Assembly: GCA_009777445.1 (NCBI GenBank)
Contig: WRLV01000012.1
Span: 1 to 39,493, forward strand
DNA: 39,493 nt
Direction of reading: 5' to 3'
DNA from: Oscillospiraceae bacterium
GTDB taxonomy: Bacteria; Bacillota; Clostridia; Oscillospirales; Ruminococcaceae
Below are positions 1-39,493 of this stretch, piece after piece. A model generated the notes under the pieces. The model saw only the letters and a list, made by a program, of their open reading frames with translations, searched no databases and was not told the origin of the DNA. Both the position numbers and the translations under genes were made by a program. Position 1 is the first letter of the stretch; every line of letters begins with the position of its first letter.

Positions 1-8
1 AAAACTTA

Positions 9-67
9 AAAATAAATCCCCGTAAATATGGGAAAACATACTTTCAAAGCGCATTTGTGCAGAAAGG
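9..67 (+). repeat. Dispersed 59-bp intercistronic element, copy 1
   Basis: This stretch matches the reverse complement of 21776-21834 with 4 mismatches in 59 positions by my alignment. A shortened copy lies at 28646-28671. The element ends in AGAAAGG, a ribosome-binding-site-like run. Here it is followed only by an 8-codon reading frame (MSEKRNH, stop) and then by the promoter of the 157 gene, so no full gene uses its ribosome binding site. It may be the 3' flank of a gene outside the window. Confidence 0.75.
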
Positions 68-88
68 CATGTCTGAAAAAAGAAATCA

Positions 89-117
89 TTGACAATTTCA
101 CTTTAATCTGCTATACT
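89..117 (+). promoter_or_regulatory. Sigma-A promoter for the dockerin surface protein
   Basis: TTGACA at 89-94 and TATACT at 112-117 are separated by exactly 17 bp. Transcription would start near 124, about 33 nt before the start codon at 157. A ribosome binding site AGAAAGGAA lies at 139-147. Confidence 0.75.
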
Positions 118-156
118 ATAAATAATATAGCGTAGCTTAGAAAGGAACCCAAAACC

Positions 157-3100
157 ATGAACCCACAAATTTTTCTCAAAAGAGCGTTCGCGCTCATTCT
201 GTCAATATCATTAATACTGCCGTTTGCCGTTGTTCCGACATTGGCAAACAATAGCTTCACCCTGCGCGTGGGTGAGTCAATGCAACTAACCGCAAGCACC
301 CTCGGTGATGTAAACGTCCAAATCGTTGGGTGGTTCTCAAACACGTCCGATGTCGTAATTGTAAGCACTTCACGAAGTGGCAATATGCACTATTGCACGA
401 TAAGAGCAACAGGCACGCAATGGCCCTCAACCATGGTCTATTTAGAGTGGACACACGAGTTGGGGAGCGGTTTCAGGCAAACGCAACGCGCCCAATTTTA
501 CATCACCACTCAAGCCGCGCTTGTCGCCCCTACCGACATCTCTTTGTCGCCCGAAACGTTAGATTTAAATGTCGGTGATAATTTTTTGTTAAGCTCAACT
601 ATTACTCCGCCTAACGCCAACACTTCAACCTCTTTGTCCTGGAGTTCAAGCGACACATCGGTTGTAAGCGTAATCGGTCTCGGCGACCACCGCGGCTCGT
701 GCACGGCACGTGGGCCCGGAACAGCAACTATAACAGTGCGTACAGTGAACGGCAAAACGGCTGAATGTCAAGTAACCGTTGCCGTTCCCCCACTCGCTTT
801 AGTTAGCTCGAACCCTGCAAATAACGCAATAGACATTCCTATAAACCAAATATTACAAGTTACCTACAACGTCCCCATTCAAGTGGGTGAAAGTTATGAA
901 GACATTCAGCTTTATAACGTCACCGCTGATGTCGCCGTGTCAAGCGGAAAGCAAATCAATGGTAACACCTTAGAGCTTACCCCTGTTTCACTTTTTGAAT
1001 ATGACACAGAATACAGGCTTACAATTCCCGAAAATTCGCTTGAAAATTCAGTCGGTGTGCCGCTTGAAAAAGACACTTTAATCGAATTTACAACGAGAGC
1101 GACAGCCATTCAGTTAGAAAAACCAACCGCGTCACCGCGCGGCGGCGGTGTCGCAATGGGGCAGCAAATTATACTCAGCACAGCAACACCGGGAGCCGCT
1201 CTTTATTACACCCTTGACGGCTCTGAGCCTACTGCGAACTCGTTGCTTTATAGCGAACCGATTGTTGTATTTACCCCTATAGCTTTAAGGGCAATCGCCA
1301 TACATGAGGGCTATGATGACAGCGAAATTCTTGAAGCCGACTATCATATTGACGACCAACCCCAAAGTATAGTCTGGGAAAATGACGTAATACTCTCCCC
1401 AAATGTTGAGGCTCACCCTTTCGCAGGCGTTTATACCATAGAGGGCGATTTACACATAGGTGATAATGTAACCGTTTATTCACACGGCGTTTCACAAGCG
1501 GTTTTAAACGTAAAAGGAAAATTAACCTTAGGAAAGAACGCCGTCATCGTGGTGAGAAACCAATACTATCCTGCCGCACCGTCAAATGCGGTAAACGCTT
1601 CCACATCGGCAGGCGACATGGAGAGTTTTGCCGCATATACAAGTTCAGGCTACGCGCTCTACCCCGAGGTCTACGGGCGCGGTGGTAATGGCGGCAATGG
1701 CGGTAATGGCAGCCCTGCTGTTCCCAATCCAACTGAAAGTGCTAATAACGCCTATAACGGCGGCAGTGGCGGCGGTGGCGGAGCCGGCGGCTTTGGCGGC
1801 GGCACAGGCGGCGTAGGAGGAAACGGCGCGAACGGGCGAATAACCTCAAGGGGCGGCTTTAACGGCACCGGCGGCGGAAACGGAGAAGATAACGGCGGCG
1901 CGTGGGGCATTGGTGGTTACGGCGGCACTATGGGCGGCCATGGCGGCTCTTCAGACACCCCTGCCTACGGGAGCACTTATGATATAAACGGCGATGAGGG
2001 CGATTCTGTTTGGCACTATAATACATCGCTCGGCACAAATGGCGCAGGCGGCGGCGGTGGTGGCGGTGGCGGCTACGGCGGCGGCGTTTTAACCATCACA
2101 GCTGAAGAAATAGCGTATGATGAAACCGAAATACCGCGATTTATTGTTTCAGGGCAAAGAAGAGGAATGGGCGGCGCAAGAGGGAATTCTTATAATAATG
2201 GCGCTGCCAGACCCACTTCCAATGCTACCCCAGGCTCAGAGGGAACCAACGGCGCGGGCGGCGTTTTAATTATCAATGCCGAAAACGCACAAGACATTCC
2301 GAACAGCGTTTATAACCTCGGCCCTTCATCTGCTCGAACTATAAACAAAGGCAGACATGGAATAGTTATCGGAAACCCGACGGCAACTTTCTTAAACTTA
2401 AATTCATATGCAGAGCCAATAGCCGTCAGAGCCGATAAATTGTTAAGCGACTCGGCGAATGTTGCCTTTACCACTAAGATTTTTGAGGGCGATGCCTACA
2501 GCGAAATTACCTTCACCAATTCTGCCGGCTTACCGATTGACGGAACTATAGAAATCGTTGGCTCTGTTTTGAGGTTTTTCCCAACCGCGCCGCTTGATGA
2601 GGGCGTGAATTATCAATTGAACATACCGGGAAACGCGCTCTTGAACATTGCAGACGAACCAAACACCCAATTTAAACTTAATTTTAGAATCCCCCCACAA
2701 TTAACAGGCACGGTTGAAATTACAGGTGTTCCTGTTTTCGACGAAATTCTTAACGCTGACACGACTGAAATATTTAATTCAAGTGGAACGTCAAGCGGGT
2801 TTTCATATAACTGGAAAAGAGGAGAAGAATCGATTGAAGGGGCAGACCAAGCGCAATATCTCTTAACGCAAGAAGATATAGGCAACATAATAACCGTCAC
2901 CGTTACAGCAGAAGGCTATGTGGGGAGCGTGACTTCACAACCAACCGACATCGTAGAAAAAGCAGAACAACTTCCACCCACAATATTCTTTGCAGTTCGG
3001 GCAGCCCCTGACAGCGACTACGTTGTAACAATCACCAACCCCGAAACGGGCGCGTTATACTCAAAAGACGGCATAACATTTGACGAGTCTAATGAGCTGA

Positions 3101-3495
3101 CTTTTGAAAAAGAGCTTGAACGCGCGCGCGTTTGGGTTAAACTAATCGAAACCGAGACTCACCTTGAATCAGAAGTGGCAGACACCGAAATCGAGCTTTC
3201 GGCGTATGACGACTTCGTTCGCTGCGGCGAACACTGTAAGGGCGAAGGCGAATGTGACGACCCATGTGAAGTGCCGATTATTTTTGAACTCGGCGACTGT
3301 AATAACGATGGCAAAATAAATATAGCTGACTTAACTTATCTCAAATACTCAATTGTAGAGCTGGAAAACTTCCCACCAAACGAACAATGCTTTATAGTCG
3401 CACCGAAAAGCGAAACAAAACAGCACCCCGATGCAAATGATATAACTAAACTTAGACGTTTCTTAACCGGAATTGATAGGGACTTAAAATCATGA
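157..3495 (+). CDS. Secreted multidomain protein: Ig-like domains, chitobiase-C-like module, Gly-rich region, dockerin
   Basis: Predicted secreted protein of 1112 aa; no enzymatic domain is recognised. Residues 1-30 form a signal peptide (KR, hydrophobic core, cleavage near TLA-NN). Bacterial Ig-like (Big_2-type) segments lie at about 33-118 and 124-210, and an SbsA-type Ig-like segment at about 213-315. A chitobiase C-terminal-like module with ALYYTLDGSEPT follows at about 322-395. Residues 508-644 are extremely Gly/Asn-rich. A second SbsA-like segment lies at about 752-845, with a further Ig-like fold to about 940. A Cys cluster (CGEHC...C...C) near 1022 precedes a dockerin-like end at about 1046-1112. 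Its first calcium loop, GDCNNDGKINIADL, is intact; the second is degenerate. Likely role: surface or extracellular adhesion, or docking to a cohesin scaffold not present here. The stop overlaps the next start (ATGA). Confidence 0.8.
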   Translation: MNPQIFLKRAFALILSISLILPFAVVPTLANNSFTLRVGESMQLTASTLGDVNVQIVGWFSNTSDVVIVSTSRSGNMHYCTIRATGTQWPSTMVYLEWTHELGSGFRQTQRAQFYITTQAALVAPTDISLSPETLDLNVGDNFLLSSTITPPNANTSTSLSWSSSDTSVVSVIGLGDHRGSCTARGPGTATITVRTVNGKTAECQVTVAVPPLALVSSNPANNAIDIPINQILQVTYNVPIQVGESYEDIQLYNVTADVAVSSGKQINGNTLELTPVSLFEYDTEYRLTIPENSLENSVGVPLEKDTLIEFTTRATAIQLEKPTASPRGGGVAMGQQIILSTATPGAALYYTLDGSEPTANSLLYSEPIVVFTPIALRAIAIHEGYDDSEILEADYHIDDQPQSIVWENDVILSPNVEAHPFAGVYTIEGDLHIGDNVTVYSHGVSQAVLNVKGKLTLGKNAVIVVRNQYYPAAPSNAVNASTSAGDMESFAAYTSSGYALYPEVYGRGGNGGNGGNGSPAVPNPTESANNAYNGGSGGGGGAGGFGGGTGGVGGNGANGRITSRGGFNGTGGGNGEDNGGAWGIGGYGGTMGGHGGSSDTPAYGSTYDINGDEGDSVWHYNTSLGTNGAGGGGGGGGGYGGGVLTITAEEIAYDETEIPRFIVSGQRRGMGGARGNSYNNGAARPTSNATPGSEGTNGAGGVLIINAENAQDIPNSVYNLGPSSARTINKGRHGIVIGNPTATFLNLNSYAEPIAVRADKLLSDSANVAFTTKIFEGDAYSEITFTNSAGLPIDGTIEIVGSVLRFFPTAPLDEGVNYQLNIPGNALLNIADEPNTQFKLNFRIPPQLTGTVEITGVPVFDEILNADTTEIFNSSGTSSGFSYNWKRGEESIEGADQAQYLLTQEDIGNIITVTVTAEGYVGSVTSQPTDIVEKAEQLPPTIFFAVRAAPDSDYVVTITNPETGALYSKDGITFDESNELTFEKELERARVWVKLIETETHLESEVADTEIELSAYDDFVRCGEHCKGEGECDDPCEVPIIFELGDCNNDGKINIADLTYLKYSIVELENFPPNEQCFIVAPKSETKQHPDANDITKLRRFLTGIDRDLKS

Positions 3496-4154
3496 AAGCT
3501 AAACTAATTGTCATTGAAGGGCTTGATGGTTCGGGAAAGAGCACACAGTTTGAGTTGCTTAAAAACGAAGGGCTGAACTGTGGGTTTGTCACTTTCCCGA
3601 ATTACGGCTCGTTTTCGGGGCGGATTATAAGTGAGTATTTAAGTGGCGCGCTCAAAGAGCCGTCCGCACTCACCAGTGCCTATTCCGCCGCGAGTTTTTA
3701 CGCAATTGACCGCTATTTAAGCTATAAAAGCGAGTGGGAGAACACCCTCAAATCAGGCAAAAATATTATTGCGGCACGTTACACCACCTCAAACGCCGTC
3801 TATCAGATGGCGAAACTCGACACGGCTGTTTGGGAGGAATTTCTCGAATGGCTGTATGACTATGAATATAATAAATTGAGCTTGCCGCGCCCTGACTTGG
3901 TTTTATATTTAAACATGCCTCTTGAAGAAAGCCAACGCCTGTTGGACAAGCGATATAACACACAGCAGAGCAAAGATATACACGAAAATGACATTCCCTT
4001 TTTAAACAAATGCAAAAAAGCCGCCGAATTTGTGGGGAACAAAGATAATTGGCATAAAATTAATTGTGTGGAAAACAAACAAATTAAAAGTAAAGAAGTG
4101 ATTCTCTCAGAAATCGTAAAGGAAATATATAAATGTTTGAATTTAGAGAAATAG
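3492..4154 (+). CDS. tmk: Thymidylate-kinase-like nucleoside monophosphate kinase
   Basis: P-loop kinase of 220 aa in the dTMP kinase family, expected to phosphorylate dTMP to dTDP with ATP. The Walker A motif GLDGSGKST is at residues 10-18, followed by the substrate-side FPNYGSFSGRIISEYLSG and a YNTQQSKDIHEND lid-like stretch. The usual Asp-Arg-Tyr motif reads ARY (IIAARYTTSNAVYQ), so the Asp is replaced by Ala. That makes the exact substrate less certain. It overlaps the preceding gene by 4 nt and the following one by 22 nt, so it is translationally coupled. It could be the organism's main Tmk or a divergent paralogue. Confidence 0.8.
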   Translation: MKAKLIVIEGLDGSGKSTQFELLKNEGLNCGFVTFPNYGSFSGRIISEYLSGALKEPSALTSAYSAASFYAIDRYLSYKSEWENTLKSGKNIIAARYTTSNAVYQMAKLDTAVWEEFLEWLYDYEYNKLSLPRPDLVLYLNMPLEESQRLLDKRYNTQQSKDIHENDIPFLNKCKKAAEFVGNKDNWHKINCVENKQIKSKEVILSEIVKEIYKCLNLEK

Positions 4155-5008
4155 AATTAAGCGATAAACCGTGGGCAGATGAACACCTTAAATTTTCAGG
4201 CAACATGAGCTGTGAATATTCTTTCGGAAACAATTTTATCTGGAAAGGCATTTATGACTTAAAGGTCTGCGACACAAAAAAGTTTTATCTTATTCAAAAT
4301 ATCTACGGGTTTTTATTCCCGGCGGGGGATTTTGACATTAAGACTTTAGTCGATGAGTTAAAAAAATACACTGCAACGATGAATAAACCGCTTTGTTTTT
4401 CTTCAATGAGCAAAGAAAACTCTGAAAAACTCAGCGAGATTTACGGTGGTGCTATAACTGTTACCTCTAATCGTGATTTTTTCGATTATGTTTATACGCA
4501 CGAGTCGCTGTCAACACTTAAAGGAAAGAAGCTCCACTCAAAGAGAAATCACATTAATCGTTTTAAGGACAATGACTGGAGTTATGAGACAATCACAAAA
4601 GAAAATATTGAGGAATGTTTTCAGCTTAGCCGAAAGTGGTGCAAAATTAACGAGTGCGGCAAAAACAGCGAAATGGAAGCCGAAATTTGCGCCGTCAACT
4701 TAGGGCTTAAAAACTATTTCGATTTAGATTTTAAGGGTGGATTGTTAAGAGCGGACGGGGAAATTCAAGCGTTCACTTTCGGCGAGCATTTAACCACCGA
4801 CACCTTTGTGGTTCACGCCGAAAAGGCGTTCACCGACTTTCAAGGGGCATACCCCACAATTAATCACGAGTTTGTGAAAAGCGAGTGCAACGGCTATAAA
4901 TTCATCAACCGCGAAGAGGACAACGGCGAGCCAAATCTAAGAAAAGCAAAACTCTCATACAAACCCGAATTTATGGTTGAGAAGTTTAAAGTTATTTTTA
5001 ATAGCTGA
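4133..5008 (+). CDS. DUF2156 family protein (GNAT-like acyl/aminoacyl transferase fold)
   Basis: 291 aa. The sequence, especially LKGKKLHSKRNHINRF and the C-terminal acceptor-like region, resembles DUF2156, the family of the catalytic domain of phosphatidylglycerol lysyltransferase (MprF) and related proteins. Stand-alone members are common in clostridia and mostly uncharacterised. No transmembrane segment is seen, so it is not a full MprF flippase-synthase. AAAGGA nine bases upstream supports the ATG at 4133, inside the end of the kinase gene. Membership of the plus-strand operon is likely; the substrate is unknown. Confidence 0.7.
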   Translation: MFEFREIELSDKPWADEHLKFSGNMSCEYSFGNNFIWKGIYDLKVCDTKKFYLIQNIYGFLFPAGDFDIKTLVDELKKYTATMNKPLCFSSMSKENSEKLSEIYGGAITVTSNRDFFDYVYTHESLSTLKGKKLHSKRNHINRFKDNDWSYETITKENIEECFQLSRKWCKINECGKNSEMEAEICAVNLGLKNYFDLDFKGGLLRADGEIQAFTFGEHLTTDTFVVHAEKAFTDFQGAYPTINHEFVKSECNGYKFINREEDNGEPNLRKAKLSYKPEFMVEKFKVIFNS

Positions 5009-5026
5009 AAGGGGCAGTTTAAAAAA

Positions 5027-6112
5027 ATGGTTTATGTTTTTTTGGCAGATGGTTTTGAGGAGATTGAGGCGATTGCGCCGATTGATATGTTGAGGAGAGC
5101 GAAACGTGAAGTCGTTTGTGTGGGTGTCGGTTCAGCGAAAACAGACGGCGTTGTTACCAGTGCGCGCGGTGTTTGCGTTAAAACAGATATTAGTATAGAC
5201 GAGTTCGTTTTGAGCGATGAGTGCGAAATGCTCATACTCCCCGGCGGTATGCCCGGGACATTAAACCTCAAAGCCAATGAAAGCGTAAGAACAGCAATCA
5301 ACGCCTGTGCCGAACGTGGAATTTATATAGCCGCGATTTGTGCCGCGCCGTCAATTTTAGGCGAAATGGGCTTACTTAAGGGTTTTAAAGCGGTCTGTTA
5401 TCCCGGCTTTGAAAAAAGCCTTATCGGGGCTCAGATATTACCCATGTCTGTTGTGCATGACAGAAATATTATTACCGCTGTGAGTGCCGGGGCGAGCATT
5501 GAGTTCGCGCTGAAATTAGTCGAGGTTTTAGATAGCCGCGCAAAAGCCGCGCAACTTTATAATGATATTAATCCATTAAAAGACAAAACTAATTTAAGAA
5601 AAATGCTGAGTGCCGCGCGTAAAACCTGCCAAGAGCGCGAGAGTAAAGATAAAGTTTTATTCCAAAAGCTTGTTTGCTGTGATGCTTTTATAAATGCGAA
5701 AACCGTTCTTTGTTATATGTCGGTTAACGATGAAATAGATACGAAAGAAATTGTCAACTATTGCCTTTCACAAAAAAAGAAGGTTGCCCTGCCACGAGTG
5801 GACGAAGGAAAAATCAACTTTTTCTATATAAACGACTTTAAAGATTTAGAGGTTGGTTTTCGTGGGATTCCCGCGCCTTCATCGGATTGCGAAATAGTCT
5901 CTGACTACCGCGATAGCGTTTGCATTGTCCCTGCCCTCGCCTTTGACCGCAAAAACCACCGAATAGGCTATGGCGGCGGTTTTTATGACCGATTTTTGAA
6001 AGACTATCCCGGCATTAAAATAGGGCTTTGTTATAGCAGTAACTTTGTTGACGAACTGCCGACACAAGAACATGATGTTCCTGTTGATTTACTGATTAGG
6101 GAGGATTTATAA
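5027..6112 (+). CDS. DJ-1/PfpI domain fused to 5-formyltetrahydrofolate cyclo-ligase
   Basis: 361 aa in one uninterrupted frame holding two complete domains. Residues 1 to about 180 are a DJ-1/PfpI-type glutaminase-like fold: the FEEIEA acid (residues 11-12), LPGGMPG at 72-78 and the nucleophile Cys105 in AAICAAPS. Residues from about 187 to 361 are a 5-formyl-THF cyclo-ligase (MTHFS), which converts 5-formyl-THF to 5,10-methenyl-THF with ATP; its ATP/substrate motif GYGGGFYDRFL begins at residue 314. These proteins are normally separate. The ribosome binding site AAAGGGGC precedes the ATG at 5027. The product plausibly pairs folate salvage with a protective or deglycase-like thiol activity, which is inference. 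Confidence 0.88.
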   Translation: MVYVFLADGFEEIEAIAPIDMLRRAKREVVCVGVGSAKTDGVVTSARGVCVKTDISIDEFVLSDECEMLILPGGMPGTLNLKANESVRTAINACAERGIYIAAICAAPSILGEMGLLKGFKAVCYPGFEKSLIGAQILPMSVVHDRNIITAVSAGASIEFALKLVEVLDSRAKAAQLYNDINPLKDKTNLRKMLSAARKTCQERESKDKVLFQKLVCCDAFINAKTVLCYMSVNDEIDTKEIVNYCLSQKKKVALPRVDEGKINFFYINDFKDLEVGFRGIPAPSSDCEIVSDYRDSVCIVPALAFDRKNHRIGYGGGFYDRFLKDYPGIKIGLCYSSNFVDELPTQEHDVPVDLLIREDL

Positions 6113-7513
6113 GTGCGCGATAATCAATTTGCCGATACCGCCGTTCTAAATGATATTTTAGAAAGAGCTAAAAACATAATCAACACAGGGCAATCGTCGC
6201 CGCCGGGGCAAACGTTGCCGCCGGGACAAACCTTGCCGCCGCGACAGGAGCCGCCGCCAAGGCAAACGTTGCCGCCAAGGCAGGAGCTGCCGCCGAGACA
6301 ACCATTGCCTCCGAGACAACCATTGCCGCCGCGACAACCGTTGCCGCCGCGGCAGGAGCCGACAACTCAACCGGAAACAAAACGCACAAGCTCTGCACGA
6401 ACTAAGGCAAGACAATCCCAAAGAACATTGGTGCATATAATGGGCAGCTTGCTGTTGGTCATTTTTATCATCTTTGTTTCATCTTTGTTGGGTTATACGT
6501 TAGTGCGCGGCGCGCTTGATTATACCGGTATATCGCAAAACGAATTTGAAGTTGAGATTGAGATTCCCGAGAACGCCACGGTAAAAGAAATTGCCGAAAT
6601 TCTTAACGAAAACGGAATTATCGGCTACCCCGAATTTTTTGTGTTTTACGTGGGCAGGCAAGACTCACAGATTTTCAATAACGGCCAGTTTTTGTTAAGC
6701 TCAGCTATGACTTATAGCTCAATAGTCGAAAGATTGCAGTCAACCTCGACAGTAAGACAAACCGTTTCAATAAGAATTCAAGAGGGAATGACCGCCCCGC
6801 AAATCGGAAGGTTGCTCGAAGAAAACAGCGTTTGTCGCGCTGAAGATTTCGAGAAATATTATAACCATAAGTTAAATAAGTTCAGCTTTGAAAGACGGCT
6901 TTTGCACTCAAACAACAAATATTTTCAGCTTGAAGGCTATTTGTTCCCCGACACCTATGAGTTTTATGTTACGCCAGAGGTGAAAGAGAGCGTTCAGTCT
7001 GAACAGGTTGCCGCCGATTTAGAACGTCAGGCAAGAATTGCCGCCGAAACAATGTATGACAATTTCAATCAAAAATTCACACGAGAAATGTATAAAGCCA
7101 TAAACGAAATGGGCTTTACACTTGACAGTTTCGTTACAGTCGCCTCGATGGTGCAAAGAGAAGCGGCGACTCAAGAAGACCAAGAATTAGTGGCATCTGT
7201 CTTTCTTAACCGCCTTCATAACAGTCAGGTCTTTCCTCTTCTTGAATCAGATGTAACGTCTATGTACGCCAAAGATACCTTCGGCTATAACCAACACATG
7301 GTGGAACTCTACGACACCTATGTTACACCCGGCTTGCCGCCCGGTCCCATTTGCAACCCCGGGCTTGCCGCAATGTTAGCGGTTATAAACGCCCCACAAA
7401 CTGATTATTACTACTTTTGCGCCAACTTAGAAACTCAAGAAGTCTTTTTCGCCAAAACCCTTGCAGAACACGAACAAAACTTAGTATTAGCAGGATTGGT
7501 GGTCGTAGAATAA
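6113..7513 (+). CDS. mltG: Endolytic murein transglycosylase MltG with Pro-rich cytoplasmic tail
   Basis: 466 aa, GTG start immediately after the preceding stop, with AGGGAGGA about 8 nt upstream. MltG cleaves nascent glycan strands at the membrane and sets peptidoglycan chain length. Residues 1-107 are cytoplasmic and include about nine tandem LPPRQP/PPGQT-type hexapeptides at about 30-82. One transmembrane helix follows at about 108-131, then a LysM-like/YceG extracellular domain. The likely catalytic Glu350 lies in SMVQREAA, matching the conserved YceG Glu region. The Pro/Arg/Gln-rich tail is not part of the core family and may bind a partner. Adjacency to a U32 gene matches the Bacillus yrrL-yrrO neighbourhood. 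Confidence 0.92.
   Translation: MRDNQFADTAVLNDILERAKNIINTGQSSPPGQTLPPGQTLPPRQEPPPRQTLPPRQELPPRQPLPPRQPLPPRQPLPPRQEPTTQPETKRTSSARTKARQSQRTLVHIMGSLLLVIFIIFVSSLLGYTLVRGALDYTGISQNEFEVEIEIPENATVKEIAEILNENGIIGYPEFFVFYVGRQDSQIFNNGQFLLSSAMTYSSIVERLQSTSTVRQTVSIRIQEGMTAPQIGRLLEENSVCRAEDFEKYYNHKLNKFSFERRLLHSNNKYFQLEGYLFPDTYEFYVTPEVKESVQSEQVAADLERQARIAAETMYDNFNQKFTREMYKAINEMGFTLDSFVTVASMVQREAATQEDQELVASVFLNRLHNSQVFPLLESDVTSMYAKDTFGYNQHMVELYDTYVTPGLPPGPICNPGLAAMLAVINAPQTDYYYFCANLETQEVFFAKTLAEHEQNLVLAGLVVVE
6200..6358 (+). repeat. 18-bp tandem coding repeats in mltG
   Basis: About nine GC-rich units of 18 bp, typified by CCGCCGCGACAACCGTTG, encode repeated LPPRQP-like hexapeptides in the cytoplasmic tail of MltG. 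Copy number is likely to vary between strains by slippage. Confidence 0.8.
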
Positions 7514-8721
7514 TGAGTAAGATTGAATTGCTCTCGCCTGCCGGTGACTTTGAGAGTTTGAAAATGGCCGTCTTGTTTGGGGCTGATGCCGTGTATATCG
7601 GCTCAACCATGTTTGGAATGAGAGCATCGCCGAAAAATTTCAGCGACATAGAACTTCCCGCGGCGGTTGAGTTTGCCCACAGCCACGGCTGTAAGGTTTA
7701 CCTAACCTGCAACACAATCCCCACTAATTCTGAGGTTGACTCTTTTCCGTCGTTTATTCAAGCCGTTGATACAGCAGGGGTTGATGCAGTTATTATCGCC
7801 GACTTAGGGCTTATGGAGTTGACAAAACTACACGCGCCCCGACTTGACATTCACATGTCAACGCAGGTTGGGGTGATGAACTATGCCAATGCAGAGGCTC
7901 TTTATAATTTAGGGGCTAAGAGGATTGTGTTAGCGCGTGAACTCAGCCTTGAAGCGATTAAGCAAATCCGCCTTAAAATTCCACGCGAGCTTGAACTTGA
8001 GGCGTTTGTTCACGGCGCGATGTGCGTTTCGTTTTCGGGGCGATGTTTATTGTCGAACTATTTAACAAACCGCGATGCCAATCGCGGTGAGTGCGCCCAG
8101 CCTTGTCGTTGGAACTATTCGCTCATGGAGGAAACACGCCCGGGCGAATATTTCAAAGTGTTTGAGAGCGAACAGGGCTCGTTTATATTAAACTCAAAAG
8201 ATTTGTGCATGGTCGAACACCTTGACAAAATGGCAGATGCAGGAATTAACAGCTTCAAAATAGAGGGAAGAGCAAAATCAGCATATTACACGGGGGTAAT
8301 CACCAACGCCTATCGCGCTGCGTTAAACTGCCTTGAAACTTCCGGCGGCACGCTTGACTGGATAACTAAAGAAGTGAATGCTGTGAGCCATCGCGAATAT
8401 TCAACCGGTTTTTATTTTAATGAGAGAGGGCAACAGTCGCTCATGAACGGCGGTTATATTCGCGACTATGATTTTGTGGGTTTAGTTGACGAGAGTAGGG
8501 GAGAAGAACTTTTTATTACGCAAAGAAATTATTTCAAGCTCACTGATGAGATTGAAATAGTTTCGCCTATGAGTGCCCCTGTCAAGATTAAAATCAGAAA
8601 AATGTTAAACAGCAAGGGCATAGAAACGAAAGTCGCAAATATAGCGAGAGAAAAAATGGTTTTGTTTTTGGAAGAGGTAGCGACATTCCCACAAAATTCG
8701 CTAATCAGGAAGTTAAATTAG
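7513..8721 (+). CDS. trhP: Peptidase U32 family protein, probable tRNA hydroxylation protein
   Basis: 402 aa from the ATG at 7513, which overlaps the mltG stop (TAATG); a longer frame reading back into mltG is an artefact. U32 proteins of this type (TrhP; Bacillus YrrN/YrrO) are known for prephenate-dependent 5-hydroxyuridine formation in tRNA, despite the 'peptidase' name. Recognisable parts are IELLSPAGDFESLKMAV at the N-terminus, VHGAMCVSFSGRC near residues 165-178, the Cys pair GECAQPCRW and the C-terminal INSFKIEGRAKSAYY. The position directly after mltG supports YrrO-like identity. Its stop overlaps that of the convergent cheC. Confidence 0.85.
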   Translation: MSKIELLSPAGDFESLKMAVLFGADAVYIGSTMFGMRASPKNFSDIELPAAVEFAHSHGCKVYLTCNTIPTNSEVDSFPSFIQAVDTAGVDAVIIADLGLMELTKLHAPRLDIHMSTQVGVMNYANAEALYNLGAKRIVLARELSLEAIKQIRLKIPRELELEAFVHGAMCVSFSGRCLLSNYLTNRDANRGECAQPCRWNYSLMEETRPGEYFKVFESEQGSFILNSKDLCMVEHLDKMADAGINSFKIEGRAKSAYYTGVITNAYRAALNCLETSGGTLDWITKEVNAVSHREYSTGFYFNERGQQSLMNGGYIRDYDFVGLVDESRGEELFITQRNYFKLTDEIEIVSPMSAPVKIKIRKMLNSKGIETKVANIAREKMVLFLEEVATFPQNSLIRKLN

Positions 8722-9350
8722 TTCACGAAACCGTAATATTCTCTTAACTTGCCGAGAATCATTTCTACTGTTTCGTATTCGGGGATAAAGAGGAAACTGC
8801 TTTTTACTTCATCAACGCCGAAATAAAAGCTGTTTTTGACAATAAAAATTTCTTGGTTCGGCAGTTCGCTGTTTTTGCCCTCTAAAAATGTGGCATCACA
8901 TTCAGGGCAGTATGACGGCGTGGTTATGTCGATAAAAAGCCCTGTCAATGCTGCCAACGAGTTGCAATAAGCCCCTGATGTTATGTTCCCTATTTCGTGG
9001 AGCAGTGATGAGAACATTTCGTCAAGCGCGTATATGTCGTCAACATCTGTTTGAAAAAAGAAGTGGACGACTTTATTGACAAAGTCTTTGTTAAGTATTT
9101 GGAATATTTCACCTTTAGAATCACCTTGAAGCCCTAAGCGAACTACATAAGAGTCAGATTTGCGCTCTTTGAGATACGCCGTGGCAGAGCTGACACTCAT
9201 CGCATACACCTCGGGGATATTTATGGTGATTTTCATATTAAGCATCTGTGAGAGCGCGGTTGAGGCGTGCCCCATTCCGATACTCCCTATTTCTTTGAGT
9301 ATATCGTAGTTTGCGTTTAGAATTGCTTCATAATTATAGCCAACGGACAT
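8718..9350 (-). CDS. cheC: CheC-type chemotaxis phosphatase with one degenerate active site
   Basis: 210 aa from the ATG at 9350, preceded by GGTGGAAAG; the upstream extension lies inside the promoter. CheC-family proteins dephosphorylate CheY-P. The family motif (D/S)xxxExxN-x22-P occurs twice. The second, S115...E119..N122...P145, is intact. The first is D16...E20..S23...P46, with Asn replaced by Ser, which should impair that site. No other chemotaxis or flagellar gene is in the window. It may act on a distant CheY-like regulator. It converges on the preceding gene with overlapping stop codons. Confidence 0.85.
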   Translation of the reverse strand: MSVGYNYEAILNANYDILKEIGSIGMGHASTALSQMLNMKITINIPEVYAMSVSSATAYLKERKSDSYVVRLGLQGDSKGEIFQILNKDFVNKVVHFFFQTDVDDIYALDEMFSSLLHEIGNITSGAYCNSLAALTGLFIDITTPSYCPECDATFLEGKNSELPNQEIFIVKNSFYFGVDEVKSSFLFIPEYETVEMILGKLREYYGFVN

Positions 9351-9387
9351 CTTTCCACCATTCCTTTGCGACAGATTAACACATATA

Positions 9388-9416
9388 ATTATATCACAAA
9401 ATAATATCTTTTGCAA
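9388..9416 (-). promoter_or_regulatory. Promoter for cheC
   Basis: On the minus strand, TTGCAA (9411-9416) and TATAAT (9388-9393) are separated by 17 bp. An upstream TG (TGATATAAT) makes it an extended -10. This rules out the long upstream start of the reading frame. Confidence 0.65.
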
Positions 9417-9539
9417 GTTTTTCGTGCAAATTTTTTTAAAAAATTTATAAAAAATTATAATTCATATAATTTGATTAAATTGACAATATACATAACACAG
9501 AGATAACGGGAAAAAATAAAAATAATTTTCAATATTCTA

Positions 9540-9568
9540 TTTACTTTTTGAACAAAAAGTTGTATAAT
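9540..9568 (+). promoter_or_regulatory. Promoter for the small membrane-anchored protein
   Basis: TTTACT (9540-9545), a 17-bp spacer and a perfect TATAAT (9563-9568). Transcription would start near 9575, downstream of the TTG at 9548, so translation must begin later. Confidence 0.6.
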
Positions 9569-9595
9569 AAAAAGGAAAATATTAGAAAGGCTTTG

Positions 9596-10093
9596 GTGAA
9601 CTATATGAGATTATTTACTGTTTTGGGAATTGGGGCTTTAGTTGGAATAGGCATTTTTATCAGCAAGAAAATTTCTGAAGAAAACGACATGGTTTATGCT
9701 GAAAACAGTTCTTTCGGCAAAAAGCTAAAAAAAGCATCGGTTATGGCAGTCGGGACTGTCAGAACCGGGATTGACAAAGTTGCAGAAGGCTTGAGGGACA
9801 CGCCGCCTGAAGTGTTGAGGAAAAAAGGAGAAGAAACAGTTGATTTACTCAAGAACTCGGTTGAGTGTATCAAAAAAGACATTACCGACCTTAAAGACAT
9901 GATGATGACACAGCTTAATAAAAAAGATTCCGAACAAGAAGATACTCTTGCCGAAGAAGACGCTCTTGTCGCACAAGACGCTCTTGTCGCACAAGACGTT
10001 CTTGAAAAACAAGAAAATCAACCCGAATTCGGATTTGAAGTGAACGAAACCGTCCCTAACAGTGATGATTTCGAGGATTTGGAGGAAATCTGA
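9596..10093 (+). CDS. Small membrane-anchored acidic hypothetical protein
   Basis: 165 aa from a GTG at 9596, placed 5 nt after AGAAAGG; an ATG at 9605 is the alternative. The open frame reaches back to a TTG at 9548, but that codon lies inside the promoter. An N-terminal hydrophobic helix (RLFTVLGIGALVGIGIFI) is followed by a Lys-rich, probably coiled region reminiscent of YtxH-type proteins. The C-terminal half is acidic and contains a short repeat, EDALVAQDALVAQDVL. No specific function can be assigned. It is a single-gene unit ending in a repeat element and a terminator. Confidence 0.65.
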   Translation: MNYMRLFTVLGIGALVGIGIFISKKISEENDMVYAENSSFGKKLKKASVMAVGTVRTGIDKVAEGLRDTPPEVLRKKGEETVDLLKNSVECIKKDITDLKDMMMTQLNKKDSEQEDTLAEEDALVAQDALVAQDVLEKQENQPEFGFEVNETVPNSDDFEDLEEI

Positions 10094-10164
10094 CGGACAA
10101 TTGACAATGTACAATTGACAATTGACAATTGTTGTGTCCGCTAACGCGGACGGATTTGAATTTA
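10094..10164 (+). repeat. Heptamer-hairpin element, copy 1
   Basis: Directly after the stop at 10091-10093 come five heptamers at 10094-10128. Three are TTGACAA and two are degenerate. A 7-nt spacer and the hairpin GTCCGC-TAAC-GCGGAC (10136-10151) follow, then GGATTTGAATTTA. The hairpin has no T-tract, so it is not a terminator itself. The same architecture recurs near 23955, 24951, 25021 and 30925, and in part at 35187. Confidence 0.85.
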
Positions 10165-10173
10165 TGGCAAATT

Positions 10174-10205
10174 ACACCGCCCGGCACTTGTGTGTCGGGC
10201 GGTGT
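10174..10205 (+). terminator. Intrinsic terminator between convergent genes
   Basis: A 14-bp stem (ACACCGCCCGGCAC pairing with GTGTCGGGCGGTGT, one G-T pair) with a 4-nt loop, followed by TTTAAAT. It lies between the 9596 gene and the convergent 10218 gene and probably serves both. Confidence 0.75.
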
Positions 10206-10217
10206 TTAAATATAATC

Positions 10218-13200
10218 TTAAATCAGTGCAAGGTAGGCTGGTGAAAATACTCTTTGTTTAACGAGAACTCTCTTGATGTATGTCAAGTCGGCTATGTTTG
10301 CTCTGCCATCGCGGTTTATGTCTACTATTTGCGCCATTTGCGCTGGGGTTAAGTTTGACGGTATTGTTCGCCTTGTTAAGAAATTTCTTAGTGCGGTTAA
10401 GTCATTCGCATCAACAATGCCGTCTTCGTTTATGTCACCGGTTAATATTCTGTTGGGTCTGCCGTTTGTCGAGCCTGTTCCCGACCATGTGCCGTTGTCG
10501 GCTCTTATCCCGTTGTCTGTGAAGTTAACGCGCACACTCATGTTCTCGTTGTAGACAATCCATATTTTAACATAACCATCTGTGTTGGGGATTGTCGTGT
10601 GCGAAGCTTGCCCGTCAAGACTGCTTTCCCAGTTCAAGACTGCAAAGTGGCGTTTTCCGCCGTTCACGTCTAACGGTTTTGCTACCGCTGTGAATTCAAC
10701 AACGCTTCCTGCTCTCACGTCGTCACCGCTTTTTACTTCAATGCCGTTAACAGTTGCAATCAGCTCATTTTGCGCGCCATCGGGCTGACTTGCCACCGCG
10801 AAAGTTAGGGTGGCATCATTAGTGGGCATTGGATTTTGCACGCTAAACGCCGCGGTTGCATAACCCAAGGCGTAGCCCCTTGTTCCATTAAGATATGCTT
10901 CAAGATGTTCTTTGTCCCAGTCGTTCTCGAAGCCGTTGCGGTCGATATCGACAAATGCCCTCCATTGAGCATCTTTTGTAGCGTTTCCGATTAATCCGGG
11001 ATTACGAACAGATGCGTCGCCGCTTAGATATCTTGTCAGCAATTCTAAGTCGGTCTCATCAACGACATAGTCAAGGTTAATGTCGCCAATCAACGCACGG
11101 GTCGGGTGCACAGCCCAGTTTCTTGTGACAACCCCTGTGTTGATGTTTCTTGCGATGGTATATCTGCCGTTTTGCATAAAGTTAACGGTTATAGTTCTGT
11201 CGCCTATGGCATCAATCCAGTGTTTATTCGCGCCTGCCGCAGGGAGAACCGGGTTAGTTGCCTGATTATGCGCCGAGTCAGTCCAAAGATTTATTGCATA
11301 GTAGTCTGTGTGCGTGCTTTCTGTGGCTCCGGCTGTAACTCGACTTACCACCTCAAACGTTTTTGCTTCAAACTCGATAACGCTACCATAAGGCACGGTG
11401 ATTTTATGGTCAACACCTGAGGCTTCCGGTCTGTATGTGACACCGTCAACAGTTGCCTCTAAGAAGTTCAGCGGTAGGTTTATGCCGGGACTAACGGCAG
11501 GATTAGTGTATCTGAATGTAATGTCAACCGTCTCGGGCGGCAAGACAGGCATGGGATTCGTGACGTTAAACTGCACCGGCAAAGTGCCGAGCGTATAACC
11601 TCTGATGTCATCAAGATAGTTTCTCAAATATTCAACATCAGCGGCATTTATTCTGTTCATGGTGTCGCGGTTGATGTTGAACACAGCGTTAAACTGCGCA
11701 TCGGTAAGGTTCGGGTGGCGAATGCTTGTGTCGCCGTCAACATAATTTTGCAACAATTCTAAATCTTTTTCGTTAACAACCCCATCAAAGTTAATATCGC
11801 CGATTGGGGCTCTTCCAGGGTGAGTTGACCAAGTTTGGTTGCTTTGGTTTAACGTCCCATTTGCGAGAAACTGCACGCGAATAGTTTTGTCGGTGCTACC
11901 GACTTCAAGCCAATATCGGTCTAACCCTGCCTGCGAGAGTATTGCCGCCGGCGGTGGGGTGGGACCGGCACCGTCAGTCCAGGTGTTCACTGCCCAGCGA
12001 TTTTCCGTGCCGGCATTCTGCCCGGAATCATTAATTCTCGGAATTGTCGTGGCTCTGAATTCAACGGTTCTGCCCTGTTGAACCAAGCCGCCGCTTTGAA
12101 GTGGAACAGGGTTGCCGTCATTGTCGTACCAAAACGCCTCGAAAAATGTGTGTCCGTCAACGGCGCCGCTTTGTATGCTATAAGAAATCATACGCCTTGT
12201 TTCCGTGCCGCGTTCAGCCAAATTCGCAACTACGTGAAGCGACTCTAACGCCACTAATTCTGTATGCGCGGTTGAGTTTTCACCGCCAACATCGTGGTTG
12301 TTCACCACCCATGAAGTAACATAGTTCCAGGGTTCGGTTTCCGGGAAGAATTCGACAATACTGCCAATTCCGATTCTCTCGCTGCTTCTAAATTCATGGT
12401 CACCAACGCCGACTTCTTCGCCGCCGGGGCAGGTTTCACCTTCTTCGCGCTCACATCTTTCGCCGTCACAGATAATCGAGCCTGAAACTTTAGCAGAAAC
12501 TTCGCCAATTACACCGTGGGCAGGGTTAGCTTCAAACGTCACCGGCAACGGGGCAAAGTCAGATTCGATTATTTCAAAATCTTTGAAAAATTCGTGTGCT
12601 TCATAATTTTCTTTAGCCCCCACGGGAACAATGATTGTGATTTTGCTCAAGTCTAAGCCAGAAAATGGAGATTGCAGTGTGGTCGGGTCAATTGGTGGTT
12701 GCATTGTTCTCATAACAACCGACTCTAAACTATCACAACCCTCAAAAGCATACTCTCTCACTCGTTGCATAGTCTCGGGTAACATGATTGCCTTTAACGA
12801 CTTAGCATTCTGGAACGAACGCGAGACTAATTCTTCCATTCCGTCAATGAAAACCATAGCAACCACACCGCTGTCGGTAAAAGCGTTACCTTGAACAATA
12901 TTTATTGTGTAGGGTATATTAACGGTTCTTAAAGAACTGCAATTCCTAAACGCCCACAACCCGACTTCGGTGATGATTTGAGGTCCCGGCGGTGGTGACA
13001 CGTTTATGGTTGCTGCTCTTAAACGAATACAACTCATAAAAATGCGAGCGGGAATGCGATAAACACCTCTGCCTATATGAGCTGTTTCAAGGTTTCTGTT
13101 GTTTTCAAAAACACCCAATGTCGGCTCGGTGCCACTGGTATTACCCTCGGTAAGCAGTGTCACACTGTCCGGTATTCTCACATGTCTCAAGGCACTTTCT

Positions 13201-15824
13201 ATTTGACGTTCAGTCGAGGTGGGCGGTGGCGGTGAATTGCCAGCCATAGTGCCGGTTCCTAAATACGAGATGCCGAACGCCCCAAAGCTCAATTCTACTA
13301 ACCCTTCATTCAGTGTTAAATCAGCCAAGCTCCAACAATCTCTAAATGCTTCATTTGCTATAACTCTGAGACTATCCGGAGTAACAAGCTCGGGCAGAGA
13401 TATACAATCCCTAAATGCATTAGAATTGATTAGCCATAATTGGCTGCCAAGATAAAGCTCCACTAATGATGCATTATTCTGAAAAGCAGACCAATCGATA
13501 ACTTCAACCGATTCGCCGACATAAATGCTCTCTATATCCACGTGGTTTTGAAAAGCGTATCTGCCGATATATCTCACCCCATCGCCTATGTGGGCTTTTT
13601 TCATCACCGGTCGCGGCAACGGGGTCGGTCTCACCCCCGAAGCAAAGATGTAAAATGCCTTCTCTTCAATTCTCACCACACTATCGGGGACGACAATTTC
13701 AGTCAACCCCGTGCAGCGTTGAAATGCCCCTCTGTCTATAACAAGTAAACCGGAGGGTAAAATCACGGTCGGCTCAGGCGGCTTAGTTTGGTCAAAAGGC
13801 TCATCGGGGTTATATGAACGCGATAATTTTGCGCAAGACCTAAAAGTGTCTTGCTCAACCACTTTGAGCTCTTTGGGCAGTCTTATAGTCTCTAAATTTG
13901 TGCAGTTGGCGAACGCTCTTCTGCCCAAATAAACGACCGAATCCGGCAAATATGCGAAGGTAAATGTAGCAGCGGTGCAACCATTAAACGCATCGTTGCC
14001 TACATACCTTAAATTCGGAGAGTTAATCATGACAACTGAGTTTAAATTTGTGCAACCTCTGAACGCGCCACTGCCGATAATCTCAATTTTTTCGCCTAAG
14101 GTGACAGAGTCAAGCCTTGTGCATTCTCTAAACGCTTCATTTCCAATCACAGTCACCTGCGTTTGCTCAAAACCTATTGTCTGTAAAGTGGTGCAACCCC
14201 GAAATGCCATATCCCCAAGATGTGTGAAAGTGGTCGGAAAGTCAAATCTTCCTATACTGGTGCAACCGCGAAATGCTTCACGCTCGATTGAAAGAAATCC
14301 CTCGGGCAAATTGACTGATGTTATTGTATTTTTGTTAAAAAACGCCCTTCTCCCTATGCTTTTCAGTGTAGTGGGCATTATAAACTCGTTGATGTCGATA
14401 TTCGTCCCGGAAAAAGCGTTGTCTGCTATATGCACTATTCCCTCTGGGATTGTAAGCCTTGGTATAAACCCTTGACCGGGCGGTGGGTTTCTGCGTAGCC
14501 AATAAACGTTGCCGATAATAAAATCGTTGCCGTAAGGGGTAGACCACGGGGAGGTGTCTCCTACTACAAGAGCAGAAGGGCCAATCCAAATTAATTCCGG
14601 GAAATTTGCACCGGAGCTTGTTGTCAAATTGCTTATTCTGGTGCTTCGGCTAAACTCCTCTGCTATGCCTTTTGTGTCATCACGCAAAGAGATTTGGAAA
14701 TTCCCGGGTGCAATGGGGTCAACATATAGATAAGCGACCTTTCCGAAATACACCGGGCCGCCGCCTATAGAACTTCGGACAACACCGGTAGAGGGGTGTG
14801 TGAAAACTTCTAACCATGCAGTGGCGAGAAACGCGCTTTTATATATTCTGCTCACGCTGTCAGGATAGGTAGAGCCCGTCACGTCTTGCTCATCACCTGA
14901 GCTATTGGCGCGTTCAAAATACCTCAAGGCTCCACAGCCCGAAAAGGTGTTTTCGCCGATAGTGACAAGGGTTTCGGGCAAGGTCACCTTAGTTATACTT
15001 GCTTGAAAAGCGTTAAAGTCGCCAATCGCGCCGGGGGGCGATGGGGGTCTTGACATAAAAACACCACGAACGGGGGTAAAAGACACAGCACCTGAATCGT
15101 TTTCCCACGCGCCGGGTGTTTCCCCGGTAGTAGGAAAAGAGGCCGGCGGCAAGTTCGGGTGAAAATTCACAGCCGATTCAATAGCAACCACAGGGTAACC
15201 GGCGAAATCATTGGTGACACCCAATTTGTCGGGTATAATCAAATGCCCATCGGTGGGGACAGCCCAGTCTTGAAATCCGATAGTATAATACCGCCCTGTT
15301 GTTTCGTTGCGAGCGGCTATATATCGCCCATATCCGGTTATTGTCGCTTCACCGCCCGAAACAGTATATCTAAACCTACCCGGGCAGTGGTCGGTATGAC
15401 CACCACCGGTGCAACCACAATCGTCAAATTTCTCAGTAGAGTCTGTATTATCAAGGATAAAGTCATCACCGTCAAAATCAAAATTCCACTCTGCGGTAAT
15501 TAAATCTTCATCTGTTATGTACACCTCTTCATATCCGGGCGTATTATTTATATCAAATGTATCATCATAAAATGTCTCGCCGCCGTAAAACGTTTCGCTC
15601 TCGCCGAATGTTTCACCGCCGTAAAACGTCTCAACATCGCCGAATGTCTCACCTTCGCCGAACGTTTCATTGTCGCCAAGCGTTTCACCATCGCCAAGCA
15701 TCTCACCCTCGCCGAAAGTTTCACCATCACCGATATGGTCATCGTCTGTGATGGCGGCTCCCGCAAAGGTAGTTGAAAGCATTGCCATCGACAACAAAAT
15801 AGCTACTAATTTTTTCATTTTCAT
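10218..15824 (-). CDS. Secreted BspA-like leucine-rich-repeat protein with three dockerin-like modules
   Basis: 1868 aa from the ATG at 15824, preceded by AGAAAGGTGAG; upstream in-frame codons lack a ribosome binding site. A signal peptide (residues 1-24, cleavage near AGAA) is followed by nine acidic hexapeptides of the type G(D/E)GETF at 32-85. BspA/TpLRR-type (LRR_5) repeats of about 23 aa, with recurring 'LP..L..I...AF..C..L' signatures, fill about 270-1040. The C-terminal third is built as [beta-rich module about 110-170 aa + dockerin-like pair of EF loops] three times. The dockerins lie near 1339-1410 (GDINFDGVVNEKDL), 1578-1652 (GDINLDYVVDETDL) and 1795-1854 (GDINEDGIVDANDL and DINRDGRANIADLTYI). 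BspA-like proteins bind host or matrix components; calcium-dependent docking is inferred. No enzyme domain is seen. Confidence 0.85.
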   Translation of the reverse strand: MKMKKLVAILLSMAMLSTTFAGAAITDDDHIGDGETFGEGEMLGDGETLGDNETFGEGETFGDVETFYGGETFGESETFYGGETFYDDTFDINNTPGYEEVYITDEDLITAEWNFDFDGDDFILDNTDSTEKFDDCGCTGGGHTDHCPGRFRYTVSGGEATITGYGRYIAARNETTGRYYTIGFQDWAVPTDGHLIIPDKLGVTNDFAGYPVVAIESAVNFHPNLPPASFPTTGETPGAWENDSGAVSFTPVRGVFMSRPPSPPGAIGDFNAFQASITKVTLPETLVTIGENTFSGCGALRYFERANSSGDEQDVTGSTYPDSVSRIYKSAFLATAWLEVFTHPSTGVVRSSIGGGPVYFGKVAYLYVDPIAPGNFQISLRDDTKGIAEEFSRSTRISNLTTSSGANFPELIWIGPSALVVGDTSPWSTPYGNDFIIGNVYWLRRNPPPGQGFIPRLTIPEGIVHIADNAFSGTNIDINEFIMPTTLKSIGRRAFFNKNTITSVNLPEGFLSIEREAFRGCTSIGRFDFPTTFTHLGDMAFRGCTTLQTIGFEQTQVTVIGNEAFRECTRLDSVTLGEKIEIIGSGAFRGCTNLNSVVMINSPNLRYVGNDAFNGCTAATFTFAYLPDSVVYLGRRAFANCTNLETIRLPKELKVVEQDTFRSCAKLSRSYNPDEPFDQTKPPEPTVILPSGLLVIDRGAFQRCTGLTEIVVPDSVVRIEEKAFYIFASGVRPTPLPRPVMKKAHIGDGVRYIGRYAFQNHVDIESIYVGESVEVIDWSAFQNNASLVELYLGSQLWLINSNAFRDCISLPELVTPDSLRVIANEAFRDCWSLADLTLNEGLVELSFGAFGISYLGTGTMAGNSPPPPTSTERQIESALRHVRIPDSVTLLTEGNTSGTEPTLGVFENNRNLETAHIGRGVYRIPARIFMSCIRLRAATINVSPPPGPQIITEVGLWAFRNCSSLRTVNIPYTINIVQGNAFTDSGVVAMVFIDGMEELVSRSFQNAKSLKAIMLPETMQRVREYAFEGCDSLESVVMRTMQPPIDPTTLQSPFSGLDLSKITIIVPVGAKENYEAHEFFKDFEIIESDFAPLPVTFEANPAHGVIGEVSAKVSGSIICDGERCEREEGETCPGGEEVGVGDHEFRSSERIGIGSIVEFFPETEPWNYVTSWVVNNHDVGGENSTAHTELVALESLHVVANLAERGTETRRMISYSIQSGAVDGHTFFEAFWYDNDGNPVPLQSGGLVQQGRTVEFRATTIPRINDSGQNAGTENRWAVNTWTDGAGPTPPPAAILSQAGLDRYWLEVGSTDKTIRVQFLANGTLNQSNQTWSTHPGRAPIGDINFDGVVNEKDLELLQNYVDGDTSIRHPNLTDAQFNAVFNINRDTMNRINAADVEYLRNYLDDIRGYTLGTLPVQFNVTNPMPVLPPETVDITFRYTNPAVSPGINLPLNFLEATVDGVTYRPEASGVDHKITVPYGSVIEFEAKTFEVVSRVTAGATESTHTDYYAINLWTDSAHNQATNPVLPAAGANKHWIDAIGDRTITVNFMQNGRYTIARNINTGVVTRNWAVHPTRALIGDINLDYVVDETDLELLTRYLSGDASVRNPGLIGNATKDAQWRAFVDIDRNGFENDWDKEHLEAYLNGTRGYALGYATAAFSVQNPMPTNDATLTFAVASQPDGAQNELIATVNGIEVKSGDDVRAGSVVEFTAVAKPLDVNGGKRHFAVLNWESSLDGQASHTTIPNTDGYVKIWIVYNENMSVRVNFTDNGIRADNGTWSGTGSTNGRPNRILTGDINEDGIVDANDLTALRNFLTRRTIPSNLTPAQMAQIVDINRDGRANIADLTYIKRVLVKQRVFSPAYLALI
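15570..15731 (-). repeat. Nine 18-bp units encoding acidic hexapeptides
   Basis: Nine in-register hexapeptides (GDGETF, GEGEML, GDGETL, GDNETF, GEGETF, GDVETF, YGGETF, GESETF, YGGETF) lie immediately after the signal peptide of the BspA-like protein. The array is likely slippage-prone and forms an acidic spacer. Confidence 0.9.
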
Positions 15825-15856
15825 AAACTCACCTTTCTTAAATACAAATTGAACCA

Positions 15857-15880
15857 TTAATCGTCTTCGTTTTCTGAATC
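15857..15880 (-). repeat. 24-bp direct repeat flanking vapBC, distal copy
   Basis: Identical over 24 bp to 16562-16585, which is the 3' end of the 56-aa gene (codons for DSENEDD and the stop). It abuts the vapC stop codon at 15881-15883. The pair brackets a segment of 681 bp holding vapBC. Confidence 0.9.
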
Positions 15881-16279
15881 CTACCACACAGTCAAAACCC
15901 ATGGCAGAGTATCAAACGCCGGGTCACTCGTGATTAGGGTAAGATTTTCAAATGAGGCTTGTGCCGCTAACAGTCTGTCGAAAGGGTCACGATGTTCCCA
16001 CTTGAACTTTCCTGCTAAATGTGCGTGGCGCGCACTTAACGGCAATTCTTTCGCGCCAAACATTTCAAGAACATCGAAATAGTTTTCGGCAACAAAAATA
16101 TATTCCTCTAATTTTTTGAGTTGATGCTTATACATGATTTCGTAAGCACTCACCGAAGAAACATATTTTGTTACACTCGTATCAGCAATCGCTTCTTTAG
16201 CCGCTATGCTCAAATTTTGACTTCCACGCAAAGCCCAAAGCAAAGTGCAAGTGTCGAGCAGATAGCCTACAGTCCCCAT
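15881..16279 (-). CDS. vapC: PIN-domain VapC-type toxin ribonuclease
   Basis: 132 aa PIN domain. The expected acidic residues are present: D9 (YLLDTCTLLW), E47 (SAYEI), D98/D101 (EHRDPFDRLLAAQA) and D119 (ITSDPAF). This set is typical of active VapC Mg2+-dependent RNases. It overlaps the upstream antitoxin by 13 nt, and a GGAGGAGG inside the antitoxin end serves as its ribosome binding site. The gene ends exactly at a 24-bp direct repeat. It is probably a type II toxin cleaving tRNA or rRNA; the exact target is unknown. Confidence 0.88.
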   Translation of the reverse strand: MGTVGYLLDTCTLLWALRGSQNLSIAAKEAIADTSVTKYVSSVSAYEIMYKHQLKKLEEYIFVAENYFDVLEMFGAKELPLSARHAHLAGKFKWEHRDPFDRLLAAQASFENLTLITSDPAFDTLPWVLTVW

Positions 16280-16500
16280 GCTTTCAAATCCTCCTCCGGC
16301 AACGGCTCAAAGAAGCTGTCGGGCAGTTCGGGAAGATTGGGGCAACAGCCAATTCGACAAACTTTGCCTGTTTGTTTTTCGGGTACAGCGTTTTCGGCAG
16401 GTAAAACGATAACTTCTACTCTCCTGTTACGTAGCGACAAGGGGAGATGTATAAAGTTATTTAACTCTGCCCCACTTACGGTTTTGCGAACATAAGCCAT
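16267..16500 (-). CDS. vapB: VapB-type antitoxin
   Basis: 77 aa. The N-terminal segment (RKTVSGAELNNFIHLPLSLRNRRVEVIVLPAE) resembles DUF2281/VapB-like antitoxins that pair with PIN toxins. The rest is a Pro/Glu-rich tail suited to wrapping the toxin. The ribosome binding site GGAG lies 7 nt before the ATG at 16500. The order antitoxin-toxin with a 13-nt overlap is the standard type II arrangement. No promoter motif was confidently found between this gene and the hairpin repeat upstream. Confidence 0.8.
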   Translation of the reverse strand: MAYVRKTVSGAELNNFIHLPLSLRNRRVEVIVLPAENAVPEKQTGKVCRIGCCPNLPELPDSFFEPLPEEDLKAWGL

Positions 16501-16521
16501 ATCTTTTCTCCTACAACTTCT

Positions 16522-16556
16522 GCGGTCTCAGGACGGGTCCTGCCCGTCCCCCACGG
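16522..16556 (-). repeat. GC-rich hairpin repeat, copy A
   Basis: Inverted repeat GGACGGG/CCCGTCC at 16531-16549 in a context (GCGGTC...GCCCGTCCCC.AC) shared with 16761-16795. The two copies bracket the 56-aa gene. It looks like a short dispersed palindromic repeat of REP/MITE type. No T-tract follows. Confidence 0.7.
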
Positions 16557-16561
16557 TATGG

Positions 16562-16585
16562 TTAATCGTCTTCGTTTTCTGAATC
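16562..16585 (-). repeat. 24-bp direct repeat flanking vapBC, proximal copy
   Basis: Forms the 3' end of the 56-aa gene and is identical to 15857-15880. A repeat at the 3' end of a gene, regenerated on the far side of a cassette, is the pattern expected of site-specific insertion or a duplication-mediated gain. Confidence 0.9.
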
Positions 16586-16732
16586 AATTTCCGCTTTTGC
16601 TTCTTTGTACGGTTTCAAGACCACTCCTTCTGAATTTGCCACTTTAGCAATGATTCGATACATCGCTTTTGAGTCAGTTCTAATTGCCGCATCTGCTAAT
16701 AAGCCTAATAATACTTTTGTTTCAAATGCCAT
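16562..16732 (-). CDS. Small paralogous protein, 56 aa (copy with acidic tail)
   Basis: 56 aa from the ATG at 16732 (MAFETKVLLGLLADAAIRTD...). It is clearly paralogous to the 54-aa product at 17291-17455: residues 1-50 align without gaps and mostly match. The two also share the leader GGGGGTTTTA(A/T)GTT just before the ATG. The function is not recognised; the sequence suggests a compact helical protein. Its last codons (DSENEDD, stop) form the 24-bp repeat copied at 15857-15880 beyond vapBC. A longer frame to 16768 lacks support. Confidence 0.75.
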   Translation of the reverse strand: MAFETKVLLGLLADAAIRTDSKAMYRIIAKVANSEGVVLKPYKEAKAEIDSENEDD

Positions 16733-16760
16733 AACATAAAACCCCCTGTTTTCGCTATTT

Positions 16761-16795
16761 GCGGTCACGGGACGGGCAAGCCGCCCGTCCCCTAC
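16761..16795 (-). repeat. GC-rich hairpin repeat, copy B
   Basis: GGGACGGGC (16769-16777) and GCCCGTCCC (16783-16791) form a 9-bp stem. The flanks match copy A at 16522-16556. It sits between the CD1247_N-type gene and the 56-aa gene. Confidence 0.75.
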
Positions 16796-16807
16796 AGTTC
16801 GCGCTGT

Positions 16808-17224
16808 TTATGCTTCGTCTTCCGGTTCTTCTTCATCTTCATCTTCATCTTCAAAAAAGTCCATAGCTTTGCCGCATTTTGGGCAGGCGAGTTCAACGCC
16901 TTGCAAAACGCTGTAGTCAACTGTTGAAACCCCACCACATTCTTCACAGGTGATTTCGTATAAGTCGTCTTCATCAAAGTCGTCATAATCAGAATAGTCA
17001 AAATCATCGTCAAACTCCTCTTCAAGAAGCTCAACCCTCTCGTCAAGTTCGGCGACAACCTCTGCCATGTCGTCAAAAGTTTCATCGTACTCTTCGATTG
17101 AGAGTGCTATGTCTCTTAAAACGTCAAGAATGGCAAGGGTGATTTTACCCTCGTTTGTGCTTTCGTCAACCTTCAAACCTTCTGCCAACCCCTTGATGTA
17201 GGCAACTTTCTCCAATACAGTCAT
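16808..17224 (-). CDS. CD1247_N-type protein with acidic region and zinc ribbon
   Basis: 138 aa from the ATG at 17224, preceded by AGGTAGGG. The N-terminal half (EKVAYIKGLAEGLKVDESTNEGK...LDVLRDIALSIEE) matches the CD1247_N domain of clostridial proteins of unknown role. A strongly acidic linker (DDDFDYSDYDDFDEDD) and a zinc ribbon follow, with CEEC and CPKC pairs about 22 residues apart, then an acidic tail. Probably a cytoplasmic metal-binding or RNA/protein-interaction protein. It lies between two paralogous small genes downstream of efp. Confidence 0.8.
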   Translation of the reverse strand: MTVLEKVAYIKGLAEGLKVDESTNEGKITLAILDVLRDIALSIEEYDETFDDMAEVVAELDERVELLEEEFDDDFDYSDYDDFDEDDLYEITCEECGGVSTVDYSVLQGVELACPKCGKAMDFFEDEDEDEEEPEDEA

Positions 17225-17290
17225 TTTTAATACCCTACCTTTCATAAAAATATAAAATATAAAATTTACTCTCGTTATTTTGCGGTGGAT

Positions 17291-17455
17291 TTAACCGCCA
17301 TTCAACAATTCCTTTTTTGCTTCTTCATAGGGTTTTAATAATATTCCCTCAGAATTTGCCGCCTTTGCGATAACCCTATACACTTCTTTTGCAGTATCTG
17401 CTTTAAGTGCCGCATCTGCCAATAAAGACAATAATGCTTTTGTTTCATATGCCAT
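17291..17455 (-). CDS. Small paralogous protein, 54 aa
   Basis: MAYETKALLSLLADAALKAD... ends in ...KKELLNGG. It was found by reading the minus strand and is supported by a gap-free match with the 56-aa product at 16562-16732. Conserved positions include MA(Y/F)ETK, LLADAA, the (A/V)NSEG segment and LKPY.EAK. Conservation at protein level and of the GGGGGTTTTA leader argues for a real gene. Function unknown. A 67-aa frame covering the same DNA is a shadow of it. Confidence 0.75.
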   Translation of the reverse strand: MAYETKALLSLLADAALKADTAKEVYRVIAKAANSEGILLKPYEEAKKELLNGG

Positions 17456-17485
17456 AACTTAAAACCCCCTTTTTTCATAACTGCG

Positions 17486-18049
17486 TTATTTATTCGCCCG
17501 TTCCATATACTCGCCGGTTCTCGTGTCAATTCTGACAACCTCGCCTATGTCAATAAAAAGTGGAACCTTAATTTCCGCACCGGTTTCAACAATGGCGGGT
17601 TTAAAGGTATTTGTGGCTGTGTCTCCTTTGAAGCCGGGGTCGGTTTCGTTGATTTTAAGCTCAACAAAGTTCGGCGGCTCAACGCCGAAGACCTTCCCCT
17701 TATAAGACAAAATTTTGCACACCATGTTCTCTTTAACAAACCTAAAGCTGTCGGTTAATTCAGATTTGTTTATGGGAACTTGTTCGTACGTCTCCGAATC
17801 CATGAAATAAAACAAATCACCGTCAGAATAGGTATACTCCATGTCCTTTCTCTCAACGAACGCGCTCGGGAACTTCGCGGTCGGGTTATACGTTTTTTCG
17901 ACAACCGAACCGGTTATTACATTTTTAACTTTAGTGCGGACAAACGCCGAGCCTTTGCCCGGTTTAACGTGTTGAAACTCAACAACCTGCATTACGTTGC
18001 CCTCTTCTTCAAAGGTTATACCGTTTCTGAAATCACCTGCTGATACCAT
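17486..18049 (-). CDS. efp: Translation elongation factor P
   Basis: 187 aa, full-length EF-P with three beta-barrel domains. It enters the E site and relieves ribosome stalling at polyproline. The modifiable loop is PGKGSAF with K32. The C-terminal signature ([11 protein letters not shown]) is present. The ribosome binding site GAAAGGAA precedes the ATG at 18049. Polyproline-containing MltG and other proteins here would be natural clients. It follows the M24 peptidase gene, a neighbourhood also seen in Bacillus (yqhT-efp). Confidence 0.97.
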
Positions 18050-18132
18050 ATTCTAATTTCCTTTCAGCTTTTTATTTATATTTACTATTATATTTTACTA
18101 TATTTTTGACATTTTTAAAAGTGTCTTTTTAA

Positions 18133-19194
18133 CTAAATTATGATGAGTGATTTTGGTGTTTTTGTCAAATTTATGCACCCGTTTTCTGTCACCGCCACCA
18201 TATCTTCAATTCTGACACCAAACGCGCCCGGAATATATACGCCCGGTTCAATGGTGACAACCATTCCGGCTTTAAGGGTATGCTCGCCCTTCGGCGAAAG
18301 GCTCGGCGGCTCGTGAACCTCTAAACCGACACCATGCCCCACCCCGTGCTTGAAAAATTCGTTGTATCCCCACGCTTCAAGTGTGCTTCGCGCGATGTTG
18401 TCAATCACTTTGCCGGTGATGTCTTCTCTCACCGCCTTCATAGCATCGTTGTTCGCGCTCAAAACAGCGTTATAGACCTCTTTTTGCTTGTCGCTCGGCT
18501 TACCCACGCAAACAGTTCGGCTCATGTCGGAATGGTAACCGTCACAAACAGCCCCGAAGTCAAAAATAATCAACTCACCCTTCTTTAAGGGTTTATCAGT
18601 GGGCGCACTGTGCGCAACAGAGGCGTTTTTCCCGCTTGCAACAATGGTGGGAAAAGAAACATCTTGTGAACCCAACCCCAGCATATAATAATTCAGCAAC
18701 CCTGCCGCTTGCTTCTCAGTCATTCCCTCATGAAGTTTTTGAGTTAACTTATTAAACGCCTTTTCGGCTATCCGTTGGGCGGCAATCATTTTTTTAATCT
18801 CATCATCTGATTTAATCAGACGGTGCTTAATTAAAGTTTCAGATAACCAACCATCGGAAATAAATTTAACATGCGGAAAATCAGTCACCAACTCATTAAG
18901 CTCGCGGATTGTCATTTTGCGATTTTCGACAGAGATTCTGTTGATTTTATGCCGCGCGATTATCTCATTAAACTGCGTTTGGAAGTCGTCTAATAAAATA
19001 ACCTCACACCCCAACGCCTGTTTCTTTGCGTTTTCATAATAACGAGAGTCCACTAACAGATAGCTTTTTGAATCACCCGTAATAAATAAAATTCCCGAAC
19101 TCGAATAGAACCCACTCAAATAACGACGATTAGCGGGAGATTTTATTAACGCCCCTTGCGTGCGGTCTAATCCTCTTGAAACTATGTTCATCAT
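18133..19194 (-). CDS. M24B family aminopeptidase (Xaa-Pro type)
   Basis: 353 aa. An N-terminal creatinase-like domain is followed by a pita-bread metallopeptidase. All five metal ligands are visible: Asp in IFDFGAVCDGYHSDMSRT (two Asp), His in GVGHGVGLEVHEPP, Glu in TIEPGVY and Glu in RIEDMV. It removes N-terminal residues preceding proline. The start overlaps the aroQ stop by 4 nt (ATGA). In Bacillus the YqhT homologue likewise sits next to efp and near aroQ. Confidence 0.93.
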   Translation of the reverse strand: MMNIVSRGLDRTQGALIKSPANRRYLSGFYSSSGILFITGDSKSYLLVDSRYYENAKKQALGCEVILLDDFQTQFNEIIARHKINRISVENRKMTIRELNELVTDFPHVKFISDGWLSETLIKHRLIKSDDEIKKMIAAQRIAEKAFNKLTQKLHEGMTEKQAAGLLNYYMLGLGSQDVSFPTIVASGKNASVAHSAPTDKPLKKGELIIFDFGAVCDGYHSDMSRTVCVGKPSDKQKEVYNAVLSANNDAMKAVREDITGKVIDNIARSTLEAWGYNEFFKHGVGHGVGLEVHEPPSLSPKGEHTLKAGMVVTIEPGVYIPGAFGVRIEDMVAVTENGCINLTKTPKSLIII

Positions 19195-19646
19195 TGCCCT
19201 CTGTTAATCTGATTTCTCTCGCTTAAATAGGTGTCTAACGACATAAGGGCATAAACATACCCTTCTATTCCAAAACCGCAAATTACACCGCGACAAACGG
19301 GCGATATGACCGAATTGTGGCGAAATTCCTCGCGATTATGTACATTCGAGATGTGAACTTCAATCGTCGGAAGTGTCACCGCCGCAATCGCATCACGTAT
19401 AGCATAGCTATAGTGTGTATACGCGCCGGGGTTGATTATGATTCCTTCGGCACTGTCTCGTGCTTGATGTATTATGTTGATGATTTCGCCTTCACTGTTG
19501 CTTTGAAAGAATTCAACCACTCTCCCCATTTGAGATGCAAGCGCACGGACATTTTCGGTAATGCTGTCAAGGGTAATCGTGCCGTAAACCATAATTTCTC
19601 TCTTCCCCAAAAGGTTCAGATTCGGGCCATTAATAATGTAAATCAT
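19191..19646 (-). CDS. aroQ: 3-dehydroquinate dehydratase, type II
   Basis: 151 aa from the ATG at 19646, with AAGGAAGG upstream. It dehydrates 3-dehydroquinate in the shikimate pathway. GPNLNLLGKRE at 7-17, the catalytic loop Tyr21, NPGAYTHYS at 72-80 and the catalytic His98 in EVHISN are all present. The length is normal for the dodecameric type II enzyme. Translationally coupled to the downstream peptidase gene. Confidence 0.96.
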   Translation of the reverse strand: MIYIINGPNLNLLGKREIMVYGTITLDSITENVRALASQMGRVVEFFQSNSEGEIINIIHQARDSAEGIIINPGAYTHYSYAIRDAIAAVTLPTIEVHISNVHNREEFRHNSVISPVCRGVICGFGIEGYVYALMSLDTYLSERNQINRGQ

Positions 19647-19688
19647 TCTTTTAGACCTTCCTTTCACACAAATATTAAATTTAAAATA

Positions 19689-20540
19689 TTAATTTAAAAA
19701 TTTATTATAATAAGTTTTCATCTCAGCGGCATCCTCCGCTTGGGTTCCCTGTGACTCGCAGACTATGCTTGGGGTTAAACCCCTTTTTGCTATAAGTTCG
19801 ATTAGCGGTTCAAAATCCGGGCCATACACCGTGTCCTCAAAAGTCAGGTGGGTTTTCTCGCCGCCATCTGTATACATAATTTTGCTGAAATGTATATGTA
19901 TTTTTTTCAGTCGCTCAAACCCTGCCTTGTTCTCTATTTCGTCTAATATTGCCGCATAATCGTCAATGCTTTTAATTGAACCGCCGTCACGCGCATTGAG
20001 ATGCCCAAAATCGACACAGGGCAAGAACCGCTCAGAAAGAGCGCAGAGTTCTAACACCTCGCTTAGTGTCCCCAACTGATTAACCTTTCCCATTGTTTCG
20101 GGGCAGATTATAACGTCATCGTATAGTCCCCTCTCTTTGAGGGCGGCACTCGCCGCTTTAAGTGTGTCTTTCGCAAGCCACAGTGCCTGTCCGCGTGTGA
20201 TTTTTGAGCAAGAACCCGAATGAACCACGATTTTCTCCGCCCCCAACCGCTTAGCCGCAACAGCCGACTCGACTATATAATCAACGCTTTTAAGCCGCGT
20301 TTGTTCTTTCGTGCTTGAAAGCGAGATATAATACGGGGCGTGAAGCGAGAGGGTAAGCGAATGTTTGTTTTTTAGTTCAGGGGTAAGGCTATAGGTTTTT
20401 TCGCTGATTCTAACCCCACGCCCACACTCAAATTCATAGCCGTTTAAGCCGAAAGAGTGAAGATATTCCGGCAATTCTTCCGGAAATTTCCGCCCCGCAA
20501 AGCTTATTGAATTTCCACCCGGCCCAAAAGATATACTCAT
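19689..20540 (-). CDS. Endonuclease IV-like TIM-barrel protein
   Basis: 283 aa of the AP endonuclease 2/xylose-isomerase-like fold. Most metal-site motifs of endonuclease IV are present: LHAPYYISL, VVHSG, CPETMGK, VDFGHLNA, HIHFSK and a final CES Glu. The Asp-x-His site near THLTF is less typical, so activity on abasic DNA is likely but not certain. The start overlaps the yqeG stop by 4 nt. Confidence 0.82.
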   Translation of the reverse strand: MSISFGPGGNSISFAGRKFPEELPEYLHSFGLNGYEFECGRGVRISEKTYSLTPELKNKHSLTLSLHAPYYISLSSTKEQTRLKSVDYIVESAVAAKRLGAEKIVVHSGSCSKITRGQALWLAKDTLKAASAALKERGLYDDVIICPETMGKVNQLGTLSEVLELCALSERFLPCVDFGHLNARDGGSIKSIDDYAAILDEIENKAGFERLKKIHIHFSKIMYTDGGEKTHLTFEDTVYGPDFEPLIELIAKRGLTPSIVCESQGTQAEDAAEMKTYYNKFLN

Positions 20541-21007
20541 CTGAAATTTTTCTCAATCTTTCTTTTAAATCGCATTAACATTTGTGTCTCTAATTCAAAC
20601 GGTTCAACTAAAATAGTGCGAACACCGCTTAATTTTCCGGCTAAGATGTCGGTGAAAATCTGGTCGCCTGTTACGCATATTTCGTTTTTATTAAGGTTCA
20701 ACTTCTTTACCGCACGGCTAACTCCCCACGGCAACGGCTTCGCCCCAAACGCAATAAACTCTAAAGAAAGTTTTTGTGCAAGCGGTTCAACGCGCTTTTT
20801 CGTGTTGTTTGAAAGCACAACCATTCTCACACCAAGAGTGCGCATTAGCGACAGCCATTCCACAACGCCGACCTCTTCAACGGGTGAGCCGTGAAGAGAA
20901 AGGGTATTGTCTAAATCTAAAATCAGCCCTTTGATGTTGTTGTTATTTAGGAATGTCTCGTCAATATCCGTGACGCTGTGCAAACAAAAATCCGGCTTAA
21001 ACAACAC
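20537..21007 (-). CDS. yqeG: YqeG family HAD phosphatase
   Basis: 156 aa from a GTG at 21007, with GGAGG 9 nt upstream. HAD motif I is DLDNTL (D31, D33); VLSNNTKKR is motif II, the Lys in GAKPLPWG motif III and TGDQIFTD motif IV. The natural substrate is not settled; family members are often phosphatidylglycerophosphate-phosphatase-like or unassigned. It lies near rsfS, yqeK, nadD and yhbY, as in the Bacillus yqeG-yqeK cluster. Confidence 0.9.
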   Translation of the reverse strand: MLFKPDFCLHSVTDIDETFLNNNNIKGLILDLDNTLSLHGSPVEEVGVVEWLSLMRTLGVRMVVLSNNTKKRVEPLAQKLSLEFIAFGAKPLPWGVSRAVKKLNLNKNEICVTGDQIFTDILAGKLSGVRTILVEPFELETQMLMRFKRKIEKNFR

Positions 21008-21076
21008 GTGGCTAACCTCCGAAAATAGACTGTAGAATAGCAGAGCATATAATAATAGAGTGCAGAGAATAGGAAT

Positions 21077-21103
21077 TAAGCGGACTTTAATAAAGTCCGC
21101 TTA
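21077..21103 (-). terminator. Hairpin downstream of rpsU, possible terminator
   Basis: A near-perfect palindrome (TAAGCGGACTTTA/TAAAGTCCGCTTA) lies 5 nt after the rpsU stop. The T-tract on the minus strand is weak (TTAATTCC), so it may be a partial terminator or a stability hairpin. Confidence 0.5.
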
Positions 21104-21108
21104 TACTA

Positions 21109-21285
21109 TTATTTATACTTGCGCTTGCGAGCAGCTTCGGACTTCTTTTTGCGCTTAACCGAAGGCTTTTCGTAATGTTCTCTTTTACGAACCTCAGCAA
21201 GAACGCCATCACGCGCGCATGAACGCTTAAAACGTTTAAGCGCTGTGTCAAGTGATTCGTTCTTTCCAAGACGAACTTCCGCCAT
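21109..21285 (-). CDS. rpsU: 30S ribosomal protein S21
   Basis: 58 aa: [19 protein letters not shown], then [20 protein letters not shown] and a basic tail of Lys and Arg. Sequence and length are typical of Firmicute S21. It was read from the minus strand; a longer overlapping frame is only a shadow. The ribosome binding site AAGGGAGGG precedes the ATG at 21285. It has its own consensus promoter and a downstream hairpin, so it can be expressed separately from the housekeeping block. Confidence 0.97.
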
Positions 21286-21354
21286 TTATTTCCCTCCCTT
21301 TGCTCAAAAGCACAGGCTATAATCAAAATAACTGAATATGATGACTACTTTGTT

Positions 21355-21383
21355 ATTATACAACAATATTTTGTTTTTGTCAA
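21355..21383 (-). promoter_or_regulatory. Consensus promoter of rpsU
   Basis: On the minus strand TTGACA (21378-21383), a 17-bp spacer and TATAAT (21355-21360), both hexamers perfect. The leader is about 60 nt. Confidence 0.85.
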
Positions 21384-21410
21384 GAGAAATTTTCCATATT
21401 TATATAAAAT

Positions 21411-21761
21411 TTATATAAATTCTTTTAAAGAGATGTTTTCGCCGTCTGCCCACAGCCTTTCAAGGTCATAAAATTCGCGTGTTTCATCATGAAAAACATG
21501 GACGATTACATCACTGTAGTCTAAAACAACCCAATTTGCCCCGTGATAACCCTCGGTGCGGTTTGGCTTCAGCCCCTCTTTAGCAAGCTTGACTTCAACT
21601 TCGTCCGCTAACGCCTTAACCTGCGCTGAATTAGAGCCGCTTGACAATACAAAATAATTAGAAAGACTCGTTAAGTTTTCCACTTTTATTACTTTTATGT
21701 CTTTTGCTTTCTTATCATCGAGAGCCTTTACGGCAGTTTTAATAATTTCTAAATCGTTCAT
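21411..21761 (-). CDS. rsfS: Ribosome silencing factor RsfS
   Basis: 116 aa from the ATG at 21761 (MNDLEIIKTAVKALDDKKAK). It binds L14 and blocks subunit joining during starvation. The conserved VLSSGSNSAQVKALADEV and the GYHGANWVVLDYSDVIVHVF segment are present. The longer frame to 21815 reads through the dispersed element that provides the AGAAAGGAG ribosome binding site. Order yqeK-rsfS is standard. Confidence 0.95.
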   Translation of the reverse strand: MNDLEIIKTAVKALDDKKAKDIKVIKVENLTSLSNYFVLSSGSNSAQVKALADEVEVKLAKEGLKPNRTEGYHGANWVVLDYSDVIVHVFHDETREFYDLERLWADGENISLKEFI

Positions 21762-21775
21762 TCTTTTAGATATCT

Positions 21776-21834
21776 CCTTTCTGCACAAATGCGTTTTGAA
21801 AGTGCGTTTTCCCATATTTACGAGGATTTATTTT
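21776..21834 (-). repeat. Dispersed 59-bp intercistronic element, copy 2
   Basis: Matches 9-67 with 4 mismatches. Its upstream end encodes the last residues and stop of YqeK (FENKSS after MSK). Its downstream end is the AGAAAGG ribosome binding site of rsfS, so the repeat forms the joint between the two genes. Confidence 0.8.
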
Positions 21835-22414
21835 CAAACTTAGACATCTCCTTCTCCTCGTGTATATTACAATAATAATTATAGGCTTCAAAAGAATATC
21901 GTGCTAATTGCCGTTGTTTTGAAATTATGTCGCTTATTATGTACGTTAATGCTTTTAGCATAGCTAAATCTAAATTTTTGAACGCTAAATCACGATAATA
22001 TTCTACATCGTGAAACTCGCGGTCGTATGAGACCAAGTCGCCCAAATAAACGATTTGCTCTAACGGACTCATATTCGCCTTTCCAATCGTGTGAAAACGA
22101 ATAGCGGAAAGAATTTGCTCATCTTTAATGTTGAAATGACTCTTGCAAAATTCCGCGCCCGCAATAGCGTGCCACAGTTTTGGGTTCTCTCTTTCTATGT
22201 CGCTCACAAACATATTGCTCTGTTCGACTAATGCCTTTAAGTCGTCATGGCTTGCTTCTTTTTTGACATCGTGCAATATTCCTGCTATATAGGCACGCTC
22301 GGTGTCGCAAGAGTGAATTTCGGCAAGCTGTTGACACATTTGCGCCACTGCAACGCTATGTTTAAATCGCTTTTCAGACAAAACCGACTTAATATAGCTC
22401 ATGCTGTCTGACAT
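21818..22414 (-). CDS. yqeK: HD-domain symmetrical Ap4A hydrolase YqeK
   Basis: 198 aa HD-superfamily hydrolase of the YqeK family, which splits diadenosine tetraphosphate into two ADP. Metal ligands include H19 and H48-D49 (GILHDVKKE). AGAGGTG supports the ATG at 22414, inside the end of nadD (26-nt overlap). The C-terminal nine residues (MSKFENKSS) come from a dispersed repeat, so the native family end was probably altered. Confidence 0.92.
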   Translation of the reverse strand: MSDSMSYIKSVLSEKRFKHSVAVAQMCQQLAEIHSCDTERAYIAGILHDVKKEASHDDLKALVEQSNMFVSDIERENPKLWHAIAGAEFCKSHFNIKDEQILSAIRFHTIGKANMSPLEQIVYLGDLVSYDREFHDVEYYRDLAFKNLDLAMLKALTYIISDIISKQRQLARYSFEAYNYYCNIHEEKEMSKFENKSS

Positions 22415-22961
22415 ATTCCATCACCTCTTTCGTAATATACCTCTCGACATCATCACCAGCGGCTATTTTCTCACGAATTTCACTTGAAGACATGGGCAGG
22501 GTTTCGGCGTTTATTAAAATCGCATTCAGTGTGTCAACTGCTTCGCTCACCGCTTCATGCTCACCGTGGTTTCGAGCCACCGCCGCTATTTTGCACAGCT
22601 TTAAAATTCCGCTGTAGTCATTCCACCCTTTAAAACCAAAAAGCATATCTGAGCCGATAATTAAAAACACACTGCTGTCGGGGTAAATTTGCTTGATTTT
22701 TTTAAGGGTGTCAATGGTGTAGCTTTTGCCTGAAATTTCCCCCTCTAAAGCGGAAACTTCTCCTAATTGGGCGAAGGCGATTTTGCACATGTTCAGGCGA
22801 TGTTTAAACTCGGTTCGATTGTCTTTGTGCGGCGACTCGCCACTCGGCATTATTAAGAACTTATCTATCTGTAACGCCGCCGCCGCGCTTTTAACGACAT
22901 TGATATGCCCTTTGTGCGGTGGGTCAAACGCCCCCCCATAAAGCCCGATTTTATATAACAT
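22389..22961 (-). CDS. nadD: Nicotinate-nucleotide adenylyltransferase
   Basis: 190 aa. It transfers AMP from ATP to nicotinate mononucleotide in NAD synthesis. The nucleotidyltransferase motif GGAFDPPHKGH (H16, H19), GSDMLFGFKGW and the C-terminal SSSEIREKI are present. It overlaps yhbY (11 nt) and yqeK (26 nt), forming a tightly coupled cluster. Confidence 0.96.
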   Translation of the reverse strand: MLYKIGLYGGAFDPPHKGHINVVKSAAAALQIDKFLIMPSGESPHKDNRTEFKHRLNMCKIAFAQLGEVSALEGEISGKSYTIDTLKKIKQIYPDSSVFLIIGSDMLFGFKGWNDYSGILKLCKIAAVARNHGEHEAVSEAVDTLNAILINAETLPMSSSEIREKIAAGDDVERYITKEVMEYVRQHELY

Positions 22962-23244
22962 ATTTTCTCTTTTCCGGAGATTTGTTTTGGCGATAAATCA
23001 CAAACCTTGTGCCTATCACCTGAATAACCTGAGCGTTTGTTGCTAAAGCGACATTTTCAGCCGCTTCACGTGCTGAATAATCGCTGTTTTCAAGCACTCT
23101 GAGTTTTACCATTTCGCGCGCTTCTAAGGCATCGCTTATAGATTTAGTCAAGTTTTCGTTTATGCCGCCCTTGCCGATTTGCATAATCGTCTCGATTGAG
23201 TTGGCGTGTTTTCTCAAACCCGCCCTTTGTTTTGAATTTAACAT
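22951..23244 (-). CDS. yhbY: YhbY family RNA-binding protein (CRM domain)
   Basis: 97 aa CRS1/YhbY (CRM) domain protein associated with pre-50S ribosomes. The basic N-terminus (LNSKQRAGLRKHA), the signature IGKGGINENL (the GxxG-like loop) and a C-terminal FVIYR strand are visible. The AGGAGG is 14 nt from the ATG, somewhat far. It is upstream of nadD as in Bacillus. Confidence 0.94.
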   Translation of the reverse strand: MLNSKQRAGLRKHANSIETIMQIGKGGINENLTKSISDALEAREMVKLRVLENSDYSAREAAENVALATNAQVIQVIGTRFVIYRQNKSPEKRKYVI

Positions 23245-23276
23245 TGTTTCAGATTTGTCCTCCTCACACTAACGAG

Positions 23277-23294
23277 AAACGAAAAGTTTCGTTT
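23277..23294. other. Short perfect palindrome upstream of yhbY
   Basis: AAACGAAA and TTTCGTTT flank a 2-nt centre between rdgB and yhbY. It is AT-rich and could be a weak intercistronic hairpin; no T-tract makes it a clear terminator. Confidence 0.35.
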
Positions 23295-23317
23295 TCCCCG
23301 TTTTAGTAGATTTGTTT

Positions 23318-23923
23318 TTAAACTTTAAGATTCGCCCTTTCGCTTATTTCTTTTGAGAATTTTTCCAATGCTTTTGCGCGGTGGCTGATTTTGTTCTTTC
23401 TCTCTGTTTCAATAGTTGCCATGCTTTCGTGTTCGTTAAGCATAAAAACTGGGTCATATCCGAAGCCGTTCTCGCCTGTTAACTTGTTTGCAATAAAACC
23501 CTCAACACAGCCGCTCACCGCAAATTCAACGCCTTCGTCTAATATGCAATGAATCACGCAAACAAACTTAGCCTTTCGTTCAATCGGTGTCTGCCCTGCG
23601 TTAGCTAACTCTTTGATTAAAAACTCACATCTCTCGCGCGCCGAAAGAGACTCGCCGCCATAAATCGCCGTGTGAACGCCCGGAGCGTTATTTAGACATT
23701 CAACTTCTAAGCCGCTGTCGTCGGCAATTACCGGGGCTTTCACAAGCGCATAGACCGCGCGCGCTTTAATTTTTGCGTTTTCAAAAAACGTTGTTCCGTT
23801 CTCCTCGGGTTTTATTTCAACACCCGCCTCAAAAAGTGAGCGTACTTTATAACCCAAAGGCTCTAATATTTGCCTAATTTCAACCAATTTATGCTCATTA
23901 TTCGTCGCTATTGTTATAATCAT
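23318..23923 (-). CDS. rdgB: XTP/dITP pyrophosphatase (RdgB/HAM1)
   Basis: 201 aa from the ATG at 23923 (MIITIATNNEHKLVEI). It hydrolyses XTP, ITP and dITP to monophosphates, cleaning the nucleotide pool. TNNEHK, ADDSGLEV, NGFGYDPVF and NKISHRAKAL are the diagnostic motifs. The upstream in-frame MCPLTRTDL comes from the heptamer-hairpin element and is unlikely to be translated as part of the protein. Confidence 0.95.
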   Translation of the reverse strand: MIITIATNNEHKLVEIRQILEPLGYKVRSLFEAGVEIKPEENGTTFFENAKIKARAVYALVKAPVIADDSGLEVECLNNAPGVHTAIYGGESLSARERCEFLIKELANAGQTPIERKAKFVCVIHCILDEGVEFAVSGCVEGFIANKLTGENGFGYDPVFMLNEHESMATIETERKNKISHRAKALEKFSKEISERANLKV

Positions 23924-23941
23924 CGCTAAACCCCACAAAAA

Positions 23942-24006
23942 TAAATTCAAATCCGTCCGCGTAAGCGGACACAATAACTGTCAATTGTCAATTGTCAACT
24001 GTCAAT
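23942..24006 (-). repeat. Heptamer-hairpin element, copy 2
   Basis: On the minus strand four TTGACA(A/G)-type heptamers (23979-24006), 8 nt, the hairpin at 23955-23970 (GTCCGC/GCGGAC stem, 4-nt loop) and GGATTTGAATTTAT. The array encodes the final QLTVDN and the TGA stop of FtsY. Confidence 0.88.
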
Positions 24007-24929
24007 TGTTCGTCAAAGTTCACTCCTTCAAAAATAGCATCCACAAAGCTTTGGGGTGAGAATGGTTCAAGGTCGTCTTGTTTTTCGCCCACCCCTATAA
24101 ATTTCACCGGAATGTTAAGCTCATTTTTGATTGATATTATAATCCCACCTTTTGCTGTGCCGTCAAGTTTAGTAAGTATGATTCCCGAAATTTCCGTGAC
24201 TTCGTTGAACAGCCTTGCTTGATTAACTGCGTTTTGACCCGTTGTGGCATCTAATGTAAGCAGTGTCTCAAACGTGCTTTCGGGTAACTCTTTTGCGACA
24301 ATTCGCGCTATTTTCTTGAGTTCGTCCATCAGGTGTTTTTTGTTATGAAGTCGCCCTGCCGTGTCGATGATGAGAATGTCAACATCTCGTGCTTTTGCGG
24401 CTCTGCAACTGTCGAACACAACCGCTGACGGGTCGCTTCCCTCGGCGTGTTTTATAATGTCAACACCGGCGCGCTCAACCCAGGTGTCAAGCTGTTCTAT
24501 TGCTGCGGCGCGAAAAGTGTCTGCCGCGCAAACCAAGACTTTTTTACCCTCGTTTTTAAATTTGGCAGAGAGTTTGCCTACGGTGGTGGTCTTTCCTCCA
24601 CCATTAACCCCGATGATTAAGATAACCGTCGGCTTTGTCGGCAAGTCAAGCTCGTTGCCGCCCGAAAGCATTTTTGCAATAATATCCTTGAGGATTTCCA
24701 CCGCCTTGTTAACGTCTGTCTCGTTTGCTTTTTTCAAAGCAACGCGGAGTTGATTACAAATATCGTTTGCAGTAACCCCCCCTATATCAGACAAAATCAA
24801 GGTTTCTTCCAGCTCATCAAAAAACGCCTCGTCTATTTTTTTAAACGACTTCATAATCCCGGCGATTTTTTCAGAAAAGCTGTCTTTAGTTTTCTTAAGC
24901 CCCTGCTTAATCTTATCGAATAATCCCAT
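23988..24929 (-). CDS. ftsY: Signal recognition particle receptor FtsY
   Basis: 313 aa from the ATG at 24929, preceded by GGGAGAA. It has the NG GTPase core without a long acidic A domain. The P-loop GVNGGGKTTTVGKL, DTFRAAAIEQLDTW, DTAGRLHNK and TKLDGTAKGG are all present. It docks SRP-ribosome complexes at the membrane. Upstream in-frame codons (MCPLARTDLK...) are repeat-derived. The last residues (QLTVDN) and the stop come from heptamer repeats. It follows smc, as in Bacillus. Confidence 0.97.
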   Translation of the reverse strand: MGLFDKIKQGLKKTKDSFSEKIAGIMKSFKKIDEAFFDELEETLILSDIGGVTANDICNQLRVALKKANETDVNKAVEILKDIIAKMLSGGNELDLPTKPTVILIIGVNGGGKTTTVGKLSAKFKNEGKKVLVCAADTFRAAAIEQLDTWVERAGVDIIKHAEGSDPSAVVFDSCRAAKARDVDILIIDTAGRLHNKKHLMDELKKIARIVAKELPESTFETLLTLDATTGQNAVNQARLFNEVTEISGIILTKLDGTAKGGIIISIKNELNIPVKFIGVGEKQDDLEPFSPQSFVDAIFEGVNFDEQLTVDN

Positions 24930-24950
24930 TAAATTCTCCCTTCTATACAG

Positions 24951-25086
24951 TTGATAGTTGACAGTGGACAGTGGACAGTTGTTGTGTCGCCTAACGGCGA
25001 CGTATTTGAATTTTAAATCCGTCCGCGCAAGCGGACACAATAACTGTCAATTGTCAATTGTCAACTGTCAACTGTCAACTGTCAAT
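24951..25086. repeat. Heptamer-hairpin elements, copies 3a and 3b in inverted arrangement
   Basis: Two elements face each other. 3a has heptamers at 24951-24978 (TTGATAG, TTGACAG, TGGACAG, TGGACAG), 7 nt, then the hairpin GTCGCC-TAAC-GGCGAC at 24986-25001. 3b, on the opposite strand, has the hairpin GTCCGC-GCAA-GCGGAC at 25021-25036, 8 nt, then six heptamers at 25045-25086. The stem bases differ between the hairpins but pairing is preserved. 3b supplies the last codons and stop of smc. Confidence 0.88.
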
Positions 25087-28000
25087 AAATCTGACAATTC
25101 TTGCTTTAATAATCTTGAAACGCCTTTTTCTTGCATATAAACGCCATACAATACATCACATTCTTCAATAGTCCCACGCCTGTGGGTAATTAACATCAAC
25201 TGTGTCGTGGACGAAAAGCGTTTCAGATAGCTCACGTATTTCGATATGTTAGCATCGTCCAACGCGGCATCAACCTCATCCAACATACAAAATGGGGTGG
25301 GGCGGTGTAACAAAATCGCAAAATATATGGTGATTGCTACCATTGTTTGCTCTCCCCCCGAAAGCGAGATTAGATTTTTGATTACCTTCCCCGGTGGGGC
25401 GGCGTAAATTTCAATCCCCGAATTTAAGACATCATCAGGGGTGTTTAATTCAAGGTGCGCACTTCCGCCGCCGAAAATTTCGGTGAAAATCTGCCCGAAA
25501 TGTTTATTTATTTCGTTGAAACTCTGAATGAACCGCGCGGTAATGTCGGTGGTTAGCCCGTCTATAAGTTTTTCAAGCTCTCTCTTAGCCTTCTTCACAT
25601 CGTCTAACTGCCCCGAAAGGACGGCATATTCTCCCTCAACCTGCTCTAATTCTTCCACTGCCGCAAAGTTAACCGCCCCGAGCGCGTTCAATTTTTTGCG
25701 GACTTCTGACAGCTCTGACTTTGCCGCGTTTAAGTTTTCAATGGGGGTGGCGATTTTTTTAGCCTCTGACGGTGATATTTCATATTTTTCCCAAAGCCCC
25801 GATTTTAATCCGTCAAGTTGCGAGTCCGCTTTTTCTTTTCTCTCTTTTGCCAACACTAACGCGTTTGAAAACTTTTCTTTATCGGTATGTTTTTCGCTTA
25901 TTTCGTTGTTAATTTCACTGATTTTTTTCTCAATCAGATTTATGTTTTCAATGAGTGCGGCAATCTCTGAGCGGTTTTGAGAATGGTTTTTCCTGATTTC
26001 TTCAATTTCTGTGTGGAATGTGTTGATTTGCTCTGTCAAAAGCCCGTTTTTATCTGAAAGCTCTTGAATTTCTAAGTTGTGCTTCTCGTTATTTTCGCCT
26101 GTGTCCCGTTTACTTTTTTGCGCATTTTCAATCTGTGCTTTAAGATTCTCGGCATCTTTTTCTAATGTAATTATTTCGATATTAAGGCTTGATATTTGAG
26201 CGGAATACCCTGCGCGAAGGGCAACGCGCTCTTGCAACGTGTCCCCTAATTTTTGGGCGGCGGCGGTTTTATCGGCAATTTCAGCTTCAGCAGTTGTCAA
26301 AATAGTAGTGTGATTTTCAATTTCATGAAGCTTTTCCTCTATGGCTTTTTGGTGACGGCTTATTATAACGTCAGCCGTGTCTTGTGCATCTTCACACTGT
26401 CTGATTAGCTCAGTTACACCCGAAATTTCGGCTGAAAGCCGTGTTTGCGCGTTTTTAAGTTCCGCCGCTTCTTCTTTATAGCCCTCAATTTCAATAGCCA
26501 TTTTAGCGGTTTCAGATGTCAATGTTTTAAGTTGAGCATCTGATGTTTCAAGTGACTTGTCTATTTTCGTGAGTTCTTTTGCTAATGTTTCTATTTCTTG
26601 TTTACGTGAGATTATTCCCGCGCTTTCTTTAACAGAGCCGCCGGTAAAAGAGCCGCCCGCATTAATCACCTGCCCGTCAAGGGTAACGATTTTGAACTTA
26701 TAGCCGTATTTTTTCGCTGTAAATGTGGCTATGTCAATGTCCTCACAAACGGCAGTTTTTCCTAAAACCGACAATGTAACGCCGTCAAACTTCTTGTCAT
26801 ATTCAACCAAGTCACACGCCGCCCCCAAAAACCCATCTTCATTAGCTAAACCGGGGACATTTAAGGCGTTACCTCTAACCGATGTTAAAGGGAGGAATGT
26901 CGCTCTACCTGCATTATTTTCTTTTAAAAATCTGATACACCGTTTTGCCGTCTCTTCATTTTCAACTATAACGTTTTGTAATGCCGCCCCTAATGCCGTC
27001 TCAATTGCCACTGTGTATTTCTGAGCGACTTTTATAATGTCGGCGACCGAACCGTAAATCCCGCTCAGTCGTCCTGCTTTCGCCTCTTTGAGCACACTCT
27101 TGACACTTTGGTGATAGCCCGTCATATTTTTTTCAATGTCACAGAGTGCATCATAGCGCGATTTCTTTTGGTTTTTTTCGCGGGTTAACGTGTCATGTTC
27201 AGCCTTGAGTGCGTTCAGTTTCTCTTCTTTTCCGGCAAACAACATAGCATAACCGTTGAGCTTATTTTGAACCTCGTTTATATTTTCGAGAGTTTCGTTC
27301 AGTTGTGATGACAACTCTCTTTTCTTTTTTTGATGAGTGTCTAAAAGAACTTGACGATTGTCAAGGCGTTCAATTTCTTCTTTTAGTCTTTCAGTTAGTT
27401 CATCGTGCAAGTCGCGTGCTTGTTTAAGCGAGATTTCAGCTTTAGCAGCAGTGGCGCAAACGGTAGACAATTCCTTATCTAAGAGCTTATATTCGTCGTC
27501 AATTTGTGAATTTTTTAATTCAAATTCAGAAAGCTCAATCTGATTTTTTTCAACTATACTTTTAAGCTCGCGGCTCTTATTCCCAAAACCTGAAATTTGG
27601 CTGTTAAGCTTTTCAATTTCACGTTCAAATTCTAAAACGCCAATATTTGAAATTTCAATCTGTTCTTTGATTGCGGCTATTCTTTTAACGTTAAACTCTA
27701 TTTCGGTTTCGGCTCTTGTCGCCTCCTTTTCTTTCTCAGAAATAAGCTCGTTTGTCTGCTCTGAACGGCTTCTTAGTTCTTCTGTTTTTGCTGAAACGCT
27801 CATCTTCTCTTTAGACTTTTCTTCTCTTAAAATCTCAAGCTCATATATTTCGCGCTCAAAATGTTCACACTCGCCTTGATTTGATAAAACCGCGTTTTCA
27901 ATCTCATAAAGGCTGTCGTCAATATTTTGAATTTGTGCAACACTCAAAGAGATTTCAAGGTTTCTCTCGCTTTCGGTTAAAGCCTTTGCTTTTAGTGCTT

Positions 28001-28631
28001 TTTCAGCCTGTTTTTGAAGAACAGGGAGTCGTTCGGCAAGCACGTTTTCAATGTCCATGAGCCTTAATATGTTTTCTTCACTTCTTGCGAGTTCGCGTTG
28101 GGATTGTTCTTTTTTATGAAGAAACTTTGAAACTCCTGCCGCTTCGTCAAAGGTTTCGCGGCGTTCTTTTCCTTTGCTGTTAACGATTTCGGCGACTCTT
28201 CCTTGGCCTATTATCGAATAGCCGTCTCTGCCTAAGCCTGTTCCCATGAGTAACTCGTGTATGTCACGAAGCCGACATTTTGCCCCGTTGATTAAACACT
28301 CAGAGTCGCCCGTTCGATAAAGTTTGCGGGTGATTATAACCTCATCGCTATCACAGTTCAACGCCCTGTCGGCGTTATCTATTGTCAAGGCAACTTTAGC
28401 ATAACCCATTTGTTTTCGCGATTGTGTCCCGTGGAAAATCACATCCTCCATTTTGTGACCGCGCAAAGTTTTCGCCCCCTGTTCCCCCATAACCCAACGC
28501 AACGCATCGCTTATATTGCTTTTACCGTTCCCGTTTGAGCCAATCACGGCTGTCATCTTAGTATTAAATTCAAGAATGGTCTTTTCGGGAAACGATTTAA
28601 ACCCCTGGATTTCCAACGTTTTAAAAAACAT
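25068..28631 (-). CDS. smc: Chromosome segregation ATPase SMC
   Basis: 1187 aa, a normal bacterial SMC. Walker A GSNGNGKSN is at 31-39, followed by a long coiled coil. The hinge lies around GSVADIIKV...ETALGAALQNVIV, followed by a second coiled coil. The ABC signature LSGGEQTMVAI and Walker B FCMLDEVDAALDD are near the C-terminus. It compacts chromosomes with ScpAB. The extreme C-terminus (LTVDS) is encoded by the heptamer array. It lies between rnc and ftsY, the conserved order. Confidence 0.98.
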   Translation of the reverse strand: MFFKTLEIQGFKSFPEKTILEFNTKMTAVIGSNGNGKSNISDALRWVMGEQGAKTLRGHKMEDVIFHGTQSRKQMGYAKVALTIDNADRALNCDSDEVIITRKLYRTGDSECLINGAKCRLRDIHELLMGTGLGRDGYSIIGQGRVAEIVNSKGKERRETFDEAAGVSKFLHKKEQSQRELARSEENILRLMDIENVLAERLPVLQKQAEKALKAKALTESERNLEISLSVAQIQNIDDSLYEIENAVLSNQGECEHFEREIYELEILREEKSKEKMSVSAKTEELRSRSEQTNELISEKEKEATRAETEIEFNVKRIAAIKEQIEISNIGVLEFEREIEKLNSQISGFGNKSRELKSIVEKNQIELSEFELKNSQIDDEYKLLDKELSTVCATAAKAEISLKQARDLHDELTERLKEEIERLDNRQVLLDTHQKKKRELSSQLNETLENINEVQNKLNGYAMLFAGKEEKLNALKAEHDTLTREKNQKKSRYDALCDIEKNMTGYHQSVKSVLKEAKAGRLSGIYGSVADIIKVAQKYTVAIETALGAALQNVIVENEETAKRCIRFLKENNAGRATFLPLTSVRGNALNVPGLANEDGFLGAACDLVEYDKKFDGVTLSVLGKTAVCEDIDIATFTAKKYGYKFKIVTLDGQVINAGGSFTGGSVKESAGIISRKQEIETLAKELTKIDKSLETSDAQLKTLTSETAKMAIEIEGYKEEAAELKNAQTRLSAEISGVTELIRQCEDAQDTADVIISRHQKAIEEKLHEIENHTTILTTAEAEIADKTAAAQKLGDTLQERVALRAGYSAQISSLNIEIITLEKDAENLKAQIENAQKSKRDTGENNEKHNLEIQELSDKNGLLTEQINTFHTEIEEIRKNHSQNRSEIAALIENINLIEKKISEINNEISEKHTDKEKFSNALVLAKERKEKADSQLDGLKSGLWEKYEISPSEAKKIATPIENLNAAKSELSEVRKKLNALGAVNFAAVEELEQVEGEYAVLSGQLDDVKKAKRELEKLIDGLTTDITARFIQSFNEINKHFGQIFTEIFGGGSAHLELNTPDDVLNSGIEIYAAPPGKVIKNLISLSGGEQTMVAITIYFAILLHRPTPFCMLDEVDAALDDANISKYVSYLKRFSSTTQLMLITHRRGTIEECDVLYGVYMQEKGVSRLLKQELSDLLTVDS

Positions 28632-28645
28632 ATTTTCAGTTCTGA

Positions 28646-28671
28646 CCTTTCTACATAAACGCGCTTTGAAA
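28646..28671 (-). repeat. Shortened intercistronic element, copy 3
   Basis: TTTCAAAGCGCG... through GTAGAAAGG aligns with the right half of the 59-bp element (23 of 26 positions). Just upstream, TCTAAGTTT resembles the left end of copy 2, as if the middle were deleted. It follows the rnc stop and carries the smc ribosome binding site. Confidence 0.6.
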
Positions 28672-28672
28672 C

Positions 28673-29329
28673 TTAGAAAATCTTCTTTTCAATGGCATCT
28701 TTAGCCGCCATTTGTCCTGCTCTTTTTTTGTTTGTGCCTGTGCCTGTCCCGATAATTTTGCCTTTAAACTTTACCTGTAGGGTGAAAGTTTTTTCATGCG
28801 GTGCGCCGCTCTCTTCGGCTAAATAGTATTCCACCGTTTCTCTATGGTTTTTTTGGACTAACTCCTGCAAAATAGTTTTATAATCCCTGCGTTCGACATT
28901 CGCTTTTTTTAAAGTAGAGGGGTTAGGCATAAACTGCAACAAAAATTTTTTTGTTTCTCTCATTCCACCGTCAAGATAAATTGCCGCGACAAGCGCCTCA
29001 AACGCATCGGCTAATATTGACTTCTTCGCCCTGCCGCCTGCTACTTCTTCACCCTTTGCTAATTTGATTTTCTCGTCTAATTTGATTTTTTTGGCGAACT
29101 CAGAGAGGGATTGCTCACGGACTATGCTTGCGCGAATTTTAGTCAATTCACCCTCCGGCAGTGATGGTAGGTTTTTATACAAAAAGTCAGCCACGACCAT
29201 GCCTAATATACTGTCCCCTAAAAACTCTAACCTCTCGTTTGACTTTATTCCCGTGGTGTCGGCAAGAGATGAATGGGTCAGTGCCTCATTTAAATATTTC
29301 TTGTTTTTAAAGTTATAACTAATTAACAA
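28673..29329 (-). CDS. rnc: Ribonuclease III
   Basis: 218 aa. The catalytic signature NERLEFLGDSILG (E35, D39) and a C-terminal double-stranded RNA-binding domain (about 150-218) are present. It processes rRNA precursors and structured mRNAs. Start: TTG at 29329 with GAGGGCGG upstream; no in-frame ATG is available. No acpP lies between it and plsX, unlike the usual plsX-fab-acpP-rnc order. Confidence 0.95.
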   Translation of the reverse strand: MLISYNFKNKKYLNEALTHSSLADTTGIKSNERLEFLGDSILGMVVADFLYKNLPSLPEGELTKIRASIVREQSLSEFAKKIKLDEKIKLAKGEEVAGGRAKKSILADAFEALVAAIYLDGGMRETKKFLLQFMPNPSTLKKANVERRDYKTILQELVQKNHRETVEYYLAEESGAPHEKTFTLQVKFKGKIIGTGTGTNKKRAGQMAAKDAIEKKIF

Positions 29330-29339
29330 TTCGCCGCCC

Positions 29340-30338
29340 TCATAAACTTCCCAACTCTTTTAAATTTTTCTCTATTTCACGAAGAACATCTCTTTTGACA
29401 AACTCTCGTGCTTGGCGAATGGCATTTTTAAACGCGTGTGCATCACTTGAGCCGTGCGCTTTAAACACCGCGCCGTTACAGCCGAGCAGGGGTGTCCCCC
29501 CCACTTCTTTATAATCAATGCTGTCGGCAAATTTTTTCAGACCTTTTTTTGAAAGCAGATACCCTATTTTGGCGGCAATGTTTGTGGTGAAAATTGTTTT
29601 AAACCCCACCTTCATAAATGAACCCATTCCTTCAACCACTTTAAGATAGACATTTCCGGTAAAGCCGTCTGTTACAACAACGTCACATCTTGCCAATATT
29701 GGGTCTCTTCCCTCTATGTTGCCGATAAAATTGACGGGCGCTTCACTAAGAAGGCTTAATGCCTTTAGTTCGAGTTCTCTGCCTTTTTTGTCCTCTGTGC
29801 CAACGTTTAAAAGCCCCACACGTGGATTTTTGATGTTCATGATTTTTTCCATATAAACGCTACCCATCACAGCAAACTGCAACAGCATTTCAGCGCGACA
29901 TTCAAGGTTTGCGCCAACGTCCAACAGCATATAAAAGCCGTTGGTGCTTGGCATTATTGTGGCTAACGCCGGGCGTTTGACACCCTTTAATCTGCCGACA
30001 ACCATAGTGCCGCCGACCACCAAAGCCGCCGTGCTTCCCGCGCTCACTGCCGCATTTGCAACGCCTTGCGAAACTAATTTCAAAGTCATTCCCATAGAAC
30101 AGCCTGCTTTTGCTTTTCTTATGTCGGTTGGATTGTCTTCAACTCCTATGATACCGTCTGCATGTATAATCTCGACATTCCTACCCGAAACTGAAAGCGT
30201 GTCAAAACGACTTTTAAGCAGTTGTTTGTCACCGACTAAGAAAATCTCTACTCCATATTCTTCCACCGCCAAAGCCGCGCCTTTTATAACCTCATCAGGC
30301 GAATTATCGCCACCAAACGCATCAATTGCAATCTTCAT
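29340..30338 (-). CDS. plsX: Phosphate acyltransferase PlsX
   Basis: 332 aa from the ATG at 30338 (MKIAIDAFGGDNSP). It makes acyl-phosphate from acyl-ACP for phospholipid synthesis at the membrane face. Family motifs include AIDAFGGDNSP, VSAGSTAALVVGGT, LLDVGANLECR and VVTDGFTGNVYLK. The start was chosen because the leader AGAAAGGACATGTCTAAAAA resembles that of rsfS. The ATG at 30350 would be only 2 nt from the ribosome binding site and would overlap the upstream gene. Confidence 0.95.
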   Translation of the reverse strand: MKIAIDAFGGDNSPDEVIKGAALAVEEYGVEIFLVGDKQLLKSRFDTLSVSGRNVEIIHADGIIGVEDNPTDIRKAKAGCSMGMTLKLVSQGVANAAVSAGSTAALVVGGTMVVGRLKGVKRPALATIMPSTNGFYMLLDVGANLECRAEMLLQFAVMGSVYMEKIMNIKNPRVGLLNVGTEDKKGRELELKALSLLSEAPVNFIGNIEGRDPILARCDVVVTDGFTGNVYLKVVEGMGSFMKVGFKTIFTTNIAAKIGYLLSKKGLKKFADSIDYKEVGGTPLLGCNGAVFKAHGSSDAHAFKNAIRQAREFVKRDVLREIEKNLKELGSL

Positions 30339-30342
30339 TTTT

Positions 30343-30912
30343 TTAGACATGTCCTTTCTGCAAAACCTCAAGCCATTCGGGAAAATCACTGCCTTTAGTT
30401 ATTAACTCCCCGTTTTTATATTCACCCACCTCAACAAAACCGTTTTCATTATCATAGAAAACTGCTTCATCGCAATAAGGCAGAACATTTATAAGCGACT
30501 CAAAACGGCTTTTAAATCTGCGCTCTATGTCTTCATAGCAAATATTATGACCACCCTTTTCAACGCGATTTTTTACTCTTTTAACGCTCTCGTCACAGGT
30601 GTTCAGCCCTATATAATAAAGCCTTACGACATAGCCCTTTTTCTTTGCAAGTTTAATGGTTCTTTTTGTTCTTTTGCCTGATAAAGTGGTCTCTTGTGTG
30701 AAAGGTTTAGCTTCTGAAATAAGCGCGTTTATTTTTTTAAGCGCGATTTTACCGGCACTCACAGCCGCGCACTTGTTGTGTAACGCGATTTTGTCAATAT
30801 CTATAACTGCCCCCAAATCTCTTCTTTCAGCCCTTAAAACACCCGTCAAACAAGACTTCCCCACACCGTTCACCCCGGCTATAATCGTATACGTCACTTT
30901 CAAAACACCCAT
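30343..30912 (-). CDS. Zeta-toxin-like P-loop ATPase
   Basis: About 189 aa; the start could be the ATG at 30912 or a TTG at 30903. The first residues of the longest frame are encoded by a repeat element and were left out. The P-loop GVNGVGKSCL follows VTYTIIA, and SGKRTKRTIKLAKKKGYVVRLYYIGL resembles the AAA_33/zeta-toxin family seen as lone chromosomal genes. Substrate not known; UDP-sugar phosphorylation is a property of true zeta toxins and only a possibility here. No epsilon-like antitoxin is adjacent. It occupies the slot upstream of plsX. Confidence 0.72.
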   Translation of the reverse strand: MGVLKVTYTIIAGVNGVGKSCLTGVLRAERRDLGAVIDIDKIALHNKCAAVSAGKIALKKINALISEAKPFTQETTLSGKRTKRTIKLAKKKGYVVRLYYIGLNTCDESVKRVKNRVEKGGHNICYEDIERRFKSRFESLINVLPYCDEAVFYDNENGFVEVGEYKNGELITKGSDFPEWLEVLQKGHV

Positions 30913-30916
30913 TCCC

Positions 30917-30976
30917 TTAAATTCGTCGCCGCAAGGCGACACCAAAATTGTCAATTGTCAATTGTCAACTGTCAAT
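30917..30976 (-). repeat. Heptamer-hairpin element, copy 4
   Basis: Four heptamers (30949-30976 on the minus strand), 8 nt, then a GTCGCC/GGCGAC hairpin (30925-30940) and GAATTTAAGGGA. It supplies the end of TrmFO (IDS, TGA) and precedes the zeta-like gene. The stem is of the GTCGCC type, like 3a. Confidence 0.87.
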
Positions 30977-32278
30977 TGCCGTTATTCCTCTAACAGCCAA
31001 TCGCATATATCTTTCCTGTTTGTTCTTGATTTTTTCGTCTAAGGGAGGTAATAATCCCATGTTTGCCCCCATTGGCTGGAAGTCGTCGGAGTATCGATTT
31101 TTGTCGCTTATATAGGCAGACAATGCCCCTATCATAGATGTCGGCGGTAGTTTTAAAGGAGCAACCCCTTTCAACTTTCGCGCCAAAGACATTCCTGCAA
31201 TAATTCCACTTGCCGCGCTCTCCATGTAGCCCTCAACGCCGGTAATTTGCCCTGCGAAAAATATATTGTCCGCGCCATTGAGCATAAACGTCTCATCGAG
31301 AAGTTTGGGGCTGTTTATAAAGGTATTGCGGTGCATTACCCCATAACGCACAAACTCGGCGTTCTCAAGCCCGGGGATTAGTTTGAACACCCGTTCTTGT
31401 TCACTGAATTTTAAATTTGTTTGAAACCCCACAAGGTTATAAAGGGTTTTGGCGTTATTTTCAACCCTCAACTGAACCACGGCATACGGGCGTTTTGAGG
31501 TTTTCGGGTTAATCAGCCCCACAGGCTTCATACAGCCGTATCGTAGTGATTCAGCCCCTCTTTTCGCCAAAACTTCAATCGGCATACAGCCCTCAAAAAC
31601 TTTCAGCGTTTCAAATTCACGCAAAGGGGCAGTTTGCGCCTGCACAAGGGCGTTATAAAACCGCTCGTATTCTTCTTTTTCAAAAGGGCAGTTTATATAA
31701 TCCGCTTCTCCTTTATCATAGCGAGTGGCAAAATAAACCTTGTCCGCATTAATGCTCTCAGCGGATATAATCGGTGCAGCGGCATCATAAAAGCTCAAAA
31801 AGCCAACCCCACACCGCTGTTCAATTCTCGCGGCAAAAGCATCGCTTGTCAAAGGTCCTGTGCAGATAATTGCGTTGCTTTCGGGGAACAGTGTTAACTC
31901 TCGATGTTCAACCGTAATATTTTTATTTTCTTTAATTTGTTTGGTGATTAGGTCTGAAAATAAAACTCTGTCTACCGCAAGTGCCCCTCCGGCAGGGGTG
32001 GCAGTGCGCAAGGCGGCCTCAACTGTTATTGAGCCTAACCTTCTCATTTCTTCTTTGAGCATACCTGCCGCACTGTCAATTCTTTTGGCTTTAAGGGAAT
32101 TTGAACAAACCAATTCGGCAAACCCGTCATAAGAGTGAGCCGGGCTTTTTTTCACGGGCTTCATCTCAATAAGCCTAACCGAGAATCCCTCACGTGCTAA
32201 AACATTCGCCGCTTCAACTCCGGCTAAACCGGCACCGATTACGCTACATTCTATAGACTTGAACAACTCATTTTTCAA
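30965..32278 (-). CDS. trmFO: Folate-dependent tRNA (uracil-54-C5)-methyltransferase TrmFO
   Basis: 437 aa from a TTG at 32278, placed 7 nt after AAAGAGGG and overlapping topA by 11 nt; a TTG at 32266 is the alternative. It uses methylene-THF and FADH2 to make ribothymidine at tRNA position 54. The FAD motif GAGLAG (15-20), LVCSNSLKA, ICTGPLTSDAF and GQITGVEGYMESAASG are diagnostic. The topA-trmFO pair is a conserved Firmicute order. The folate cyclo-ligase at 5027 feeds the same folate pool. Confidence 0.95.
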   Translation of the reverse strand: MKNELFKSIECSVIGAGLAGVEAANVLAREGFSVRLIEMKPVKKSPAHSYDGFAELVCSNSLKAKRIDSAAGMLKEEMRRLGSITVEAALRTATPAGGALAVDRVLFSDLITKQIKENKNITVEHRELTLFPESNAIICTGPLTSDAFAARIEQRCGVGFLSFYDAAAPIISAESINADKVYFATRYDKGEADYINCPFEKEEYERFYNALVQAQTAPLREFETLKVFEGCMPIEVLAKRGAESLRYGCMKPVGLINPKTSKRPYAVVQLRVENNAKTLYNLVGFQTNLKFSEQERVFKLIPGLENAEFVRYGVMHRNTFINSPKLLDETFMLNGADNIFFAGQITGVEGYMESAASGIIAGMSLARKLKGVAPLKLPPTSMIGALSAYISDKNRYSDDFQPMGANMGLLPPLDEKIKNKQERYMRLAVRGITAIDS

Positions 32279-34340
32279 ATTCGCAACCCTCTTTATGGCA
32301 GCAAATCTTTTTACCTGCCTTTTGAAACAAATAGTTACCGCATAACGGGCACTTATCGGCAATAGGCGTGTCCCAAGTCATGAAGTTACAGCTTTTGAAG
32401 TCTTCACAGCCGAAAAACGGTCTACCCTTCTTCGATTTTTTAGCCAACATCTTTTTCCCGCATTTAGGGCAAAATCCACCCGTCTCTGCTATGAGTTGTT
32501 TAGTGTTCCTACAATCAGGAAAACCCGAACAACCCATGAACTTTCCGAAACGCCCGATTTTTATGAGCATGTGCTTACCACACAACTCGCACTCTATATC
32601 AGTCACCTCGTCTGGGACTTTTACGCGTTTGCCTTCCATGTCGCTTTCGGCTTTTGACAGTGTCTGCTCAAAATCTTCATAGAATTTGTGCAACACGTCA
32701 ACCCATTGTGTGTTTCCTTCTTCTACGCTGTCTAATTCTTGTTCCATTCCCGCTGTGAATTTTGTGTCAACTATTCTGTTAAAGTGGTCTTTGAGTAAGT
32801 CGGTAATAACATCACCCAAAGGGGTCGGCAATAACTGCTTTTGTTGTCGCTCTACATAGTGCCTGTCAAGTATGGTTGAAATGGTCGGCGCGTAGGTTGA
32901 GGGTCTTCCGATTCCGTTTTCTTCCAACGCTTTAATAAGGCTCGCCTCGGTATAACGCGGCGGCGGTTGGGTGAAGTGTTGATTTGCTTTAACCGCGTTC
33001 GTTTTCAGTTTAACGTCTTTAGAAAGCGCGGGCAGGGCGACTTTTTGCTCTTTTTCTTGGCCTTCACTTTCAATGATTTCTTCATAAAGCCGCGTGAAAC
33101 CGTCAAACCGAACAGTATAACCGCTCGCCTTAAAAATGCAGTTGTCGGCTTTTATCGATACCGACATGGTATCAAGCAAAGCATCCGCCATTTGACTCGC
33201 CATGAACCGTTCCCAAATAAGTTTATAAAGCTTATATTGGTCCGCGCTAACACTTTGTTTTATATCATCGGGCGTGATAGATGCGACTGATGGACGAATT
33301 GCCTCATGTCCGTCTTGAGAGCCTTTTTTTGACTTAAATTCGCGTGGCTTTTTCGGGAGATATTCCTCTCCATATCTGTTTGTTATAATTTGCTTTGCTT
33401 CTGCTTTAGCTTCGTCTGAAATTCTTGTGCTGTCTGTTCGCATATAGGTAATCAGCCCGATTAACCCGTGTTCGGGCAACTCGACACCCTCATAAAGCTC
33501 TTGCGCCGCTTTCATGGCACGGCGCGAATTAAAAGACAGCTTCTTAGATGCTTCTTGTTGAAGGGTCGAGGTAATAAACGGCGGGGCGGGTTGTTTTTTT
33601 CTTATTGATTTTTTTACTCCATCGACTGTAAACTCAGCTCCCTCAAAACGCGCTAAAACTTCATGAGCCTGCGTTTCATTTTCAAGCTCGGCTTTATTCC
33701 CGTCTATTTGAGCTAATTTAGCGTAAAATGTTTTTCTCTCGCCTTTAACCGAAAGCTGTGCATCAATGCTCCAATACTCTTGTGGGACGAAAGCCATTAT
33801 TTCTTTTTCACGTTCTACAATTATTCGTACAGCGACAGACTGAACCCTGCCTGCCGAAAGCCCCTTTCTCACCTTTTTCCATAAAAACGGGCTTAGCTTA
33901 TAGCCAACTAAGCGGTCGAGTATTCTTCTCGCTTGTTGGGCGTTAACTAAATCCATGTCAAGGCCGCGCGGATTGCTCATGCCGAACTCTATTCCGCTTT
34001 TGGTTATTTCGTTGAAGGTGACACGAATCGGTTGATTGACATCAAGCCCCAAAATATGGGCAAGGTGCCACGAAATAGCCTCCCCCTCGCGGTCAGGGTC
34101 GGTGGCTAAATAGATGTTTTTCGCCTTTTTAGCTTTTTTCTTCAACTCTGTTATTACTTCTTTTTTTTCTTTTTTGTTTTCATATTGCGGTGTGAAGTCA
34201 TGTTTGACATCCACCCCCAACTTTGATTTAGGCAAGTCGCGGATATGCCCGACAGACGCGACTACCCTATAACTTTTGCCTAAATATTTTTCAATGGTTT
34301 TGGCTTTTGCCGGTGACTCTACAATTATAAGATTAGACAA
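32268..34340 (-). CDS. topA: DNA topoisomerase I
   Basis: 690 aa type IA topoisomerase that relaxes negative supercoils. The Toprim domain (IIVESPAKAKTIEKYLG; DPDREGEAISWHL) and the active Tyr299 in GLITYMRTDSTRI are present. Three C-terminal zinc motifs (CELCGKHM, CPKCGKKM, CPLCGNYL with paired cysteines) end the protein. Start is TTG at 34340, with GGGGG 7 nt upstream, 1 nt after the previous stop. The family size is normal. Confidence 0.97.
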   Translation of the reverse strand: MSNLIIVESPAKAKTIEKYLGKSYRVVASVGHIRDLPKSKLGVDVKHDFTPQYENKKEKKEVITELKKKAKKAKNIYLATDPDREGEAISWHLAHILGLDVNQPIRVTFNEITKSGIEFGMSNPRGLDMDLVNAQQARRILDRLVGYKLSPFLWKKVRKGLSAGRVQSVAVRIIVEREKEIMAFVPQEYWSIDAQLSVKGERKTFYAKLAQIDGNKAELENETQAHEVLARFEGAEFTVDGVKKSIRKKQPAPPFITSTLQQEASKKLSFNSRRAMKAAQELYEGVELPEHGLIGLITYMRTDSTRISDEAKAEAKQIITNRYGEEYLPKKPREFKSKKGSQDGHEAIRPSVASITPDDIKQSVSADQYKLYKLIWERFMASQMADALLDTMSVSIKADNCIFKASGYTVRFDGFTRLYEEIIESEGQEKEQKVALPALSKDVKLKTNAVKANQHFTQPPPRYTEASLIKALEENGIGRPSTYAPTISTILDRHYVERQQKQLLPTPLGDVITDLLKDHFNRIVDTKFTAGMEQELDSVEEGNTQWVDVLHKFYEDFEQTLSKAESDMEGKRVKVPDEVTDIECELCGKHMLIKIGRFGKFMGCSGFPDCRNTKQLIAETGGFCPKCGKKMLAKKSKKGRPFFGCEDFKSCNFMTWDTPIADKCPLCGNYLFQKAGKKICCHKEGCEFEK

Positions 34341-34341
34341 T

Positions 34342-35127
34342 CTAAGACCCCCGTTTAAATTCCCACATCAGGATTGCCGCGGCAACGGCAGCATTAAGCG
34401 ATTGAATTTTTTCTATGGGAATGTATATTTTCTCGTCTGCTAAGTCTGTAATTTGGGGAGAAACCCCCCTCGCTTCGTTACCTATGATTATTGCTGATTT
34501 TCTGTTGAAGTTGATTTCGTCGGGGCGTTTGGCATCATCGTCCAAAACGCACGAGTGCACGCTAAAACCGTTTTCTTTAAGCGTTTTTACGGCAGACACT
34601 AAGTCAGCGGGTATTAAATTCAGCCGAAAAACAGAACCCATCGAACCCCTCAAAACTTTTCCCGAATAAATATCGGGGCAATCGGGTGTGAAAATCACGG
34701 CATCCATTCCGAGGGCCTCGGCAGTTCTGATTATTGTCCCCATATTCCCCGAATCTTGAATATGGTCTAACAAGAGCAGTTTTTTTGCGTCGGCTATTAG
34801 TTTACCCGAAATTTCCGGTTTTTCGCGCATGTGAAATTCCAAAAAAACCCCTTGCGGTGTGGTTGTATCGGATATATATTCCCCTAAATCGTTGCTTATT
34901 ACCGTTAGTTTGCACAGTTTAGCCACTTTTTTATAAAAGTCGGCATATTTTTTAACGGCAAAATCGGTAAAAACAGCACTAAGCGGCATAACACCGCAAC
35001 TCAACGCATCTTCAGAAAGCTTAAAGCCCTCACAAACAAACGCCGCAAATCTAAGCCGCTCTTTTTTATCGGCAATTAACTTTTTGTATTTTAAAACGAT
35101 TTCATTTTTTCTCGACGTTATTATCAT
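34342..35127 (-). CDS. TrmH/SpoU-family RNA 2'-O-methyltransferase (YsgA-like)
   Basis: 261 aa with an N-terminal substrate-binding domain and a SPOUT methyltransferase domain. The motifs are LLDHIQDSGNMGTIIRTAEALG (motif 1), IIGNEARGVS (motif 2) and PIEKIQSLNAAVAAAI (motif 3). It probably methylates 23S rRNA using SAM. The location after infC-rpmI-rplT recalls ysgA of Bacillus. Confidence 0.92.
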   Translation of the reverse strand: MIITSRKNEIVLKYKKLIADKKERLRFAAFVCEGFKLSEDALSCGVMPLSAVFTDFAVKKYADFYKKVAKLCKLTVISNDLGEYISDTTTPQGVFLEFHMREKPEISGKLIADAKKLLLLDHIQDSGNMGTIIRTAEALGMDAVIFTPDCPDIYSGKVLRGSMGSVFRLNLIPADLVSAVKTLKENGFSVHSCVLDDDAKRPDEINFNRKSAIIIGNEARGVSPQITDLADEKIYIPIEKIQSLNAAVAAAILMWEFKRGS

Positions 35128-35145
35128 TAAAACCTCAAAATAAGC

Positions 35146-35176
35146 AATATCACGTCCGTCAAACGGCCGTGATATT
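35146..35176 (-). other. Imperfect hairpin between rplT and the methyltransferase gene
   Basis: AATATCACG-T-CCGT pairs with ACGG-C-CGTGATATT around a 3-nt loop. The minus-strand tail is only moderately T-rich, so it may be a partial terminator of the infC operon or an RNA-stability hairpin. Confidence 0.5.
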
Positions 35177-35186
35177 TTAGATTAAC

Positions 35187-35207
35187 TGTCAACTGTCAAT
35201 TGTCAAC
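35187..35207 (-). repeat. Heptamer array, copy 5 (three units, no standard hairpin)
   Basis: On the minus strand three TTGACA(A/G) heptamers begin 16 nt after the rplT stop. The usual 6-bp-stem hairpin is missing, but the larger hairpin at 35146-35176 lies just downstream. Three units are the minimum that put a TGA in every forward frame. Confidence 0.75.
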
Positions 35208-35223
35208 TGCCATCACACTGTCA

Positions 35224-35580
35224 TCACACAGCCATTGACTTAGCCTTAGCGCAAAGAGCAGTAAACCCTTCAGAATCGCTTATGGCAATTTCAGACAACA
35301 TTTTTCTGTTGAGCAGAATGTTTGCTTTTTTAAGACCGTTGATAAAGGTAGAATAGTTCATGCCGTTTAATTTGCACGCGGCTGATATTCTTGTTATCCA
35401 AAGTTTTCTGAAATCTCTTTTCTTTAAACGTCTGCTGATATAAGCGTATTGCCCTGACTTATAGACCGCTTCTTTTGCGGTTTTAAAGAGTTTGCTTTTG
35501 CTACCCCAATATCCTTTTGCGAGCTTTAATACTTTATTTCTTCTCTTGCGTGTCGCTAACGCGCCTTTCACACGAGCCAT
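35224..35580 (-). CDS. rplT: 50S ribosomal protein L20
   Basis: 118 aa, early 23S-binding assembly protein. The basic N-terminus ([20 protein letters not shown]) and the core [16 protein letters not shown] are typical. In Firmicutes L20 represses its own operon by binding the infC leader, and a structured leader is present here at 36372-36572. Confidence 0.98.
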
Positions 35581-35612
35581 AATTTTATCCTCCAGATTTT
35601 TGTTAAATTTTC

Positions 35613-35813
35613 TTATTTATACGGCAAAAGCAATTTAATTTCAGCCATGTTTGATTTGTCGGCATATCTGTTTGCCCTGCTGTTGCGTTTGCGTTTAGTC
35701 GCTTTTTGGGTTAACCTGTGTATTCTGTTAGTTCGACGGAATTTAATTTTACCCGACTTAGTCAACTTAAAGCGTTTTTTTGCCCCACTGTGGGTTTTAA
35801 TTTTATTTTTCAT
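35613..35813 (-). CDS. rpmI: 50S ribosomal protein L35
   Basis: 66 aa highly basic protein ([19 protein letters not shown]) with the standard L35 pattern. It lies between infC (3 nt away) and rplT in the conserved initiation-factor operon. Confidence 0.98.
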
Positions 35814-35816
35814 TTT

Positions 35817-36371
35817 TTAAACTTGCCCTCCTTTATTTTCGTTATGCTTTTTAGCGGCGACGGTCTTAGGATTTAAGACTGTCGCGAAGTTTCTACCTTC
35901 AAATTTCGGTGCTTTTTCCGATATGGCGTATTCAGCACAAGTTTCAATAACTTTCCGCATCAATGCCTCGCCTAACTTAGGGTGGGTCATCTCTCTGCCT
36001 TTAAAACGAATGGTGACTTTAACCTTATCGCCGTTTTTCAGGAATTTAATCGCGTTTCCCACCTTAGTGTTGAAATCGTTCGTGTCGATATTAAGCGACA
36101 TTCTGATTTCTTTAAGCTCAATTTGCTTTTGATTTTTCTTGAGTTCTTTCTCGCGCTTTGCCTGTTCAAAACGATACTTGCCGTAATCCATTATACGACA
36201 AACAGGCGGTTTTCCTTGGGGCGCGATAAGAACGAGGTCTAAGTTGCGCTCGTCTGCCATTTGCCGCGCTTCGCTCAACGGCATAATCCCAAGCTGCGCG
36301 CCGTTTTCATCGTTAACGCGAACCTCATTGGCTTGGATTTGTTCATTGAGGGTTAAATCTTTTGTGCTGAT
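35817..36371 (-). CDS. infC: Translation initiation factor IF-3, probable AUC start
   Basis: 184 aa if translation begins at ATC 36371, giving (M)STKDLTLNEQIQANEVRVND, which matches the N-terminus of Bacillus IF-3 (MSKDFIINEQIRAREV). GGGAG lies 9 nt before this codon. A TTG at 36377 would be only 3 nt away, and the ATG at 36410 lies in the attenuator region. A rare start codon is the classical means by which IF-3 limits its own synthesis. The motifs PPVCRIMDYGKYRFEQ and KVTIRFKGREMTH are conserved. Heads the infC-rpmI-rplT operon. Confidence 0.93.
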   Translation of the reverse strand: MSTKDLTLNEQIQANEVRVNDENGAQLGIMPLSEARQMADERNLDLVLIAPQGKPPVCRIMDYGKYRFEQAKREKELKKNQKQIELKEIRMSLNIDTNDFNTKVGNAIKFLKNGDKVKVTIRFKGREMTHPKLGEALMRKVIETCAEYAISEKAPKFEGRNFATVLNPKTVAAKKHNENKGGQV

Positions 36372-36572
36372 AGTCAAACACTCCCTTTCAAATTCAAAAT
36401 AAGAAGACACGGGGAAAACCCCGTGTTTAAAAATACAGCGTAAAAACGCAAATATTTAATAAACAACCGCGCCTGACATTACATCAAATAAATGAGTCGG
36501 CGGGTGAGAGGTTACTCTTCTTTCGTTTATACCCTTTCACAAGCGTAGTAATAACCTTGCTCGTTTAGGGAC
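36372..36572 (-). promoter_or_regulatory. Structured infC operon leader (L20-type autoregulatory candidate)
   Basis: About 200 nt separate the promoter from the infC start. It contains several paired segments (for example GAGTAACCTCTC) and ends in a GC-rich hairpin with a T-rich tail. In Firmicutes this position holds the L20-binding leader controlling infC-rpmI-rplT. The specific L20 fold was not modelled. This stretch contains no gene. Confidence 0.6.
36407..36426 (-). terminator. Attenuator hairpin in the infC leader
   Basis: A perfect 8-bp stem ACACGGGG/CCCCGTGT with a TTTT loop on the minus strand, followed by CTTCTTATTTT. It lies upstream of the infC ribosome binding site, where premature termination would control the operon. 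Confidence 0.7.
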
Positions 36573-36578
36573 TTTGTT

Positions 36579-36607
36579 ATTATATATTATTTTTTTCTGT
36601 TTGTCAA
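36579..36607 (-). promoter_or_regulatory. Consensus promoter of infC-rpmI-rplT
   Basis: On the minus strand TTGACA (36602-36607), 17 bp, TATAAT (36579-36584), both perfect. It likely drives much of the housekeeping block. Confidence 0.88.
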
Positions 36608-36640
36608 GTGTTTTTTTAAAATTTTTAATTTTAACTTTTA

Positions 36641-37963
36641 TTAGCTTTTATTAATCATGTTTTTAATAGCCGACAAGAGACTGATTTCTTTATTAGAGCT
36701 GTCGTGGGCTATTTCCCAAATCATCACGCCGCCCGAATTTTCGAGAGCGAATGCGGTTTTATTTTGAACGGTGGAATAGCCGTTATAATTGACAGTCATG
36801 CCGTTATATGTTGCCGTGTCTTTGTTGTAATTATCGCGATTAGCGGCTGTGACCAAGTCGTATGAAAATCCATGCACGAAATCCTTGCCGTAGACCCTTG
36901 AATAAAAAGGTATACCCATTACCACCTTATTTTTAGAAAGCCCCCTGGAGTTCTTCCAATAATTATTGCTGTTAACCGCTAAATTGTAGCTTGCATGGCC
37001 CGCCGAATCGCTTGTGTTGTCATACGCCATTACGTTGAGCCAGTCGGCATACATAAGCGTTTTGTCGCAGAAGGCTTTCGCGCTCTCGTAAACATATCTG
37101 CCGTCCGCCGAAACCCCCGATGGAACAGCAACTGTAAGAAGCTTTCCGCGCGCCGCCATTTCAGAGTGTAAATTTCTCATCAACCGCTCTAAGCCCGCAC
37201 TGTTCAAAGTCGGATATTCCCAGTCTATGTCAACCCCGTCAAAGCCGTAATTGTCACAGAGCGCGGCAATATTTTTAGCAAAAGCTTGAGCTTTTTGTTC
37301 ACTTTCGGTTGCCTTTTCAAACACCGTGCTTAATCTTTGGTTGTTATAGCTCCAGCCGCCGACTGAAATCAACGCCTTCGCGCCGCCGTTGTGCGCACGG
37401 CTTATTACGTTTCGTGCTAAAGTCGGATTTTCGAGGGGGAGAATTTTTCCATCAGTGGTTGGAATGGCAAAAGCGTAATTTACATGCGTAATCACAGAGA
37501 AATCAAGCTTATCCAACTGCCCCGCGCGCCAATAGGGAAAGTAAGCGACTACCTTAAAACCGCCACTATTCTGCACACTTTTTCGCGGAGTAACAGCGGA
37601 AGTTTGGGGTGGGCTTGTCGTTTGAGGGGGCTGTGTCGCCTTTGTTGCTTTAGGAGTTTGACTTGCTTTCGTCGTTTTGGGGGATTGCGTTGCCTTTGTT
37701 GTTTTAGGAGTCTGGCTTGCTTTTGTCGTTTTTGGGGATTGTGTTGCCTTTGTTATTTTGGGAGTCTGGCTTACTTTTGTCGTTTTTGGGGATTGTGTAG
37801 CCTTTGTTGTTTTAGGGCTTTGACTTGCCCTTGTCGTTTTTGGGGATTGTGTCACTCTTGTCGTTTGGGGAGGGCGGGGTTCCACCTTGTTTCCGAGCAT
37901 AAAAAATGCGGCTGTTATAAACAAAGCCGCTATTAATAATGTAAATATGTATTCTCTTTTCAC
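36641..37963 (-). CDS. Membrane-anchored or secreted GH18 glycoside hydrolase with repeat linker
   Basis: 440 aa from a GTG at 37963, with AAAGGA 10 nt upstream. A hydrophobic N-terminal segment (about 4-24) serves as anchor or signal. Residues about 32-112 are nine tandem nonapeptides (TTKATQSPK type), then the GH18 barrel from about 133. The catalytic motif GFDGVDIDWEYP has the full DxxDxDxE, so the enzyme should be active on chitin- or peptidoglycan-like beta-1,4-linked GlcNAc. MAYD and the final MIWEI match the family. No LysM or dockerin is present, unlike spore-cortex SleL or cellulosomal chitinases. Confidence 0.9.
   Translation of the reverse strand: MKREYIFTLLIAALFITAAFFMLGNKVEPRPPQTTRVTQSPKTTRASQSPKTTKATQSPKTTKVSQTPKITKATQSPKTTKASQTPKTTKATQSPKTTKASQTPKATKATQPPQTTSPPQTSAVTPRKSVQNSGGFKVVAYFPYWRAGQLDKLDFSVITHVNYAFAIPTTDGKILPLENPTLARNVISRAHNGGAKALISVGGWSYNNQRLSTVFEKATESEQKAQAFAKNIAALCDNYGFDGVDIDWEYPTLNSAGLERLMRNLHSEMAARGKLLTVAVPSGVSADGRYVYESAKAFCDKTLMYADWLNVMAYDNTSDSAGHASYNLAVNSNNYWKNSRGLSKNKVVMGIPFYSRVYGKDFVHGFSYDLVTAANRDNYNKDTATYNGMTVNYNGYSTVQNKTAFALENSGGVMIWEIAHDSSNKEISLLSAIKNMINKS
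37620..37862 (-). repeat. Nine 27-bp coding repeats in the GH18 linker
   Basis: The nonapeptide (T/A/I)T(K/R)(A/V)(T/S)Q(S/T/P)P(K/Q) is repeated nine times. Much of the array alternates TQSPK and SQTPK units, giving a 54-bp higher-order period. It is Thr/Ser/Pro-rich and thus a likely wall-spanning, possibly glycosylated spacer. Confidence 0.88.
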
Positions 37964-38008
37964 AATTCATCATTCCTTTAATTTATTTCACGCGCTATGC
38001 ATATTGAC

Positions 38009-38017
38009 ATTATACCA
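38009..38017 (-). promoter_or_regulatory. Extended -10 promoter for the GH18 gene
   Basis: TGGTATAAT on the minus strand, about 45 nt before the GTG start; no good -35 is seen 17 bp upstream. Extended -10 promoters can work without one. Confidence 0.4.
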
Positions 38018-38112
38018 TGAAATAACCAAAAAAGAAATGATGAATTGTTGGTATTTATTTAGACTAAGTTTTGACAGCTTGCAATTATGAAGTGGGAAAT
38101 TTGAAAAACATC

Positions 38113-38141
38113 TTGAAAAAGTCAAGAATCCATGTTATACT
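38113..38141 (+). promoter_or_regulatory. Candidate promoter of the RelA/SpoT-domain gene
   Basis: TTGAAA (38113-38118), 17 bp, extended TGTTATACT. The predicted start of transcription (about 38148) would fall on the AAAGGAG ribosome binding site at 38142-38148, so the promoter or the use of the site is uncertain. Confidence 0.4.
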
Positions 38142-38158
38142 AAAGGAGTTGAAATATC

Positions 38159-39214
38159 ATGAGTATAGAAAGGCGGTGCAACGGCGTGGATTGGAAAAAA
38201 CCTGAATATGATAAAAGTACGGTTAAGAAGGCAGGAAAAGCCGTTGCCAAAAACGATTTTAGTAAAATCGATGAAGCGCAGGCTTACAAAGTTATTAACA
38301 ACTGGAGGTCGTCTCATGCGTACCCCCTGAAAGCATTTTATTTACTTGGAAAGTGCTACGCCGAAAAGAATAAAGGCATTTTAGTTGTTCAGCGATTAAA
38401 ACGATTAGAGTCCATCTTAGCCAAGCTTATTCGTTTTCCTGCTATGGGGCTTGAAACAATGCAAGACTTAGGCGGATGCCGTGTAATAGTCAATGACATA
38501 AGCGAGGTAAAAAATGCTGTCCGCGAATATAATAATTCCAATATTAAAAGTAATCTTGTTAAAATATACGATTATATAACCAATCCAAAAGAAGATGGTT
38601 ATAGGAGTGTACACCTTGTTTATGAATATATCGGACCAAACACAGAATATATCGGATTGAAAACAGAAGTGCAAATCCGTACAACATTACAGCATTGTTG
38701 GGCTACAGCCGTTGAAGCACTTAGTTTGAGAAAAAGCGTTAACCTTAAGGCGGGCGAAGGTGACGAAAAAACGTTGAGGTACATGGCGTTAATTTCTGCA
38801 CTTTTTTCGATAGAAGAAAACGCACCGCTTAGCAAATATGTTCCGCAAAATCCAATCGAAATATTTAACGAGGCAAAGGTTCTTGATGTCGAAACTAACT
38901 CATTGAACATAATTCGCGCTATACGTATGCTACCAACGTTTTCCGGAGAACGGGAGCGAGAACGCTCCTATTATTTAATAAGGGTTGATGCTAAAACCGG
39001 AGAATCCAAAGTTTATGGGTATGACGAAACTCAATTTGAAGCCGCCGCTGATTTTTGTGCCGAAATAGAAAAAACCAATCACGGCGCATTTGCGGTACTC
39101 GTATCAGCATCCGATGCAAACGCTTTGCTTAAAGCGTATCCAAATTACTTGGCAGACGCAAATCTATTCGTTGAACGTGTTGACACATTGATGGAAAAGT
39201 ACGAAAGTCTATAA
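38159..39214 (+). CDS. Stand-alone RelA/SpoT nucleotidyltransferase-domain protein
   Basis: 351 aa. The alarmone-synthetase-type fold shows an ATP-side basic segment RLKRLESILAKL (about 80-91), Asp103 in MQDLGGCRVIV, DGYRSVHLVYEY and Glu170 in EVQIRTTLQHCWAT. No HD hydrolase, TGS or ACT domain is present; instead an uncharacterised C-terminal region of about 150 aa follows. It could make (p)ppGpp or a related nucleotide, or modify tRNA as toxic small alarmone synthetases do. No adjacent antitoxin is evident. It lies divergently from the GH18 gene. Confidence 0.8.
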   Translation: MSIERRCNGVDWKKPEYDKSTVKKAGKAVAKNDFSKIDEAQAYKVINNWRSSHAYPLKAFYLLGKCYAEKNKGILVVQRLKRLESILAKLIRFPAMGLETMQDLGGCRVIVNDISEVKNAVREYNNSNIKSNLVKIYDYITNPKEDGYRSVHLVYEYIGPNTEYIGLKTEVQIRTTLQHCWATAVEALSLRKSVNLKAGEGDEKTLRYMALISALFSIEENAPLSKYVPQNPIEIFNEAKVLDVETNSLNIIRAIRMLPTFSGERERERSYYLIRVDAKTGESKVYGYDETQFEAAADFCAEIEKTNHGAFAVLVSASDANALLKAYPNYLADANLFVERVDTLMEKYESL

Positions 39215-39306
39215 AATACGAACCGTCGAACCCACACGTTGGGTGGGTAGGCGGGAATCGCCCGTGGCGGTTCGCCACTGGAGTGGACTGCACCAAATAC
39301 GAACCG
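39214..39306. repeat. Short direct repeat and hairpins downstream of the RelA/SpoT gene
   Basis: AAATACGAACCG occurs at 39214-39225 and 39295-39306. Between them are the hairpins ACCCA/TGGGT (39230-39244) and GTGGCG/CGCCAC (39264-39278). The gap to the next gene is about 240 bp. I see no gene in it. Confidence 0.6.
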
Positions 39307-39404
39307 ACACCATCACAACCATTAACCCCTTTTTCGCACTGTTTAAGCGAAATCGTCTTAGTCCCGTCACGCCAAACGCATGAATAAAAACTTTTCAAAA
39401 AAGC

Positions 39405-39432
39405 TTCACAACAAAGACGATATATGGTATAA
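39405..39432 (+). promoter_or_regulatory. Promoter for the last, truncated gene
   Basis: TTCACA (39405-39410), 16 bp, extended TGGTATAAT (39427-39432). AGGGGGG at 39442-39448 provides a ribosome binding site. Confidence 0.6.
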
Positions 39433-39456
39433 TTAGCATTACAGGGGGGCTAATTA

Positions 39457-39493
39457 TATGGGAAATGTTTTTAAATACTTAGAAAATATTGTC
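39457..39493 (+). CDS. 5' end of an unidentified gene, cut by the window edge
   Basis: ATG at 39457, 8 nt after AGGGGGG and downstream of a good promoter, opens MGNVFKYLENIV before the window ends. Twelve codons are too few to name the product. Confidence 0.6.

Follow-up and report, generated by a model that had tools for sequence, protein, structure and literature searches.

The locus raises the question of what a repeated composite of tandem heptamers and a hairpin is, and why it lies at the 3' ends of genes. We analyzed the whole stretch of 39,493 nucleotides (contig WRLV01000012.1; hereafter the window), for which an earlier note had described six copies at five loci, and all six were present. 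In the sense direction, an arm consisted of a tandem TTGACA(A/G) array, often preceded by a head beginning TGACG, and a GC-rich stem-loop beginning 8 nt past the last TTGACA. This distance had been given as 7 nt in some copies and 8 nt in others; measured from the last TTGACA or TGGACA to the stem, it was 8 nt in each of the five copies that have the standard hairpin. Copy 1 (plus strand) comprised a head and array (10091-10127) that opens with the stop codon TGA (10091-10093) of the gene at 9548-10093, the stem-loop GTCCGC-TAAC-GCGGAC (10136-10151), a tail GGATTTGAATTTA (10152-10164), and a second, terminator-like hairpin with a 14-bp stem and a 4-nt loop (10174-10205). On the minus strand, the arrays of copy 2 (23979-24009), copy 3b (25042-25085), and copy 4 (30946-30978) hold the stop codons of ftsY (23988-23990), smc (25068-25070), and a GidA-family gene (30965-30967), respectively, so that these genes terminate within arrays and carry element-coded tails such as QLTVDN. 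The stem-loops of these copies, also on the minus strand, were GTCCGC/GCGGAC in copies 2 (23955-23970) and 3b (25021-25036) and GTCGCC/GGCGAC in copy 4 (30925-30940).

Two copies departed from this layout. Copy 3a (plus strand; array 24947-24981, adjoining the ftsY start; stem-loop GTCGCC/GGCGAC, 24986-25001) had been listed as the orientation exception, and it is indeed opposite; it forms an inverted pair with copy 3b, in which it is the distal arm. The fold of its stretch was no better than those of shuffles (z of -0.17), as opposed to z values of -2.2 to -6.7 in the other five of the six folds. Copy 5 (minus strand) has an array at 35184-35213, 10 nt past the ribosomal protein L20 gene, whose stop codon is at 35224-35226. 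It had been described as lacking the standard hairpin, which is correct in that its stem is of another sequence, but a hairpin is present at 35146-35176 (minus strand). The inverted-pair form, the further 14-bp hairpin of copy 1, and the stop codons that begin copy 1 and lie within copies 2, 3b, and 4 had been overlooked.

The pattern TTGACANTTGACA, with at most one mismatch, matched 17 times in the window, compared to a mean of 0.32 in shuffles (0/100 of which reached 17), and its exact form matched 468 times across the whole source genome. Period 7 alone was enriched among array periods (107 arrays versus 1 to 8 at other periods), and the 6-bp main stem was found in 87/119 arms versus 7.7% in shuffles. 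A chance origin was rejected by these shuffle, array-period, and stem comparisons. The ATTTGAATTT(A/T) tail was rejected as a marker, since it behaved as expected by chance when searched alone with at most one mismatch (10 matches versus 8.0 expected). The differences between the stem variants GTCCGC/GCGGAC and GTCGCC/GGCGAC are paired substitutions. No unpaired GTAG or CGTC tag accompanied the main stems, and a GTAG-type palindrome (TGTAGGG-type) was present in 25/144 arms. A full copy consists of two arms in inverted orientation, and the one-armed form is the majority: by a strict rule requiring arrays at both ends, 12/89 elements were two-armed, and three copies had TGACG... heads at both ends. 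The second hairpin occurred 30 times in 778 kb of the source genome. An Rfam scan of the window at the gathering threshold gave 0 matches, and a known RNA family was rejected on this ground; a literature text search for TTGACAATTGACA or TGTCAATTGTCAA gave no match in the papers covered.

The claims of gene 3'-end placement, fixed geometry, and orientation bias held over 778 kb of the source genome (39% of it), including 348 kb that had been held out. Of the 89 array-bearing elements found there, 62 lay in tandem, 21 in convergent, and 3 in divergent spacers and 3 at edges, corresponding to 1.46, 3.1, and 0.23 elements per kb of tandem, convergent, and divergent spacer, respectively. Single arms in tandem spacers were sense in 44 cases and antisense in 1, and the 75 nt preceding a start held 16 sense and 9 antisense arrays. 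The earlier proposal of a transcribed RNA-level element, made from sequence, is thereby partly supported: the placement, geometry, and orientation held and the stem shows paired substitutions, whereas a function as RNA is conjectural. Random orientation and location had been named as evidence against that proposal; neither was random in the source genome, but two other species (genomes G005, G029, and G083) showed little orientation bias, with 14 sense and 13 antisense arms in tandem spacers and 8/48 arms in divergent spacers.

The heptamer itself suggests why gene ends are involved. TTGACA(A/G) includes TGA, and because its 7-nt length is not divisible by 3, a run of three heptamers covers every frame of the sense strand with a stop, whereas the other strand has no stop in any frame. 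This gives a concrete reason why a heptamer can reside at gene ends: one strand stops ribosomes in every frame. With genes called by our own codon-model script rather than a standard gene finder, 82/703 genes in the 778 kb had a sense array at the 3' end and 1/703 had an antisense array. The stop codon was the TGA assigned to the element in 65/82 of the sense-array genes; in the remaining 17/82 it lay outside the element assignment, which counts against this reading. TGA was the stop of 70/82 array genes versus 198/621 genes without an array (p 8e-21). The stop was TGAC in 37 array genes, some of which may be native because 44/198 TGA stops without an array also precede C. A TGA of the head served as the stop in 22/31 genes with type-A heads. 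Some genes had element-coded C-terminal tails of up to 9 residues or so in the copies seen, and the repeat family has thus become part of many protein ends, including those of FtsY and SMC, which are expected to be essential. In the held-out 348 kb, 25/28 arrays lay behind a same-strand gene, and 21/25 of those genes stopped with TGA. In the same-genus genome G020, stop-less heptamers likewise occurred at gene ends, and therefore stop supply cannot be the sole reason for the placement.

Comparison with relatives indicated that the element was inserted, as the array was absent at 6/6 comparable gene ends in the closest relative (G069). No tandem array after ftsY was seen by eye in the loci of 29 relatives. 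In this patchiness, the element resembles bacterial MITEs, which are short and non-coding, have inverted terminal repeats, and are patchy among relatives; the element is likewise short and non-coding with terminal inverted repeats. No target duplication was seen in the few two-armed copies that have both heads (a flanking repeat in 0/3), and no matching transposase was found. Y1_Tnp (PF01797), the only transposase searched for, had 0 matches in the source genome, which is 91.6% complete, and this counts against mobility of the element. Among the seven genomes with at least 30 arrays that were covered by this search, five had no Y1_Tnp match and two (G008 and G020) had weak ones only, and G014 had 7 matches and 0 arrays. 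A RAYT-driven REP was rejected on the basis of these counts.

Other known systems, as described in the available portions of the papers cited, matched the element in part. GTAG/CGTC REPs and BIMEs are small high-copy palindromes of tandem and convergent spacers, where they adjoin 3' ends and commonly form inverted dimers, and GTAG REPs reportedly often supply TAG stop codons (Di Nocera 2013, PMC3733652). The element shares this placement, the inverted pairing of BIMEs (12/89), and, in 25/144 arms, the palindrome of GTAG REPs. However, its main stem is free of the GTAG/CGTC tag and linked at a fixed distance to a heptamer array, its stop is TGA in all three frames, and no RAYT was found in its genome. 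The TAACTGA heptamers of Beggiatoaceae, cyanobacteria, and Bacteroidetes also provide all-frame stops on one strand, and 14 of about 170 sets overlap the stop of the upstream gene (MacGregor 2015, PMC4679880). These repeats lie mostly just before start codons, and a hairpin is not among the features reported in the available part of that paper; the element, in contrast, has the unit TTGACA(A/G), lies at stops, and includes a hairpin and inverted pairs. Ribosome termination structures are stable mRNA structures directly after stop codons (Chemla 2020, PMC7518266), where the hairpin of the element also lies, but they are presented as a feature of gene ends in general and not as a mobile repeat. 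REPs that supply stops and heptamers with three-frame stops are thus already in print separately, and what is new is the joined array and hairpin, used by about 9% of genes.

We conclude that the composite is probably a dispersed, non-coding REP/MITE-like family that was inserted at gene 3' ends and in which each arm serves as a translation stop independent of frame. It would have spread by transposition or recombination, and insertion would be tolerated where the reading frame is ended cleanly. The arm supplying the stop would then be retained because the gene needs it, and the other arm could be lost. The hairpin, which would sit in the 3' untranslated RNA, may keep re-initiation or decay in check; where the second hairpin and a T run are also present, the copy may end transcription. 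Tolerance alone, however, does not readily account for the rarity of antisense single arms behind native stops. It is conceivable, though doubtful, that the element is a selected gene-end cassette, kept for function and not only tolerated, in which the all-frame stops guard against read-through or frameshift, with the hairpin shielding the next gene from re-initiation or protecting the 3' end. The 44:1 sense bias of single arms, a density 6- to 13-fold lower in divergent spacers than in the others, and the stem preserved across species through paired substitutions favor selection, as does the sharing of array-ended orthologues between the source genome and G020 above expectation (8/69 pairs with both, one-sided p 0.034), although the p value moved between 0.034 and 0.059 with the threshold, which makes this test marginal, and spacer length confounds it. 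Across 35 genomes of the genus, array counts range from 0 to 81, so there is no general need for the element, and the available part of a survey reports no bacterial selection for extra stops (PMC6764699). Against that negative survey, the family is a natural test case for whether tandem stops and stop-proximal hairpins matter in bacteria. More speculatively, it could be a mobile cassette for ending genes that is retained for its function: in either orientation, its inverted repeats would offer the upstream gene an all-frame stop, followed by a hairpin that insulates and, in some copies, a terminator. Insertions at gene ends would then be harmless or useful, and the host would come to rely on them at roughly one in ten genes.

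The placement might instead reflect target choice rather than selection, with the element entering sense-oriented at a TGA or next to one. The stop codon coincides with that of the relative in several orthologue pairs (e.g., L039, L048, L115, and L117), and the first three bases of the type-A head are the stop in 12/31 genes. This reading is nevertheless unlikely, as 9/31 heads use the second TGA and 1/31 the third, the 28 stops inside exact heptamers are distributed 12/8/8 over the first, second, and third heptamers, which is the spread expected regardless of frame, and other genes gained or lost residues compared to the relative. A primary role of the elements as intrinsic transcription terminators is quite improbable. 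Stable hairpins at gene ends (five of the six folds above) and the T runs trailing the second hairpin in several of its copies are consistent with termination, but just 18/67 main stems have at least 4 consecutive T within the next 9 nt, many copies lie between tandem genes near the next start, and the supply of stops would be left unexplained. We give very little credence to heptamer satellites grown in place by slippage, with no mobility and an incidental hairpin. Heptamers are prone to such growth (PMC4679880, in its available part) and period 7 is the sole enriched array period, but arrays at many sites have in common the head, the fixed-distance stem, the inverted pairs, and the second hairpin.

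The element appears to extend beyond the genus. At least a few matches were found in a collection of 84,980 species, where the array-plus-hairpin pattern used had too short a spacer and absences carry no meaning. When 398 genomes from the phylum were scanned for the array by itself, 7 had a match, including the source genome, and matches were also found in viral contigs.

The heptamer TTGACA(A/G) contains TGA and, since seven is not a multiple of three, this stop codon enters each frame in turn along successive heptamers; the opposite strand of the array has a stop in none of its frames. In the window, ftsY, smc and a GidA-family gene terminate within arrays (copies at 23955-24009, 25021-25085 and 30925-30978, respectively, all on the minus strand), which give them the C-termini ...FDEQLTVDN*, ...LLTVDS* and ...AIDS*. 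Copy 1 (10091-10205, plus strand) opens with three bases that form the stop of gene 9548-10093. The earlier note had described six copies at five loci, placed at gene 3' ends, and all are present as it stated, but it overlooked the stop codon in the heptamer. Its distinction between 7- and 8-nt array-hairpin distances was not borne out: each of the five hairpin copies has its stem starting 8 nt past the final TTGACA/TGGACA. Tandem TTGACA heptamers gave 17 matches with at most one mismatch in the window, against a shuffle mean of 0.32, and 0 of 100 shuffles reached 17. Five of six predicted folds were better than their own shuffles (z -2.2 to -6.7), and that of copy 3a (24947-25001, plus strand) was no better (z -0.17). 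Copy 1 has a second, terminator-like hairpin at 10174-10205, and copy 5 (35146-35213, minus strand) has its own at 35146-35176. At the loci of 29 relatives, no tandem array was seen by eye in the stretch of up to 120 nt downstream of ftsY, and the FtsY ends are unlike that of the present genome. So are the SMC ends where readable (29 rows, 4 without smc and some others unusable because taken from the wrong strand), which often read ...QELIDDMELELD*.

The genome of the same assembly spans 1.98 Mb in 91 contigs (91.6% complete). It contains exact TTGACANTTGACA 468 times, along with 156 heads beginning TGACG (type-A heads, at most two mismatches) and 111 array-hairpin composites. We examined 41 stretches closely, including the window (778 kb); the hypothesis was built on 429 kb and checked on 348 kb previously unused. 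In the latter, 25 of 28 arrays lay downstream of a same-strand gene, in agreement with the proposed placement, and 0 of 28 within called genes; 21 of the 25 preceding genes stopped with TGA, compared with 120 of the 302 called genes of that set. Counting arrays from 40 nt before to 75 nt after the stop, 82 of the 703 genes with a complete 3' end in the 778 kb had a sense array (TTGACA on the coding strand) and 1 an antisense array. TGA ended 70 of these 82 genes versus 198 of 621 array-less genes (p 8e-21). The stop lay in an exact heptamer in 28 of the 82, and in 37 it belonged to a neighbouring unit that was TGAC or resembled it; the remainder were TAA (10), TAG (2) and another TGA (5). Some of the 37 TGAC-type stops may be native, and C also follows TGA in 44 of the 198 TGA stops without an array. 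The 28 exact-heptamer stops share one heptamer phase because the sequence itself dictates it. Their even distribution over the three frames (first, second and third heptamer 12, 8 and 8) is not so dictated and fits frame-blind insertion. Among 31 type-A heads examined, the gene stop was at the first TGA in 12, the second in 9, the third in 1 and just before the head in 6; 3 had no same-strand gene end nearby.

Period 7 alone was enriched (107 arrays versus 1-8 each at periods 4-6 and 8-11). Of 144 arms detected with up to one mismatch, 25 had a GTAG-type palindrome downstream. Stems of 5 bp or more were found in 87 of the remaining 119 (7.7% in shuffles), and the 5' stem ended 14 nt past the last TTGACA in 78 of the 119. 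GTCCGC/GCGGAC (41) and GTCGCC/GGCGAC (36) dominated; a third stem, TCGGC/GCCGA, occurred with identical spacing in relatives G008 and G080. In an alignment of 15 distinct rows from this genome and relatives, drawn from a selection of the listed matches by a pattern that fixed three pairs and left the complementarity of two variable pairs free, every cell pairs. Twelve cells changed on both sides, where shuffles averaged 4.9, and covariation scored 0.404 versus 0.101 (0 of 500 shuffles as high for each); the two measures counting pairs or types were not above shuffles (456/500). At least four consecutive T followed within 9 nt in 18 of 67 main stems. The second hairpin occurred in 30 copies in the 778 kb, 18 of which were preceded by a same-strand array.

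REPs also adjoin 3' ends, and GTAG REPs often supply TAG stops (Di Nocera 2013, PMC3733652). TAACTGA heptamers carry stops in three frames; 14 sets overlap an upstream ORF end, and most lie just before start codons (MacGregor 2015, PMC4679880). A heptamer stop array joined at a fixed distance to a hairpin distinguishes the present element from those in the parts consulted of these two papers, and the array sequence as letters was not found in the literature searched.

The 89 elements in the 778 kb lay in tandem (62), convergent (21) and divergent (3) spacers or at edges (3), or 1.46, 3.1 and 0.23 per kb of tandem, convergent and divergent spacer with arms removed. The orientation bias claimed earlier is strict here: single arms in tandem spacers were 44 sense and 1 antisense. 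Those with a weak second arm were 5 sense and 3 antisense, and 9 were two-armed. Inverted pairs consist of array, stem, core, stem and array, with 55-172 bp separating the arms, and each arm can end one of two flanking convergent genes. A two-armed palindrome would offer an all-frame stop to the flanking gene on each side in any orientation. Because it would show a stop in every frame either way, insertion in the last codons or directly past the stop would do little damage; the arm whose TGA ends a gene could then not be lost, and the distal arm could. Such tolerated insertion accounts for the use of stops irrespective of frame, for the sense bias and for the one-armed copies, with no benefit needed. 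It does not fully account for the rarity of antisense single arms behind native stops, which might be due to directed insertion or to selection for the stop together with the hairpin. No target duplication was seen at three two-armed copies inspected, and a search of the genome for Y1 transposases gave no match.

No arrays were found in 173 kb of the closest relative, G069. Six of 25 orthologues shared with it carry the element in the present genome and none of these in G069; the C-termini of the former differ by 0, -3, -10, -2, +2 and -4 residues. Across 35 same-genus genomes, TTGACANTTGACA counts ranged from 0 to 81; the composite occurred in 9 of 71 genomes and three exact heptamers in 7 of 398 of the phylum, each including the present one. 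In stretches of relative G020 selected for arrays, 20 of 34 follow a same-strand gene (TGA stop in 18 of the 20) and 3 lie inside called genes. Stop-less heptamers also stand at G020 gene ends, AATGGAC (16 sense, 1 antisense) and AATGCAG (9 and 6); three AATGCAG cases (stretches L120, L130) are in orthologues of genes with a TTGACA element. Among 69 orthologue pairs, a period-7 array was present in both genomes in 8, in the present genome only in 7, in G020 only in 13 and in neither in 41 (p 0.034, one-sided; other thresholds gave 0.038 and 0.059). One gene, presumably for chorismate synthase, ends in an array in both (L045 13833-14810 and, in G020, L126 9178-10254), with different tails. In composite-selected stretches of G005 (of the window's genus), G029 and G083, the 48 arms were tandem (14 sense, 13 antisense), convergent (10), divergent (8) or at edges (3), and 8 of 25 stops lay in heptamers. 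From these counts, stop supply recurs, but strict orientation bias belongs to the present genome. Sporadic gene-end arrays also occur in some other genomes of the phylum, in Prevotellaceae and Parabacteroides records and in viral contigs; some arrays in these are not beside an ORF end.

Arrays are present on two prophage contigs sharing an IMG/VR genome number, L201 (identical across 1851 bases to the genome's contig C62) and L202, several of whose phage genes terminate in arrays. The L202 tape-measure gene is apparently broken into two ORFs, and the prophage may therefore be decaying. At L138 580-1552 (G000 contig C54), arms ~950 bp apart surround two small genes, which by eye we take to be a PIN/AbrB toxin-antitoxin pair. 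G000 contigs C46, C66 and C72 (L146, L148 and L147) start inside or near an element, which is what a repeat that breaks the assembly would produce.

A separate ~75-nt repeat lies at 6-85 (plus) and 21757-21834 (minus), directly upstream of gene starts at 157 (plus) and 21761 (minus), with 12 more blastn matches in the 778 kb, some partial; from its position, it is perhaps a 5' leader element. An 80-nt direct repeat (16674-16753 and 17397-17476, 84% identity) had no other copy in the 778-kb sample. The large protein encoded at 10218-15857 (minus) has BspA-type leucine-rich repeats and a type I dockerin, which suggests a cellulosome-like system.
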